Assembly: GCA_020403045.1 (NCBI GenBank)
Contig: JADBYK010000035.1
Coordinates: 1 to 58,078 of the forward strand
Direction of reading: 5' to 3'
Origin: Cytophagales bacterium
GTDB lineage: Bacteria > Bacteroidota > Bacteroidia > Cytophagales > Cyclobacteriaceae
DNA length: 58,078 bases
Shown here: positions 1-58,078 of the stretch, piece after piece
How the letters are laid out: each line of letters opens with the position of its first letter
Numbering within the stretch: the stretch's first letter is position 1
Notes under the pieces: generated by a model
The model's database searches: none
Told to the model about the DNA's origin: nothing
Seen by the model: the letters and a program-made list of their open reading frames with translations, nothing else
Translations under genes and position numbers: made by a program

Positions 1-3
1 TCG

Positions 4-90
4 GTCAGAGTCAGACATTTATCGTCTGACCTGACAATGAAAATCACCAACTTGGTTTTCTTACTTGGGGCTAAATCGTTGATTTTCATT
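4..90. repeat. Two successive imperfect hairpins
   Basis: First hairpin: GTCAG(A)GTCAGAC at 4-16 pairs with GTCTGACCTGAC at 24-35 (7 bp plus 5 bp, one bulged A, 7-base loop). Second hairpin: AATGAAAATCA at 36-46 pairs perfectly with TGATTTTCATT at 80-90 around a 33-base loop. Both lie downstream of serA and left of any gene in the window. Neither ends in a T-run, so simple intrinsic termination is not well supported. Function unknown. Confidence 0.6.
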
Positions 91-95
91 CGTCA

Positions 96-133
96 ATTAT
101 GCAATGCTGACAGTACCGTCAGCATTGCATAAT
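96..133. repeat. Perfect 16-bp inverted repeat
   Basis: Arm ATTATGCAATGCTGAC (96-111) is exactly complementary to GTCAGCATTGCATAAT (118-133) with the 6-base loop AGTACC. It follows two other hairpins within 135 bp and sits 56 bp past the serA stop codon. It could stabilise a transcript 3' end, bind a dimeric protein, or be a mobile palindromic element. No T-tract follows on either strand. Confidence 0.75.
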
Positions 134-188
134 CTGGGATAAATAGGAACGTCTTAATAGGCCTAGTTTACAGCCGGAAGTCGATTTG

Positions 189-2081
189 CTAGTAAAGTAC
201 TCTGAACTTTATTGTGTTCTCAATCGCTCGCATCTCCTTGATCATTTCTTTGTTGTACTCTTTGTTGATGTCGGTAATTACGTAGCCTATTTGTTCATTG
301 GTTTTCAAATATTGCCCCACAATGTTTACCCCATTGTCAGCTAAGATATGATTGATTTTTGCCAGAATACCCGGCACGTTGTTATGTATGTGGATCAGCC
401 GATGTGCATTATCTAGAATAGGCAAGGTAAGATTAGGAAAGTTTACGCTATTGCTGGTACTGCCAGTATTGATGTAGTCCATCATTTTTCCGGGAACAAA
501 GTTACCTATATTTTCCTGTGCTTCAGAGGTACTTCCGCCAATATGCGGTGTAAGGATCGTATTTGGAAGACCTCTCAATTCAGACATAAACTCTTCATCA
601 TTGCTAATCGGTTCATAGGGGAAAACATCCACGGAGCAGCCTGCAACGGTACCATTTAAAATACTTTCTCTTAACGCCTTCACATCAACAACATGTCCTC
701 GACTTAGGTTCAAGAAGATTACTCCCTTTTTCATGGCTTTGAATTCAGCCGACCCGATTAGGTTTGCGTTGGATTCTTTACCATCTACGTGAAGGGTTAT
801 TACGTCAGCCAATGCCAGCAGCTCTTTCAAAGTCTTACACTTGGTTGCATTTCCTAGCGCTAATTTCTCTTCTTTGTCGTAGTAGTAAATCTTCATGCCC
901 AGATTCTCAGCAATGACAGACAACTGTGCACCAATATTTCCGTAACCAATAATGCCTAGTTTTTTTCCACGGATTTCAAAACTGCCCTTTGCCGACTTAT
1001 CCCACTTCCCTTCGTGCATTTTTTTGGATTTGTCAATGATGCCACGCATCAATAGAATCATTTCAGCAATAGCTAATTCGACCACCGATCTGGTATTGCT
1101 AAACGGTGCATTAAATACAGCCACCCCTTTTCTGGTTGCTGCTTTCAGGTCTATTTGATTGGTGCCAATGCAGAACGCGCCAATGACCATTAGCCGGTTA
1201 GCGTTTTCCAGGACCTTAGTCGTAACCTGGGTTTTTGATCGAATGCCCAACACGGAAACGTTTTTTATTTTCTCGCATAGCTCGTCTTCATCCAACCCGG
1301 CCGGGTAGGTTTCTACATTAAAGCCTTCGGCTTTCATCAGTTCAAGTGCTACCGGATGAACGTTCTCCAACAGGAGTACATTGATCCGGTTTTTTGGATA
1401 AGAAATGGTCGTATTCAATTTATTTAAATATAAAAATTCGTCAAGGCTAGGGGTGATGTGGTCGGCTTTACTAAGAACACTTTCTCGCTCAATATTCTCA
1501 GTAAAAGCAAAGAATTTATTTGCCAGTCCGGCATTTTTTATCTCATAGTCGGTATAGCCATCGCCAATTACATAAACGTCTCCATTTAAATTCAGTCGCT
1601 TAAGTTGTTCTACTTTTCCATTATTGGCTGATAATGGATTATTGAGATCGAACCCAATTACTTTTTCCAGCTCGTCAAATATGAATTCGTTGGCCAAAAT
1701 ATTGTCTGGCTTAATACCAAATTCCGTGACCACGGGTTCTATGAATTCGCGGAAACCGTTGGAGATGATGTAAATATTATCAGCGTAAGTAGCGAAAAAT
1801 TCTTTGTTGCGTTTGAATGATTCTGATACTACGAGTTTCAGTTGTTTGATCAAAGGCGTCAGGTGCCTTTTTTCGGGCTGCAAAATGTCAAGACGTTTTT
1901 CGATAGACTCACGCAAGGAAATTTTCCCCTCCATTCCCAAGTTTGTGATTTCAAAAATCTGCCTCTTTATGTCCTCACTATTGGGGTGCTCTCTTACAAT
2001 GATTTCTGCTAACACGTCAAATGCTTCCACTTTTGTGAAGGTGCTGTCAAAATCAATTACGAAGTACTTATTGATAGTCAT
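189..2081 (-). CDS. serA: Fused phosphoserine phosphatase-like / D-3-phosphoglycerate dehydrogenase
   Basis: This 630-residue protein appears to join the first and last steps of serine synthesis. Residues 1-220 form a HAD phosphatase domain with the nucleophile motif DFDST (10-14), a motif II serine in ISNG (106-109) and the Mg-binding GDGYTD (173-178). Residues 230-550 are the NAD-dependent phosphoglycerate dehydrogenase with GYGNIG (379-384), the substrate arginine in RSKTQV (281) and the catalytic histidine in PHIGGS (513). Residues 560-630 form an ACT domain, a usual site of serine feedback. The gene stands alone and is transcribed away from accA. Activity of the phosphatase half is inferred from motifs only. 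Confidence 0.92.
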   Translation of the reverse strand: MTINKYFVIDFDSTFTKVEAFDVLAEIIVREHPNSEDIKRQIFEITNLGMEGKISLRESIEKRLDILQPEKRHLTPLIKQLKLVVSESFKRNKEFFATYADNIYIISNGFREFIEPVVTEFGIKPDNILANEFIFDELEKVIGFDLNNPLSANNGKVEQLKRLNLNGDVYVIGDGYTDYEIKNAGLANKFFAFTENIERESVLSKADHITPSLDEFLYLNKLNTTISYPKNRINVLLLENVHPVALELMKAEGFNVETYPAGLDEDELCEKIKNVSVLGIRSKTQVTTKVLENANRLMVIGAFCIGTNQIDLKAATRKGVAVFNAPFSNTRSVVELAIAEMILLMRGIIDKSKKMHEGKWDKSAKGSFEIRGKKLGIIGYGNIGAQLSVIAENLGMKIYYYDKEEKLALGNATKCKTLKELLALADVITLHVDGKESNANLIGSAEFKAMKKGVIFLNLSRGHVVDVKALRESILNGTVAGCSVDVFPYEPISNDEEFMSELRGLPNTILTPHIGGSTSEAQENIGNFVPGKMMDYINTGSTSNSVNFPNLTLPILDNAHRLIHIHNNVPGILAKINHILADNGVNIVGQYLKTNEQIGYVITDINKEYNKEMIKEMRAIENTIKFRVLY

Positions 2082-2267
2082 CTGTTAATGTCTAAATGTA
2101 AAACGAATCAACGGTAGGTAAAGAACCTTGAAAATAGCATATTGAGGGTAGGTGTTTTGCACCGTTGATGGCGTAGCCGTACATGGTAAAAAAACAAGTG
2201 TGCAATTTAGTGAGATTCAATGATCGGACGGCAACATTGATCAATTTCACAGTATTTTAAATTTCTG

Positions 2268-2275
2268 TAAATTTG
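2268..2275 (+). promoter_or_regulatory. Candidate Bacteroidota -7 element for accA
   Basis: TAAATTTG matches the Bacteroidota -7 consensus TAnnTTTG and lies 33 bp before the accA start codon. A clear TTTG -33 element at the expected spacing is not visible, so this is a weak prediction. Confidence 0.35.
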
Positions 2276-2307
2276 CCCCTACCCTGAAAACAAAGAGGTT
2301 AAGAAAG

Positions 2308-3258
2308 ATGAATCTATTGGAGTTTGAAAAACCTATCGCTGAATTGGAAAGTAAATTGGCAGACATGAAGCAACTCTCAGATGATAGCGATGAAAACGTT
2401 ACCAAAGCCATACAAGCGTTAGACAATAAGATAACTGAATTGAAGAAGGAAACCTTTGAAAACCTAACCGGTTGGCAGCGAGTTCAGCTATCACGCCATC
2501 CTGATCGCCCTTATACTCAAGACTATATCTACGAGATCACCACGGATTTCATTGAGCTCCATGGTGACCGAAATGTTGGTGATGATAAGGCAATGGTTGG
2601 AGGCCTGGGGACAATACAAGGTCAGACCTTTATGATCATTGGCCAGCAGAAAGGTAGGAACACGAAACAACGCCAAATGCGTAACTTTGGCATGGCTAAC
2701 CCGGAAGGCTACCGTAAGGCACTTCGCTTGATGAAAATCGCAGAGAAGTTCAATAAGCCAATTGTCACTTTTATTGACACCCCAGGTGCATTTCCAGGTT
2801 TAGAGGCGGAGGAGAGGGGTCAGGGCGAAGCAATTGCGCGCAATCTCAAAGAGATGTTCATGTTAAAGGTTCCAGTGATTTGCATCATTATCGGTGAGGG
2901 GGCCTCCGGAGGCGCGTTGGGCATAGCCATTGGAGATCGTGTTCTCATGTTGGAGAACACCTGGTACTCGGTGATTTCTCCCGAATCCTGTTCATCCATT
3001 TTGTGGCGTAGTTGGGATTATAAAGAACAAGCCGCTGAAGTACTCAAACTAACGGCCAAAGACATGCTGCATAATAAATTGATAGACGGTATAGTGAAGG
3101 AGCCTTTAGGAGGAGCACATACCGATGTCAAGGCGATGGCATCAGAGATCAAGAGAATTATCATCGAGAACTTTAAAGAGCTTTCTAAGTTTACGGCACA
3201 AGAACGAATTAACCAGCGCATTGATAAGTTCTGCGCGATGGGAGTTGTGAAAGAGTAA
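2308..3258 (+). CDS. accA: Acetyl-CoA carboxylase carboxyltransferase, alpha subunit
   Basis: The protein carries out, with AccD, transfer of carboxyl from biotin to acetyl-CoA, giving malonyl-CoA for fatty acid synthesis in the cytoplasm. At 316 residues it has the normal length of AccA. The N-terminal helical segment (about 1-60) precedes the crotonase-like carboxyltransferase fold, with the conserved stretch [18 protein letters not shown] and the oxyanion-hole glycines in [10 protein letters not shown]. The start follows an A-rich leader with AGAGG. It is monocistronic here; accD is not in the window. Confidence 0.97.
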
Positions 3259-3265
3259 TATCCTT

Positions 3266-4006
3266 TTATTTTTTGCTGTTTACTATAAGAAAGAGTCTTC
3301 TCAAATCACTCTCCTTATTTAAATTGATCCTCTCTTTTTTGATTAGTGACTCTACGTCAATAGATGAGTCGTACTGTTGAATGGCATCAAGCGAGGCCTT
3401 CTTTTTGATTTGATTTAGTTTATTATTGATCGCATAGAAGTATTCTGACTTTTTAATGATTTTAGTGTCCTTGCTACCCACATTTAAAGCCGGGCTGAAA
3501 TTTGGACGAAGTATTTCAAGGTAAACTTTCTTTAAAAGCTGAATGTTCCCTTCCTGAAGCACCTCAAAAAAACCGTCAAAGGGTGTTACACTTGCAGTGT
3601 ACTCAAGGGCATTGTTCATTACTCTTGATTGTTTTGTCAACGAGTCGATCCAAACAATATTTTTGACCTTTACTCCAGAAAGTACCTTTACGCCACCTTT
3701 TAATCGGAATTCGAATTCGTTGTTTTGAATATCATATCTTGTTAGGTAGTCGTTGATCAGTGTTTCATTGTCAAAAAGAAGAAGTGAGGATTGACTCCAA
3801 CGAGCGTCAAGGTACACGTCTCCGATTGTTTGACTTTTTTCACTTGAAGGTAATGTGAGGTAAGCTTGCCCAAGGCTTCCTCCATAGGAGGATAGTTGGT
3901 TTAACAGGTTGGCAGACCGAACATTTTTATTAATGGTACCTGGCGTTTGCGCAAAAACCTGCGTCTCAATGATAAATAGAATAGCAATAGCAAACAGCAC
4001 TTTCAT
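3266..4006 (-). CDS. Secreted protein of unknown function
   Basis: A 246-residue protein with an N-terminal signal peptide (MKVLFAIAILFIIETQVFAQ, likely cleaved after AQ). No family is recognised. The mature part is lysine-rich with alternating beta and helical character and no cysteine cluster. A segment near residues 80-130 reads like the beta strands of periplasmic Bacteroidota proteins. It converges on accA with only 7 bp between stop codons and has 132 bp of upstream sequence for its own promoter. Confidence 0.7.
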   Translation of the reverse strand: MKVLFAIAILFIIETQVFAQTPGTINKNVRSANLLNQLSSYGGSLGQAYLTLPSSEKSQTIGDVYLDARWSQSSLLLFDNETLINDYLTRYDIQNNEFEFRLKGGVKVLSGVKVKNIVWIDSLTKQSRVMNNALEYTASVTPFDGFFEVLQEGNIQLLKKVYLEILRPNFSPALNVGSKDTKIIKKSEYFYAINNKLNQIKKKASLDAIQQYDSSIDVESLIKKERINLNKESDLRRLFLIVNSKK

Positions 4007-4138
4007 ATAGTTACTTTTTCGAAATTTAACATGAATTTCTAAAATATCTGAAATATATTAACTGCAAAAAGTGTAACGTCCCTGAATTGACTTTGGTTTT
4101 ACATCAAAAAACGCGAACTTCGAAATTGGTACAAGCAA

Positions 4139-4978
4139 ATGAAACTACATACCATAGATACCGGATTTTTCAAACTTGATGGAGGCGCCATGTTTGGTGT
4201 TGTGCCGAAGTCAATCTGGAATAAGTTGAATCCATCGGATAGCAACAATATGTGCAATTGGGCGATGCGTTGTCTGCTCATTGAAGACGGCAATCAACTG
4301 ATTTTGATTGATAACGGACTGGGTACTAAACAAGACGATAAGTTTTTCAGCTATTATTTTTTGAATGGAGATGATAGCTTGAGCAACTCATTGTACAAAG
4401 CAGGGTTTAGCGAAACCGATGTGACAGATATGTTTTTGACTCACTTGCATTTTGATCATTGTGGAGGTGGTGTCAGCCGAGTGGGGGAAAAGCTGAAACT
4501 TACATTCCCCAACGCGCACTATTGGAGTAACGAAGATCATTGGCGATGGGCTACTCAACCCAATGCGCGTGAAAAAGCAAGTTTTTTGAAGGAAAATATT
4601 CTTCCCATGCAGGAGAGCGGGCAGCTGAAATTTGTCGATGAAAAAGAGGTATCTCCTTTTCCACAGATGGACATCTTCCTTGCCTCCGGCCATACCGATC
4701 GGATGATGATTCCCAAGATAAAATACAAAGACAAGACCATTTGTTTTATGGCTGATTTACTCCCTTCGTCACACCATGTGCCTTTGCCTTATGTAATGGG
4801 ATATGATACAAGGCCGCTTTTGACGATGCAGGAGAAGGAATTATTTCTGAATGAGGCAGCGGCAAACAATTACATTTTGTTTTTAGAGCACGATCCGATC
4901 CATGAATGTTGTACCGTTAAGCAAACCGACAAAGGCGTGAGGCTGGATCGGGTGTTTCCTTTGGCAGAAATAAACTGA
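4139..4978 (+). CDS. MBL-fold metallohydrolase (lactonase-like)
   Basis: The 279-residue protein belongs to the metallo-beta-lactamase superfamily. The binuclear metal motif THLHFDH (residues 101-107) is complete, followed by a histidine in SGHTDRMM, an aspartate in FMADLLPS and a histidine in LEHDP near the end. The lack of a signal peptide and the layout resemble the N-acyl-homoserine-lactonase branch, but the substrate cannot be read from sequence. The gene stands alone and ends in a strong terminator hairpin. Confidence 0.88.
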   Translation: MKLHTIDTGFFKLDGGAMFGVVPKSIWNKLNPSDSNNMCNWAMRCLLIEDGNQLILIDNGLGTKQDDKFFSYYFLNGDDSLSNSLYKAGFSETDVTDMFLTHLHFDHCGGGVSRVGEKLKLTFPNAHYWSNEDHWRWATQPNAREKASFLKENILPMQESGQLKFVDEKEVSPFPQMDIFLASGHTDRMMIPKIKYKDKTICFMADLLPSSHHVPLPYVMGYDTRPLLTMQEKELFLNEAAANNYILFLEHDPIHECCTVKQTDKGVRLDRVFPLAEIN

Positions 4979-5028
4979 AACCGAACTATCAAATTAAAAA
5001 AATAATAGCATAGCGCGGTTTCAGTTTT
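4972..5028 (+). terminator. Rho-independent terminator after MBL hydrolase
   Basis: AAACTGAAACCG at the stop codon pairs with CGGTTTCAGTTT about 32 bases later, a 12-bp stem whose right arm runs into five T residues (5025-5029). The left arm overlaps the TGA stop of the hydrolase gene. The large loop is unusual but the stem and T-run are convincing. Confidence 0.65.
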
Positions 5029-5038
5029 TGCTTGGGCT

Positions 5039-5305
5039 CTAGTCTAAATGTACCGATTTGTAATTTTTCCAAGGATCAACAAATATTTTTTTCCAAATGG
5101 ATTTTGAGCGTTCGATGCCCAGAGCTTCCAAGCGCATATTGATTAATATGGGGTAATAAACTAACGGGATTAATAGTGCTAGTGCAAAAAACAGCTGTAC
5201 AGAAATTATTTTATAAATGAACAAAGGCCCTATTATTCCAGTTGGCAATGTCAATAAATAGTAAAACCATTTTGATGCCAAAAGTGAAACTATTTTTTTT
5301 CTCAT
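5039..5305 (-). CDS. Small two-helix membrane protein
   Basis: An 88-residue basic protein with two hydrophobic segments (about 14-34 and 36-56) and a charged C-terminal tail. No family is recognised. It lies directly downstream of the lipoprotein gene at 5337-5981 on the same strand, 31 bp away, and a 14-bp tandem repeat covers its start. Pairing with a possible secreted peptide precursor suggests an immunity or processing partner, but that is conjecture. Confidence 0.6.
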   Translation of the reverse strand: MRKKIVSLLASKWFYYLLTLPTGIIGPLFIYKIISVQLFFALALLIPLVYYPILINMRLEALGIERSKSIWKKIFVDPWKNYKSVHLD

Positions 5306-5344
5306 AGATTACATTGCATAGATCACATTGTATAGACTACATCA
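5303..5344. repeat. Three 14-bp tandem repeats between two small genes
   Basis: CATAGATTACATTG (5303-5316), CATAGATCACATTG (5317-5330) and TATAGACTACATCA (5331-5344) are adjacent near-copies. The block covers the start codon of the small membrane protein and the last codons and stop of the upstream lipoprotein, so slippage here would change spacing and the lipoprotein C-terminus. Confidence 0.75.
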
Positions 5345-5981
5345 TAGCCGCCCTAATGCTGCAAGCCCCGGCTACCACAACATAGTACCATCCTCCGGTA
5401 GCAGCACCTGCTGCTAGATCAAAAGCTAAATTTGCCCACCCATTACTAAATGGTTGCATTACTGTTGAAATACAATCTCCAGAGTCTTGCCACCAGCCTG
5501 AAGCTCGGCCTCCTTTGAAATCAATAGGAAATTCTGTAATAGTTTTATTTTTATGGTCAGCCAAGAAATGCTTTCGTAAATTACCATCTAAATCAAAGAC
5601 TTTAACTTCAAAACCTATGGAAGATTTTACGGTTTCAGAAATTGATACCCCTTTCACGTTTTTATTTTCATCAAAATTGATAATCATGACCAATGCGGGG
5701 TTTGTTGAACTTTGAATCCCAAATTGCGATGCTACTTTACCATTTAAAGATAGTTTTAATTCTGATAAATTTGATGAGTCGAAATTACTAATGTCAAATT
5801 TTGAATCTCTAGACTCGGAGAATGATGTACTTTTGATTTCTTTCGAAAATGACACGAAATTACTTACAAAATTGGCCGATGCTTTTACAATCTGAACGGA
5901 GTTTTGCGGTTGCAACCCTTTTTCCTGTGTACAAGAAAATACTAAAAGGGAAATTGCGAAGAATAAAATTTTTGTTTTCAT
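5337..5981 (-). CDS. Lipoprotein with Gly/Ala-rich two-cysteine C-terminus
   Basis: The ATG at 5981 is chosen because it gives a proper lipoprotein signal (MKTKILFFAISLLVFSC); a longer reading adds 19 residues of no signal character. The 214-residue product has a Ser/Lys-rich middle and a distinct C-terminal 50 residues: SGWWQDSGDC, then a glycine/alanine-rich apolar stretch with GAATGGWYYVVVAGAC and a final basic SIRAAMM. This tail, with two cysteines about 40 residues apart, looks like a hydrophobic peptide-bacteriocin module, though no family is recognised. Its DNA is more AT-rich than the flanking genes. Confidence 0.65.
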   Translation of the reverse strand: MKTKILFFAISLLVFSCTQEKGLQPQNSVQIVKASANFVSNFVSFSKEIKSTSFSESRDSKFDISNFDSSNLSELKLSLNGKVASQFGIQSSTNPALVMIINFDENKNVKGVSISETVKSSIGFEVKVFDLDGNLRKHFLADHKNKTITEFPIDFKGGRASGWWQDSGDCISTVMQPFSNGWANLAFDLAAGAATGGWYYVVVAGACSIRAAMM

Positions 5982-6061
5982 AATTTTGTTTTGGGTTGTT
6001 TTTTCAAAAAAAAAAATAGAAGAATCAAAAGCAAGCATTTAAACGAAAAAAAATAGAAAAA

Positions 6062-6847
6062 ATGAAATTAGGTCTTGTTTTATCAGGAGGTGGTGCACGG
6101 GGAGTAGCTCATTTGGGAATTTTAAAAGCCTTAGAAGAAATGGGTGTTCACTTTTCATTGGTTTCCGGCACCAGCGCTGGTTCAATCGTGGGTGCATTGT
6201 ATGCCTACGGTTATAAGCCAGACGAAATATTTTCGATGATCAAAACGTTGAGTGTTTTTAAGTCGGTACGCCCTGCCTGGACGTGGGCGGGGTTGCTTCG
6301 TATGGATGGCCTACGCGATCTTTTGCTTAAACATTTGCCCGAGAATGACTTCTCAAGCCTTAAATTACCATTGACTATAGCGGCTACTGAAATCAGAAAA
6401 GGAAGAGTTGAGTATTTTGATAAAGGCGAGTTAGTTCCTGCAATTCTTAGCTCTTGCAGTATTCCCGCTGTATTCAATCCGATGAACTTTAATGGTGGTT
6501 TGTATGTAGATGGAGGACTTTTTGACAATCTGCCCGTGCGCCCAATCAGAGACAAATGCGATAAAATTGTGGGGCTTCATTGCAATCATATCAGCCAGGA
6601 TTTTGACCCCAATAGCCTTCGAACCGTTATTGAGCGTAGCTTATTAATGGCTATCAACGCAAATACACTTATCAGCAAAGGGCTTTGTGATGTATTTATC
6701 GAGCCTCCGCATCTGTCCAGATTTGGTAGCTTTGACATCGGCAAGGCTCAAGAAATTTTTGATATTAGCTATCGGTTCACAAAAGCAAATTTTCTGCCGC
6801 ACCATTTTGGCGTAGGTATGATCGATATCGAAAAACCTGCCAGTTAA
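6062..6847 (+). CDS. Patatin-like phospholipase
   Basis: A 261-residue patatin-family serine hydrolase of the RssA-like type. It shows the oxyanion motif GGGARG (9-14), the nucleophile elbow GTSAG (36-40, Ser38) and the catalytic aspartate in VDGG (Asp150). No signal peptide or transmembrane segment is present, so it is probably cytoplasmic and acts on lipid acyl esters. It is followed 21 bp later by hutU on the same strand; there is no obvious functional link. Confidence 0.93.
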   Translation: MKLGLVLSGGGARGVAHLGILKALEEMGVHFSLVSGTSAGSIVGALYAYGYKPDEIFSMIKTLSVFKSVRPAWTWAGLLRMDGLRDLLLKHLPENDFSSLKLPLTIAATEIRKGRVEYFDKGELVPAILSSCSIPAVFNPMNFNGGLYVDGGLFDNLPVRPIRDKCDKIVGLHCNHISQDFDPNSLRTVIERSLLMAINANTLISKGLCDVFIEPPHLSRFGSFDIGKAQEIFDISYRFTKANFLPHHFGVGMIDIEKPAS

Positions 6848-6868
6848 TGTTCTATTTGGTATAAAAAA

Positions 6869-8878
6869 ATGACAACCACTGAAACTTTCAAAGATCAAAT
6901 CCTACAGGGTATACCCGATGAACTGCCGGTGGCAAGTGAGTTCGACTATGGGGTGAGTCATGCTCCAAGGCGAAAAGACATTCTTACGCAAGAGGAAAAA
7001 AAGCTGGCTATCAGCAACGCACTTCGCTACTTTCATCCTCGCCATCACGCAGTTTTAGCACCTGAATTTTACACGGAGTTGCAAAAATTTGGGCGGATTT
7101 ATATGTATCGTTTTCGTCCAACGTATGAAATGAAGGCGAGGGCAATAGACGACTATCCCAACCAATGTATTCAAGGTGCTGCCATTCAGCTAATGATTCA
7201 AAACAATTTGGATCCCCGGGTAGCGCAACATCCTCATGAGTTAATTACGTATGGCGGCAACGGTGCTGTTTTTCAAAATTGGGCGCAGTACTTACTTACC
7301 ATGAAGTATTTGGCCACAATGAATGAAGACCAAACGTTGCACATTTATTCGGGTCATCCGATGGGTTTGTTTCCTTCTTCAAAAGAAGCGCCACGAGTTG
7401 TTGTTACCAACGGAATGATGATTCCAAATTATTCGAAACCAGATGATTGGGAAAAATTTAATGCGTTGGGTGTAACACAGTACGGACAGATGACTGCAGG
7501 CAGTTATATGTACATCGGTCCACAAGGAATTGTGCATGGCACGAACATTACCATACTGAACGCTGGTCGCAAGATCTCAAAAAAAGGAGAAGGGCTAGCC
7601 GGCAAACTTTTTTTAACCTCAGGCCTTGGCGGAATGAGTGGCGCCCAACCTAAAGCAGGAAACATTGCTGGTTGCATCACGGTAGTAGCCGAAATAAACG
7701 AAGCTGCAACCCAGAAAAGATTTCAGCAAGGATGGGTCGATGAGGTGGTTAGTGATCTATATGCTTTATGTCAACGCATTCGGAATGCGAAATCAAAAAA
7801 GGAAATTGTTTCGATTGCGTTTCAGGGCAATATTGTTGATGTGTGGCAAAAGCTTGCAGACGAAAACATATTTGTCGACCTCGGCTCTGACCAGACATCT
7901 TTGCACAATCCTTGGGCAGGAGGATACTATCCCGCAGGAATGAGTTTTGAAGAATCTAATCGGTTGATGGTTGAAAACCCCGAGTTATTTACACGTAAAG
8001 TTCAAGATTCACTTCGGAAGCAAGCACAGGCAATTAACACCCACGCATCTCGCGGCACTTATTTTTTCGATTACGGAAATGCATTTCTTTTGGAAGCATC
8101 CAGAGCGGGAGCAGACGTAATGGCAAGCAATGGGGTTGACTTTAAGTACCCGTCTTATGTACAGGATATTATGGGCCCCATGTGTTTTGATTATGGCTTT
8201 GGGCCTTTTCGTTGGGTTTGTGCTTCAGGTAAGCAAGAAGATTTAGATTATACTGATGCATTGGCAGCAGAGGTTCTTTCTAAAATTGTTCTTTCGGCTC
8301 CCGATGAGATTCAATCACAACTAAAAGATAACATTGATTGGATACGTTTTGCGAAAGCGAACAACCTGGTGGTTGGGTCAAAAGCCAGAATTTTGTATGC
8401 CGATGCCGAGGGGCGAATAGAAATTGCGGCTGCCTTCAATGAAGCTGTTGCGCAAGGCAAAATTGGCCCTGTGATTTTGGGTCGCGATCATCACGATGTG
8501 TCGGGTACAGATAGTCCCTATCGCGAGACATCCAATATTTACGATGGCTCTCGTTTCACGGCAGATATGGCGATACACAATGTGATTGGCGATTCGTTCC
8601 GAGGAGCTACTTGGGTTTCCATACACAATGGTGGTGGTGTCGGCTGGGGCGAGGTGATCAACGGAGGGTTTGGAATGTTGTTGGATGGTTCCGCCATGGC
8701 GGATCGAAAGTTGAAAAACATGTTGCATTTTGACGTGAACAATGGAATTGCGCGAAGAGCGTGGGCACGAAATACCGGGGCATTAACAAGTATCGAACGC
8801 GCACAGCAGCAAAATCCAAGTTTGCAAGTGACTTCTACCTATTTGGCTGATGAAGCTGTTTTGAATAAATTGTTTTGA
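6869..8878 (+). CDS. hutU: Urocanate hydratase
   Basis: The enzyme converts urocanate to imidazolone propionate in histidine breakdown, using a tightly bound NAD. The 669-residue length fits the longer urocanase form. Visible signatures are the N-terminal YGGNGAVFQNW, the NAD-binding TSGLGGMSGAQ, and DYGFGPFRWVCASG near residue 450. Other hut genes are not in the window, so the pathway must be completed elsewhere. It is followed one base later by an acyltransferase gene. Confidence 0.96.
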   Translation: MTTTETFKDQILQGIPDELPVASEFDYGVSHAPRRKDILTQEEKKLAISNALRYFHPRHHAVLAPEFYTELQKFGRIYMYRFRPTYEMKARAIDDYPNQCIQGAAIQLMIQNNLDPRVAQHPHELITYGGNGAVFQNWAQYLLTMKYLATMNEDQTLHIYSGHPMGLFPSSKEAPRVVVTNGMMIPNYSKPDDWEKFNALGVTQYGQMTAGSYMYIGPQGIVHGTNITILNAGRKISKKGEGLAGKLFLTSGLGGMSGAQPKAGNIAGCITVVAEINEAATQKRFQQGWVDEVVSDLYALCQRIRNAKSKKEIVSIAFQGNIVDVWQKLADENIFVDLGSDQTSLHNPWAGGYYPAGMSFEESNRLMVENPELFTRKVQDSLRKQAQAINTHASRGTYFFDYGNAFLLEASRAGADVMASNGVDFKYPSYVQDIMGPMCFDYGFGPFRWVCASGKQEDLDYTDALAAEVLSKIVLSAPDEIQSQLKDNIDWIRFAKANNLVVGSKARILYADAEGRIEIAAAFNEAVAQGKIGPVILGRDHHDVSGTDSPYRETSNIYDGSRFTADMAIHNVIGDSFRGATWVSIHNGGGVGWGEVINGGFGMLLDGSAMADRKLKNMLHFDVNNGIARRAWARNTGALTSIERAQQQNPSLQVTSTYLADEAVLNKLF

Positions 8879-8879
8879 C

Positions 8880-9428
8880 ATGCGATGGTTGCTTGTGCTG
8901 GTTTTTAAGTGGATGGGTTGGAAAACTCAAGGAGACGTTCCTCAAAACATCAACAAATATATTGTTGCCGTAGCGCCACATACCAGCAACTGGGATTTTG
9001 TGATCGGTATCTTAGCGCGAAGTGTGCTAAAAATTCAAAACGCAAAATTTATTGGGAAAGATTCACTCTTCAGACCACCATTTGGATGGTTTTTCAGGGC
9101 AGTAGGAGGGTATCCCGTTGACCGATCTGGCCATAAAGATATGACGGATCAAATCGCTCATATTTTCGACCAACACGAAAAATTTATTTTGGGTTTGGCC
9201 CCCGAAGGCACTCGGAAGAAAGTGGACAAGCTAAGGACAGGTTTCTACTACATCGCAAAGAAAGCTAAAGTGCCAATTGTTCCTGTTGGCTTCGATTTTG
9301 CCACAAAAACGGTAGTAGTAGAAAAACCATTTTACCCAACAGATGATTTTGAACAAGATATGGATTACCTGACCCGTTTTTATTCGCAAATTAAAGGCAG
9401 GAATCCGGAGTTGGGAATTGGGCAATAG
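8880..9428 (+). CDS. 1-acyl-sn-glycerol-3-phosphate acyltransferase-like protein
   Basis: A 182-residue member of the PlsC acyltransferase family. The HX4D catalytic motif is HTSNWD (34-39), followed by FIGKDSLFRPPFGWFFRAVGG and PEGTR, the second conserved block. It is shorter than usual PlsC and lacks a long N-terminal membrane anchor, like the acyltransferases found in many Bacteroidota outside the main phospholipid operon. It starts one base after hutU, so is co-transcribed. Exact lipid substrate unknown. Confidence 0.88.
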   Translation: MRWLLVLVFKWMGWKTQGDVPQNINKYIVAVAPHTSNWDFVIGILARSVLKIQNAKFIGKDSLFRPPFGWFFRAVGGYPVDRSGHKDMTDQIAHIFDQHEKFILGLAPEGTRKKVDKLRTGFYYIAKKAKVPIVPVGFDFATKTVVVEKPFYPTDDFEQDMDYLTRFYSQIKGRNPELGIGQ

Positions 9429-9455
9429 GTATTAAATTGCAGAAAAAAATAAGAT

Positions 9456-10112
9456 ATGAGAGTATTAAAACCTGTATTAGTTGTTGTGTTGGCTTTTATT
9501 ACTACCAGTACTTTTGCTCAAGTGAGATTTGATCTTGGCTTGAAAGGTGGATTGAACTTTGCCAGTGTAGACGCAAGTTCCTCTTTTGCAAAAAACTATG
9601 AGGGAAGGACAGGGTATCATTTGGGAGCCTATGCCATGTTGAAGTTAACGAAGATCGCTATCCAGCCAGAGGTAATTTTTTCTCGTCAAGGACAAGGCTT
9701 TTCAACCCAGTCCTTTAGTGATTTGGAAGCCAGTTTCGACTATATTAACATTCCGATCATGATTAAATTTTACCTAGTAGCTGGTCTTAATCTTCAAGCA
9801 GGTCCACAATTTGGTTTTCTCTCCAGTTCCAAAGGAGATTTAGTAAATACTGCGGCCAACACTGTTAGTAAAGGACAAGATCTTTCTGGGTTTGTTCAAA
9901 CGTCTGATATTTCGCTCGGTGTTGGCGCTGGATGGGATTTTCCTTTTGGGTTAAATATCACCGCGAGGTACAACATCGGGTTATCGGACATAAACAAGTT
10001 TACAAACAATAGTCTGCCTTCATCGCTCACTTCCTCCTTGGGCAGCGCGACAGCAAAGAACCAAGTTTTTCAGTTTTCTCTTGGTTATCGATTATTCAAG
10101 TTGGGCAAATAA
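9456..10112 (+). CDS. Outer membrane beta-barrel protein (PorT-like)
   Basis: A 218-residue protein with a signal peptide (cleavage after TSTFAQ, about residue 22) and eight or so amphipathic strands typical of small OmpA-like barrels in Bacteroidota. It begins with RFDLGLKGGLNFA and ends on an aromatic-rich strand (FQFSLGYRLFKLGK), as expected for barrel insertion. Likely outer membrane, role unknown. A strong terminator follows the stop. Confidence 0.85.
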   Translation: MRVLKPVLVVVLAFITTSTFAQVRFDLGLKGGLNFASVDASSSFAKNYEGRTGYHLGAYAMLKLTKIAIQPEVIFSRQGQGFSTQSFSDLEASFDYINIPIMIKFYLVAGLNLQAGPQFGFLSSSKGDLVNTAANTVSKGQDLSGFVQTSDISLGVGAGWDFPFGLNITARYNIGLSDINKFTNNSLPSSLTSSLGSATAKNQVFQFSLGYRLFKLGK

Positions 10113-10130
10113 AATTTAAGGGCAAGTTGA

Positions 10131-10162
10131 AGCCATCAACAGCAGTTGGTGGCTTTTTTTTT
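10131..10162 (+). terminator. Rho-independent terminator after beta-barrel gene
   Basis: AGCCATCAAC (10131-10140) pairs with GTTGGTGGCT (10145-10154) with one G-U pair and a 4-base loop, followed by T9 (10154-10162). It ends just before the folC start, which argues against any upstream folC start codon inside the hairpin. Confidence 0.88.
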
Positions 10163-10171
10163 AACTCCCGT

Positions 10172-11443
10172 ATGACCTATTCTCAGGCTTTAGAGTATCT
10201 ATACCAGGCACTACCTATTTTTCAGCGAGTCGGTGCCTCCGCCTATAAAGCTGATTTGAGCAATACGATACTTCTTTGCCAGGCACTTGGCAATCCTCAG
10301 CACAAATTCAAAAGCATACACGTAGCAGGAACCAACGGAAAGGGAAGCAGTTCTCACATGCTGGCGGCTATTTTGCAAATGGCCGGTTACAAAACCGGGT
10401 TGTACACTTCACCTCATCTCAAAGAGTTTACCGAACGAATCAAAATCAATGGAACTGAAATCGACAAAGCTTTCATCACTGATTTTGTGATACGCATCGA
10501 GCCAAAAATCGAAGAAATTAAGCCTTCTTTTTTTGAGATCACCGTGGCGATGGCTTTTGAATACTTTGCACAGCAGCAAGTTGACGTAGCGGTGATCGAA
10601 GTAGGGCTTGGCGGAAGGCTGGATTCGACAAATGTGATTACTCCGATGGTTTCGTTGATTACCAATATAAGTTGGGATCACCAGGATTTACTCGGTGACA
10701 CGCTGCCAAAAATTGCTTTTGAAAAGGCAGGCATCATCAAGGAACATATTCCTGTCGTCATCAGCGAAAGAAATGCTTTGGTGGACGATGTGTTCTGCGA
10801 AAAATCTCTGGCAACTAAAAGTTCAATACACTTTGCGACTGATGATTGGAAAGTAAGCCAAGTCAAGGACTGCTATAGCGTGATGCATAAAGGCAAAACT
10901 GAAGACTATGTGTTGGATTTGAAAGGCGACTACCAGCGAAATAATTTGGCCGGAGTATTGGCCACTGTCGAGGTGTTGCAGCGTAAGGGGTTTCATATTG
11001 AAGCCGGTCATGTGCGTCAAGCGCTGAAAAGTGTTATCAACTTGACAGGATTGAAAGGAAGATGGCAGTTGTTGGGAACCAAGCCTACCATCATTTGCGA
11101 TACCGGACATAACGAAGGAGGTGTGAGGGAGGTTGTAACCCAACTCGGTAAACAAGATTATGCTAAGCTTTTTATAGTTTGGGGAAGTGTAAAAGACAAA
11201 GACATCAGTGCGATTCTTTCGTTGTTGCCAAAGGAAGCGTACTATTTTTTTTGCGAAGCCAAGATTCCGAGAGCCATGAATGCAGGCGAATTGTTCCGAC
11301 AGGCCGCTGCGCATCAATTGAAGGGCGAAGTTATATCTGACGTAAATGAAGCGATCCAGTTGGCGAAAAGAATGAGTAGTGAAAATGATCTTATCTTTAT
11401 TGGAGGTAGCACTTTTGTGGTTGCTGAAATTGAAGGGTTATGA
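10172..11443 (+). CDS. folC: Folylpolyglutamate synthase / dihydrofolate synthase
   Basis: The 423-residue ATP-dependent Mur-ligase-family enzyme adds glutamate to dihydropteroate and tetrahydrofolate. The P-loop is GTNGKGSSSHM (about 55-65), followed by YTSPHL and ERI, the usual FolC motifs, and a C-terminal Mur-ligase domain with DTGHNEGG. The ATG at 10172 (MTYSQ) is preferred: an in-frame ATG-less extension to 10127 runs through the preceding terminator. It overlaps trmB by 4 bp (ATGA), so the two are translationally coupled. Confidence 0.94.
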   Translation: MTYSQALEYLYQALPIFQRVGASAYKADLSNTILLCQALGNPQHKFKSIHVAGTNGKGSSSHMLAAILQMAGYKTGLYTSPHLKEFTERIKINGTEIDKAFITDFVIRIEPKIEEIKPSFFEITVAMAFEYFAQQQVDVAVIEVGLGGRLDSTNVITPMVSLITNISWDHQDLLGDTLPKIAFEKAGIIKEHIPVVISERNALVDDVFCEKSLATKSSIHFATDDWKVSQVKDCYSVMHKGKTEDYVLDLKGDYQRNNLAGVLATVEVLQRKGFHIEAGHVRQALKSVINLTGLKGRWQLLGTKPTIICDTGHNEGGVREVVTQLGKQDYAKLFIVWGSVKDKDISAILSLLPKEAYYFFCEAKIPRAMNAGELFRQAAAHQLKGEVISDVNEAIQLAKRMSSENDLIFIGGSTFVVAEIEGL

Positions 11444-12099
11444 AGAGCAAGTTGAAGCGATTTGAAATTATTGCCGGGCGGCAAAATGTAATTGAACCGG
11501 GCAAAGAGCTGTTTAATACTATCAAGGGAAAATGGAGTGACGTTTTTTTTAAAAATCAACACCCCATTACTATTGAATTGGCTTGTGGGCGAGGAGAGTA
11601 TTCTGTTAATCTGGCGCGGCAATTTCCCGATAGGAATTACATTGGCGTTGATAAAAAGGGAGATCGCCTTTGGAAAGGCAGTACATGGGCAGTAGAAGAT
11701 AACTTACAGAATGTTGCTTTCTTGCGAACAGGTATTTTATTCATTGAAAGTTTCTTTGAAGTGGGTGAGGTGAACGAGATATGGCTCACTTTTCCTGATC
11801 CACTCCCTCGAAAAAGGGACACTAAAAGGAGATTATCGAGCACGCGATATTTAGATATGTATAAAAAAATACTGGCACCAGATGGCTACTTCCGGTTTAA
11901 AACAGATAACACCGATCTGTTCAACTTTACTTTAGAAGAACTGGGCTATCGCAATGATCTGGTGGATTTTGAATATACACATGACCTTTATCAGTCTGTG
12001 CTTAGACCTGAGTGTTTTGATATCAAGACTAAATACGAAGAGATGTTCTCCGCGCAAGGCGAAGTAATCAAGTATTTGCGTTTTCGCTTTGCTCACTAA
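11440..12099 (+). CDS. trmB: tRNA (guanine-N7-)-methyltransferase
   Basis: A 219-residue class I SAM-dependent methyltransferase that forms m7G46 in tRNA. The SAM site is IELACGRGEYSVNLA followed by the acidic IGVDKKGDR; the family hallmark is TFPDPLPRKRDTKRRL. The C-terminal part (FRFKTDNTDLFNFTLEEL) is also typical. Length is normal. Its start overlaps the folC stop. Confidence 0.95.
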   Translation: MKSKLKRFEIIAGRQNVIEPGKELFNTIKGKWSDVFFKNQHPITIELACGRGEYSVNLARQFPDRNYIGVDKKGDRLWKGSTWAVEDNLQNVAFLRTGILFIESFFEVGEVNEIWLTFPDPLPRKRDTKRRLSSTRYLDMYKKILAPDGYFRFKTDNTDLFNFTLEELGYRNDLVDFEYTHDLYQSVLRPECFDIKTKYEEMFSAQGEVIKYLRFRFAH

Positions 12100-12190
12100 A
12101 AAAAGAGGAAACATTGAGTTAACATTTTGGTAATTTGGTATTTTAACAACAGCGATCACGAAGTTGTAATTTTGTGTACCAAAACCTCCG

Positions 12191-13042
12191 ATGGGAAAAA
12201 GAAAGCGCGATGTTGAACTAGTGATTATATCGGATGTTCATCTAGGTACTTACGGGTGCCACTCAGAAGAGCTTCTTCGTTACTTAAAGTCCATCAAGCC
12301 CAAGCGCATTATCCTTAACGGAGATATTATCGATATGTGGCAGTTTAGCAAACGCTACTGGCCCAAATCGCACATGCAAGTGGTGAAGCACATTACCAGC
12401 CTGATCGCTAAAGGAACCAAGATTACCTACTTGACCGGTAACCACGATGAGATGTTGAGAAAGTTCGCGGGTTTCAGATTGGGTTCTTTTCAAATTGACA
12501 ATAAAAAAATCCTCTCGTTGAATGGCCAATCTGCATGGGTTTTTCATGGAGATGTTTTTGACGTGACGATGAAATACTCGAAGTGGCTAGCCAAATTAGG
12601 CGCGATTGGTTACGATACGTTGATACTCATCAATTCGTTTGTCAATTTTGTTTTGAAAGCTTTTGGACGCGGAAAAATTTCTTTGTCAAAGCGTGTGAAA
12701 GACAGCGTGAAGCAAGCGGTCAAGTTTATTAATGACTTTGAGCAAACAGCGGCTGACATCGCCATCTCAAACGGCTATCAATTTGTCATTTGCGGGCATA
12801 TACATCAACCAGAAATGAAAAAGATAACTACAGAGAAAGGGGAGGTGATGTACTTGAATTCAGGCGATTGGGTGGAGAATCTTACTGCGCTAGAGTACAA
12901 CCAAGGAGCTTGGAAGATCTACCGATACAGTGAAGATTTGCATGCTCAAAAAATCAAGCTCTCAAAACACGCCCGCAATACGTTAGATAATGACGAGATT
13001 TTTAAAGACCTTGTCAATGAATTTCTTTCCACGAAAAAATGA
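12191..13042 (+). CDS. UDP-2,3-diacylglucosamine diphosphatase-like metallophosphatase
   Basis: A 283-residue calcineurin-like phosphoesterase of the LpxH/LpxH2 group. All metal motifs are visible: SDVHLG (DxH), NGDIIDMW (GDxxD), TGNHDE, WVFHGDVFD and CGHIHQPEM (GHxH). In this group, cleavage of UDP-diacylglucosamine to lipid X for lipid A synthesis is known. No signal peptide. The next gene, a glycosyltransferase, overlaps by 4 bp, so the pair probably acts on one envelope glycolipid. Confidence 0.87.
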   Translation: MGKRKRDVELVIISDVHLGTYGCHSEELLRYLKSIKPKRIILNGDIIDMWQFSKRYWPKSHMQVVKHITSLIAKGTKITYLTGNHDEMLRKFAGFRLGSFQIDNKKILSLNGQSAWVFHGDVFDVTMKYSKWLAKLGAIGYDTLILINSFVNFVLKAFGRGKISLSKRVKDSVKQAVKFINDFEQTAADIAISNGYQFVICGHIHQPEMKKITTEKGEVMYLNSGDWVENLTALEYNQGAWKIYRYSEDLHAQKIKLSKHARNTLDNDEIFKDLVNEFLSTKK

Positions 13043-14034
13043 AGATTCTTTATGCCATTCAAGGCACCGGCAATGGTCACCTGAGCCGTGCTGTTGACAT
13101 TATCCCTGAGCTTAGAAAACACGGTGAACTTGACCTATTTGTAAGTGGCGCCCAAGCTGAGATTGTGTTGCCTTATCCCGTCAAGTACAAATCAAAAGGG
13201 CTTAGCTTTTACTTTGGTAAAAGTGGGGGAATCAATTTTTTAAAGACCTTCCAGAAGAACAGCTCAAAAGACGTTATTAAAGAAATCAAGAGCTTTCCGG
13301 TTGAAAACTACGACCTGGTAGTAAACGATTTTGAACCGATATCTGCCTGGGCCTGCAAGAAAAAAGAAGTGAGATGCATTTCATTGAGCCATCAGGCAGC
13401 GTTGCTCTCTAAAAAATCGCCTCGGCCAAAAATAGTTGACCCTTTCGGGGAATGGATGATTCGCAACTATGCGCCTGTCAAAAAGTATGTTGGTTTTCAT
13501 TTTGAGGAATACGATAAAAATATTTTCACGCCTGTAATTCGGAGAGCTATCCGCGAAGCGCGGACGAGAGATTTAGGTCATTATACTGTCTACCTTCCAG
13601 CTTACGATGATAAGAAGTTGGTTCAGCGCTTGCTCAAGATTTCTAAAGTAAAATGGCATATCTTTTCGAAGCATACAAAGAGTGCTTACCATGTGGGGCG
13701 CATCTCGGTGTACCCGATTAGTGGTGTTGATTTTGTGGAAAGTGTGGTCTCTAGTTCGGGTGTGGTGTGTGGGGCAGGCTTTGAAACGCCCGCTGAAGTA
13801 CTGCATCTGCACAAGAAACTGTTGGTGGTGCCAATGAAAACACAATACGAACAGCATTGCAATGCAGCGGCACTCAAAAAGTTAGGGGTGCCCGTGCTAA
13901 AAAAAGTAAAGAAGAAGACGATCAAACGTATCGAACAATGGATCGAAGAAAGTAAACCATTAGATATCGAGTTTCCTGATATCGCTGGGGAGGCGGTAGA
14001 ACATCTTATTTCGAAATACGGAACGAGCTCCTGA
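13039..14034 (+). CDS. GT-B glycosyltransferase (MurG-like C-terminal family)
   Basis: The 331-residue protein begins MKILYAIQGTGNGHLSRA, the glycine/histidine loop of MurG-like GT-B enzymes, and its second half holds the donor-binding stretch SSGVVCGAGFETPAEVLHLHKKLLVVP in three parts with the conserved GFET. Such proteins are widespread in Bacteroidota as conserved glycosyltransferases of unknown acceptor. Translational coupling to the LpxH-like gene suggests a lipid acceptor; this is inference. Confidence 0.82.
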   Translation: MKILYAIQGTGNGHLSRAVDIIPELRKHGELDLFVSGAQAEIVLPYPVKYKSKGLSFYFGKSGGINFLKTFQKNSSKDVIKEIKSFPVENYDLVVNDFEPISAWACKKKEVRCISLSHQAALLSKKSPRPKIVDPFGEWMIRNYAPVKKYVGFHFEEYDKNIFTPVIRRAIREARTRDLGHYTVYLPAYDDKKLVQRLLKISKVKWHIFSKHTKSAYHVGRISVYPISGVDFVESVVSSSGVVCGAGFETPAEVLHLHKKLLVVPMKTQYEQHCNAAALKKLGVPVLKKVKKKTIKRIEQWIEESKPLDIEFPDIAGEAVEHLISKYGTSS

Positions 14035-14039
14035 GAAAA

Positions 14040-14612
14040 TTAGTAATCTTCCACTTCCAGCTCTTCCAATACAGAAGACAAGTGGTCATAATTTTTTAAG
14101 CCTGGCGCGGTTTCTGTTTCGCCCGTCAATAAGATACCAGCAATCGGCAAGTCGAGTATCTCAGTGAGTTGAATGGAATTTTTCTTGTCGACTGACACAA
14201 TTATTTTATACTTCAATGCACTTAACTTGTCTATTTCGTTTTTGGAGGCTTCATCAATGATCACAAACTGAATCCGTTCGAAGTACTTGGCAAGCTGGTC
14301 AAGATTCAGCAGATCATCTGCATTGAGTCTTACCATGAATGGCAAGGGGCTTTTATTTGCCGCTGCTGAAAGCTGGTTGGAATTCACTAAAATAAAATCA
14401 GCCTCATACGCGTTTAGATCAGGGTGCTCCGCTGATTCACTTATGTCTACCACCATTTCTGGCCCCTGTACCCATCCTTTGATGGCCAAAAACATAGTTG
14501 GATCAACTTGGCCGGCAGGGCAGGCCAGAAATTGAACGCCCATGCCTGAACAGTACCGTGCCTCACTTAGATTAAAAATGTTTTCAACCAGTACGTTCGT
14601 TTTGAGAGTCAT
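14040..14612 (-). CDS. Phosphoribosylanthranilate isomerase-like protein, active-site residue missing
   Basis: A 190-residue TIM-barrel protein resembling TrpF, from the ATG at 14612; a TTG two codons earlier is possible. The TrpF pattern of beta strands and the NLSEARYCSGMGV and ILLTGETE... PGLKNYDHLS segments are recognisable. However, the N-terminal strand reads TNVLVENI where TrpF has KICGI, so the general-base cysteine is absent. No trp genes are nearby. It may be a non-catalytic or repurposed homologue. Confidence 0.6.
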   Translation of the reverse strand: MTLKTNVLVENIFNLSEARYCSGMGVQFLACPAGQVDPTMFLAIKGWVQGPEMVVDISESAEHPDLNAYEADFILVNSNQLSAAANKSPLPFMVRLNADDLLNLDQLAKYFERIQFVIIDEASKNEIDKLSALKYKIIVSVDKKNSIQLTEILDLPIAGILLTGETETAPGLKNYDHLSSVLEELEVEDY

Positions 14613-15402
14613 GCCCAAATATCAAAAAGAAAAAATAACTTTGAGCTTAAAGTGCGTAAAAATTGTGCGGCCAAAGTTTGCGGATATCATTCGGTATGGG
14701 ATTGTGATGGCGTTTCTAGGTCCTTTCGGCATCAGCTGTGATTCGGACAGAGTGGAGAAAAGTGTCAATTATTTTCCGCTTCGAGTGGGTCAAACCTGGC
14801 TTTATGATATCGAAGAGACAAATATCACTCGGGCAGCTTGCACAGACAATGGCACGACAACAATTAACTTTCAGTTATTGGTGGAAGTGGTGGATTCAAT
14901 TCCTGCTGATCAAGGGTTCACTTATCGATTCAAACGTTCTAAGAGGACAAATGCCGCTGATCCATGGCTTGATTTCGAGACCTGGACGGCCCAGCGGATT
15001 GGCAATAGAATAGTGGTCAGCGAAGGCAATATTTCTTACGTCAAGTTGCTCACTCCTATGGTAAATGACTTGGTTTGGAATGGGAATCTATACAACAATC
15101 GCCAAGAGTTAAATGGAAAGAACGAGGACGACTATAAGAGTACACTTGTCAATCAGCAATACGTGGTTGGGTCCACCGGTTTGAGTTTTGGTAATTCAGT
15201 TTCAGTGGTACAAAATGATGAACAAAGTAATATTATCTATCGGGATTCAAGATTGGAAGTATATGCAGATCAGGTGGGGTTGGTTTACAAAGAGAGTTAC
15301 CTCCTAAACTACTTTGCCAATTCTCAGTTGCCCTGCTTTGCACAAAAGCGAACCCAAACAGGTATTATTTACAAGCAGAGTTTAAGGGAATTTAGTAAAT
15401 GA
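14611..15402 (+). CDS. Lipoprotein of unknown function
   Basis: A 263-residue product if started at ATG 14611; GTG near 14665 or ATG 14707 are alternatives. The last two still leave a lipoprotein signal ending in GPFGISC, and the 14611 start overlaps the start codon of the divergent TrpF-like gene, so a shorter form is quite possible. The mature part is beta-rich (NYFPLRVGQTWLYDIEE and GLVYKESYLLNYF), a pattern seen in surface lipoproteins. It overlaps the following subtilase gene by 4 bp and probably acts with it. No family recognised. Confidence 0.62.
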   Translation: MPKYQKEKITLSLKCVKIVRPKFADIIRYGIVMAFLGPFGISCDSDRVEKSVNYFPLRVGQTWLYDIEETNITRAACTDNGTTTINFQLLVEVVDSIPADQGFTYRFKRSKRTNAADPWLDFETWTAQRIGNRIVVSEGNISYVKLLTPMVNDLVWNGNLYNNRQELNGKNEDDYKSTLVNQQYVVGSTGLSFGNSVSVVQNDEQSNIIYRDSRLEVYADQVGLVYKESYLLNYFANSQLPCFAQKRTQTGIIYKQSLREFSK

Positions 15403-17021
15403 ATCGCGGTGAGATGAGAAAACTCCTGACATGGGTGTTGATTTGTGGGTCGTTGCCGGTTGTTTCTCAATCCAACCGCTATTTTGTTTTCTTTAAAGAC
15501 AAGAGCAATTCTGTTTTTTCGATAAGCGACCCAATCAAGTTCTTAACCCAAAGAAGTATCGATCGGAGAACAAAGGGCGGTATCGCAATTGGGCCTGATG
15601 ACTTGCCTGTTAACGTAAATTACGTTAATCAGATCAAGTTGTTGGGAGTGAAGACATTTTTCACGTCCAAATGGTGGAATGGTGTATTGATACAGGCAGA
15701 TCAATCGATTATTCCAACGATTAACGCACTTCCGTTTGTTGCAAAAACAGAGTTCGTGGCGCCTGGCGCGATTCTACAAGGTGGAAGAACGGGGACACGC
15801 GACAAATCAAATCAGCCTGACGCGGTTGCTCAACAAAGCGATTTCCAGCTACAACAACTAGCCATGGATAAAATGCAGCAGGAGGGATATCGGGGAGAGG
15901 GAATTACCATCGCGCAATTTGATAGTGGTTGGCAAGGAGTAAACTTGACTGCGCCTTTTCAACCTCTGTTTTTGGAAGGTAGGATAAAGGGCGTTTTTAA
16001 TTTCGTTAGGAATACCAACAATGTCTATTCTGACGATGATCACGGAACAAGCGTATTGTCCGTAATGGCTGCTTATGTCCCTGGTACTTTTGCGGGTGGA
16101 ACGTACAAAGCCAACTACTACCTTTTTGAAACAGAAGATGATGCCACAGAGTATAGGATTGAAGAATACAACTGGGCATTTGCTGCCGAAAAAGCAGATA
16201 GCTTGGGGGTAGATGTGATCAACTCTTCGCTTGGCTATAGCACCTTCGATGACCCTTCTATGAACTACACTATTTTTGATTTGACGGGAAAGAAGGCAGT
16301 TATCAGTATTGCGGCCCGCAAAGCAGTTGAGAAAGGAATGGTGGTGGTCTGCAGTGCAGGAAACGAGGGCAATAATAATTTTTGGAAGTTTGTTGCCACT
16401 CCTGCCGATGCAGATGGTGTATTGGCCGTGGGTTCTATTACATCTATTGGCAATAAGAGTTCTTTTAGTTCAATTGGGCCAACGGCCGACCAGCGGCTAA
16501 AACCTGATGTAGTTGCATTGGGTTCGGGCACTGCAGTGATTTCCGCCACTGGTTCTTTGAGCTCTGCCAGTGGAACTTCTTTGGCGAGCCCGCTGGTTGC
16601 CTCTTTGGCGGCAGGGTTGATCCAGGCGTTCCCCAACAAATCGGCCAGTGAAATCACGCAAGCTATCATCCAATCAGGGAGCCTCTTCTCCACTCCCAAT
16701 AATTCATTAGGTCATGGTATTCCCAACTTTGAGATCGCGAAAAGCTATTTGAAGTATGGCGTTTTGGAAGAAGATATTTCTGTGTTTCCTAACCCCGTCT
16801 CAAGATCGCTAAATATTCTGTTGAAGGCACCTTCCAACGGATTGATTTCCGTATCAATTTACAATTTGTTGGGTCAGCAGATTTTTCAGCAGGCGAATTC
16901 AGTTAGCTGGGAAACGAATCCAATACGATACGACCTATCACTTCTGTCCAATGGAATTTATTTATTGGAGGTGAAAAGCGACAAAGCAACGCTGGTTAAA
17001 AAGATTGCAAAAACAGATTGA
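15399..17021 (+). CDS. Subtilisin-like S8 serine protease with T9SS sorting tail
   Basis: A 540-residue secreted protease. Signal peptide at 1-24 (ends VVSQ), a propeptide region to about 150, then the S8 catalytic domain: Asp175 in AQFDSGW, His215 in DDDHGTS, oxyanion Asn322 in SAGNEG, and Ser394 in SGTSLASP. Residues 460-540 (VFPNPVSRSLNI to the end) are a type A C-terminal sorting domain with the GIYLLEV and KKI signature, directing export by the Bacteroidota type IX system. Coupled by ATGA to the lipoprotein gene upstream. Confidence 0.93.
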   Translation: MNRGEMRKLLTWVLICGSLPVVSQSNRYFVFFKDKSNSVFSISDPIKFLTQRSIDRRTKGGIAIGPDDLPVNVNYVNQIKLLGVKTFFTSKWWNGVLIQADQSIIPTINALPFVAKTEFVAPGAILQGGRTGTRDKSNQPDAVAQQSDFQLQQLAMDKMQQEGYRGEGITIAQFDSGWQGVNLTAPFQPLFLEGRIKGVFNFVRNTNNVYSDDDHGTSVLSVMAAYVPGTFAGGTYKANYYLFETEDDATEYRIEEYNWAFAAEKADSLGVDVINSSLGYSTFDDPSMNYTIFDLTGKKAVISIAARKAVEKGMVVVCSAGNEGNNNFWKFVATPADADGVLAVGSITSIGNKSSFSSIGPTADQRLKPDVVALGSGTAVISATGSLSSASGTSLASPLVASLAAGLIQAFPNKSASEITQAIIQSGSLFSTPNNSLGHGIPNFEIAKSYLKYGVLEEDISVFPNPVSRSLNILLKAPSNGLISVSIYNLLGQQIFQQANSVSWETNPIRYDLSLLSNGIYLLEVKSDKATLVKKIAKTD

Positions 17022-17032
17022 TAAGTAAGCTG

Positions 17033-18673
17033 CTATTTTGCACTTCGCTCCACTTCGCGAAGATTCTCCAGTTTTTTGTTGCGTAAAAATCCGTTGATAT
17101 CTTCAAAGTGTTCTTTGATTCGCTTGTTCCCGAATTCAAAAACTTTGGTAGCCAATCCGTCCAGGAAATCGCGATCGTGTGAAACTAAAATCAACGTACC
17201 ATCAAATGCTTTTAACGCATCCTTTAAGATCTCTTTTGTCTTTATATCCAAGTGGTTTGTAGGCTCATCGAGAATCAACAGATTGACAGGTTGCAACAAC
17301 AATTTGATCATCGCCAGTCGTGTCTTTTCTCCTCCTGAAAGCATCTTCACTTTTTTGTCGATGGCTTCGCCACTGAACATAAACGCGCCCAGGATATTTT
17401 TTATTTGAGTACGCACATCTCCAAACGCGATTTGATCAATGGTTTGGAAGACGGTCAAATCTTCATCGAGCAATGAAGCTTGGTTTTGCGCAAAGTACCC
17501 GATCATGCTATTATGACCCAATTGAAGTTTCCCGTCATACTCGATTTCGCCCATAATGGCTTTTACCAGTGTGGATTTCCCCTCACCATTTTTCCCCACC
17601 AATGCTACCCGCTCACCACGAGCAATCGTAATAGACGCATCTTTGAAAACGACATGGTCTCCGTATTTTTTAGTAACCCCCTCCATGATCACCGGATAAT
17701 TTCCCGAGCGTGGGGCCGGAGGGAACTTTAGGTTCAAGGCTGATGAATCCACTTCATCTACTTCAATGATTTCGATTTTCTCCAACATCTTCACGCGCGA
17801 CTGCACCTGCAACGTTTTAGAATAGGTGCCTTTGAACCGATCGATGAATTGTTGAATATCCGCAATCTGCTTTGCCTGATCATCAAACTGCTTTTGCTGC
17901 TGCTCACGCCTCTCTTTGCGCAGTTGCAGGTAATGGGTATAGTTGGTTTTATAGTCGTAGATTCGACCCATCGTTACTTCGATAGTTCGATTGGTGAGGT
18001 TATCAACAAACATTTTATCGTGACTGATCACAATCACTGCTTTCGCACTTGTTTTTAGAAACTCCTCCAGCCACTGCACCGATTCGATATCCAAATGGTT
18101 GGTCGGCTCATCAAGCAAAATCAAATCAGGCTTTTGCAAAAGGATCTTAGCAAGCTCGATTCGCATACGCCATCCACCGCTAAACTCGGTGGTAGGCCTG
18201 TTAAAATCTGTACGCAAGAAGCCAAGACCCATCAACGTCTTTTCCACTTCAGCATCGAAATTGATCTCTTCAATCGAATAGTATTTTTCACTGAGTTCTG
18301 ATACTTGTTCAATAATTTTTGAATACTCATCGGATTCGTAATCGGTACGCGTTTCCAGTTGACTGTTCAGGTAGTCCATCTGCTTTTTCATGGCTAGGAT
18401 TTTACCAAACGCTTTAGAAGCTTCCTCGAAGACGGTGGCATTATCTTCTGTGAGCAGATGTTGAGGGAGATAGGCAATAATCGCCTCTTTGGGCGCTGTT
18501 ACCTTGCCTCGCGTGGCTTTACTCACGCCTGCAATAATCTTTAACAGGGTTGATTTACCAGCGCCATTCTTGCCCATGAGGGCAATACGGTCATTCTCAT
18601 TGATGTTGAAGGTGATATCGCTAAAAAGCGCAGAACCGTTAAACTCTACGGTAAGGTTGTCGACAGAGATCAT
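17033..18673 (-). CDS. ABC-F family ATPase
   Basis: A 546-residue soluble protein with two ABC nucleotide-binding domains and no membrane segment. Each half has Walker A (GKNGAGKST, GKNGEGKST), an ABC signature (FSGGWRMR, LSGGEKTR) and Walker B with DEPTNHLD; the linker between them (about 240-320) is charged and helical, the P-site tRNA-interaction motif of ABC-F proteins. Family members act on ribosomes as translation factors or antibiotic-protection factors; which applies here cannot be told. It converges on the subtilase gene. Confidence 0.92.
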   Translation of the reverse strand: MISVDNLTVEFNGSALFSDITFNINENDRIALMGKNGAGKSTLLKIIAGVSKATRGKVTAPKEAIIAYLPQHLLTEDNATVFEEASKAFGKILAMKKQMDYLNSQLETRTDYESDEYSKIIEQVSELSEKYYSIEEINFDAEVEKTLMGLGFLRTDFNRPTTEFSGGWRMRIELAKILLQKPDLILLDEPTNHLDIESVQWLEEFLKTSAKAVIVISHDKMFVDNLTNRTIEVTMGRIYDYKTNYTHYLQLRKERREQQQKQFDDQAKQIADIQQFIDRFKGTYSKTLQVQSRVKMLEKIEIIEVDEVDSSALNLKFPPAPRSGNYPVIMEGVTKKYGDHVVFKDASITIARGERVALVGKNGEGKSTLVKAIMGEIEYDGKLQLGHNSMIGYFAQNQASLLDEDLTVFQTIDQIAFGDVRTQIKNILGAFMFSGEAIDKKVKMLSGGEKTRLAMIKLLLQPVNLLILDEPTNHLDIKTKEILKDALKAFDGTLILVSHDRDFLDGLATKVFEFGNKRIKEHFEDINGFLRNKKLENLREVERSAK

Positions 18674-18799
18674 GCATTAGAAAAATAAGCCTGCCAGCCA
18701 GTTGACAGGGGCCGCAAAGATATTACTATTTTGCCTTCTAAGCCACTTGATCCGTGGTCAGATTTACATCTTTGGCAGTTGGTAACGCCCTGCTACATT

Positions 18800-19639
18800 T
18801 CAACTATGCTTATAATCCTTTTCACTGCCCAACACTAAAATGGGAACTTCCTCGTGGTTTACCAGATCCTCAGCTACGCTGTGTGAAAGAATAAATCCAG
18901 TTTTATCATATTTTGTAATCGCGATCATCTCGGCATCTGTCTTTTCCAAAAATTGATGAACGCCCCATTCTTCATCATTCACTTCAATACTACTTTGGGT
19001 AGTCGATACATCAGGGTAGGGTAGGGTCAGTTCTTTTACCACTTTGTCGATTAGTGCCTGATCTCCCGGTTTTTCCAAGAAATTGATAACGAGAATATGC
19101 ACTGTAGCTTTCCACAACCTGGCAAGGCCGGCTACTATGTCAAATGCGTCAAGCACATTGCCTTGAAGTGTAGTGGCGAAAACGATACCTTTCACCGAAA
19201 ACGATTTTGTTGGCAAGTTCTTAATTACCAGCACAGGAACTGAGGATTTGCGAACAACCTGTTGAGTATTACTTCCAATTACCAACTCCCGAATTCCGGT
19301 TGCACCATGCGAGCCCATTACGACAAAGTCAATGTTCAGAGGTTTGATGTACTGTTCGATTTGTTCATTCCCTTTATCAAAAACCAAGAGGGGAGTAGCC
19401 ATGATGCCTGCTTTGGAGGCCGCAACTACTAACGCATTGAGCTTGTCTTGCACATGCCCCTTTTGCACATTGTTGCCGTTCACCTTAGCAATGTTCGGCA
19501 CATGAAGGGATTCATCGGGACTTGGCATGATATGTAAAAAATGTATGCTCGCCTTCACCTGCGAAGCGATTTGCAATGCCGCTGTCGTTGCGTTTTGAGC
19601 GCATTCAGAAAAATCCGTTGGCACTAAAATGTTTTTCAT
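18800..19639 (-). CDS. Tandem universal stress protein (UspA family)
   Basis: A 279-residue protein with two Usp domains (about 1-145 and 150-279). The first has MKNILVPTDFSECA and the nucleotide-loop motif GSHGATGIRELVIGSN, with the G-2x-G-9x-G(S/N) pattern intact; the second is degenerate (ITKYDKTGFILSHS). It is the last gene of a four-gene leftward run (22042 to 18800), 25 bp after the next Usp gene. Confidence 0.93.
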   Translation of the reverse strand: MKNILVPTDFSECAQNATTAALQIASQVKASIHFLHIMPSPDESLHVPNIAKVNGNNVQKGHVQDKLNALVVAASKAGIMATPLLVFDKGNEQIEQYIKPLNIDFVVMGSHGATGIRELVIGSNTQQVVRKSSVPVLVIKNLPTKSFSVKGIVFATTLQGNVLDAFDIVAGLARLWKATVHILVINFLEKPGDQALIDKVVKELTLPYPDVSTTQSSIEVNDEEWGVHQFLEKTDAEMIAITKYDKTGFILSHSVAEDLVNHEEVPILVLGSEKDYKHS

Positions 19640-19664
19640 AAAGTAACTGAGTTACTGGTGAATA

Positions 19665-20498
19665 CTACTTTTTCGATTTTATGGTGTATGTCCAAACCGG
19701 GCACTTTACATGATTGACAACACTTTCGGTAATGCTGCCGGAAACGAAGTGAGAAAGCCCTTTGCGGCCATGGGTGGCCATGGCTAACATATCGGCCTTC
19801 ACTTCATTTGTAAACGCGATGATTCCGTCAGGCTCATAGCGATCGTTGCGGATGTTGAGCGTATAGTTGCGAAATTCAAAATGTTTCGCATAGTCTTTCA
19901 ATTCATTGTCGCGCACAAAGTTGAAAGGTGTATTTAAGAACAGGATATGCAGTTTGGCTTTGAAGAACGCCTGCACGACCATCAGTTTCTTGATAAAATC
20001 GGTTTGATTTAGTTCTAAAGAGGTAGGGAATACGATATTCTTAATCTTTGAAACCGGAATGGCTTTGCGGATAGCGAATACGGGGACTTTTGAGAATCGA
20101 ACGATCTTTTCAGTATTGGATCCGACAAAAAACTCTTGCAGCCCGGAGGCACCATGTGTTCCCATGACCACTAAGTCTGGTTTCTTCTCTTCAATGAAGT
20201 CGCGGATCATCATAGAGGCTGGACCGTGGACCACAAAAAATTTTACACGTTTATATCCTCTGCCAAATTTCTGTTGCAGTTTTTTAAAACTCTTCTTGGC
20301 ATCGTCTTCCAATTCCTTGCTCATACCCAGGTTAAACGCATAGGACGGCATGGCAAATGATGCTTCATACGCTATCGGTATGTCAATCACCTTCAATACC
20401 AATACGGATCCCTTACTTTTTATCGCAAGGTCAATGGCGAATTTAAAGGCCTCAATAGCGGGCTCCGAAAAATCGCAGGGCACTATTATTTTTTTCAT
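19665..20498 (-). CDS. Tandem universal stress protein (UspA family)
   Basis: A 277-residue two-domain Usp protein. Both halves keep the ATP-loop glycines: GTHGASGLQEFFVGSN in the first and ATHGRKGLSHFVSGS in the second, so either could bind ATP. It begins MKKIIVPCDFSEPA. It lies between the helical protein gene (64 bp upstream) and another Usp gene, in one transcription unit. Confidence 0.93.
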   Translation of the reverse strand: MKKIIVPCDFSEPAIEAFKFAIDLAIKSKGSVLVLKVIDIPIAYEASFAMPSYAFNLGMSKELEDDAKKSFKKLQQKFGRGYKRVKFFVVHGPASMMIRDFIEEKKPDLVVMGTHGASGLQEFFVGSNTEKIVRFSKVPVFAIRKAIPVSKIKNIVFPTSLELNQTDFIKKLMVVQAFFKAKLHILFLNTPFNFVRDNELKDYAKHFEFRNYTLNIRNDRYEPDGIIAFTNEVKADMLAMATHGRKGLSHFVSGSITESVVNHVKCPVWTYTIKSKK

Positions 20499-20561
20499 AT
20501 CGTGGTTTGTTTATAGGTGTTAATGGTTCGATCAAATTAAATGTCAACGGCTAAATTGATA

Positions 20562-21197
20562 CTACAACTTATTTATTGCGTTTTTTAAACTTTTGTAGTT
20601 GCTGCTTATTTCTGTTTTGATATCATCATAGGCTTCGGCTGGCAACGCTTTTAACTTCTTTGCATTCTTTCGAAAAGATTCGATAGACTTTCTCACGGTA
20701 GCCATTTCCGACCGGAAACCTTCTTTGATTTCAAACTTCTTGATTCCAAATTTCAAGCGCAGGATCTCTAGTTTGAGTAAGAATTTTTCGATCTCATGAC
20801 CAAAATATCCCTTCACTTCCATTTTGTGCAACAGCGACCTTATTTCTTCCTCCAAGGCAATAGTGGCAACGATCAATAGCTTTATCTGTGAATCAAATGA
20901 CTCCTTTGATTGCACCTTGCCAACTTGAAGTTGTAATTCCACCGCCTCAAATTTCATTTTCAGTGCCAGTGGAATCGGTTGATCCAAAGCAGATTGAAGG
21001 GATTTTTTCAAGGTGTTTATTCCCTTGATAAATTCCTTTTTTACCTCTTCCAATTTTTCTTTGGCTTCTGATTTGCCCAGCGATAGTTGAAGAGCCAGTT
21101 CATCAATCTCTTGCTGCGCTTGCAGTAATCCCTCCGCCATTTTTTCCAGAAGGGGTGTTTTGATTTTGGTTTCTATGGTTTTCATAAACAATGTCAT
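20562..21197 (-). CDS. All-helical repeat protein between Usp genes
   Basis: A 211-residue, almost wholly helical, lysine/glutamate-rich protein without signal peptide. Three related segments can be aligned by eye: LQLSLGKSEAKEKL (about 36-49), LQLQVGKVQSKESF (about 91-104) and LRLKFGIKKFEIKEGF (about 148-163), each followed by a long amphipathic helix. No known family is recognised. Its ATG overlaps the stop of the upstream Usp gene by 4 bp (a second ATG lies four codons on), so it is translationally coupled to stress proteins. Confidence 0.75.
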   Translation of the reverse strand: MTLFMKTIETKIKTPLLEKMAEGLLQAQQEIDELALQLSLGKSEAKEKLEEVKKEFIKGINTLKKSLQSALDQPIPLALKMKFEAVELQLQVGKVQSKESFDSQIKLLIVATIALEEEIRSLLHKMEVKGYFGHEIEKFLLKLEILRLKFGIKKFEIKEGFRSEMATVRKSIESFRKNAKKLKALPAEAYDDIKTEISSNYKSLKNAINKL

Positions 21198-22042
21198 TTG
21201 ATTTGATACCGTGATTCGTCAATCACAAAACTCAACACGGGTAATTTGGAATGGAAAAGAACACTTTCTGTAACTCCTACAAGATAGCCCGCTTTTTGCT
21301 TTCTTAGATGAGTAGCCATCGAAATTATTTGAGCATTCCTTTTCTTCGCACAAGCCAATATTCCTTCATCTTTCTCGGCACTGTTTTGTATTACATGGTG
21401 AAACTTGACTCGCTTTTGAACTATCGTAAACTGTTTCATTCTTGCTTCCATCGTGTTGTCATCGACAAAGTGGTGGGGCGTGTTGACGTAGGCCAGATCG
21501 ATATTTGCACCAACGTCAGTAGCTAAATTTTTAATTGTATTTATTATTGGGTTCACGTTTTCGTCAAAGTTCGAGGCAAAAAGAATTTTTTTGATAGGGC
21601 CAAAGGTGAAATTCTTTTTGACTCCCAGTACAGGACAGTGCGCCATTCGAATCACTTTTTGCGCGGTCGAGCCAATGTACTTGAGCTCGGTGTCTCCGGC
21701 TCCATGAACTCCCATTACGATTAGATCAATTTTGTTTTTTTTGGCGAATAGTACAATTTGTTCAAAGGGCACCCCACCGTAAACATGTGTAAATACGTTG
21801 CGATCTTTAAATACTGCCTGTTTGGAAAACTTCTCCAACTTTATTCTCGCATCTACCAGCGCCACTTCCAATGCTGGATACTTTTGTTGTGTCGAAACAG
21901 CTAATTTGTGCCACCCTACCGGAATCTTGGCCAAATGTAAGAGATGAATATTGCCACCCGTTTTTCTGGCAATCGCTACTGCTGCTTTGGCTGCGCTGAG
22001 GGAGTAAGGCGAAAAGTCGATCGGAACAAGAATGTTTTTCAT
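21194..22042 (-). CDS. Tandem universal stress protein (UspA family)
   Basis: A 282-residue Usp protein from the ATG at 22042 (MKNILVPIDFSPYS); an upstream in-frame extension of 12 residues is not needed. The first domain has GVHGAGDTELKYIGST, the second a weaker ATHLRKQKAGYLVGVT. It is the first gene of the leftward four-gene stress operon and has a perfect CRP/FNR-type palindrome 116 bp upstream. Confidence 0.92.
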   Translation of the reverse strand: MKNILVPIDFSPYSLSAAKAAVAIARKTGGNIHLLHLAKIPVGWHKLAVSTQQKYPALEVALVDARIKLEKFSKQAVFKDRNVFTHVYGGVPFEQIVLFAKKNKIDLIVMGVHGAGDTELKYIGSTAQKVIRMAHCPVLGVKKNFTFGPIKKILFASNFDENVNPIINTIKNLATDVGANIDLAYVNTPHHFVDDNTMEARMKQFTIVQKRVKFHHVIQNSAEKDEGILACAKKRNAQIISMATHLRKQKAGYLVGVTESVLFHSKLPVLSFVIDESRYQIK

Positions 22043-22157
22043 AGCTATTAAATTTAAATGGTTTTTACTTCGTTTCAATCTGTTTTGTTGACTCTTTTGC
22101 TGTGGCTAAGTTAACCTCTTCTAGCGGCCTGAGAAACCTCGGTCATCATTACTCCGC

Positions 22158-22171
22158 ATGATTTTCATCAT
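22158..22171. promoter_or_regulatory. CRP/FNR-type operator candidate
   Basis: ATGATTTTCATCAT is a perfect fit to RTGAY-N4-RTCAY. It lies in the divergent gap between the Usp operon (start 22042) and the CHAD gene (start 22303), so could control either. The same 14-mer occurs at 30204. Confidence 0.6.
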
Positions 22172-22302
22172 CAGCTTTCGCGGTCTTATATTGAAGAAAC
22201 AGGACAAGAATCTGTCCTGCATTTGATCTTGGTCATGTGAAAGCATCCGATTATTCTACTATCTTTCCTAGGTGATCAGGCCTCAGGTTGGGTTTCGAAA
22301 TC

Positions 22303-23040
22303 ATGAAAAAGTTAAGTTCTTACGCTAGCAAACACTTTAAAGGCCTCACCAATAGCTTACAAAGTTATCATCAAATTGATGACCCGGAGGTGCTTCATTC
22401 TATAAGGGTTGAACTGAAGAAAATCAAATCAATCCTCAATCTAATGCAATTCGGGTTGCCTAATCTTAAAGGCCATAAACGTTATATTCCTTTTCGAACT
22501 ATTTTTAGAAGAGCCGGAGAGATTCGTCAACCAGAAGTTATCTACAAGCTACTTTTGCAACATCAAATTGGAGGGATTACAGATTCACAAATTCCAAATG
22601 CCGACCAGGAAGAACGCTTAATCTCGGCATTTAAGAAGGACGTTCCAATGTTTATAGCAATAGTGACTGCTAAAAGAAGTAAATTGAAAGAGTACTTAGA
22701 AAATCTTACTGAAAAAAAGGCCAGAAAATACTTAGCAAAAAGAAGGCAACAGGTAAAACGTCTGCTTTTCCCTGTTTTCGAACCAGATGCACTTCATAAG
22801 ACGCGAAAAATCATCAAAGAGATTATTTTTCTCGACTGGGTAGATAAAGACAAGCCTTCTGTTACTTTTTTTAAGAAGATAGAGAGTAGAATTGGTCAAT
22901 GGCACGATAAACAAGTCTTGTTGAAGATTTTGAACAGTGCTCAATATAAAGATCAATCTGCTATTCTGATCGCCAGTTGCCAGGCAGATTTAGTGAATCT
23001 AAAAGTAGCTATTCAAGCGCACTTTGGCGATGGAAAATAG
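22303..23040 (+). CDS. CHAD domain protein
   Basis: A 245-residue protein matching the CHAD (conserved histidine alpha-helical) family, whose members bind polyphosphate. Two histidine-containing helices are seen, VLHSIRVELKKIKSILN and LHKTRKIIKEI, one in each half of the domain, set among many basic residues. ATG at 22303 is preferred to a TTG five codons earlier. It faces away from the Usp operon and shares its regulatory gap. Confidence 0.85.
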   Translation: MKKLSSYASKHFKGLTNSLQSYHQIDDPEVLHSIRVELKKIKSILNLMQFGLPNLKGHKRYIPFRTIFRRAGEIRQPEVIYKLLLQHQIGGITDSQIPNADQEERLISAFKKDVPMFIAIVTAKRSKLKEYLENLTEKKARKYLAKRRQQVKRLLFPVFEPDALHKTRKIIKEIIFLDWVDKDKPSVTFFKKIESRIGQWHDKQVLLKILNSAQYKDQSAILIASCQADLVNLKVAIQAHFGDGK

Positions 23041-23080
23041 TTCTCTCAAAAAAGTAAATTGAAAACTTAGTTTTACCAGA

Positions 23081-24091
23081 ATGGATTCATTCACTCATAT
23101 TGCGTTGGGCGGATTGCTTGGAGAAGCGCTATTAGGAAAGAAATTAGGAAAACGTGCGTTGGTTTTGGGCGCTATTGCACAATCGTTACCCGATATTGAT
23201 TTTATAGCATCACTCTGGTTGGATGCATCAGATAATCTGCTTGCCCATCGAGGGTTCACGCACTCGTTCGTGTTTGCGACTGCTGTTACACCGCTTCTCG
23301 CTTTTTTGGCAACGGTTTGGCATCCCCACGCTGGTGTTAGTTTTCGAAACTGGTCTGCCTTTTTTGGAATTCAAATTGTTGTACATCTTTTGATTGATTC
23401 TTTGAATGCGTATGGGGTAGGTTGGCTAGTGCCGTTTTCTGCCCAACGGTTTTCTTTTAACGTGCTTTTTGTAGCGGATCCATTTTATTCGATTTGGCTT
23501 GGTATTGCGTTACTCGCTTTGATCGTAGTGCCTGCTAAAAGCAGAAATCGAGTCAAATGGACTGTTGCCGGATTGGTCTTATCGTCAACCTACCTTGTCT
23601 ACACCATAGCAAACAAATACGAAATCAATAACGATGTGCAACGAATTATCAAACAACAACATGTGGCTTTTATCCGCTATTTTTCAACACCTACGCCTTT
23701 GAATAATTGGTTGTGGTATGTAGTAGTTGAAGAGAAAAATGGATACCAAATAGGTTATCGATCGGTATTTGATCAAAAGGATTCTATCTTATTTCATTAC
23801 TTTCCCAAAAATGATTTGTTACTGGAGTCCGTTCGCTCGCGCAAAGACGTGAGGCAATTACAACAGTTTTCCCAAGGTTACTATTCCATTAGTCAGCGTT
23901 CGGATGCGTTGGTATTTAGTGAACTCCGTTTTGGACAGCAAGCAGGTTGGTATGACCCACAAGCAAACTTTGTATTTCAGTATGACCTAACTCACCCGAG
24001 TAAAAATCAATTGGCAGTACAGCGTGGCCGTTTTGCCGGGTGGAATTCGGCTAGTGTAAAAGCACTGCTCAAGCGCATCAAAGGAGATTGA
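23081..24091 (+). CDS. YdjM-like membrane-bound metal-dependent hydrolase
   Basis: A 336-residue membrane protein. The N-terminal FTHIALGGLLGEALLG and the motifs PDIDFI and HRGFTHS are the histidine/aspartate signature of the YdjM/LexA-regulated membrane hydrolase family. Four to five hydrophobic helices lie between residues 70 and 190, and the C-terminal 140 residues are polar. Activity of the family is not established; phospholipase-type roles have been proposed. Confidence 0.87.
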   Translation: MDSFTHIALGGLLGEALLGKKLGKRALVLGAIAQSLPDIDFIASLWLDASDNLLAHRGFTHSFVFATAVTPLLAFLATVWHPHAGVSFRNWSAFFGIQIVVHLLIDSLNAYGVGWLVPFSAQRFSFNVLFVADPFYSIWLGIALLALIVVPAKSRNRVKWTVAGLVLSSTYLVYTIANKYEINNDVQRIIKQQHVAFIRYFSTPTPLNNWLWYVVVEEKNGYQIGYRSVFDQKDSILFHYFPKNDLLLESVRSRKDVRQLQQFSQGYYSISQRSDALVFSELRFGQQAGWYDPQANFVFQYDLTHPSKNQLAVQRGRFAGWNSASVKALLKRIKGD

Positions 24092-24169
24092 AAAGCACAA
24101 AATAGTTTTCTAAAATGTGCAAGCAATCTGGACGAGCTTTCCGGATCTTTTATTTTTTCTGGAAATGAA

Positions 24170-25378
24170 CTACTCTCTTTGTTTAAAATAAAAAGTAAAG
24201 AGGTAGAAAACAGATCGATAAATGACATAGGCGCACCACTGAAGAAATCTTTTCAGTAAGCCGGCATGTCGGATTTGATTCTCTGTAATTCGAACGCAAT
24301 CATTTTGCATAATTGCATGTAGTGTGTTTTCCACTTTTACAGCAAAATCATGATCTAACACAGCCAGGTTCAATTCAATACTTGCATAGGCACTGACCGT
24401 ATTTACGTTGTAGGAACCTACTGTGGCCCACAGGCTATCATATACAGCCAGTTTTCCATGCAGTATGCTTTTTTGGTACTCGTAGATTTCAATATTCTTG
24501 GTAAAAAGCCATCGGTATAGATAACGTTCGGCATACTTTGCAAGGGCAATATCAGATGGTCCGGCTAAGATCAATTTTACCTTCACACCCCGTTGAGCTG
24601 CTTTTCTCAGTTCGTTTCTAAATTGGTCATTGGGTAAAAAGTAGGCTGACATGATCATAATCGTATCTGCCGCTTGACGAAACATGTTGAGGTAGCTGTT
24701 GGTAATTTCTCTTTTACCTCGCACCCAGTCATTGATGTTGACGGAAACCGGACTATTGATGAATTGTTCACGGTAGTTCGGGCTTCTTCCCAGCATGCGT
24801 TTTAGTGAACCGGGTTTTACTCGTTGTTGGCAAATATTGGTTAGCCAAAGCGCAACTTCTCCTTTTGCGTAAATGGCCCAGTCAAGCCAGGCAGGTTGAT
24901 CAGGCATGTCATTATAGCGGTTGCTGATATTCATTCCGCCCACCAAAGCGTGGATACAATCAACCGTTACAACTTTGTGATGTAGCCTTCTACCTAAATA
25001 GAAATACTTGCTTTTTAATAACGGGTCAAACATTCGAAACCCAATCCCCACTTTTTTTAAACCGCTGATAAAGGAGTGTGATAGGTGGCCGGAGGCATAT
25101 CCATCGACTAGCAAAAATACTTTCACTCCTCGTTGAGCCGCAGCTTTCAATTCATTAGCGATATCAGTACCTGTTTGATCTTCATCAAAAATGTAAGTCT
25201 GTATATAGATTGATTCTTTTGCCTGGCCGATCAGGCTTTTTAATAAGCTAAAATATTCTTTGCCCCCATGAACGAGACTGACCTCGCGCGAAGTAGACCT
25301 ACTCATTTGAGTTTGTGAGGGTTGAAGAGCACGGTGAGAAATTAAATCCTGGTTGGGTTGAACGAAAGGGAGTGGCAT
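24170..25378 (-). CDS. Phospholipase D / cardiolipin synthase-like protein
   Basis: A 402-residue protein with two HKD motifs, HHKVVTVD (followed by ALVGGMN) and HGKLAVYD (followed by ATVGSYN), the catalytic pairs of cardiolipin synthases. It lacks the two N-terminal membrane helices of ClsA and resembles ClsB; a C-terminal hydrophobic stretch (YVIYRSVFYLFTFYF) may anchor it. ATG 25378 is chosen over a TTG six codons upstream. It follows a Usp gene by 51 bp on the same strand. Confidence 0.9.
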   Translation of the reverse strand: MPLPFVQPNQDLISHRALQPSQTQMSRSTSREVSLVHGGKEYFSLLKSLIGQAKESIYIQTYIFDEDQTGTDIANELKAAAQRGVKVFLLVDGYASGHLSHSFISGLKKVGIGFRMFDPLLKSKYFYLGRRLHHKVVTVDCIHALVGGMNISNRYNDMPDQPAWLDWAIYAKGEVALWLTNICQQRVKPGSLKRMLGRSPNYREQFINSPVSVNINDWVRGKREITNSYLNMFRQAADTIMIMSAYFLPNDQFRNELRKAAQRGVKVKLILAGPSDIALAKYAERYLYRWLFTKNIEIYEYQKSILHGKLAVYDSLWATVGSYNVNTVSAYASIELNLAVLDHDFAVKVENTLHAIMQNDCVRITENQIRHAGLLKRFLQWCAYVIYRSVFYLFTFYFKQRE

Positions 25379-25429
25379 ATCTAAAACAGTATGCAATGGT
25401 GTCCACGTTTATGATCTGCATTCGCGAAG

Positions 25430-26248
25430 TTACTCATGAAAAACGTAAATAGGATAGTCGGCTGTGGCACTTAGTTGCTTGATAACACTTTTGTGAAATA
25501 GCGTTTCAATCAATCCCATTCCATGGTGGATAGAGCAAAGTGCCAGGGCATCTATATCATTTTTCACGAGGTATTGATGGATCCCAAAACCAATATCGTC
25601 TGCGTAAATAGTTTCGAAATTGATGCCCGTCATATTGTCAATAACTTTTAATCCGTCTCGGATTTCTTGCGATTCCGTTTCTTCGTTACGCACGTACTTC
25701 TTTTTTACTTGTAGGATCGTGATCGTTGATTCAAGCAAACTAGTAAATTTTCTTAACTGTGTAAGCGGAAGTTCATGGGATTCTTGGTAATCAAAAGCAA
25801 ACACCATGGTAGAAATGTCCTTGTAACCACAGCCCGTGGGCAACAACAGCACCGGAGTATTGGATTTTTTAACCACCTGATAGGAGCGGCTACCAAAGAA
25901 GAATTCGTAAAGATCATCTGCGCCATTCGTTCCCATTACTACCAAGTCATACGAACTTGCCTTTGCAGCAATTACGTCACTCAATCGGCTGTTTGACGGT
26001 TCGACCTCCGATAGGCAGGTAATTTTAAACACCTTCATAACTTCATAACTGCGATCGTCTAATTGCTCAGCAATTGATTTAGTAGCAAGGTATTTTCCTT
26101 TGATTACTTCCTTCGGGGGTAATGAAAAGATGGACTGGACGTTTAATAAGGTCAATTCAGCGCCTATTTTTTTGCATAGTTTAGCAGCATAGGCAATGGC
26201 CTGATCCGCTGTTTCTGAGAAGTCAGTAGGACAAAGTATTTTTTTCAT
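25430..26248 (-). CDS. Universal stress protein (UspA family)
   Basis: A 272-residue two-domain Usp protein. The first domain has MKKILCPTDFSETADQ and GTNGADDLYEFFFGSRSYQVV; the second is degenerate and ends TADYPIYVFHE. It is closely similar in layout to the Usp at 33971 (GTNGAD, VADYPVYVFWR), suggesting duplication inside the island. A CRP/FNR-type palindrome sits 171 bp upstream; cls follows downstream. Confidence 0.92.
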   Translation of the reverse strand: MKKILCPTDFSETADQAIAYAAKLCKKIGAELTLLNVQSIFSLPPKEVIKGKYLATKSIAEQLDDRSYEVMKVFKITCLSEVEPSNSRLSDVIAAKASSYDLVVMGTNGADDLYEFFFGSRSYQVVKKSNTPVLLLPTGCGYKDISTMVFAFDYQESHELPLTQLRKFTSLLESTITILQVKKKYVRNEETESQEIRDGLKVIDNMTGINFETIYADDIGFGIHQYLVKNDIDALALCSIHHGMGLIETLFHKSVIKQLSATADYPIYVFHE

Positions 26249-26418
26249 AAAATTCTATTTTATCTTTTTTACCGATGAAATATTCTTTTGGTAGTTTGAT
26301 TTGCAAATCCGTCTGCCATGAGATAAAACTTGTTTTTTTCTTTTCTACTTGTCAAGGATAATGTGCTAAATTTAGCTGGCATTGCATTTTTTACCCATGA
26401 ATATTGTTGGGTAACATG

Positions 26419-26432
26419 GTGATCTTTGTCAC
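26419..26432. promoter_or_regulatory. CRP/FNR-type operator candidate
   Basis: GTGATCTTTGTCAC fits RTGAY-N4-RTCAY exactly and also the CRP form TGTGA-N6-TCACA apart from the outer bases. It lies between the end of the export operon (26467) and the Usp gene start at 26248, so most likely serves the Usp-cls unit. Confidence 0.5.
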
Positions 26433-26466
26433 TTGAAAAATGACTGATCTAGCCGAGATGTTCTTG

Positions 26467-27150
26467 CTATTGTTTAATAATTCTCCCGTCTTCCATCTCA
26501 ATGGTACGGTGTGTGTTTTGGGCGAACTCCTGATCATGGGTAACTACCAGCAAGGTTTGTTTGTTTTCTTCTGCGAGTTTCTTAAAAATATCAAAAACGA
26601 TTAAGCTGTTTTTCTTGTCCAAATTGCCGGTGGGTTCATCACACATGACTATACTGGGACTATTGATCAGGGCACGTGCAATTGCTACGCGTTGCTTTTC
26701 TCCGCCAGAGAGTTGGTTGGCTTTTTTGGCTGCCAGCGACTGGATGCCTAAGGTATTCAACCTATCCATAGCGAGATCCTTAACTTCAACTTCTGAATGA
26801 ATCCCTAGCTTGAGACCGGGAAGCATTACATTTTCTAATACAGTGAATTCATTTAGTAAATAGTGAAACTGAAAAACAAAACCAATACTCTCATTGCGTA
26901 CTCTGGCCAGTTGCTTTTCGGTTCTTCCCCTCATTGCCTGTCCACCAATGTACAAATCGCCCTCATAGTCGGTATCCATGGTAGAAAGTATATAGAGCAA
27001 GGTAGATTTGCCACATCCTGACTTACCGGTAACTGAAACAAACTCACCCTTTTTAATGGTGAGGGAAACATCTTTTAGCACCGGAATGGTGACCGGGTCA
27101 TGAAAACTCTTGTTGACGTGTTCGGCTTGTAGTACAATCCTTTCATCCAT
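26467..27150 (-). CDS. ABC transporter ATP-binding protein (LolD/MacB type)
   Basis: A 227-residue ABC ATPase with Walker [10 protein letters not shown], signature LSGGEKQR, Walker [14 protein letters not shown] and the H-loop VVTHDQEFA, in the LolD/MacB subfamily. ATG 27150 is chosen; a GTG at 27162 would overlap the permease end by 11 bp. It is the third gene of a leftward adaptor-permease-ATPase operon. Confidence 0.93.
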
Positions 27151-27151
27151 A

Positions 27152-28411
27152 CTATTTGCCACGAATGATTATAACAGGATCTACTTTACTGGCTTTACGA
27201 GAAGGTGCCCAGCCAGCCAGATAGGTTGTCACCAAAGAAAAAATAGAAGCAATCAGATAAAAAGCAGGATTGTAATTGATAGGATAAGTTCTAATGGTAG
27301 GTAGGGAAGGAGTATTGAACGGAATTTGATCGATCAACATTGAAAGCAGGAAGCCAAAGAATAGCCCTAATAGTCCGCCAAAAAAGCCAATGCTAAGGGC
27401 GATCACCAGAAAGATTCTATTTACATCCAGACCGGAGAAGCCGGTGGCTTTTAGGATGGCGATGGAATCCATCTTTTCATAGATCATCATATTCAGAATA
27501 TTATAAATTCCAAAACCGGCTACAATCAACAACACAATTCCAACGGAGTAGGAGATCAAAGATCGCACCGATGAGCCGGTTTCAAATTGCGAGTTGGCCG
27601 TCTGAATATCTTCCGCATCTGCGTTGAATAATTTCGCAAACTCTTTAGCAACAGGGGGTGCTTGATTAACATCAACCATTTTTAGTTGAATATCAGTAAT
27701 GTAGTCGCTTGGTTTACCTAGTATTTTTTGAGTAGTACCGATGGATGCATAACTCTGCACTTTATCTAACTCCTGCAACCCTGATTGAAAAAAGCCAACT
27801 ACTTTAAGTGAAAATTGTTGTTGTTTGGCAGTTGTAACCAGTACCACATCGCCTATGTTAGCTAGCAACTTGGCGGCCAGCCCTTTTCCTAAAATAATGC
27901 TGTTGGACACATTTTGTATGTCCAGCGGATTTCCTTGCGTGACATAATCACTGAAATGAAACAAGCTGCTTTCTTCCCGTGCATCAATGCCATTGATTAC
28001 ACCGGTAATGTCGATGGAACCATCATTAAAGAAAACTTGTGCGGTGATTTTAGGTGCCACACCAGTTACGCGATTGTCTTTTCGCAAGGCCTGCATAATT
28101 GCCTGGCTATTGTATATTTCTTGGCGGCTGTTGCCTGATTTGATGGATCGGATAAAATTATAGGAGCCTTGATAGTCCTTTGATTGGTTAATGGGTTGAT
28201 CCAGATTAGGTTTGATCTCATTAAACAATCGGATGTGAGCTGTACGATTTAAGATGAGCCCATCGAGCAAGTCATTTAAACCTGTCATGAAACTGAGCAA
28301 AGTGATAAACATGGTGATACTAAAGGTCACACCGATAGCAGCAACTAATGTTTGCTTCCAGCGTGCCAAGAGTAATGCTTTGGCGATGCGTATGATTAAA
28401 CGAACGTTCAT
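27152..28411 (-). CDS. ABC transporter permease (LolE/FtsX type)
   Basis: A 419-residue permease with the LolC/E-MacB topology: one N-terminal membrane helix (about 18-42), a large periplasmic domain (about 45-280), then three helices in the last 140 residues (VGIVLLIVAGFGIYNILNMM and following). It overlaps the adaptor gene by 4 bp. Together with its ATPase and adaptor it probably exports a substrate across the envelope, as DevBCA/MacAB systems do; substrate unknown. Confidence 0.9.
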   Translation of the reverse strand: MNVRLIIRIAKALLLARWKQTLVAAIGVTFSITMFITLLSFMTGLNDLLDGLILNRTAHIRLFNEIKPNLDQPINQSKDYQGSYNFIRSIKSGNSRQEIYNSQAIMQALRKDNRVTGVAPKITAQVFFNDGSIDITGVINGIDAREESSLFHFSDYVTQGNPLDIQNVSNSIILGKGLAAKLLANIGDVVLVTTAKQQQFSLKVVGFFQSGLQELDKVQSYASIGTTQKILGKPSDYITDIQLKMVDVNQAPPVAKEFAKLFNADAEDIQTANSQFETGSSVRSLISYSVGIVLLIVAGFGIYNILNMMIYEKMDSIAILKATGFSGLDVNRIFLVIALSIGFFGGLLGLFFGFLLSMLIDQIPFNTPSLPTIRTYPINYNPAFYLIASIFSLVTTYLAGWAPSRKASKVDPVIIIRGK

Positions 28412-29487
28412 GGATTAGGCTTATAGATGACTTCGGACGCGGATAATCCACTTAGGATTTCCACTTTCTGGTAGTCCCTTAAGCCAATGGTGACACTGCG
28501 CTTTTCGTCTTTGTTAACCAATACCACCGAATCTCCAATCAGGTAATTTCTCGGAATGGTGAGGGCTCTTTCCTTTGTATTAATAACAATATTAGCTTCA
28601 GCAGATAGGTTGGGGTAAAGTACCGCTGGCTTAGATTTGAATTGCGCGTTCACAGTAAATGAGCGCGACTGTTCATTCATAAGTGGCTCAATCTTAGTTA
28701 CGATTGCCTCAAATACTTGTCCTTTGTAGCTGTCCATTGTATAAAGTACCTTTTGCCCCTCTCGCAAACGCACAATATCAAACTCATCGACTTTCATTTC
28801 CAAAATGAATTCGGAAGCATCTCCGAGAATAGCTACCGGATTTAGGGTGTTCACCAATTCTCCTTTCTCTTTTAAAATTTTGTACACTTTTCCATCGGCA
28901 TTTGCTTTGATGGTATAATCTCCCGCAAGAGCATTGCTAATCTTTAAATTATTTTTGGCTTGACTGGAAGCAAATTCCAATTGCCTTTTTAAATCGTGAT
29001 AGGTCAGGAGTGATACCTCATAGTTGGTAACTGAGTTTTTATACGCCAACTCGCGTTGTTCGAGTTCAACCACACTGCCAACACCTTGCTTTTTTAGATT
29101 TGCCTGCCTCACAAATAACAACGAATCATTTTTGAGTTTACTGTAAGCAAGTTCACTGTTCACCTTGGCTGTTTTTAGTTTATCGGCATTTGCCTTTAGG
29201 TCAGCGTAATCGGAAGCCAAGCGGGCATTAGACGTATTTAATTTGGAAGGCTCGTTCAACACGCTGAGTAGAGGAGCACCTTTTTTTACCAAGTCTCCTT
29301 CTGTTACCAGTATTTCCTGAATAAGACCATTTACAGTAGAGTAGACCTGATATTGATTTTTGCTTTTGACAATACCGGAGGCATATACCGATTCAGAGAT
29401 ATTGACGACTGTAGGAGAAGTTACTTCTGTCTTTTTTTTGCAGGACATTGCCACCAAAAGAAAGAAAGCGAACAAGAGATACTTCAT
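28408..29487 (-). CDS. HlyD/MacA-type periplasmic adaptor lipoprotein
   Basis: A 359-residue membrane-fusion protein with a lipoprotein signal (MKYLLFAFFLLVAMSCKKK). The lipoyl-like half-motifs (GLIQEILVTEGDLVKKGAPLL and DGKVYKILKEKGELV) flank a long alpha-hairpin (about 85-190), followed by beta-barrel and membrane-proximal domains. It is the first gene of the operon with the LolE-like permease and ATPase. No outer-membrane TolC partner is nearby. Confidence 0.9.
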   Translation of the reverse strand: MKYLLFAFFLLVAMSCKKKTEVTSPTVVNISESVYASGIVKSKNQYQVYSTVNGLIQEILVTEGDLVKKGAPLLSVLNEPSKLNTSNARLASDYADLKANADKLKTAKVNSELAYSKLKNDSLLFVRQANLKKQGVGSVVELEQRELAYKNSVTNYEVSLLTYHDLKRQLEFASSQAKNNLKISNALAGDYTIKANADGKVYKILKEKGELVNTLNPVAILGDASEFILEMKVDEFDIVRLREGQKVLYTMDSYKGQVFEAIVTKIEPLMNEQSRSFTVNAQFKSKPAVLYPNLSAEANIVINTKERALTIPRNYLIGDSVVLVNKDEKRSVTIGLRDYQKVEILSGLSASEVIYKPNP

Positions 29488-29523
29488 GAAGAGATACTGT
29501 TAAGAATCACTAAAATAGTGAAA

Positions 29524-30072
29524 TTACTTGTGCTTTGGTGGAAACTCGGTTAGGATTTCGTAGACAGATTCGGCAATTTCCTTTTCGGTAAGTTCGGGCA
29601 CTTCGTTGTTCAAAACCTCGGTGGCCCATCCCCTCCAAATGAGATTGTTGTTTTTGGCGTCCATCAAATCGATGATCAGCGTGCCCTCTTGATATTGATA
29701 AACATACATTTGGCTGCGCATCCAATACGGACTGTAGTAGTAGCCATAGGGGGATGGCTGTACAGACGAGCGATTTTCAACGATGATGTGATAATGGACG
29801 CGAAAATCGGGATTTTCTTCATCGAGCGGTATACCCTTCGCCTGAAACTGCAACTCTACTGCTCTTCTGATCCTCTTGTCAGTAAGCTCATTGTAAAGCA
29901 ATGGATTATTTTTCGATTCAATTTCTCTGTAAGGAAGCCAAGCATATTTTTTATATACCGACAAGTTAACATCTCGGTCATAGTCCGAGCGCACCCTGAT
30001 TTGATTGCTGCAGTTATTCAGAAGTAACAAAATGCATATGGTTACCAATAATGAGATAAGTTTTGTTTTCAT
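29524..30072 (-). CDS. DUF4136 lipoprotein
   Basis: A 182-residue lipoprotein (signal MKTKLISLLVTICILLLLNNC). The mature sequence SNQIRVRSDYDRDVNLSVYKKYAWLP and the late GTLIIDLMDAKNNNLIWRGWATEVL are the recognisable DUF4136 pattern, common in Bacteroidota and proteobacteria. Function unknown. A CRP/FNR-type site lies 132 bp before its start. Confidence 0.9.
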   Translation of the reverse strand: MKTKLISLLVTICILLLLNNCSNQIRVRSDYDRDVNLSVYKKYAWLPYREIESKNNPLLYNELTDKRIRRAVELQFQAKGIPLDEENPDFRVHYHIIVENRSSVQPSPYGYYYSPYWMRSQMYVYQYQEGTLIIDLMDAKNNNLIWRGWATEVLNNEVPELTEKEIAESVYEILTEFPPKHK

Positions 30073-30203
30073 AACATTGTGCCAAGATGATCAGTGAAAA
30101 GCTCGTATCGGCAGGCTCTCACTAACGGACTTGGAGATTTGATTATCAACCCAAAAGTAATGGCTAGGTAGCCGGTAGATACTGAGCGATATGTTTCATA
30201 AAG

Positions 30204-30217
30204 ATGATTTTCATCAT
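30204..30217. promoter_or_regulatory. CRP/FNR-type operator candidate with overlapping hairpin
   Basis: ATGATTTTCATCAT, identical to the site at 22158, lies between the DUF4136 gene and the small protein at 30288. It overlaps a perfect 9-bp inverted repeat, GATTTTCAT (30206-30214) and ATGAAAATC (30221-30229), which could allow a second binding register. Confidence 0.55.
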
Positions 30218-30287
30218 TTAATGAAAATCCACGCATACCTATTTTTAAATCAGAACATGGCGTTGCGAAGAAGCTGCCAGGTTAGCT

Positions 30288-30500
30288 ATGGGTAATAATG
30301 CACCATCGCTTAACCGGGCATGGCATCGGACGAATTGGATGCCTAAGAATGTTTCGTTGGAACATCGAATAGCATGGCATTTGGAACATATTAAAAACTG
30401 TGGGTGCCGGGACATTCCAGAAAAGCTGCGAAAAGAAATCAGAAAACGAGGACACAGACAGCCAGCTAAGTGTTTGCTGCACAACAACAAGAAGAAATAG
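30288..30500 (+). CDS. Small basic protein with His/Cys motif
   Basis: A 70-residue protein, or 53 residues if translation begins at the second ATG (30339, MPKNVSLEHR). The core EHRIAWHLEHIKNCGC followed by IPEKLRKEI reads as a real folded sequence, with three histidines and two close cysteines that might bind a metal; I recall similar short Bacteroidota proteins but no name. The opposite-strand readings have poor composition. It precedes a small membrane protein gene by 22 bp. Confidence 0.55.
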   Translation: MGNNAPSLNRAWHRTNWMPKNVSLEHRIAWHLEHIKNCGCRDIPEKLRKEIRKRGHRQPAKCLLHNNKKK

Positions 30501-30522
30501 CTCCTAACCCAGTGAATTAATC

Positions 30523-30699
30523 ATGAAAGCAAAATCAAGAATTGGTAATTTATCACGAATTGCTGCCTTATCATTCTGTTGTTTCGTGTTCGGATTTTAC
30601 CTCATTGACAAAGTGGTTTGGGGATTTGTATTTCTGGCTCTGGGGATAGGGCTGGCGATAGTCGATATCATTCCAAGAAGAAAGGGGGATAACTTTTAA
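30523..30699 (+). CDS. Small two-helix membrane protein, paralogue A
   Basis: A 58-residue product, MKAKSRIGNLSRIAAL... ending RRKGDNF, with two hydrophobic segments separated by LIDKVVWG. It is clearly homologous to the protein at 32059 (KSKINNLSRLAAL, LINEMIWGYGF, DVVLKRKRDN), about half the residues being identical. Conservation between the two copies at protein level supports that both are coding. Function unknown; probably inner membrane. Confidence 0.75.
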   Translation: MKAKSRIGNLSRIAALSFCCFVFGFYLIDKVVWGFVFLALGIGLAIVDIIPRRKGDNF

Positions 30700-30740
30700 C
30701 ACTCAAATCGATTGTAAAGAACTATTTCTAAAAACCATTC

Positions 30741-31163
30741 TCATTTTACACTTGGTTTTAGATTTTCGATTTCAATATGCTGCTGCTTTTCCCAATGAAT
30801 GAAGTTGTTTAATTCTTGCTTAGCATTTTTATAAACCCAGGTTAGTACTGCCAGGTCGTCCATTAATCCGATACCCAATATCGCATCGGGCACCAAGTCA
30901 AACGGATTTAGAAAATATAATAAAGCGGCTACCACGGTGAGTAGCGCCTTTAACGGAATAATACGATAACGTCCCTGAGCATAAGCGACTATCAACCTCC
31001 CCAAAATACGTAGTCGTTCCTTGAGCTCGATTGCAAAAATATTTTTGCGATCCATTCGCACAAGTTGATGGGCTAAACGCGCAACCAATTGTAATAAACG
31101 TCCCGGCTTTCCTGCCAGTCGCATCGCTTGAGTAAGGGCTACTTTAAAAAATAAATTTTTCAT
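30741..31163 (-). CDS. YkvA family (DUF1232) protein
   Basis: A 140-residue protein with the DUF1232 core YFLNPFDLVPDAILGIGLMDDLAVLTWVY (residues about 76-104), containing the PFDLVPD motif and following LDD-like acid pair, and one hydrophobic segment. The N-terminal third is basic and helical. Family function is not established. It lies between small membrane or lipoprotein genes of the stress island. Confidence 0.88.
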   Translation of the reverse strand: MKNLFFKVALTQAMRLAGKPGRLLQLVARLAHQLVRMDRKNIFAIELKERLRILGRLIVAYAQGRYRIIPLKALLTVVAALLYFLNPFDLVPDAILGIGLMDDLAVLTWVYKNAKQELNNFIHWEKQQHIEIENLKPSVK

Positions 31164-31211
31164 TGTTTGTAGAACAGAGAATGGGTTGGATTTAGTTCCG
31201 GTCCATAATCA

Positions 31212-31919
31212 TCAATTCAGGGCAATGCCAATCATAAAACCGACCCAGGGTTTGTTATCATAGATCCAAATACTGCGATCTGAGTTTGCGAGGTAATCAT
31301 ATCCGGTAGCTAAACCGAAGCTGGCAAAATTGGTCTCGAGAAAAACGGCAATCCCATATTCAAAGATCAATGCATTGTATTCTTTGCTGGTGCCGTTGTT
31401 GGTGGTCGAGGGGCCGATAAAAGTCGTTCCAGGGCCGGCTATAACTCCAAAATCAAACCCCCGCTTGATAATTTTGTATTGATTTATTCCCATTGGATCT
31501 TTTCTTCCAACTATCCAATAGTAATCATGTCTCCATCCTGCATAGAGTGCTACATTTAGGTCAGTATTTAATTGCGGCTGTAGGTTATCGGTGGCTGGCC
31601 GATATTTTAGTAAGACCGAAGTGATATCAATATCAAGACTTGTTTTGCTAAACCGCGAGGGAATAACATAAAGACTATCAGCTTCGCCAATAGGAAGAGT
31701 CATGGTAAGTTTGCGGGGTTTACTTTCTTCCAACCCATATACAGCCACATCCTTATCTGTGATTTTGAGGTACACCTTTTCAGTTTTTTTGCTTTTGAGG
31801 GAATGTTTGTAATAGCCGCTTTCAAAACCGTGCCTCGAAGCTTTTTCAATGGTACTACAGGAGCAAAATAATGCTAGACTGTTTATGAATAAGAGGGAGA
31901 TAATTTTGAGTTTGCTCAT
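31212..31919 (-). CDS. Lipoprotein of unknown function
   Basis: A 235-residue protein from ATG 31919 with signal peptide and lipobox ending SLALFCSC. The middle section (VYLKITDKDVAVYGLEESKP) and later strands (NVALYAGWRHDYYWIVG; IAVFLETNFASFGLATGYDYL) suggest a small beta-barrel or beta-sandwich. Not recognised as a named family. Shares the gap to 32059 with a weak CRP/FNR-type site. Confidence 0.7.
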   Translation of the reverse strand: MSKLKIISLLFINSLALFCSCSTIEKASRHGFESGYYKHSLKSKKTEKVYLKITDKDVAVYGLEESKPRKLTMTLPIGEADSLYVIPSRFSKTSLDIDITSVLLKYRPATDNLQPQLNTDLNVALYAGWRHDYYWIVGRKDPMGINQYKIIKRGFDFGVIAGPGTTFIGPSTTNNGTSKEYNALIFEYGIAVFLETNFASFGLATGYDYLANSDRSIWIYDNKPWVGFMIGIALN

Positions 31920-31991
31920 AATCCATTTTATTTTAACCAATGAAGATAGCGAAGTGGAGAATCTTACCTGTTAATTAAATATTTTCAATTG

Positions 31992-32005
31992 GTGAGAAAT
32001 GTCAT
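31992..32005. promoter_or_regulatory. Weak CRP/FNR-type operator candidate
   Basis: GTGAGAAATGTCAT keeps the TGA-N6-TCA core with one mismatch to RTGAY-N4-RTCAY. It is centred about 60 bp before the small membrane protein start at 32059. Listed for its position beside the other sites; alone it would not be convincing. Confidence 0.3.
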
Positions 32006-32058
32006 TTTCAAACTCACTTGTCGACTGTAAATTCGTGAAGTAAAAAACCGGAGTTAAT

Positions 32059-32253
32059 ATGAAGTCGAAATCAAAAATCAATAATTTGTCGCGGTTAGCA
32101 GCACTGTCCTTTATTTGCTTTATGGTCGGACTATACCTCATTAACGAAATGATTTGGGGGTATGGTTTTTTACTAGTGGGTCTTGTGTTGGCTGTCATTG
32201 ATGTTGTACTAAAGAGAAAACGAGATAACAACTCACAAGCACATCAGCACTAA
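32059..32253 (+). CDS. Small two-helix membrane protein, paralogue B
   Basis: A 64-residue protein with two hydrophobic segments (about 14-28 and 33-52), a WGYGF turn and a charged tail ending in histidines (SQAHQH). It is a paralogue of the 58-residue protein at 30523, which supports both as genes. Its role is unknown; location in the stress island and the upstream palindrome suggest stress induction. Confidence 0.8.
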   Translation: MKSKSKINNLSRLAALSFICFMVGLYLINEMIWGYGFLLVGLVLAVIDVVLKRKRDNNSQAHQH

Positions 32254-32275
32254 TTACTTTTCGCAAATAAACTGT

Positions 32276-32551
32276 TCAAATCTCTACCTTTTCAATTGCC
32301 TTCACAGGTACCGTACACCCGCCTCTTAGCTCCACAAACTCGTTGGCTATTGCGATAAAGTTGGAGAACACCTCAGCTGTTCTTCCATCTTCGAGCCGTA
32401 TCCAAAGTCCAATTTCATCGTGGTCTTGTTGGGTCTCGCGTGCCGCAGATTCAAGTAAGTACTCGCGCTCTGCTCTTTTTTTATCATCTGACAATACATC
32501 TTTTGTATAGAAATGCTTGTCCGCAAGTTGTTCCACGGTCATTTGCACCAT
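32276..32551 (-). CDS. Small acidic protein of unknown function
   Basis: A 91-residue protein, possibly 88 if the second ATG (32542, MTVEQL) is used. It is acidic, helical in the first half (DDKKRAEREYLLESAARET) and beta-rich in the second (IGLWIRLEDGRTAEVF; GGCTVPVKAIEKVEI). No family recognised. It lies downstream of a disrupted gene on the same strand. Confidence 0.55.
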   Translation of the reverse strand: MVQMTVEQLADKHFYTKDVLSDDKKRAEREYLLESAARETQQDHDEIGLWIRLEDGRTAEVFSNFIAIANEFVELRGGCTVPVKAIEKVEI

Positions 32552-32590
32552 CTTACGAGATACCTGCCAAGCCTTTAGTTCGCAATAAAA

Positions 32591-32812
32591 TCATTCTTTT
32601 GCGCTGGGAGTCCATTTATAATTCTGAAAAAGATAGTCAATAGTGTTTTGCTCTGAAGGAGTAATTCTATTACCTTCCTAAATCAACCCCATGAGAAGAT
32701 TGGCATCCGTAATCGAAATACGACCATCACCCTGATGCTTGGTTAAGAGACTTGCTTTATCAATGATCGCTGCATCCATCTTTTTTCCGTTGATCGTTCT
32801 GTAGTAGCTCAT
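32591..32812 (-). pseudogene. Small conserved gene interrupted by in-frame TAG
   Basis: Reading leftward from ATG 32812 gives MSYYRTINGKKMDAAIID... QGDGRISITDANLLMGLI, then a TAG at 32680-32678, then in the same frame EGNRITPSEQNTIDYLFQNYKWTPSAKE and TGA at 32593-32591. The two parts together match a family of about 80-90 residue proteins I recall with the same NGKKxD, QGDGRIS and DNYKWT blocks, which would have a lysine or acid-rich segment across the stop and a longer WFRTEI-type C-terminus. The single nonsense codon with preserved flanking sequence points to recent inactivation, or less likely to read-through. Confidence 0.7.
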
Positions 32813-32971
32813 ATTGATTTTTTTTTGCGCTGTAAATGTCAAAAAAGCAATGTCAGTTTGCTATGAGAGATACCCTATAAAACGATGAGATTTGTTAGCT
32901 TGCAAATAAAAGGATTGCGTATTCTGTTGCACTGGACACATAACGGCAATTTATGGTCGCTGTTAACTTCT

Positions 32972-33862
32972 TTACTCTAACAGATTGCGTTGACTGAGAA
33001 AGGTTGCCTCTTGAATGATTTCCTCAATACTTTCAGCTGAGACGCCAATTTCTTTGAGCAGTTTCTTATTAAAGGTTACATCGCGGCATAAAACAAGTCC
33101 TGCTTCCATCATGGGCACCTTCTCTTTTTGAGAGAGTGATTGTAGGCAGGTAATCGGATAAAGCCCGGCCTGATCGATCATTTCCCGAAGACCTTTATTC
33201 TCTGGATAATCCCATCCCAGTAAATTCAATTTTGAACATAAGGCATAGGCAATTGCATCTGTTGAAAATCGGGTGTTGGTAGCAATCCAACCTTCGCTTA
33301 CCTTGTTTTCTAGATTAGCATGGATATCATTAAATCTGGAATGAACGTACAATGGAATTTTAACATCACAGATTGTTCCCTGCAAATTGTGGTATTTACA
33401 TTCAAATACTTTTTGAATTCCATCTCTTTCTGCTAGAATATCTATTTCATGATTCACGCATAGGCCTTTTAGATTTTGGTTAAGTTTTACTTTATGTCCT
33501 TGGTACTTCAAAATCTCGCTCACATACTTTTCAAACGGATAGCCGGAGGGTCCTAATTCCATAATCGCCTTTTTTAATTTATATTTCGATGCGGCCGGTT
33601 GGTGCTTTTTCTTTAAGATGTTAAAGGCTAATTGATAGATCTTTTTGGTGGTCATCCCCTCCTGCAAATGATCCTGTACTTCCTGTATCACTGCTTCAAT
33701 GATTGCTTCGCTGGCACCCGATCGCTGTAATGATTTTCGCAGTTTGACAGACGAAAACCACGCCTTTTCACCAGATGCTTTGATAATTTGAATTTTTGTT
33801 TTCAATGAGATGTAGTTTGGTTCCTTTTTACGTCCACAATTTAGCAATAAAATGATGGACAT
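32972..33862 (-). CDS. ATP-cone / PD-(D/E)xK restriction-endonuclease-like protein
   Basis: A 296-residue protein. Residues about 22-105 read like an ATP-cone (IQIIKASGEKAWFSSVKLRKSLQRSGA and LQEGMTTKKIYQLAF), the nucleotide-sensing domain of NrdR and ribonucleotide reductase. Residues 110-210 contain a Mrr/PD-(D/E)xK-type nuclease core: GYPFEKYVSEIL, HEIDILAERDGIQ and the VFECKY motif. The start is uncertain because the first 20 residues are hydrophobic and atypical. No methyltransferase is adjacent, so classical restriction-modification is unlikely. Confidence 0.78.
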   Translation of the reverse strand: MSIILLLNCGRKKEPNYISLKTKIQIIKASGEKAWFSSVKLRKSLQRSGASEAIIEAVIQEVQDHLQEGMTTKKIYQLAFNILKKKHQPAASKYKLKKAIMELGPSGYPFEKYVSEILKYQGHKVKLNQNLKGLCVNHEIDILAERDGIQKVFECKYHNLQGTICDVKIPLYVHSRFNDIHANLENKVSEGWIATNTRFSTDAIAYALCSKLNLLGWDYPENKGLREMIDQAGLYPITCLQSLSQKEKVPMMEAGLVLCRDVTFNKKLLKEIGVSAESIEEIIQEATFLSQRNLLE

Positions 33863-33903
33863 GTACTTAAAAAAAGTAGTTGTGAGAACTATCAGATTTT
33901 TAG

Positions 33904-33917
33904 ATGATATCTGTCAT
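33904..33917. promoter_or_regulatory. CRP/FNR-type operator candidate
   Basis: ATGATATCTGTCAT fits RTGAY-N4-RTCAY exactly. It lies 53 bp before the Usp start at 33971 and 41 bp from the divergent nuclease gene start. A TATAAT-like stretch follows at 33951, which would place the site near -50 for the rightward unit. Confidence 0.55.
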
Positions 33918-33970
33918 CAATATTTTCAAGCATAATTACCAACTTACCTTTATAATTAAAACCGAATCAT

Positions 33971-34789
33971 ATGAAAAAAATATTGTGTCCGGTTGATTTT
34001 ACCGATGTTTCTGCCAATGGAATGGAGTATGCTTCGCACTTAGCAAAGGCACTCCATGCCAGACTTACGTTACTTTATGTACGCACTTCGATTTGGCCTG
34101 AAGCCGTGCAGTTAAAGAACGAATCGAGCAAAAGCAATGAGGAAATTCAGTCTAGCCTTACTCTTTTTAAGGGGGAAGTTCAAAAGGAGTTTGGCATTGA
34201 TTGCGACTATCACATTGAGACGACCACCGATACCTTTGAGAATACTGTTGCTTCTTTTGCCAAGCAGTATGACTTAGTGGTAATGGGTACCAACGGAGCT
34301 GATAACACGTATCAGTATGTTTTTGGAACTAATACCTTTCAGGTGATAGAGCAATCCAAGTGCCCGATTATTGTAGTGCCACAGGGTTGTGCTTATCAAC
34401 CGATCGACAAGATTATTTATGCCTATGATCCGGATACCAATCCTATTTTCTTAATCGATCAGCTAAAGGAATTATCTAGTTCATTGGACACCCAAATCAG
34501 GGTTGTGCATATCGCGGAAGCCAAGCCGTCCGATGAAGTAGCGCACAAGATGGAGATATTGCGTGATGCGGTTAAAGCTCGCGCGTCAAGGAGCTTTGAC
34601 TGGAGTTTTGATTTTCAATATTCCAAAGACGTGTGGTGGGCGTTGGATCAGTACATGGTGGCTAACAAGGGAAGCATGTTGGCGCTTTCGTTTCATCACC
34701 GGTCTTTGATCGAAAAACTCTTCAACGAAGATGTTATTGAGAAAGTGACGATGGTTGCAGATTATCCCGTTTATGTTTTCTGGCGATAG
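33971..34789 (+). CDS. Universal stress protein (UspA family)
   Basis: A 272-residue two-domain Usp protein beginning MKKILCPVDFTDVSANG. The first domain has GTNGADNTYQYVFGTNTFQVI; the second is degenerate and ends VADYPVYVFWR. It is the near-twin of the Usp at 25430. It is followed after 15 bp by cbpA and then cbpM on the same strand, suggesting a stress-induced chaperone operon. Confidence 0.93.
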   Translation: MKKILCPVDFTDVSANGMEYASHLAKALHARLTLLYVRTSIWPEAVQLKNESSKSNEEIQSSLTLFKGEVQKEFGIDCDYHIETTTDTFENTVASFAKQYDLVVMGTNGADNTYQYVFGTNTFQVIEQSKCPIIVVPQGCAYQPIDKIIYAYDPDTNPIFLIDQLKELSSSLDTQIRVVHIAEAKPSDEVAHKMEILRDAVKARASRSFDWSFDFQYSKDVWWALDQYMVANKGSMLALSFHHRSLIEKLFNEDVIEKVTMVADYPVYVFWR

Positions 34790-34804
34790 TAACAAGTAGG
34801 TGTA

Positions 34805-35713
34805 ATGGATTTCGTTGATTACTATAAAATACTGGAGGTAACAAAAGGCGCTTCGGATGCTGACATTAAAAAGGCATACCGCAAGCTTGCCAGGAAGTAT
34901 CATCCCGACTTGAATCCCAATGATGCGGCTGCTAAATTGAAGTTCCAACAGGTGAACGAAGCGAATGAAGTATTAAGTGATCCGGATAAACGAAAAAAAT
35001 ACGATGAGTTTGGTAAGGATTGGAAGTATGCAGACGAAGCGAAGCAATATCAGGAAAAAGCTAGCCGGAATAGACCGAGAGACAGAAGACCTGATCAGGG
35101 ATTTTCTGGTGATTTCTCGGGTGGTGATTTTTCTGATTTTTTTGAATCCATGTTTGGCGGTCAGTCGAGCCGAAGAGGGACTCAGGTAAAATTCAGAGGT
35201 CAGGATATTACGGCTGAGCTTCAGCTGACTTTAAAAGATGTTTATACTTCGCAAAAGCACACGTTAACGGTAAACGGCAAAAATATTCGATTGACAATAC
35301 CTGCAGGTGTAGAAAATGGGCAGACCATTAAGATTGCCGGTTATGGTGGGGAAGGAGTGAACGGTGGTCCATCGGGAGATTTATACATCAGTTTCTCCAT
35401 AGAGAATACGACTAAATTCAAACGTGATGGCAACAACCTTCATACGGAAGTGGAAATTGACCTGTATACGGCTTTGCTGGGTGGCGAGGTGACGATCGAT
35501 ACATTTGATGGCCAGGCAAAACTGGTCGTGAAACCAGAAACCCCAAACGGCCAAAAGGTCAAACTCAAGGGAAAAGGTTTTCCTGTTTACAAAAAGGACA
35601 ACGAATTTGGTGATCTTTTTGTCACCTGGCAGATCAAAATCCCATCTGGCCTCACTGAAAATGAAAAAGAGTTATTCCGGCAACTTCAGAAACTGAGAGC
35701 CAATGGAAAATAG
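34805..35713 (+). CDS. cbpA: DnaJ-family curved DNA-binding protein
   Basis: A 302-residue class II J-protein. The J domain (1-70) has the HPD motif in KYHPDLNPN; a G/F-rich linker ([20 protein letters not shown]) leads to two C-terminal substrate-binding domains, with [14 protein letters not shown] and [13 protein letters not shown]. No zinc-finger cysteines, as expected for CbpA. It works with DnaK and, in enterobacteria, binds curved DNA in stationary phase. It overlaps cbpM by 11 bp. Confidence 0.93.
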
Positions 35714-35996
35714 ACAGTTAATTCCCGTAGCAGACTTCTGTGATTATTATCACATAGAGTTTTCGTTTGTTCGCTCATTGCATGACTATGGCTTGCTGGA
35801 ATTTACGACCGTAAAAGAGGTGCACTACCTGAGAGCCGAGGACCTTAGTGAATTGGAAAAAATGGTGCGCCTGTATTACGAACTGGACATTAACCTGGAG
35901 GGAATAGACGCCATCAGGCACATTCTTCAGCGAATGGACAAGTTGCAAGAAGAGCTAAATTCCCTAAAAAACAGACTTGATTTCTATGAAAGTTGA
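35703..35996 (+). CDS. cbpM: CbpA modulator, MerR-like
   Basis: A 97-residue protein of the CbpM family, which binds and inhibits the J domain of CbpA. The N-terminal MerR-like helix-turn-helix region ([35 protein letters not shown]) is followed by a coiled-coil tail ([17 protein letters not shown]). Its overlap with cbpA and known family pairing make the call firm. Confidence 0.9.
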
Positions 35997-36010
35997 GACG
36001 TAGCTGTTGC

Positions 36011-38584
36011 TCACCTGCTTCTTTTTCTCCTGAATAAAATCTTTTCAATTTCTACGGCAAAGAACACAAAAGACGAGATTGTTCCAACGATCAGAAATTC
36101 TATTAATGTCAGTGCTTCGGTGTGAAATACGGGTTGCAATACCGGAGTAAAAGTAATAATCATCTGAAGCAGTAAGACAATTACTACAGACCCAACTAAC
36201 GGTTTGTTTGAGAATGCTCCTGCGACAAACATAGATTGGGTTTCGGAACGAATGGCAAGGACATGGCCCATCTGGCTCAGACATAAAACATTAAAAACGA
36301 TTGTTTGCCAATGTAGTCCGTGGTTAATAGCCCAACTTTGCGCTGACAAAGCGATACCGGCCATTAGCATACCAACCCACAACATGTGGATACCTCTTCC
36401 GTTCCCAAAAACGCTTTGCTGCTGTGGGCGAGGAGGCCTGTTCATAATGTTGCTTTCTGCTTTTTCAAACGACAATGAAATAGCCGGCAAGCCATCTGAA
36501 ACTAAGTTTATCCAAAGTATGTGGATTGGTAAAAGAGCAATAGGCAAACCAATAATGGGTCCTATTAACAAAGTCCATAATTCACTGGAGTTCGTTGTCA
36601 TCATGTACTTAATGAACTTTAGAATATTGTCATAGATTTTTCGCCCTTCTTTTACGGCTTTTACAATCGTTGAAAAATTGTCGTCCATCAGAATCATATG
36701 AGCGGCCTCTTTAGAAACATCGGTTCCCGTTATGCCCATAGCAATTCCAATATTTGCTCTTTTCAAAGAAGGCGCATCATTTACACCATCTCCAGTCATT
36801 GCCACACAATGTCCTCTTTGTTGCAACGTTTTTACGATCAAGAGTTTTTGCTCGGGTGACACACGTGCATAAACTTTTATCCTTTCTATTTTAGCGAGCA
36901 ATTCATCCCCACTTAATGCGGCCAGATCCTGCCCCGCTATTGCTATATCACTTTCATTGTTTAGAATGCCAATGCGTTTTGCAATGCTCATTGCGGTAAG
37001 AAGATGATCCCCCGTTATCATGACCGGTACAATGCCTGCTGTTTTACATTGTGCCACCGCTTCAAACACTTCTTCCCGTGGAGGGTCAATGATACCCGTT
37101 AAACCCAAGAACTGTAAACCAGATTCGTGTATCTCACTCGTGGGATTCTCGGGCAAAGAGTCCCAGTAACGATAAGCAAATCCCAAAACCCGATGCCCTT
37201 TTGCAGCCATGTTTTCCACTTGTTTTTGCATGGCAGGTAAGTCAATATTTACACATCGAAGCAGTAGAATGTCAGGCGCTCCCTTGGTGAAAGAAATTAT
37301 TTTATCGCCAACACGGTGAAACGTAGTCATCAGTTTCCGACCCGAATCAAATGGTATTTCGGCCAGACGAGGAAAAAGATCCGCTTGAATGTTATGTTCT
37401 CTTGATGCTTCCATTAAAGCGACTTCCGTTCCGTCTCCCTTTATTATCTTTTCAGCATCTACCACTGCATCGTTGTTCAATGTAAACGCCTTCAACAACA
37501 GCGCCACTTCCGCTTGTTTATTAATGGAAGATAAGTTTTTTCGCTCGTTCAACTCACCATTCACAAACACCTCCTCCACATACATTTTATTTTTTGTAAG
37601 CGTACCTGTTTTATCGGTGCAGATATAGGTGACTGAGCCCAAGGTTTCGACTGCCGGCAATTTTCTGATAAGGCAGTTAAAACGAATCATTCGTTTTGCA
37701 GCCAAAGCCAGCGAAATAGTAATAACAGCGGGTAATGCTTCCGGTATGGCAGCCACAGCTAGTGAAATACTGGTAAGTACCATTTTCACAATATCTTCTC
37801 CCCGCAACCAACTGGCAATAAAAAACACGATGCATAGGAACAAAACCAATACGGAAAGTTTTTTTCCGAAAGAAGCCAAACGTAGCTGCAAGGGAGTAAG
37901 TGGCTCATCTTCTTTTAACATCTGAGCAATTCGGCCTAATTCCGTTTGCATACCAGTCGCAATTACTATTGCTGATCCCCGTCCGTAGGTAACGAAGGTG
38001 CCTCTAAATGCCATATTGCTTCTATCTCCAATCGGTAAGTCGTCAACTTCAAGGGCGTACGTTATTTTATCAACGGAATGGGATTCACCCGTGAGCGCTG
38101 CTTCTTCAACTTTCAAATTGATTGATTCAATGACCCTCATGTCTGCAGGTATTGCATTGCCGGCTTCTAACAATACAACATCACCTGGCACTAATGCTGT
38201 CGCTGGTAATAAAACGATTTCACCATCTCGAAAAACTCTAGCTTGAGTAACGGCCATTTGCTTTAAAGCCCGCATCGCTTTTTCCGCACGGTATTCCTGC
38301 AGAAAGCCAACTACCGCATTCAAAATAACAATGAAAAGAATAACGAGGGTATCAGTAAAGTCGCCAATTATACCTGAGACAATAGCAGCGCCCAGTAAGA
38401 TTAGGATCATTACATCTTTAAACTGAGCAAATAAAATCCTGGCAACGCTTTTCTTCTCGCCTTCCTCTAATTCATTCGGACCGATTTCCAGAAACTTTTC
38501 CTCTGCAGAAAGAGAGCTTAACCCACGTTGGCCTGAACCTAGCAACTCAAAAACTTCGATTGTACTCAATCTATGCCAGTTCAT
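36011..38584 (-). CDS. Calcium-type P-type ATPase
   Basis: An 857-residue P-type ATPase of type II. It has an N-terminal cation-ATPase domain, TGES (ALTGESHSVDK), the transmembrane helix 4 motif AIPEALPAV, the phosphorylation site DKTGTLTKNK, and the hinge MTGDGVNDAPSLKRANIGIAMG. About ten membrane helices. The PEALP and late-helix pattern resemble bacterial SERCA-like Ca pumps, though Na or Mn cannot be excluded. In mycobacteria a comparable pump (CtpF) is in the dormancy regulon. It is downstream of the hibernation factor gene with a 203-bp gap. Confidence 0.93.
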   Translation of the reverse strand: MNWHRLSTIEVFELLGSGQRGLSSLSAEEKFLEIGPNELEEGEKKSVARILFAQFKDVMILILLGAAIVSGIIGDFTDTLVILFIVILNAVVGFLQEYRAEKAMRALKQMAVTQARVFRDGEIVLLPATALVPGDVVLLEAGNAIPADMRVIESINLKVEEAALTGESHSVDKITYALEVDDLPIGDRSNMAFRGTFVTYGRGSAIVIATGMQTELGRIAQMLKEDEPLTPLQLRLASFGKKLSVLVLFLCIVFFIASWLRGEDIVKMVLTSISLAVAAIPEALPAVITISLALAAKRMIRFNCLIRKLPAVETLGSVTYICTDKTGTLTKNKMYVEEVFVNGELNERKNLSSINKQAEVALLLKAFTLNNDAVVDAEKIIKGDGTEVALMEASREHNIQADLFPRLAEIPFDSGRKLMTTFHRVGDKIISFTKGAPDILLLRCVNIDLPAMQKQVENMAAKGHRVLGFAYRYWDSLPENPTSEIHESGLQFLGLTGIIDPPREEVFEAVAQCKTAGIVPVMITGDHLLTAMSIAKRIGILNNESDIAIAGQDLAALSGDELLAKIERIKVYARVSPEQKLLIVKTLQQRGHCVAMTGDGVNDAPSLKRANIGIAMGITGTDVSKEAAHMILMDDNFSTIVKAVKEGRKIYDNILKFIKYMMTTNSSELWTLLIGPIIGLPIALLPIHILWINLVSDGLPAISLSFEKAESNIMNRPPRPQQQSVFGNGRGIHMLWVGMLMAGIALSAQSWAINHGLHWQTIVFNVLCLSQMGHVLAIRSETQSMFVAGAFSNKPLVGSVVIVLLLQMIITFTPVLQPVFHTEALTLIEFLIVGTISSFVFFAVEIEKILFRRKRSR

Positions 38585-38787
38585 ATTTGAAGCTATTTCT
38601 TTTGGATTTGCTTAGCCAAATTAAATATAGGATTTAAACAGTTAGGATTTTACTATTGCCATTGCGGTGGGTTTGCATGCCTGCTGTTAGGGCTGTGGCA
38701 TGTGCTAAATGGGTGTGCAAATCGAAAGACAAACTTCTTAAAAGCAAAAAGTGCCTCTAAATGATCTACATAGTTAGATTTGCAATT

Positions 38788-39135
38788 CTATTCATTGTCG
38801 TCACCCTCCAGATGTTGATCGACTGTGGTGGTCGTTTTATGGTGGAGTTTTGCTTTTTGTTTTTTGATTTGACTTTCTAAACTCCTACAAACCATTTCTG
38901 CGGCAACTTCAAAGCTTTCTGCGAGTTCTTTTGCAAACAGATCATTGCCTGGGATGACCAGGGTAGCCTCTACCAGAAAATTGTCGCGCTTGGCGTTCTT
39001 TTCCTTTTTTAACAAAATATTACAACGCTCAATACGATCAAATTGGCGCTCCAGTCGTTCAAATTTTTCTTCTATTAACTTTTGTGTTTCCGGATTCAAC
39101 TTGTGAATATGCGGAGATTGAATGTGGAATTTCAT
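38788..39135 (-). CDS. hpf: Ribosome hibernation promoting factor (short HPF/RaiA)
   Basis: A 115-residue S30AE-domain protein (MKFHIQSPHIHKLNPETQKLIEEKF, then ERCNILLKKEKNA and DLFAKELAESFEVAAEMVCRSLESQ). The charged lysine/histidine C-terminal tail resembles short HPF/YfiA. Such factors bind inactive ribosomes in stationary phase or hypoxia. It is third in a leftward series after the eRF1-like protein (51 bp gap) and the phosphoribosyltransferase remnant. Confidence 0.9.
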   Translation of the reverse strand: MKFHIQSPHIHKLNPETQKLIEEKFERLERQFDRIERCNILLKKEKNAKRDNFLVEATLVIPGNDLFAKELAESFEVAAEMVCRSLESQIKKQKAKLHHKTTTTVDQHLEGDDNE

Positions 39136-39185
39136 GATTGCGATAGTTTAAGGATTTTTGAGGACTCACCATTTAGAACAAAGCA

Positions 39186-39569
39186 TCAATGCTTAACAAA
39201 ATAGTTTTTTACATACGCATGCTGTTGCTTTTCAGTCATTTTCTCGGCTGGCTGCATTTTTATTGTAATATGTTTCAGTTGCTGATTTTTAAGTAGCGAA
39301 TTATACAGTTCTACTTTTGCATCGGTGGGGCCAAAGATTACTACATCGCTGTATTCTTTGATTACATCACCCAATTGGTGATAATAGTCTGATTGCAGAG
39401 CTTGTTCTTTGCTGTGCATGTGATCTTCCCCTTTTCGCATGATCAACTCCCTTACGGCTGGAGTAAATTTCGAAGCAATCGTCTTTGTCGATATAGGATC
39501 GGGCGTAAACTCCATCAAGTGGGCACTTGCATGATCCATCCAAATACCAAGTTTTTTAGCGGTTTTCAT
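39186..39569 (-). CDS. Small eRF1/baeRF-like protein
   Basis: A 127-residue protein beginning MKTAKKLGIWMDHASAHLMEF, matching the WIDHREA-type opening of small bacterial proteins annotated as translational machinery or host-attachment-like, related to a domain of eRF1/Pelota. The end VVIFGPTDAKVELYNSLL and MTEKQQHAYVKNYF fit the same fold. Its position next to hpf is typical of stress loci in other bacteria. Assignment to this family is by pattern recall, moderate confidence. Confidence 0.65.
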   Translation of the reverse strand: MKTAKKLGIWMDHASAHLMEFTPDPISTKTIASKFTPAVRELIMRKGEDHMHSKEQALQSDYYHQLGDVIKEYSDVVIFGPTDAKVELYNSLLKNQQLKHITIKMQPAEKMTEKQQHAYVKNYFVKH

Positions 39570-39572
39570 AAT

Positions 39573-39818
39573 TCATGTGTTTATAAGTTGACTAACCGAA
39601 TTCTCATAAGGGCTTATCGCGAATAATTGTTTTGCTTTTGTAAGTCTGCCTTTAAATGGCCTGATTTCAATAGGAGAACTAAGCGCTAGGGCAAAATCTG
39701 AGCCTACATTAACCCCGCCTCTTGGTATTGTCTCCACAACAGCATCTTGATCTTGTCCTTTATACCTGATCAATTTTTCCGCTAGTAGGTGCGTGGTATG
39801 TTTTCGATCGTGATACAT
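39573..39818 (-). pseudogene. Truncated phosphoribosyltransferase
   Basis: An 81-residue product. Residues 1-52 (HTTHLLAEKLIRYKG, ETIPRGGVNVGSDFALAL, SSPIEI) match the N-terminus of the roughly 210-residue stress-associated phosphoribosyltransferases, which run RxxAGxxLAxxL...LPRGGVPVxxEVAxxL. After IEI the sequence RPFKGRLTKAKQLFAIS no longer resembles the family and ends after 29 residues, so the PRPP-binding loop and most of the fold are gone. The next gene starts 4 bp later. Confidence 0.6.
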
Positions 39819-39886
39819 AACGTTTTTGTTCAGGTAAAATAAAGAGCTATCAGACGATTAAACTATGATAGGTGTAGTTCATTATT

Positions 39887-39900
39887 ATGATAAATATCAA
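39887..39900. promoter_or_regulatory. CRP/FNR-type operator candidate
   Basis: ATGATAAATATCAA has the FNR-like core TGAT-N4-ATCA and one outer mismatch to the motif seen elsewhere. It lies 69 bp before the leftward phosphoribosyltransferase-eRF1-like-hpf series, just 8 bp after the end of the mlaD-like gene. Confidence 0.55.
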
Positions 39901-39907
39901 GATCTCA

Positions 39908-40918
39908 TCATTTTATTTTTTTAAATGTCATTGCCATAGAATCTTCCCTGGCTTTTTTTAGTTCTTTCTCCTGCTTTTTAAAATACCCCCGGAAAAGGAA
40001 ATTGTGCTTCATCGCTTCCATATTTTCATTAAAACGATCGCTGGCAATTTCAATATTTTTCATAGTCCTTTTTAAATCTTTTGCAAAAGCAGTGTCACTC
40101 AATAACACACCCGTAGCACCTTTACCAGTTTTCATTTTTTCAGTTACGGCTTTAATATCGCTTGTCACTTCAAGTGCCCTATTGGTCACTTGCTGCAGTT
40201 GTTGAATGCTTTTTTGGAGGCGTATGGTCGAAGCCGTATCACGCAATAAAATACCAGCAACGCCCTTCCCATTTTTCATATCTTGAATTAAAAAGTTGAG
40301 GTCATTGGTAAATGCAGTTGTGTTTTTGGTTGTAGCACGAATACTCGCAATAGAGTGTTTCACGTTTTGAGCTACCGAAGTATCAAGAAGAAGGCTCCAG
40401 AGTGAATTGCTGTTGTTTAATTTTTGCGTGACTCGTTTTAGGTCTGTTGTTATTTGGAAGAGATTTTGGTTGGTCAAGTCCAGGGTTCTAAGCATCGCAT
40501 CAGTTTCCACTGGCTTAGTGGATGCCAGCATATCTCCTTCTTCTACTGTTTCGCCAGATCCACTTGAAGGGTTAGAAATATTGACAAGTTTGTTACCCAT
40601 GAGCCCGTCTGTTCCTACTGTAGCGATCGAGCCTTTTTTGATAAATGAGTGAACATCATTTTTAATCACCATAGTAACTTTCACAGTGGTATCGCTGACG
40701 ATCTCCACTTTCTTGATGGTACCCACATCTATTCCCGAGAATCGGACATTGTTGCCTTTCATCAGGCCATTGACATTGTGAAAAGTAGCCTTTACTTCAA
40801 ATGTTTGGTCAAAAAGATTTTGGTTGCTGCCAATGAGATAAAGTGTACCGAGTAACAGCACGAATCCTATCATGACAAACATTCCTAATTGCACATTGCT
40901 GGAGGTGGTATTCTTCAT
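39908..40918 (-). CDS. MlaD-family (MCE) lipid transport protein
   Basis: A 336-residue protein with one N-terminal membrane helix (about 10-30) and an MCE domain (QTFEVKATFHNVNGLMKGNNVRFSGIDVG), followed by a long helical coiled-coil region with internal repeats (GKGVAGILLRDTAS; GKGATGVLLSDTAF). It would form the periplasmic ring of an Mla-type phospholipid transporter. It closes an operon with the ATPase 10 bp upstream and permease. The long C-terminal region is typical of the Bacteroidota form. Confidence 0.9.
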   Translation of the reverse strand: MKNTTSSNVQLGMFVMIGFVLLLGTLYLIGSNQNLFDQTFEVKATFHNVNGLMKGNNVRFSGIDVGTIKKVEIVSDTTVKVTMVIKNDVHSFIKKGSIATVGTDGLMGNKLVNISNPSSGSGETVEEGDMLASTKPVETDAMLRTLDLTNQNLFQITTDLKRVTQKLNNSNSLWSLLLDTSVAQNVKHSIASIRATTKNTTAFTNDLNFLIQDMKNGKGVAGILLRDTASTIRLQKSIQQLQQVTNRALEVTSDIKAVTEKMKTGKGATGVLLSDTAFAKDLKRTMKNIEIASDRFNENMEAMKHNFLFRGYFKKQEKELKKAREDSMAMTFKKIK

Positions 40919-40928
40919 GGCTCAATTG

Positions 40929-41687
40929 TTAATCAAAGAATAATTTTACTTTTGGGTCTTGACTTTTCTTTAACTGAGGGTACGTCCCTGTCGCATAGCA
41001 AATCCCATCGATGAGCATGGCGACCCTATCAGCGGCCATGCTTACACACTGTAAATCATGCGAGATAATGACCGAAGAAGTCTGATACTTTTTTTGAATA
41101 TCTATCATCAATTGAATAATTTCCTTTGCGGTGATCGGGTCTAGCCCTGTGGTGGGTTCGTCATATAATATTATTTCCGGCTTTAGTATGAGTGTTCGCG
41201 CAAGGGCTATTCGTTTGCGCATCCCGCCCGAAAGTTCTACAGGCATCATATTGATCGTGTGTTCTAATCCCACGTTATACAGTGCCTCCAATACGAGCTC
41301 ATCGGTCTTGTCCTTATTCAGTTCTTTTTTGAGCCAATGCCTGCGCAGCGGAAATACCAAATTTTCTCGGACGGTCATAGAATCGTACAATGCATTACTT
41401 TGAAAGAGAAAACCAATTTTCATTCGTAAGCGATCAAGGTCTTCATGCTCTAGGGTGAGAACATCCTGACCAAAAATGGTAATTGAGCCATCTTCCGGCT
41501 TCATTAATCCAATGATGCATTTGATCAGTACCGATTTTCCTGAACCTGACTTTCCTAATACCACAAGATTTTCACCTTTGTATAAGTCCAAATTGAAATG
41601 ATCGAGCACCTTATTCGTTCCAAACGATTTGCATAAGTCCTTAATGACTAAAACGGCCTCATGTACTACGGCATTTTCCATACCCAA
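40929..41687 (-). CDS. Mla-type ABC transporter ATP-binding protein
   Basis: A 252-residue ABC ATPase of the MlaF/Ttg2A type. Walker A is GKSGSGKSV, signature LSGGMRKR (the M is usual in this family), Walker B EIILYDEPTTGLD, and VIISHDLQ the switch histidine. It abuts the permease gene with no gap (stop 41687/41688), so the two are coupled. Drives lipid movement between membranes with MlaE and MlaD. Confidence 0.93.
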   Translation of the reverse strand: MGMENAVVHEAVLVIKDLCKSFGTNKVLDHFNLDLYKGENLVVLGKSGSGKSVLIKCIIGLMKPEDGSITIFGQDVLTLEHEDLDRLRMKIGFLFQSNALYDSMTVRENLVFPLRRHWLKKELNKDKTDELVLEALYNVGLEHTINMMPVELSGGMRKRIALARTLILKPEIILYDEPTTGLDPITAKEIIQLMIDIQKKYQTSSVIISHDLQCVSMAADRVAMLIDGICYATGTYPQLKKSQDPKVKLFFD

Positions 41688-42458
41688 CTAGGTTAAACCC
41701 AAGAGATCTGTTATTTGGACAGCGATTAAATCAATTACGAAAATGGTTAGTGAAGACACGACCACAGCTGAGTTGGCTGAGTTGCCTACACCTTCCGTTC
41801 CCTTTTTAGAATTGTAACCTTTATAGCAGCCGATCACCCCAATAGCAAAACCAAAAAAGAAAGTTTTAATCAAAGAGGGAATAAAGTCGCTGTAACTGAT
41901 TGCCTGAAAGACTTGAGACCAGTATAAACTCCAACTCACTATACCTTTAATGTTCGCTCCCAAATAGGCACCGTAGAGTGCAATGGCATTCGACCAAAGA
42001 GATAAAATAGGCAACATTAGCGTAGCGGCCAATATTCGTGTTACAACCAGAAACTTGAATGGATTAGTCCCGGAAACCTCCATGGCATCTATCTGCTCTG
42101 TGACTTTCATTGAACCGAGTTCAGCGCCAATGCTGGAGCCAATTTTTCCGGCAGCGATTAGTGCGGTAATCATGGGTGCAATTTCCCGAACTAATGATAC
42201 AGACACCATACCTGGCAGCCACGATTCAGCTCCAAATTCTACCAGGGTTGGTCGAGATTGGATTGTTAGTACTAAGCCCATAATGAAGGCGGTGATTCCA
42301 ACAAGTGGCAAAGACTTGTAACCAATGAAAAAAGCTTGTCTGACCAGTTCGCCAAATTCATAACGTGGTTTAAATCCTTCTTTGAAAAAACGAGCAGCAA
42401 AGCGACTGATATCACCCGTCTCCTCAAAAAATTGCTGTAGATAGCTTGGCGTTTTCAT
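41688..42458 (-). CDS. Mla-type ABC transporter permease (MlaE)
   Basis: A 256-residue integral membrane protein with about five helices. It carries the MlaE signature GSSIGAELGSMKVTEQIDAMEVSGTNPF (seen in pieces, key residues GAELG..KVTEQIDA). First gene of the operon; two palindromic sites lie about 110-130 bp upstream. Confidence 0.93.
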   Translation of the reverse strand: MKTPSYLQQFFEETGDISRFAARFFKEGFKPRYEFGELVRQAFFIGYKSLPLVGITAFIMGLVLTIQSRPTLVEFGAESWLPGMVSVSLVREIAPMITALIAAGKIGSSIGAELGSMKVTEQIDAMEVSGTNPFKFLVVTRILAATLMLPILSLWSNAIALYGAYLGANIKGIVSWSLYWSQVFQAISYSDFIPSLIKTFFFGFAIGVIGCYKGYNSKKGTEGVGNSANSAVVVSSLTIFVIDLIAVQITDLLGLT

Positions 42459-42568
42459 TGTGTGATCAATTAAGCAATATTATCTTTAAGCCGAAACCAT
42501 TGAGTTCTTTTAGTCAACAAAAAAACATCTTTTTTAATCAAATCTTACAAAAACGAGTCTGTGAAATA

Positions 42569-42604
42569 ATGACTATCATCATTGTATTTTTTGACAGTTG
42601 TCAG
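42569..42604. promoter_or_regulatory. Paired CRP/FNR-type operator candidates before Mla operon
   Basis: ATGACTATCATCAT (42569-42582) fits RTGAY-N4-RTCAY exactly; TTGACAGTTGTCAG (42591-42604) keeps TGA-N6-TCA with outer mismatches. Their centres are 22 bp apart, about two helical turns, a spacing that allows two dimers on one face. They lie in the divergent gap between the permease gene (42458) and the propeller gene (42724). Confidence 0.5.
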
Positions 42605-42723
42605 TAGGGAAGGATGACATGAATTTGAGTCGCCAGGGGTCCTGACCCGATCCATTGTGTAAAACACCTTGTCCTTTCCTGATTTTATCCTTATTTTTTC
42701 ATCCAATCCATTAAACCAAACCT

Positions 42724-45700
42724 ATGGTAAGAGTCATTCCCTTCCTTTTGCTACTATCCCTCGGGGCAACCGCTCAATCAGTGCCCTCCAATTATTATCA
42801 AGACCTTCACTATCGTCTCATTGGACCTTTTCGTGCAGGTCGCACCGTAGGCGCAGTAGGGATACCAACACAGCCCAACGTGTTTTACATGGGTGTGAAT
42901 AATGGAGGGGTTTGGAAGACAGATGATTTTGGCCGTACATGGAAACCTATTTTCGATAAAGAGTCAACCGGATCAGTAGGGGACATTGCAGTTTCTCCCT
43001 CTCAACCAAATGTGGTCTATGTAGGAAGTGGTGAAGGCCTCCATCGTCCTGACTTAGCTACGGGTGATGGGATGTTTAAATCAATGGACGGTGGAAAAAC
43101 ATGGAAACATATTGGATTAAATGATGCCCAGCAAATAGGTCGTGTAGTAGTGCATCCAACCAATCCTGAAATAGTTTTCGCGGCAGTCTTAGGTCATCCC
43201 TATGGCGCGAATGAAATGCGTGGTGTATTTAGAACCAAAGATGGTGGGGCTAGTTGGGAAAGGGTTTTGTATATCAATCATAATACGGGAGCTATCCAAG
43301 TTGAGTTTGACCCGACCAATCCTGAAATTTTATTTGCCGATCTATGGGAACATCGCGAAGGCCCCTGGGAGAATGCCTCTTTCTCAGGAACAAACAGTGG
43401 TCTGCATAAATCAACGGATGGAGGAACAACCTGGCGAAAGCTGACAGTTGGCTTGCCCACTGCGGCTCAAGGTTTAGGCAGAATTGGCTTTGGAATTTCC
43501 AATAGCAACCCGAAAAGAATGTTTGCCACTGTCGATGCACGAGAGCAAGGCGGAGTGTATAGAAGTGACGATGCCGGTGAAAGCTGGAAATTGGTAAGCA
43601 CCGAACGCAGAGTGTGGGGACGTGGAAGTGATTTTGCGGAGATTCGCGTGCATCCGAAAAATCCTGATGTAGTATATGCTGCCAATACTGCATCTTATCG
43701 TTCTACAGATGGAGGAATCACCTGGACGTCATTCAAAGGCGCACCTGGCGGTGATGACTACCACCGCATCTGGATCAATCCATTGCAACCCGATATTATG
43801 ATTTTCGCTGCCGACCAAGGTGCAACTATCACGGTGAATGGGGGTAAGACTTGGAGCTCATGGTACAACCAACCCACTGCACAATTGTACCATGTGTCAA
43901 CAGACAATCAATTTCCCTACTGGGTGTATGGCGGTCAGCAAGAGAGTGGCGCTATAGGAACAGCGAGCCGTGGAAATGGCGGGCAAATTTCTTTTCGCGA
44001 TTGGATGGGTGCAGGTGCCGATGAGTATGCTTACGTTGCGCCTGATCCTAAAAATCCAGATATTATTTATGGTGGAAGAGTAACACGCTTCAACAAGAAG
44101 ACAGGGCAGACACAAAATGTGGCACCAGAAGCGTTGCGTTCAGGTCAATACAGAATGCTTCGCACCTTGCCGTTACTTTTTCATCCGGCTGACCCAACGA
44201 TGTTGCTGTTCGCAACCAATGTATTATGGAAAACACATTCAGGTGGAGATCAATGGGAAATTATTAGTCCTGATCTGACAAGAAAACAACCAGAAGTACC
44301 GGCTAGCATTGGCGATTTCAGAACAGAAAGTTTGAGTACGATGAAGCAGCGAGCTGTTATTTATTCCGTTTCAGGATCACCGCTGGTTAAAAATATCATT
44401 TGGGCCGGAACAGATGATGGCTTGGCACACGTAACGCTGGATGGAGGCAAGAATTGGAAAGATGTAACACCGTCTTCACTTACATCGTGGGATAAGATTT
44501 CTCAATTCGATGCGAGTCATTTCGATACGAAGACGGCTTTCTTTTCAGTGAACGCATTTCGCAAAGATGATTTGCGGCCGCACATTTATAAAACTAACGA
44601 TGGAGGCACGACCTGGAAAGAAATTGTAAATGGAATCCCAGCTAACGGATCTGTCAACGTAGTACGCGAAGACCCCAAGCAAAAAGGATTACTTTTTGCG
44701 GGCACTGAGCGAGAAGTGTTTTTCTCCATCGATGAAGGAGAAAATTGGCAATCGCTCAGAAAAAATATGCCGGCTACTTCCATTCGTGATTTAGTAATTC
44801 ATGAAGATGATTTGGTGATTGGCACACACGGACGATCAATTTGGATTTTGGATAACATCAATCCGCTCCGAAATCTCGCCAATGCTTTTGCAGCTAAGAA
44901 CGCCTATTTATTTCCTCCGGCTCAGGCCACCCGAGTTCGCAACAACATGTTTTCTGATACACCGCTTCCACCGGAAGAACCTGCCGGACAAAATCCGCCT
45001 GATGGTGCTACGATTGATTACTGGCTCTCAGCCAACGCTGGTGTGGTACGAATTGAAATTGCTGGGTTAGATGGTGCAGTCATGAGAGCACTTTCGAGTA
45101 AAGATCAGCCAGAGCCAATAGATACGCTTTCGGTTCCTCATCCCACGTATTGGATAAGACCTAACCAAACAATTTCCGCTCAACCCGGTCATCATCGAAT
45201 CGTTTGGGATTTACGTCATGATCCACCAAAAGGAGCAGATCGACAATTTGCAATAGCCGCTGTATACCACAATACGCCAAGCGGTCCGGTGGGACCTTAC
45301 TTTTTACCTGGCAAATATAAAATTCGATTGGTGGTTGATGGTACAGTTACCCAAGAGCAAGAAATACTGGTAAGGCTTGATCCAAGAGTAACGACCTCAA
45401 ATGATGATTTATTTTTGCAGTCTGTTCATTCAATGATGTGTTATAAATCTTATAATGAGTTGCTGGCGTTGAGAAATGAGATTGATCTGAAATTGAGTAA
45501 TCCAAAAGCGAAATGGGGGAAAGGGAAGAAAGAGCTTCTTATTGCACTTCGCGGAGAAGGCCGCCCTGAAAATCCAGATGTTATGTATGGAAGTATTTCT
45601 GACTCATCCATTGAGAAAGAGACGATCGTGGCGCTTCAGGAAAAACTTTTGTATTTGATGTCTGTTTTACAAAGCACAGAGGCTAAACCAACGGCTGCAC

Positions 45701-45774
45701 AGGTTCAAGCGGTTGTAAAGCTCACAACAAATGCCTTAGAACTAAAAAACAGAAGTAACACCATTTCTAAATAG
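42724..45774 (+). CDS. Large secreted Asp-box beta-propeller protein (VPS10/sortilin-like)
   Basis: A 1016-residue protein with a signal peptide (cleaved near TAQS, residue 19). About ten Asp-box motifs of the S-x-D-x-G-x-T-W type appear (TDDFGRTW, SMDGGKTW, TKDGGASW, STDGGTTW, SDDAGESW, STDGGITW, TVNGGKTW, TLDGGKNW, TNDGGTTW, SIDEGENW), making two propellers over residues 25-700. The C-terminal 300 residues hold beta-sandwich segments (HRIVWDLRHDPP) and a helical tail. Such proteins are common in Bacteroidota; often called glycosyl hydrolase-like, but no catalytic residues are evident. Confidence 0.88.
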   Translation: MVRVIPFLLLLSLGATAQSVPSNYYQDLHYRLIGPFRAGRTVGAVGIPTQPNVFYMGVNNGGVWKTDDFGRTWKPIFDKESTGSVGDIAVSPSQPNVVYVGSGEGLHRPDLATGDGMFKSMDGGKTWKHIGLNDAQQIGRVVVHPTNPEIVFAAVLGHPYGANEMRGVFRTKDGGASWERVLYINHNTGAIQVEFDPTNPEILFADLWEHREGPWENASFSGTNSGLHKSTDGGTTWRKLTVGLPTAAQGLGRIGFGISNSNPKRMFATVDAREQGGVYRSDDAGESWKLVSTERRVWGRGSDFAEIRVHPKNPDVVYAANTASYRSTDGGITWTSFKGAPGGDDYHRIWINPLQPDIMIFAADQGATITVNGGKTWSSWYNQPTAQLYHVSTDNQFPYWVYGGQQESGAIGTASRGNGGQISFRDWMGAGADEYAYVAPDPKNPDIIYGGRVTRFNKKTGQTQNVAPEALRSGQYRMLRTLPLLFHPADPTMLLFATNVLWKTHSGGDQWEIISPDLTRKQPEVPASIGDFRTESLSTMKQRAVIYSVSGSPLVKNIIWAGTDDGLAHVTLDGGKNWKDVTPSSLTSWDKISQFDASHFDTKTAFFSVNAFRKDDLRPHIYKTNDGGTTWKEIVNGIPANGSVNVVREDPKQKGLLFAGTEREVFFSIDEGENWQSLRKNMPATSIRDLVIHEDDLVIGTHGRSIWILDNINPLRNLANAFAAKNAYLFPPAQATRVRNNMFSDTPLPPEEPAGQNPPDGATIDYWLSANAGVVRIEIAGLDGAVMRALSSKDQPEPIDTLSVPHPTYWIRPNQTISAQPGHHRIVWDLRHDPPKGADRQFAIAAVYHNTPSGPVGPYFLPGKYKIRLVVDGTVTQEQEILVRLDPRVTTSNDDLFLQSVHSMMCYKSYNELLALRNEIDLKLSNPKAKWGKGKKELLIALRGEGRPENPDVMYGSISDSSIEKETIVALQEKLLYLMSVLQSTEAKPTAAQVQAVVKLTTNALELKNRSNTISK

Positions 45775-45827
45775 AACAAAATCTGTTTGAATAGTAACGA
45801 TTTTGTCAAAGAAAAACGGCATCTATT

Positions 45828-46757
45828 ATGAACACTCTTTTTTCTTGTACTGTGAAGTTACATAAACCTAAAAAATGGATTTCGAAACAGACTCCCATTG
45901 CTTATTTGCTGATTTTGTTTTTAGTGGCGTTAATCTCCGGCAGTTGTAGGCAGGGCCAATCCAGTGTTATTGATAAACTGCCTGATGAGCTTCCTATTAA
46001 AGAAGAACATGAGTTATCTGGGAACTCTCTGATTGAGAGACTATCTTATGTTACTCAATTGGACAATTTAAGTTCAACCGGCTGGGACGAATATCGATGT
46101 AGTGCATCAGCAGCCATCAATTGTTATTTGTATATGGGGGGCAGTTGGCAGAATTTGGTTTCTACATTGGAACTTCCCGAGTCGAATCTGACCTACGCTA
46201 ACGTTCATCATGCGCAGGAAAAATTATACGTTTTGTCGGGAGGTGATTCAACTGGGATGCTTGGTCAGTACTATGCGAAATGGGACAATCGTGGCAACCT
46301 AACTGGTTATAATGTAAAAAAGGATAACCTTCTCACATTTGTCTTTGAGAACTTGAATATGTACGCAAAACCAATCCTCCCGTTGAAATTAACGGATGCC
46401 AAAGGAATGCAACAGGCTATCAACGAGATGTATCACAAGCCTATCTTACCCATTCATCCGGAAGATCTTAGAAACAAGAAAAAGCAAGTTGAAGGCTATT
46501 TTAGAAAGAATCCACAAGGTGCTATCTTTATGGGCGTCAATGAAAACTCTAAAACCGGTGAGACATTGCCCGCTATTGACGAGCGAATTTCGTCTCAAAA
46601 CCACTATGTGATGTGTGTGAAAATCGATGGGCACTATTATGAGCTAGATACCTGGAGAAGGCCCGGACAAAAAACGTTAACAAAACTGACCGACAAACAG
46701 GTAGATGAGTTGCTATTCAATACACATAACATGCTGCTTGAAATGTATTTTAAATAG
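45828..46757 (+). CDS. Lipoprotein with possible papain-like catalytic triad
   Basis: A 309-residue protein with an N-terminal basic region, a membrane segment (26-38) and a lipobox ending SGSC40. A cysteine at 91 in DEYRCSASAAINCYLYMGG begins a helix in the way of papain-fold nucleophiles, and His259 plus Asp274 appear in QNHYVMCVKIDGHYYELDTW, the usual position of a C39/NlpC-like His and Asp/Asn. No named family recognised. If active it would be a periplasm-facing peptidase or amidase. It stands alone before the Ior genes. Confidence 0.6.
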   Translation: MNTLFSCTVKLHKPKKWISKQTPIAYLLILFLVALISGSCRQGQSSVIDKLPDELPIKEEHELSGNSLIERLSYVTQLDNLSSTGWDEYRCSASAAINCYLYMGGSWQNLVSTLELPESNLTYANVHHAQEKLYVLSGGDSTGMLGQYYAKWDNRGNLTGYNVKKDNLLTFVFENLNMYAKPILPLKLTDAKGMQQAINEMYHKPILPIHPEDLRNKKKQVEGYFRKNPQGAIFMGVNENSKTGETLPAIDERISSQNHYVMCVKIDGHYYELDTWRRPGQKTLTKLTDKQVDELLFNTHNMLLEMYFK

Positions 46758-46831
46758 AGTTTACTATTGACGTCTTAAGAATCTGTTTTTAAAACCAATA
46801 TCGACTACATTCACATTTAAAAAACAACAAC

Positions 46832-47296
46832 ATGCCAACCTATCAGCTTAAAATCAACGGCAAGAATCTCCAGGCAGAAGTGGATTCTGATACACCTCTT
46901 TTATGGGTGTTGCGAGATAACCTGGGTTTAGTAGGAACAAAATACGGTTGTGGCATCGCGCAATGTGGTGCTTGCACTGTTCACTTAAATGGAGTGGCTG
47001 TTCGTTCCTGTTCATTGCCTATTTCAGCAGTGGGTAGCAAAGCGGTAACAACCATTGAAGGGCTCTCTGAAAAAGGTGATCACCCTGTACAACAAGCATG
47101 GAATGAAGTTGATGTGGCACAATGTGGCTATTGCCAGGCCGGACAAATCATGACAGCTGCAGCCTTGCTTGGCAAGAAATCAAAGCCAACAGATCAGGAA
47201 ATTGAAACAGCGATGAACGGAAATATTTGCCGTTGCGGTACCTATCACCGCATTCATGAAGCAGTGGTGCTAGCCTCAACTAAAATCTCAAAATAA
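46832..47296 (+). CDS. 2Fe-2S subunit of molybdenum hydroxylase (IorA-like)
   Basis: A 154-residue small subunit with two [2Fe-2S] motifs: the plant-type cluster [15 protein letters not shown] (about 41-55) and the C-terminal [10 protein letters not shown] with [14 protein letters not shown]. This is the electron-transfer partner of the large subunit encoded 7 bp downstream, as in isoquinoline 1-oxidoreductase and related aldehyde dehydrogenases. The FAD-binding subunit of xanthine dehydrogenases is missing, as is normal for this type. Confidence 0.94.
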
Positions 47297-47303
47297 TCAC
47301 GAT

Positions 47304-49460
47304 ATGGAAACAATAACTAAAACCAACAGACGTGATTTTTTAAAATTAGGACTTGCCACTGGAGGTGGATTGATACTCGGATTCCACTGGAATACCTCTT
47401 CAGCGTCTTCCTTCGAAGTAGTAAACCCTGATCTTCTAGATACCATTAATTTCAATAGTTATCTCTCTATTTCTTCGGATGATGTAATAACCATTTTTTC
47501 TCCCAATCCTGAACTTGGTCAAAATATCAAAACGTCCTTTCCGATGATAGTAGCGGAGGAGTTGGATGCCGATTGGACAAAAGTGAAAGTAGTGCAGGCA
47601 GTGTTGGACACAAAAAAATACGAGCGTCAACTGACGGGTGGGAGCGGAGCTATTCCGCATTCTTGGGAAAGATTGCGCAAAGCAGGCGCCACAGCGCGGC
47701 AGATGTTAATGGAAGCGGCAGCAAAAAAATGGAACGTTTCTTCGGCATCGATCACGACAGACACTGGATTTGTCATTCACGCGGAAAGCGGAAAGAAAGT
47801 TACGTATGGCTCTCTTGCTACCGAAGCTGCTACCATCCCTGTACCTGCGGAGGTAAAACTGAAAGACAAAAAGGATTTTAAAATTATCGGCCAACCGATT
47901 CGCAATGTCGACAACCAAGACATGATCACCGGTAAATCGCTGTACGGAATTGATTTTTATCGTGAGGGAATGCTGATCGCAATGATCCAGCGCCCCAAGT
48001 CTTTTGGGATGAAAATAAAATCAGTCGATGCTAGTGCAGCCAAATCAAGTGCCGGAATTATCGATGTCGTTACATTCAAGAATAACGTGGCAGTAGTTGG
48101 CAAATCAACCTGGCAAGTAAATAAAGCGCGCAAGCTGTTGAAGATTGAATATGAGGTTGACGGAAAAATTGAAAGTACAGAAGATCATGACAAGCTCTTC
48201 AAAGAATTATTGGAAAGCAAAGAGACAACAGTAAGACGGAAAGATGGAGATGTGGATGCGGCCTTTGCGGGCGCAGCAAAAGTAATCTATCGTGAGTATC
48301 AGTGTCCGTTCCTTCCCCACAATCCGATGGAGCCAATGAATTTCTTTGCTCATGTGCGGCCCGATGGAGTAGAATTAGTGGGGCCTTCACAAACACCGGA
48401 TATGGCACGCAATGAAGTGGCTAAACTATTAAGCATTTCTCCCGATAAAATTACGTTGGAGTTAACTCGACTAGGCGGAGGCTTCGGAAGGCGATTAAAG
48501 GCAGATTATGTATTGGAAGCTGCAGAGCTGTCGAGTATCATGAAAGCTCCTGTGAAAGTAATCTGGACGCGTGAAGACGACATGGGTGGTGGAAGCTATC
48601 GCCCGGCTGTTCGTTATCGTTTTCAAGCAGCATTGGATGTGAACGGAAATCTGATTGGATACAAACTTCGTGGTGTGGGCATTAATTCAGGTAACTCAAC
48701 TCGTGAAGACAATTTCCCTGCCGGTGCGGTTGACAATTTATTGATTGATTCTGTAGAACATAAATCAGCAATTACTACTGGTGCGTGGCGTGCACCTATT
48801 ACAAATTTTCTTGCTTTTGCGGAACAATCATTTCTGGATGAAGTTGCAACTGAAGCAAAACAAGATCCCATTCAGTTTCGATTGAATTTGTTGGAGAAAG
48901 CCAAGAAAGCACCAGTAGGGGCAATTAAGTACGACATTGACAGAACGAAAGTAGTGATTGAGTTAGCTGCCGAAAAATCGGGTTGGGGAAAAAAGAAAAA
49001 TGTTGCGCAAGGATTTAGTGTATACTTTTCTCATCGTTCGTATGTAGCTCAAGTCGCAGAAGTTGAAATGGTAAAAGGCAAACCGGTTGTCAAGAAAATC
49101 TTCGCTGCTGCTGATTGTGGAGTCGTGGTCAATTTAAGTGGAGCTAACCAACAGGTTCGCGGTGGAATCGTAGATGGTATGGGGCATGCTTTTTTTGGCA
49201 ACCTAACGTTTAAAGATGGTGCTGCCGAGCAGGTGAATTTTAATAACTACAAGCTAATCAGATACAATGAAGTGCCAGAAATAGATGTTCATTTTGTGAA
49301 TAATGGAATTGATCCAACCGGACTAGGTGAGCCCGCACTTCCACCAACCGGTGGAGCCATAGCGAACGCACTTTACAGTGCAACTGGTAAGCGTTTATAC
49401 AATCAGCCATTTAGTAAACAGGAAGCTTTGACTGGAGTAAACTTGAATCCGAAGGGATAA
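47304..49460 (+). CDS. Molybdopterin-binding subunit of molybdenum hydroxylase (IorB-like)
   Basis: A 718-residue catalytic subunit. It starts with a twin-arginine signal (NRRDFLKLGLATGGG), so is exported folded with its cofactor. Typical molybdopterin-cytosine-dinucleotide contacts are GGGFGRRLKADYVLEAA and GAWRAP, and the catalytic glutamate lies in GLGEPALPPTGGAIANAL. Substrate is not predictable; family members oxidise N-heterocycles or aldehydes. It is part of an operon with the 2Fe-2S subunit and probably the ABC ATPase after it. Confidence 0.93.
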   Translation: METITKTNRRDFLKLGLATGGGLILGFHWNTSSASSFEVVNPDLLDTINFNSYLSISSDDVITIFSPNPELGQNIKTSFPMIVAEELDADWTKVKVVQAVLDTKKYERQLTGGSGAIPHSWERLRKAGATARQMLMEAAAKKWNVSSASITTDTGFVIHAESGKKVTYGSLATEAATIPVPAEVKLKDKKDFKIIGQPIRNVDNQDMITGKSLYGIDFYREGMLIAMIQRPKSFGMKIKSVDASAAKSSAGIIDVVTFKNNVAVVGKSTWQVNKARKLLKIEYEVDGKIESTEDHDKLFKELLESKETTVRRKDGDVDAAFAGAAKVIYREYQCPFLPHNPMEPMNFFAHVRPDGVELVGPSQTPDMARNEVAKLLSISPDKITLELTRLGGGFGRRLKADYVLEAAELSSIMKAPVKVIWTREDDMGGGSYRPAVRYRFQAALDVNGNLIGYKLRGVGINSGNSTREDNFPAGAVDNLLIDSVEHKSAITTGAWRAPITNFLAFAEQSFLDEVATEAKQDPIQFRLNLLEKAKKAPVGAIKYDIDRTKVVIELAAEKSGWGKKKNVAQGFSVYFSHRSYVAQVAEVEMVKGKPVVKKIFAAADCGVVVNLSGANQQVRGGIVDGMGHAFFGNLTFKDGAAEQVNFNNYKLIRYNEVPEIDVHFVNNGIDPTGLGEPALPPTGGAIANALYSATGKRLYNQPFSKQEALTGVNLNPKG

Positions 49461-49466
49461 TATCGG

Positions 49467-50414
49467 ATGGATTTGTTACATGTAAAAGCAGTTAGCAAGC
49501 AAAGCGAGCATCGGTTTTTGCTAAAAAATATTACTTTTTCTCAATCTCGACTCCAACGAATAGCGATTGCCGGTGAAACGGGAAGTGGGAAGACTACACT
49601 ATTAAAAATTATCGCTGGGTTAGAGCAGCCAAATAGTGGCGAGGTAATTTTTCAAAGTAAGAAGGTGGAAGGTCCGGAAGAGACGCTTGTGGCAGGTCAC
49701 CCATCTATTGCTTTCTTGCCACAGTATTTCGAGTTGCCCAAGTTTCTACGAGTAGAACAAGTTCTTTCTTATGCGAGTCACGTTAGCTCTGGAGAAGCAA
49801 ATCGATTGTTCAGGCTATGTCAAATCGAAAAGCTGTTACTAAGAAAAACCAACGAATTGTCAGGAGGGGAGAGGCAGCGAATTGCGTTGTGTCGATTGCT
49901 AATCGGACAACCCTCTTTGTTGCTCCTCGATGAACCTTTCTCCAACCTCGATATGCCGTTGAAGAGTAAATTGAAAGATGTTATTCAGAACATCTCGACA
50001 AAACTAAAAATCACTTGCCTTCTTGTTTCGCATGATCCTGATGACATGCTTTCTTGGGCCGAAGAGATCATTGTGTTGAAAGAAGGAAAAGTGGTGCAAA
50101 AAGGAACACCAGAAGAAATTTATCGTGAGCCGGTGAACACTTACGTGGCTGGGCTATTTGGGAGGTTTCTTCGATTAACCGATCAACAACAAAAATCACT
50201 TGGTTATCGGAAGAGAAGCATTGTCAGGCCAGAAGATTTTAAGTTTGTTAAAAAGAATAGGTACAGTTTGGGAGGAACTGTGCAAGAGATAGTTTTTTTG
50301 GGGAATAGTTTTGAAGTGAAAGTATTGATAGGAAAGAATTTGGTAAGTATAAAAACAACGAGAAAGTTAAAAATCACCCAACCTGTTTTTATCGGGTTAA
50401 AAGGTAGGCTCTAG
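49467..50414 (+). CDS. ABC ATPase with TOBE domain (molybdate/anion type)
   Basis: A 315-residue ABC ATPase: Walker A GETGSGKTT, signature LSGGERQR, Walker B LLLLDEPFSNLD, switch VSHDPDD, then a C-terminal TOBE-like domain (SIVRPEDFKF; GTVQEIVFLGNSFEVKVLI). This is the ModC/CysA/PotA architecture. No permease or binding protein is near it. Placement 7 bp after a molybdenum enzyme makes a molybdate link attractive but unproven. It could also serve an iron or sulfate importer. Confidence 0.85.
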   Translation: MDLLHVKAVSKQSEHRFLLKNITFSQSRLQRIAIAGETGSGKTTLLKIIAGLEQPNSGEVIFQSKKVEGPEETLVAGHPSIAFLPQYFELPKFLRVEQVLSYASHVSSGEANRLFRLCQIEKLLLRKTNELSGGERQRIALCRLLIGQPSLLLLDEPFSNLDMPLKSKLKDVIQNISTKLKITCLLVSHDPDDMLSWAEEIIVLKEGKVVQKGTPEEIYREPVNTYVAGLFGRFLRLTDQQQKSLGYRKRSIVRPEDFKFVKKNRYSLGGTVQEIVFLGNSFEVKVLIGKNLVSIKTTRKLKITQPVFIGLKGRL

Positions 50415-50580
50415 AACTTCCCCAAATAAGGCCATTTCTTGACTACTCGTTTGTGCTACGCTCAAGCACTTATTAGGTAATGGGCTCTAATTTGATTAGC
50501 TTGCCGTGTTTTTTAGGGAAAATTATTCTGATTCTTTGCTGTGGTAGTACTACTTCAGTAACCTCTTCTAATCATTTGAA

Positions 50581-50621
50581 CTGAAAATACATTATTTCAG
50601 ACAACTTTGTTCTGAAAATAC
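50581..50621. promoter_or_regulatory. Candidate operator of desaturase gene
   Basis: CTGAAAATACATTATTTCAG (50581-50600) is an inverted repeat with 6-bp arms CTGAAA/TTTCAG. The left-hand decamer CTGAAAATAC recurs exactly at 50612-50621, 31 bp (about three turns) on. Both precede the fatty acid desaturase at 50676 and may bind a lipid- or temperature-linked regulator. Confidence 0.45.
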
Positions 50622-50675
50622 GTGTTATACTCTTATAAAACAGAAGTGTAGACGTAAAAAGTAAATAAAGAGAAT

Positions 50676-51737
50676 ATGCAAAAAGCAACATTCGATCGGA
50701 GTCAAAATTCATTTTTTATCGCCTTGAAGGCGAAGGTAGATCGTTATTTTTCTGAGAATAAACTGGATCAGGCTGGCAATAACCGATTATACATTAAAGG
50801 GGCGATTCAAGTATTATCTGCCATAGGTCTTTATGTGACCGTTGTATTTTTCAATCTTCCACTTTTCGTATCAATTGCGGTAGCAATATTGTTGGGTTTA
50901 AACATGGCATTGCTTGGTTTTAACATCATGCACGAGGGAGGGCATCAAAGCTTTTCAAAATATAAATGGATAAATAGCGTTGCGGCCTATTTTCTTAACT
51001 TGCTGGGTGGAAGCATTTACTTTTGGAAGGTAAAACACAATGTGAATCACCACACGTTTACGAATATTGAGGGTGTAGATTCGGATATTAGTGTTGAGCC
51101 ATTTATGCGGTTGCATCCAAGTCAACCCTTGCGAAAAATGCATCGTTATCAGCACATCTATTGGTTTATTTTGTACGGGGCTTCCTACATGGCTTGGATT
51201 TTTTATGATGACTTTGTAAAATACTTTACTCGCAAGATTGCGGTGCATATGGAGGCTAAATCCCTGTCAACGAAAGAGCAAATAATTTTTTGGGCAACAA
51301 AACTATCTTACGTAGGTATTTACCTGGTGTTACCCATTATTATGCTCGGATGGATGAAGGCGCTGGTAGGATTCTTTATTGTGACGTTTGTTTGCGGCTT
51401 GTTTATAGCCATCGTATTTCAGTTGGCGCACGTGGTCGAAAGTACGGCCTATCCTGAGCACAAAGAAATAGAAAAGGAATGGGCAGTTCATCAAGTGAGT
51501 ACTACTTCCAACTTCGCGACAAAGAGTGGCTTTCTTTTTTGGCTGTTGGGAGGATTGAATTTTCAGGTCGAACACCATTTGTTTCCCCGCATCAGCCATA
51601 TTCACTATCCCCAAATCAGTAAGCTGGTGAAAGAAACTTGTGAAGAGTTTAATATAACCTATAACGAATACACATCCATGTCGAAAGCGTTTTTATCGCA
51701 CCTGTTGCATTTGCGCAGGATGGGCATGGCTTACTAA
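50676..51737 (+). CDS. Membrane fatty acid desaturase (front-end type)
   Basis: A 353-residue membrane di-iron enzyme that introduces cis double bonds. All three histidine boxes are visible: HEGGH (86-90), HNVNHH (121-126) and QVEHH (near 305), the glutamine in the last box being the mark of front-end or acyl-lipid desaturases. Four hydrophobic segments. No fused cytochrome b5 domain, so an external electron donor is needed. It is followed 21 bp later by the sigma factor gene. Confidence 0.93.
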   Translation: MQKATFDRSQNSFFIALKAKVDRYFSENKLDQAGNNRLYIKGAIQVLSAIGLYVTVVFFNLPLFVSIAVAILLGLNMALLGFNIMHEGGHQSFSKYKWINSVAAYFLNLLGGSIYFWKVKHNVNHHTFTNIEGVDSDISVEPFMRLHPSQPLRKMHRYQHIYWFILYGASYMAWIFYDDFVKYFTRKIAVHMEAKSLSTKEQIIFWATKLSYVGIYLVLPIIMLGWMKALVGFFIVTFVCGLFIAIVFQLAHVVESTAYPEHKEIEKEWAVHQVSTTSNFATKSGFLFWLLGGLNFQVEHHLFPRISHIHYPQISKLVKETCEEFNITYNEYTSMSKAFLSHLLHLRRMGMAY

Positions 51738-51758
51738 ATTTTCAATTTCAATCATTAC

Positions 51759-52622
51759 ATGAGACAATTAAAGATTGTTAAGCAAATTACCAATCGCGAA
51801 AATCAATCGCTGGATAAGTACTTGACAGAAATCGCCAAAGTAGATTTAATAACAGCAGAGCAAGAGGTGGATTTGGCACGAAGAATTCGGGCAGGAGATC
51901 AGATGGCACTTGAAAAATTGGCGAAAGCGAATTTGCGTTTTGTTGTTTCTGTTGCCAAGCAGTATCAAAACAATGGCATGTCGCTGGGTGATTTGATTAA
52001 TGAAGGCAACGTAGGCCTAATTAAAGCTGCGGGCCGTTTTGATGAGACACGTGGATTTAAGTTTATTTCCTATGCGGTATGGTGGATTCGTCAGTCCATT
52101 ATGCAGGCGCTGGCAGAGCAATCGCGAATTGTCCGTTTGCCTTTAAATCGAGTGTCTTCGCTAAACAAGATATCAAGAGCGTTTTCGGAGTTAGAGCAGA
52201 AGTTTCAGCGCGAGCCTACACACGAAGAGTTGTCAACAAAACTGGACATTGGTATAGAAGAAATAGAGATTAACCAACGAATTTCAGGCAGGCAGGTATC
52301 GATGAACGCGCCTTTTGTACAAGGAGAAGACAATAGTCTTTTGGATGTACTCGAGAACGATGGCGAAGACAAACCAGATCAGGGGTTAATGGCGGGGTCG
52401 TTGATCAAGGAAGTGCAACGGGCACTATCAACACTTTCAGATCGAGAAGCAGATGTGATTTCTCTTTATTTCGGACTGAATGGAAAACATCCTTTGACAT
52501 TAGAGGAGATTGGACAAACGTTCAGTCTTACGCCAGAGCGTGTTCGCCAGATTAAAGAGAAAGCAACAGTAAAACTCCGCCAAAATGGACGCAGCAGGTT
52601 GCTAAAGTCTTACCTAGGTTAA
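51759..52622 (+). CDS. rpoD: Primary RNA polymerase sigma factor
   Basis: A 287-residue sigma-70 of the short Bacteroidota type, with region 1.2-2 ([37 protein letters not shown], seen in pieces; [16 protein letters not shown]), region 3 and region 4.2 ([23 protein letters not shown]). Region 1.1 and the non-conserved insert are absent, as normal for this phylum, where this factor reads TTTG/TAnnTTTG promoters. Whether it is the only copy in the genome is unknown. Confidence 0.94.
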
Positions 52623-52628
52623 TAAACG

Positions 52629-52988
52629 CTAGTTTGACTCTTCTGAGGCAGTTGGTGCTATTGGTGTTTTACGAACAACCTTTAAGAGGAAGTTTTTGTC
52701 GAGGCTAAGTTCGTAGGTGGCCTCCTTCATCAACTGCATTGCCTTTGTCGACTGTTGTAAAATTTGCAAAAGGTCATGAGCAATAATGGAACCCTTGATG
52801 TTATTAACTGCCTTACCGTTGGCTGCCTCTAATACAAAACTGTAGCCTGATTTTACTTTTTGTCCCATCGCCTTGAATTCGTGGCCATACAACTTGTATT
52901 GTTGTGGCTCCTGTTCAGCCGCACTCATTAACTTTAAAATGACAGGTCTGTACTTGTTCCAAATGGGCGAGTAGGGGTTGTAATCCAC
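52629..52988 (-). CDS. Conserved small protein of unknown function
   Basis: A 119-residue protein, basic, with a likely alpha/beta core (QQYKLYGHEFKAMGQKVKSGYSFVLEAANGK) and a long helix (IIAHDLLQILQQSTKAMQLMKE). No signal peptide. Not recognised as a named family. It converges on rpoD with 6 bp between stop codons. Confidence 0.75.
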   Translation of the reverse strand: MDYNPYSPIWNKYRPVILKLMSAAEQEPQQYKLYGHEFKAMGQKVKSGYSFVLEAANGKAVNNIKGSIIAHDLLQILQQSTKAMQLMKEATYELSLDKNFLLKVVRKTPIAPTASEESN

Positions 52989-53074
52989 GGTAAGTTATTA
53001 ATTGGTAATAATTCGACAAAGATAGTCAATTCTGTCGGAAGCCGATCTAAACGTTTTCAGCCAAAATGGTCTAC

Positions 53075-54052
53075 TCAAACCAACTCGACCTTTTTCTTAT
53101 CGAGATAGTCCCATACTAAGCTGCTCGCACCTAAAATGGGAGCGGCTTGGTTTTGCATGGCGGATGGAAGCACTTTGATTTTTCCGCGAAAGAGTGGCAT
53201 AAGGTTAGCCTCCATATGCCGGATGGTTGGCTTAAAGATTAAATCGCCTGCCTGTGAAAGGCCTCCGAACAAAAAGATAGCCTCCGGATCTGTGTGAACG
53301 ACAGTCTCTGCCAACTTCATTCCTAAGATTCGTCCGGTATATTCGTATGCTTCTTTCGCAACAATATCTCCTCGAAGTGCTGCCTCAGAGATCATTTTAG
53401 TATTCAGGTGATCAAAACTAATACCACGCAGCTCGCTTGGCTCCAGGTGGTCAGCAAGTAATTTATACACGGTTCGCTTAATGCCAGTTGCAGATACATA
53501 TGTTTCCAGGCATCCGCGTTTTCCGCAGTTACAGTACCTTCCATTTGGGTTTACAGAAGTATGACCGACTTCACCGGCTATTCCGTGATGACCGTTTAGT
53601 AAAATTCCTCCACAAACAAATCCACTTCCAAGTCCGGTTCCCAGCGTGATGACCACAAAGTCTTTCATGTTCTTAGCGTTTCCATAGATCATTTCGCCCA
53701 CGGCAGCCGCATTGGCATCATTGGTAAGAATGCAGGGTATTCCAAATTCATCTGTAAAAAGCTTTGCCAAAGGAAGAACGCCTTTCCATTTTAAATTAGT
53801 AGCACGTTCGATATTTCCTGTATAGTAATTTCCATTGGCAGCACCTACGCCAATACCAACAATCCTAGTATCAGAAGGTATTGACGTCATACCTTCGCGA
53901 AGCGCATCAGCCATACCTCTAAAATAGTCCTGAAATTCTTCATATTGAGTGGTGGGTATATTTCCCTGAAAGTGAACGTGACCCGCTCGATCAACAATTC
54001 CATACTTCGTATTTGTTCCACCGATGTCAATTCCTACGGTAAGTTCTCTCAT
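53075..54052 (-). CDS. glk: ROK-family glucokinase
   Basis: A 325-residue sugar kinase from ATG 54052 (MRELTVGIDIGGTNTKYGI). The ATP phosphate-binding DIGGTNTK, catalytic aspartate in LTNDANAAAVGE, the ROK signature GEVGHTSVN and zinc motif CNCGKRGCLE are all present. It lies 10 bp after pfkA and with pgi forms a glycolytic entry block, so glucose is the likely substrate. Confidence 0.92.
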   Translation of the reverse strand: MRELTVGIDIGGTNTKYGIVDRAGHVHFQGNIPTTQYEEFQDYFRGMADALREGMTSIPSDTRIVGIGVGAANGNYYTGNIERATNLKWKGVLPLAKLFTDEFGIPCILTNDANAAAVGEMIYGNAKNMKDFVVITLGTGLGSGFVCGGILLNGHHGIAGEVGHTSVNPNGRYCNCGKRGCLETYVSATGIKRTVYKLLADHLEPSELRGISFDHLNTKMISEAALRGDIVAKEAYEYTGRILGMKLAETVVHTDPEAIFLFGGLSQAGDLIFKPTIRHMEANLMPLFRGKIKVLPSAMQNQAAPILGASSLVWDYLDKKKVELV

Positions 54053-54062
54053 TTCCTTATCA

Positions 54063-55046
54063 TTAAATGGAAAGTATTTTAGCAATACGCAAGGATTCCT
54101 GATCGATTTCGTGGTGGTGACTCATAATCAGGTCAAAATTGTTGTAAACCATCACACCATTTTTTACTCCTACCATCACATCGTATTTTCCATCCAATAA
54201 CCCTTCCACTGCAGCCACTCCCATTTTGCTAGCTAAAACTCTATCGAAATACGTGGGAGTACCTCCTCGCTGAAGATGACCAAGGATGGTCACTTTAATA
54301 TCGAAATAATTGTTACGCTCTGAAAACTTCTTGGCTAGTTCAATGGCGCCACCGATTTTACTTCCTTCAGCGACCACAATAAGGCTTGACTTCTTATTCG
54401 TCTTTCCGCCTTCATCCAATATGTTAAACAGGTCATCGATAGACATCGATTCCTCTGGAAGAATCGTGACAACGGCACCTCCCGCAATACCACAGTTTAT
54501 GGCGATATAACCAGAATTTCGTCCCATCACTTCAATAAAAAACAATCGGTTATGGGAGATGGCTGTATCTCTGATCTTATCAATCGCCTCTACGGCCGTG
54601 TTAGTGGCAGTATCGAATCCAATAGTATAATCGGTTCCGGCAAGATCGTTGTCAATCGTACCTGGAATGCAAATGGATGGTATTTGGTATTCTTCGTAAA
54701 ATTTGTGTAGCCCAGTAAATGTACCATCTCCACCAATAGCAACAAGTGAGTCGATGCCGTTCTTTTTCAGGTTTAGATACGCTTTTTCACGCCCCTCTTT
54801 AGTACGAAATTCTTGACTGCGAGCGGTCTTCAAAATCGTTCCACCCCGCTGAATGATGTTTCCAACTGACCGAGCACCAAGTTTGACAATATCTCCGCTT
54901 ATCATGCCTTCGTATCCTTGCATAATGCCGTAGACTTCCTTTTTGTAATAAATAGAAGCCCGAACTACTGCACGAATGGCCGCGTTCATTCCGGGTGCAT
55001 CGCCACCGGACGTAAACACACCTATTTTTGAAATTTTATTCTCCAT
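54063..55046 (-). CDS. pfkA: 6-phosphofructokinase
   Basis: A 327-residue ATP-dependent phosphofructokinase. N-terminal SGGDAPGMNAAIRA, ATP-site GGDGTFTG (the G after GGDG favours ATP over pyrophosphate), catalytic GTIDNDLAGTDYTIGFDTA with the Asp base, and EVMGRNSGYIA bind fructose 6-phosphate. Commits sugar to glycolysis. It is second in the block pgi-pfkA-glk on the minus strand. Confidence 0.96.
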   Translation of the reverse strand: MENKISKIGVFTSGGDAPGMNAAIRAVVRASIYYKKEVYGIMQGYEGMISGDIVKLGARSVGNIIQRGGTILKTARSQEFRTKEGREKAYLNLKKNGIDSLVAIGGDGTFTGLHKFYEEYQIPSICIPGTIDNDLAGTDYTIGFDTATNTAVEAIDKIRDTAISHNRLFFIEVMGRNSGYIAINCGIAGGAVVTILPEESMSIDDLFNILDEGGKTNKKSSLIVVAEGSKIGGAIELAKKFSERNNYFDIKVTILGHLQRGGTPTYFDRVLASKMGVAAVEGLLDGKYDVMVGVKNGVMVYNNFDLIMSHHHEIDQESLRIAKILSI

Positions 55047-55115
55047 TGATCTATTTGAGAAATCAAAAATAGTAGATGAAGCCCAGTTTACAAGAAGGTT
55101 ATTTTTGTGTGGTAT

Positions 55116-56768
55116 TTATTGTGCTTTCAATCGTTTGAAATAGTTTATCAGTCCGTTGGTAGATGAATCATGGGAAGAAATGGCCTCTTTTGATTGCAAT
55201 TCGGGTAGAATTTTTTTCGCCAGCACTTTTCCAAGTTCCACGCCCCACTGGTCAAAACTGTAAATGTTCCATAGCACACCTTGTACAAATATTTTGTGTT
55301 CATACATAGCAATCAATGACCCCAATGTTTTTGGCGTAAGCCTCTCAAACAGGATTGAATTAGTTGGTTTGCTTCCTGCGAAGACGCGGTACGGCAAATG
55401 GAATTCTATTTCCTCTTGCGACATACCTGATGCCTTTAGTTCGGCTTTAACTTCTTCCTCTGCCTTACCCATCAAAAGTGCTTCTGTCTGGGCAAAAAAG
55501 TTAGATAGTAACTTATCGTGATGATCGCTCAGCGGATTGTGACTTACTGCCGGAGCGATAAAATCACAGGGAATGATTTTTGTACCCTGGTGAATCAGCT
55601 GGTAAAACGCATGTTGACCATTCGTTCCGGGTTCTCCCCAGATCACAGGTCCTGTTTGGTAGTTGATAAGTTTCCCCGTGCGGTCTATCGACTTGCCATT
55701 ACTTTCCATATTTCCTTGTTGGAAATAGGCTGCGAATCGGTGCAGGTATTGGTCATAAGGCAAAATGGCCTCAGAGGAAGTGTCGAAAAAATCAACGTAC
55801 CAGATTCCAATCAAAGCCAAAATCACCGGGATGTTTTTGTCAAGAGGCGCTGTTTTAAAATGGTTGTCCATTTCATGCGCGCCTGTTAACAAAGCCTCAA
55901 AATTTTCAAACCCAATTGTGCACGCAATGGATAAACCAATGGAAGACCACAACGAATAGCGACCACCCACCCAGTCCCAAAACACAAACATATTTTCAGG
56001 GGCAATACCAAATTCAGTCACTGATTTTGTATTGGTAGATACGGCAACGAAATGTTTGGCAACGTCTCCTTGTTGATTTGAACTGGAGAGAAACCATTGC
56101 TTAGCAGACTCAGCATTCGTCATTGTTTCCTGCGTGGTGAACGTCTTAGAAGCAATGATGAAAAGTGTAGTCTCCGGGTTAAGGTTTTTAACCGTTTCAG
56201 CTAGGTGAGTTCCGTCTACATTTGATACAAAATGTGGCTTGATGTTTTTATGATAAGGCTTCAACGCTTCGCATACCATTAGCGGTCCAAGATCGGATCC
56301 ACCGATACCGATATTCACAATGTCTGTGATCGCCTTACCCGAATACCCTTTCCATTGTCCACTTAGTAGTTTTGTGGAGAAGTCGCGCATTTGAGCGAGT
56401 ACTTTATTTATTTCTGGCATCACGTCCGAGCCATCTACCAGCACGGGTGTGTTTGATCTATTTCTAAGTGCGGTATGAAGCACCGCTCGACCTTCTGTCT
56501 TGTTGATCTTATCGCCACGAAACATTGAGTCAATGGCATTTGGCAATTCAGCCTCGGTAGCCAACTCAACCAATAAGGCTAAGGTGTCTTGCGTGATATG
56601 ATTTTTTGAGAAATCAACTAACATGTCATTGAATGTGAGATGAAATTCTTTGAATCGCTCAGGATCTTCCTCAAATAGCTCGCGCAGGTGAGTGGCTTGC
56701 ATGGAGATAAAATGAGATGTCAGTTTAGACCAGGCATTGGTTTCGGTGGGATCGATAGATGAAAGCAT
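55116..56768 (-). CDS. pgi: Glucose-6-phosphate isomerase
   Basis: A 550-residue PGI of the full-length type. Signatures are GIGGSDLGP (substrate loop), [16 protein letters not shown] (PGI signature 1, Trp/Gly/Arg), the active-site [14 protein letters not shown] and the C-terminal [26 protein letters not shown]. Interconverts glucose 6- and fructose 6-phosphate. A 69-bp gap separates it from pfkA downstream. Confidence 0.97.
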
Positions 56769-56856
56769 ATTGTTTTATTAAGTCGACAAAAATAGGGAAG
56801 AAAAACGGATGCGTTTCTGACTTTTTTGAATCGACAATAAGAGACTAAGCGAAGTA

Positions 56857-56886
56857 AAAAAAGGTTATCCTCCGATAACCTTTTTT
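56857..56886 (-). terminator. Bidirectional-looking terminator after START-like gene
   Basis: GGTTATC (56863-56869) pairs with GATAACC (56874-56880) with a 4-base loop, flanked by A6 and T6 that extend the stem. The stop codon of the START-like gene is inside the left arm, so it ends transcription immediately at the end of that gene and might act for both strands. Confidence 0.82.
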
Positions 56887-57272
56887 AGGTTCGCCACCAG
56901 TCCTTCCCACAGATCTTGTAACTCTTCCTGATCATCAAAGTCGGAATAATCTGTCACTTTGAGAAAAGTGGTTTGAGTCAATTCATTTACTTCCAGACGA
57001 AGTTCGAAGTAGGAGGGATCATTTTCATCCTCTTTTGTTTCAGGCAGGTATTCGAATTTGGCAAAATGATTTGTCCGATGAGAACTGAGCCGTGCCTTGT
57101 GCTCCTCGTGATCCCATACAAACGTGAATACTTTTTCGGGGCTTATTCGCACGTCATCAGCAAACCATTCGGAGAGGCCACTGGCCGAATCGATATAGGG
57201 ATACAACATTTTTACGGAGGAATGGATCTCGAAATCAGTTGTAAAAAGATTTTTTTTGGTTTTTGTACTCAT
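56865..57272 (-). CDS. START-like / SRPBCC-domain protein
   Basis: A 135-residue protein with the helix-grip pattern of AHSA1/START-like proteins: IHSSVKMLYPYIDSASGLSEWFADDVRISPEKVFTFVW, broken here at W43, and a long final helix (ELQDLWEGLVANLKKVIGG). These are abundant in Bacteroidota and thought to bind a hydrophobic ligand; the role is unknown. The stop lies in a terminator hairpin. Confidence 0.83.
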   Translation of the reverse strand: MSTKTKKNLFTTDFEIHSSVKMLYPYIDSASGLSEWFADDVRISPEKVFTFVWDHEEHKARLSSHRTNHFAKFEYLPETKEDENDPSYFELRLEVNELTQTTFLKVTDYSDFDDQEELQDLWEGLVANLKKVIGG

Positions 57273-57412
57273 ACTTATTGTGATTGGATTTTAATTTAGC
57301 TCAATTTTTACTGTCCAACAAGGGCGGGGGTCATTGTTTGATAAATTCAAGAAGAAATCTAATAAGTTTTCGTTGGCGTGTCATTTGATACTGTTTAAAT
57401 CTGAAAAGTTTA

Positions 57413-57420
57413 TAAATTTG
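57413..57420 (+). promoter_or_regulatory. Candidate -7 element ahead of tRNA-like array
   Basis: TAAATTTG matches the Bacteroidota -7 consensus TAnnTTTG and lies 40 bp before the first repeat unit. TTTG at 57384 could be a -33 element, but its 25-bp spacing is a little long. If real, transcription would enter the repeat array. Confidence 0.35.
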
Positions 57421-57459
57421 CGCTCCTTAAAATTAAATAGAGCGGTATCCTGTCTTCCT

Positions 57460-58078
57460 GGCATGCAGGTTCAGGTGGTTAGAGCGTTGGATTCATATCC
57501 GCCTCAGGCGGACGGGGGTTCAAAAGGCAAAGGAAGAATAGAAGAAAATTAGGCGCGGTAGCTCAGGTGGTTAGAGCGTTGGATTCATATCCGCCTCAGG
57601 CGGACGGGGGTTCGAAAGGAAAAAGGAAGAATAGAAGAAAATTAGGCGCGGTAGCTCAGGTGGTTAGAGCGTTGGACTCATATCCGCCTGAGGCGGACGG
57701 GAGTTCAAAAGGCAAAGGAAGAATAGAAGAAAATTAGGCGCGGTAGCTCAGGTGGTTAGAGCGTTGGATTCATATCCGCCTGAGGCGGACGGGAGTTCAA
57801 AAGGCAAAGGAAGAATAGAAGAAAATTAGGCGCGGTAGCTCAGGTGGTTAGAGCGTTGGATTCATATCCGCCTGAGGCGGACGGGGGTTCAAAAGGCAAA
57901 GGAAGAATAGAAGAAAATTAGGCGCGGTAGCTCAGGTGGTTAGAGCGTTGGATTCATATCCGCCTGAGGCTGACGGGGGTTTGAAAGGAAAAAGGAAGAA
58001 TAGAAGAAAATTAGGCGCGGTAGCTCAGGTGGTTAGAGCGTTGGATTCATATCCGCCTGAGGCTGACGGGGGTTTGAA
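57460..58078 (+). repeat. Tandem array of truncated tRNA-Met-like units
   Basis: At least seven head-to-tail units of 92-93 bp start at 57460 (degenerate), 57552, 57645, 57737, 57829, 57921 and 58014, the last cut by the window edge. Each reads GGCGCGGTAGCTCAGGTGG, TTAGAGCGTTGGATTCAT, ATCC, like the acceptor 5' strand, D arm and anticodon arm (CAT) of elongator tRNA-Met. Then comes a palindrome TCCGCCTSAGGCGGA, ACGGGGGTTCAAAAGG (a T-arm-like half), and an A/G-rich spacer. No CCGCGCC or T-stem partner follows, so no unit can make a full cloverleaf. Units differ by small changes (central C or G in the palindrome; AGGCTGA in the last two). Confidence 0.85.

Follow-up and report, generated by a model that had tools for sequence, protein, structure and literature searches.

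RESULTS

Palindromes in the gaps of a Usp gene cluster

The window, a stretch of 58,078 nucleotides from a Cytophagales bacterium (contig JADBYK010000035.1), carries several operons with Usp genes whose upstream gaps contain a 14-bp palindrome, RTGAY-N4-RTCAY. The sites, the −7 boxes (consensus TAnnTTTG) found at some of them and the operons that they are predicted to control are as follows, with strand in parentheses and a dot for the palindromic sites.

22158..22171 (.): exact site ATGATTTTCATCAT, upstream of usp-helical-usp-usp, whose genes run from 22078 to 18800 (−)
22106..22113 (−): −7 box TAACTTAG, differing from TAnnTTTG at one base, 51 bp to the centre of site 22158
18800..22078 (−): predicted target operon, encoding three Usp proteins and one helical protein
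26419..26432 (.): exact site GTGATCTTTGTCAC, upstream of usp-cls
26367..26374 (−): −7 box TAAATTTA, one mismatch, 51 bp to site 26419
24170..26248 (−): predicted target operon, encoding Usp and a PLD-like protein that resembles cardiolipin synthase
30204..30217 (.): exact site ATGATTTTCATCAT, upstream of the DUF4136-HlyD-FtsX-ABC genes
30152..30159 (−): exact −7 box TACTTTTG, 51 bp to site 30204
26467..30072 (−): predicted target operon, DUF4136 protein and a MacAB-like export system
33904..33917 (.): exact site ATGATATCTGTCAT, in the gap between an ATP-cone gene (−) and usp-cbpA-cbpM (+)
33971..35996 (+): predicted target operon, usp-cbpA-cbpM
35740..35753 (.): exact site GTGATTATTATCAC, within cbpM, possibly a chance copy
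39887..39900 (.): one-mismatch site ATGATAAATATCAA, before the 81-aa, 127-aa and HPF genes
38788..39818 (−): possible target operon, with an 81-aa ORF that by eye looks PRTase-like, a 127-aa protein and an HPF-type protein
42569..42582 (.): exact site ATGACTATCATCAT, before mlaEFD
42539..42546 (−): weak candidate for a −7 box, AAGATTTG, with one mismatch, 29 bp to site 42569
39908..42458 (−): predicted target operon, mlaE-mlaF-mlaD

No −7 box was found at the preferred distances from sites 33904 and 39887. The helical protein of the first operon has a weak match, under the cut-off, to the sll1863 stress family.

The original prediction placed exact copies at 22158, 26419, 30204, 33904 and 42569, and all five are present at these positions, each in a gap between the genes given by a simple ORF caller. 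Two further exact copies, at 2875 (outside the range 22158..42604 that the prediction had covered) and at 35740, are both coding. The resulting seven copies compare with a mean of 0.88 in shuffled sequence (100 shuffles, maximum 4), and five of the seven are intergenic in a window with an intergenic fraction of 8% (P = 6e-5). Six of the genome's 73 exact sites fall inside the 20.4 kb of the predicted range (P = 0.0027 under uniform placement). When palindromes with permuted half-sites were counted in the window alone, RTGAY, with its five intergenic sites, was level with two other patterns, both of which derive from a tandem repeat at 57.4-58.1 kb. The predicted near matches fared unevenly: those at 31992 and 39887 are each present with one mismatch, whereas at 42591 there is no start with one mismatch or fewer, the nearest being 42566. 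Nor do all sites lie clearly between genes as had been proposed, since 31992 falls in a doubtful 86-aa ORF. Because the window holds 32 matches at one mismatch where 20.8 are expected, we regard the near matches as mostly noise.

Distribution of the motif across the genome

The narrower pattern ATGAY-N4-RTCAT occurs 31 times in the genome (reversed control: 6), and 14 of these copies are intergenic where 2-3 (7.6%) would be expected; outside the window, the intergenic share is 10 of 27. Exact sites on contig C39 precede usp-ccoI, nosZ, a fasciclin gene and ccoNO (cbb3 oxidase), one on C92 precedes korA, and one on C100 precedes an operon of hsp20, a histidine kinase and the receiver-Crp fusion that we call REC-CRP (gene names at motif targets were checked with Pfam). 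Half of the genome's usp loci (4/8) lack an exact site. Density in coding and non-coding DNA, a check that the original prediction had named, is unequal among the sites read.

We considered whether these are chance palindromes in AT-rich gaps, without function. Among the 50 listed of the genome's 73 exact sites, 37 are coding and probably arose by chance, and outside the window the loose pattern is only modestly enriched in gaps (8/43, P = 0.014). The shuffle and permutation tests, together with the conservation and promoter spacing described below, speak against this reading, and we consider it very improbable.

Conservation of the motif in relatives

In the regions around REC-CRP genes of 40 related genomes, we counted 45 intergenic sites in 95 kb against 18 in 647 kb of coding DNA, and the motif ranked first of 120 permuted palindromes (mean of the others, 2.1). 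An exact site lies upstream of the REC-CRP operon in 20 of the 40 relatives and is absent there from the other 20. An open scan of these operon promoters, covering 256 half-sites and 11 gap lengths, returned ATGA-N6-TCAT as the top pattern (18/40). The first base of the half-site is mostly A: ATGAY palindromes in the 40 regions are 31 intergenic and 9 coding, whereas TTGAY palindromes are 1 intergenic and 7 coding. The motif extends to other families of the class, where 15 loci gave 7 intergenic sites against a mean of 0.12.

Conservation before the proposed target classes was seen for some of them, namely usp, mlaE, hsp20, cco and nos. Among first genes in relatives, a site precedes 11 of 25 Usp genes, 18 of 43 kinases and 34 of 238 others, classes that are not independent in that some of the 34 "other" genes lie divergently to a kinase or Usp gene and have their site in common with it. 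The site before mlaE recurs as an exact copy in relatives G017 (same genus) and G035. The usp-cbpA-cbpM site did not hold up in this respect, as the cbpA loci of 29 relatives contain no exact site. A comparison of ATGAY-N4-RTCAT counts with REC-CRP co-occurrence across 148 genomes of the family was dropped, because many genomes that lack a full-length REC-CRP match have high counts as well.

Candidate regulators and a putative FixL-like kinase

Two proteins of the Crp/Fnr superfamily adjoin sites in this genome. REC-CRP (364 aa, C100:867-1961) is encoded inside the hsp20-histidine kinase operon and consists of a receiver, a cNMP-binding domain and a Crp helix-turn-helix, unlike FixJ, in which a receiver is joined to a LuxR-type output domain. 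The second, which we call Crp39 (196 aa, C39:53360-53950), adjoins nosZ. Both share a cNMP-binding-type effector domain with a Crp-type helix-turn-helix, match solved Crp/Fnr chains in sequence, and, by eye, have E-[ST]-x-I-R in the recognition helix. The N-terminal Cys cluster that holds the oxygen-labile Fe-S center of Fnr is absent from both sequences; Crp39 has two scattered Cys. Both also score below the curated NCBIfam cut-offs, with Crp39 at 58 against 300 for FixK, 58 against 266 for CRP and 33.6 against 228 for Fnr, and REC-CRP at 72 against 300 for FixK and 77.3 against 228 for Fnr.

The genome encodes several other family members (13 cNMP-binding and 5 HTH_Crp_2 matches in all), and the core TGA-N6-TCA is common across the superfamily; another member, such as the Crp-like protein on C48, might be what reads the sites. 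One member, on C67, does adjoin an exact intergenic site. However, the recognition helices of those others that were inspected by eye lack the E-[ST]-x-I-R of Crp39 and REC-CRP, and within the 19 kb read around the C48 gene (L041) all three exact sites are coding. We judge a reader of this kind improbable.

The PAS domains of the kinase encoded with REC-CRP, and of the kinase of one relative, match FixL in the PDB, although our kinase scores 112 against a FixL cut-off of 850. The proximal His that serves as heme ligand in FixL is present in this kinase and in 24 of 24 well-aligned kinases out of 37 examined, where the alignment cut-off of 120 was chosen after the scores were known and 13 of the 37 aligned poorly. 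FixL's Arg near the heme is found in 19 of the 24; our kinase has Ser there.

Promoter geometry and predicted assignment of sites to regulators

A −7 box stands at a fixed distance from 56 of 108 sites, compared with 49 of 1,283 random positions; distances run to predicted boxes, and about half of the sites have none. Measured from these boxes, the TGA-N6-TCA palindromes upstream of genes are positioned near −41 or −62, a layout of the Crp/Fnr type. When boxes of no more than one mismatch are counted, REC-CRP regions have 21 at 51-52 bp and 11 at 29-30 bp, whereas Crp39 loci have 2 and 19, respectively. We considered promoter distance as a label for the regulator. The neighborhoods are suggestive, but REC-CRP promoters themselves deviate (at the preferred distances a −7 box is missing from 14 of their 21 sites, and class I sites number only 2), and in an independent set of 9 versus 5 sites no significant link between spacer type and promoter distance was found (P = 0.14), so this label was rejected. 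A looser scan of our genome, allowing two mismatches in the site plus a box, gave 18 matches; it is only moderately specific, because four control offsets gave 1, 2, 7 and 5.

A model of the spacer classified 17 of 21 REC-CRP promoter sites and 24 of 27 Crp39-neighborhood sites correctly in leave-one-out tests. It places the five intergenic exact sites of the window with the REC-CRP type, with small scores for three of them (0.8, 1.6 and 1.6), and gives the nosZ and fasciclin sites the other type. The regulator assigned to each window site is a prediction.

These data also bear on whether Crp39, alone or for the most part, could control the window sites, with REC-CRP as one of its targets. In the neighborhoods of 29 Crp39 orthologues, the same motif again ranks first of 120 permuted palindromes (27 versus a mean of 0.67), and an exact site lies upstream of the Crp39 operon in 11 of 30 loci (our own genome counted, without one). 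Crp39 orthologue loci in genomes without a full-length REC-CRP match, as judged from the best 13 or 17 candidates scored per genome, have an intergenic exact site in 5 of 8 cases. Against this, an exact site precedes the REC-CRP operon in 13 of 23 regions from genomes that lack a close Crp39 (taken as a match below E 1e-38) and in 7 of 17 from genomes with one, and the window spacers are of the REC-CRP rather than the Crp39 type, weakly so for three of the five. On balance, a leading role for Crp39 appears unlikely.

DISCUSSION

Based on these observations, we propose that the palindromes are activator sites of a low-oxygen system composed of a FixL-like kinase and REC-CRP, overlapping with Crp39; from sequence evidence, we put the probability of this reading at about 0.68. 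The original interpretation is borne out in part. At the level of sequence, a Crp/Fnr-type site and a regulator encoded elsewhere are supported by the fixed spacing to −7 boxes and by the enrichment that relatives show near the genes of two Crp/Fnr-family regulators, and the low-oxygen theme by motif copies before nosZ, cbb3 oxidase, usp-ccoI, hsp20 and korA. The idea of a single regulator was not supported, as the neighborhoods of REC-CRP and of the 196-aa Crp/Fnr protein carry the same core motif.

In the proposed mechanism, oxygen or redox state would be sensed by the PAS histidine kinase, which would then phosphorylate REC-CRP, with its receiver fused to a Crp-type effector and a helix-turn-helix domain. 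Once activated, the REC-CRP dimer would occupy ATGAY-N4-RTCAT sites whose centers lie near −62 or −41 and bring RNA polymerase to TAnnTTTG promoters. It would thereby switch on the usp, chaperone, HPF, lipid-transport (mlaEFD) and export operons of the window, as well as its own hsp20-kinase-REC-CRP operon and the cbb3 oxidase genes, while Crp39, with the same core motif in its neighborhood, may mainly serve nos genes.

Parts of this arrangement are familiar from other systems. Fnr, Anr and Dnr share with it the Crp/Fnr fold, the TGA-N6-TCA core and anaerobic targets, but neither of our candidates has an N-terminal Cys cluster, and the first base of their half-site is T where that of our motif is mostly A; the Fnr site TTGAT-N4-ATCAA is not the form found here. 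DosR of Mycobacterium acts under two-component control and is a LuxR-type regulator with a different site. Its regulon includes 10 Usp genes and functional counterparts such as alpha-crystallin that are upregulated in hypoxia (PMC6127331). The same paper describes the low-oxygen-activated (lxa) locus of Burkholderia cenocepacia, with six Usp genes and an alpha-crystallin gene, which its authors tie to a FixK/Anr-like CRP protein (PMC6127331). A Usp cluster, for which low-oxygen induction is predicted, is also present in our window; lxa, from another phylum, is likened to it by gene content. In Myxococcus xanthus, the NmpRSTU two-component system controls a Usp gene, cbb3 oxidase, its P-type ATPase and hemN (PMC11841059), with an NtrC-like regulator, whereas our candidates are of the Crp/Fnr type. 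A further parallel is FixLJ-FixK, whose FixLJ-FixK2-NnrR form is named together with nos in PMC6710368. Like the system proposed here, FixLJ-FixK of rhizobia and Burkholderia combines a FixL-like PAS kinase, a receiver-type regulator and a Crp/Fnr-type output with cbb3 and nos targets. It differs in that a single protein of our genome joins the receiver to the Crp-type domains, and in its half-site, TTGAY rather than ATGAY with TAnnTTTG promoters.

Bacteroidota include nitrous-oxide reducers, and among the papers listed by our literature searches none was seen to describe a regulator, or a site, through which low oxygen controls nosZ, cbb3 oxidase and Usp genes in this phylum. For Bacteroidota, the present analysis yields a candidate site with its promoter geometry, two genes for candidate regulators and a list of predicted targets. 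More tentatively, we speculate that REC-CRP is a one-piece "FixJ-FixK" under a heme-PAS kinase, a master switch, probably of the class Bacteroidia, for a dormancy-like low-oxygen program that is autoregulated via ATGAY-N4-RTCAT. A Crp39-type protein would read the same core with another spacer preference, such that both could occupy tandem sites; two such sites, 22 bp apart, lie before usp-ccoI (C39:49846 and 49868).

Palindromes before predicted stress operons

The palindrome RTGAY-N4-RTCAY, whose reverse complement is identical to itself, occurs exactly seven times in the window, compared with a mean of 0.88 and a maximum of 4 among 100 shuffles. The original prediction placed CRP/FNR-type palindromes before stress operons between 22158 and 42604, and we recovered all five of its exact intergenic sites. 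The near match it claimed at 42591 is absent from the one-mismatch matches, which are mostly noise since 32 were found where 20.8 are expected. Six exact sites fall within this 20.4-kb range (P = 0.0027, assuming uniform placement of the genome's 73).

Bacteroidota promoters carry the sequence TAnnTTTG around position -7 (here, the -7 box). Among the exact -7 boxes near 127 oriented sites, the distance between site centre and box start is 29-30 or 51-52 bp in 21 of 25 cases. With own-genome sites excluded and up to one mismatch allowed, a box lies at these preferred distances for 56/108 oriented sites, compared with 49/1283 random intergenic positions (P = 2e-40, a nominal value because both orientations of a site may count and relatives are non-independent).

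Sites in the window and their predicted -7 boxes
2875: exact site, coding
22158: exact site, intergenic; predicted box at exactly 51 bp
26419: exact site, intergenic; predicted box at exactly 51 bp
30204: exact site, intergenic; predicted box, itself an exact match, at exactly 51 bp
33904: exact site, intergenic; no box at the preferred distances
35740: exact site, coding, within cbpM
39887: near match with one mismatch; no box at the preferred distances
42569: exact site, intergenic; weak predicted box at 29 bp

The predicted target operons in the window are usp-helical-usp-usp, usp-cls, DUF4136-HlyD-FtsX-ABC, usp-cbpA-cbpM and mlaEFD. A second island lies on contig C39, where sites precede usp-ccoI, cytochrome c-nosZ, a fasciclin gene and a fused ccoNO gene. 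Upstream of usp-ccoI, two sites 22 bp apart (C39:49846 and 49868) have one common box, at 51 and 29 bp; such pairs could leave room for two activators side by side. On contig C100, a single site, with an exact box on either side of it (at 51 and 52 bp), separates an hsp20-kinase-REC-CRP operon from a divergent gene pair, the second gene of which is another DUF4136 gene. Further sites lie upstream of a pyruvate/2-oxoacid ferredoxin oxidoreductase gene (korA-like) and of YtxH, MBL-rhodanese and YgaP-like genes. Taken together, the predicted targets are reminiscent of a program for respiration and survival at low oxygen. Exact intergenic sites outside this program precede an outer-membrane-type gene on C94 and a TonB-receptor-like gene on C108 (both named by eye).

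Intergenic enrichment across the genome

The 4.02-Mb genome contains 73 exact sites, compared with 35 for the reversed control. Intergenic positions were assigned with a simple ORF caller, and the intergenic fraction of 7.6% was computed from 0.43 Mb of stretches, many picked for holding sites or regulators; against it, 13 of the 50 exact sites listed (of 73) are intergenic (P = 7e-5), as are 8 of the 43 listed sites outside the window (P = 0.014). The stricter form ATGAY-N4-RTCAT occurs 31 times versus 6 for the control. All 31 were listed, and 14 are intergenic (P = 1.6e-8), one of them between convergent genes (C48:38679). Enrichment of this form is also seen outside the window (10/27, P = 1.6e-5) and with both islands excluded (7/24, P = 0.0016).

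Candidate regulators and a putative oxygen sensor

Searches of the genome gave 13 cNMP-binding matches and five HTH_Crp_2 matches, four of the latter above the cut-off. We considered two candidates. REC-CRP (364 aa, C100:867-1961) unites receiver, cNMP-binding and Crp HTH domains in one protein. Crp39 (196 aa, C39:53360-53950), encoded near nosZ, has no N-terminal Cys cluster in its inspected sequence; it matches a Flammeovirgaceae MAG at 93%, and also Spirosoma, Chryseotalea and a Cytophagales MAG, and these matches are the basis for placing the genome taxonomically. The recognition helices of the two candidates (VETVIRT and TESLIRT) have E-[ST]-x-I-R in common. E. coli FNR has Ser where these helices carry Ile, a change that would fit the replacement of T by A or G as the first base of the half-site.

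In both the own kinase and one relative's kinase, the PAS domain matches the heme-PAS chains of FixL and E. coli DosP. The FixL PAS domain was compared with 37 relatives' kinases, of which 24 aligned well (score >= 120; this threshold was set once the scores had shown a gap between 59 and 126). The heme-ligand His is present in all 24, and the distal Arg in 19. In the own kinase the His is present, but Ser replaces the Arg. The other 13 aligned poorly, and some of these may be other kinases or mis-called. We infer that the kinase would sense oxygen.

In its proposed mode of working, the REC-CRP/kinase system is comparable to FixLJ-FixK, to DosR and the Burkholderia lxa locus as described in PMC6127331, and to NmpRSTU as described in PMC11841059. 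The sequence features tested distinguish it from Fnr, FixJ and FixK: receiver and Crp domains are fused in one regulator, Fe-S cysteines are absent, the half-sites are ATGAY, and the candidates' NCBIfam scores fall far under the FixK, CRP and Fnr cut-offs. A literature search, mostly without subscription papers, found no description of such a system in Bacteroidota.

The motif around REC-CRP genes of relatives

REC-CRP was searched in 148 family genomes and 118 genomes across the phylum. In the latter set, with the best ~17 candidates per genome scored, full-length matches (E < 1e-70) were found in 17 of the 29 genomes that belong to the own class, the own genome among them, and in 0/89 outside it. 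In 40 REC-CRP regions, one each from genomes with strong matches, there are 45 copies of the motif in the intergenic DNA (95 kb, margins included) versus 18 in the coding DNA (647 kb). The motif ranks first among 120 permuted palindromes (mean of permutations, 2.1); the ATGRY permutation, which overlaps it in sequence, ranks second with 35. An exact site lies upstream of the REC-CRP operon in 20/40 regions, and a scan of these upstream regions with 256 four-base half-sites at gaps of 0-10 returned ATGA-N6-TCAT at the top (18/40), followed by TGAT-N4-ATCA (15). Other families of the class contributed 15 loci, and there too the motif ranks first (7 versus a mean of 0.12), although eight of these loci have no exact copy.

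Across the 40 regions, exact sites precede first genes of operons more often for kinases (18/43, P = 8e-5) and Usp genes (11/25, P = 8e-4) than for unclassified genes (34/238); for some of the latter, the site also precedes a divergently oriented Usp or kinase gene. Exact sites also precede mlaE in 2/2 cases (G017, of the same genus, and G035), hsp20 in 2/4, ccoNO in 2/10 and ccoP in 0/8. None was found at the cbpA loci of 29 relatives, which counts against conservation there.

Two candidate regulators and tentative site assignment

Around 29 Crp39 orthologues there are 27 intergenic motif copies versus a mean of 0.67, and an exact motif lies upstream of the Crp39 operon in 11/30 loci (the own genome, which has none there, is counted). 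At named relatives of Crp39, exact sites precede cytochrome c-nosZ (L069, L070), Crp39 itself (L071) and OsmC-like genes (L071, L072; named by eye). An exact site is present at the REC-CRP operon in 13/23 regions whose genomes lack a close Crp39 (7/17 where one is present), and an intergenic exact site in 5/8 Crp39 loci from genomes without a full-length REC-CRP match; on these counts, each regulator appears to be associated with the core motif independently of the other.

The four-base spacer is A/T-rich at REC-CRP promoter sites and different in Crp39 neighbourhoods, and leave-one-out classification by spacer was correct for 17/21 and 24/27 sites, respectively. The spacers of the window's five intergenic exact sites favour REC-CRP, with scores of 0.8 to 4.5 bits that stay under 2 in three cases, and those of the nosZ and fasciclin sites favour Crp39 (-11.1 and -3.1). 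We therefore tentatively assign the window sites to REC-CRP and the nosZ and fasciclin sites to Crp39, tentatively because promoter distance fails to confirm the spacer split: no significant link between the two was seen among sites outside the training set, and by promoter distance the REC-CRP promoter sites fall into class II (5) and class I (2), with 14 left unassigned.

Additional observations

In relative G136 (L236), the REC-CRP gene adjoins a divergent cbpA, yet its upstream region showed no exact site. Site pairs spaced by 22 bp, some with one mismatch, occur also at L043:6474 and 6496; the two sites of a pair have one -7 box in common, at 51-52 bp from one and 29-30 bp from the other. 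DUF4136 genes on separate contigs (window 29524-30072 and L043:4916-5458) each have upstream of them a site whose -7 box is 51 bp away. The C39 respiratory and stress island (48584-72018; L038, L039) encodes MFS, usp, a P-type ATPase (ccoI by context), the Crp/Fnr gene, cytochrome c, nosZ, nosL, nosD, an ABC gene, fasciclin, fused ccoNO, ccoP, ccoG, fixH, ccoS-like/DsbD_2, usp and a dnaJ-like gene. The 81-aa ORF at window 39573-39818, originally called a PRTase, has no Pfam or NCBIfam match and looks fragment-like by eye. Across site 33904, divergent from usp-cbpA-cbpM, window 32972-33862 encodes an ATP-cone and (weakly) restriction-endonuclease-like protein with an AF1548-like C-terminal domain above the cut-off. 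At the contig end (57471-58078) lie tandem ~92-bp units in which a tRNA-like 5' part is joined to an unrelated 3' part; ARAGORN found no tRNA in this array, and Rfam gave one sub-threshold tRNA match, in the last unit.
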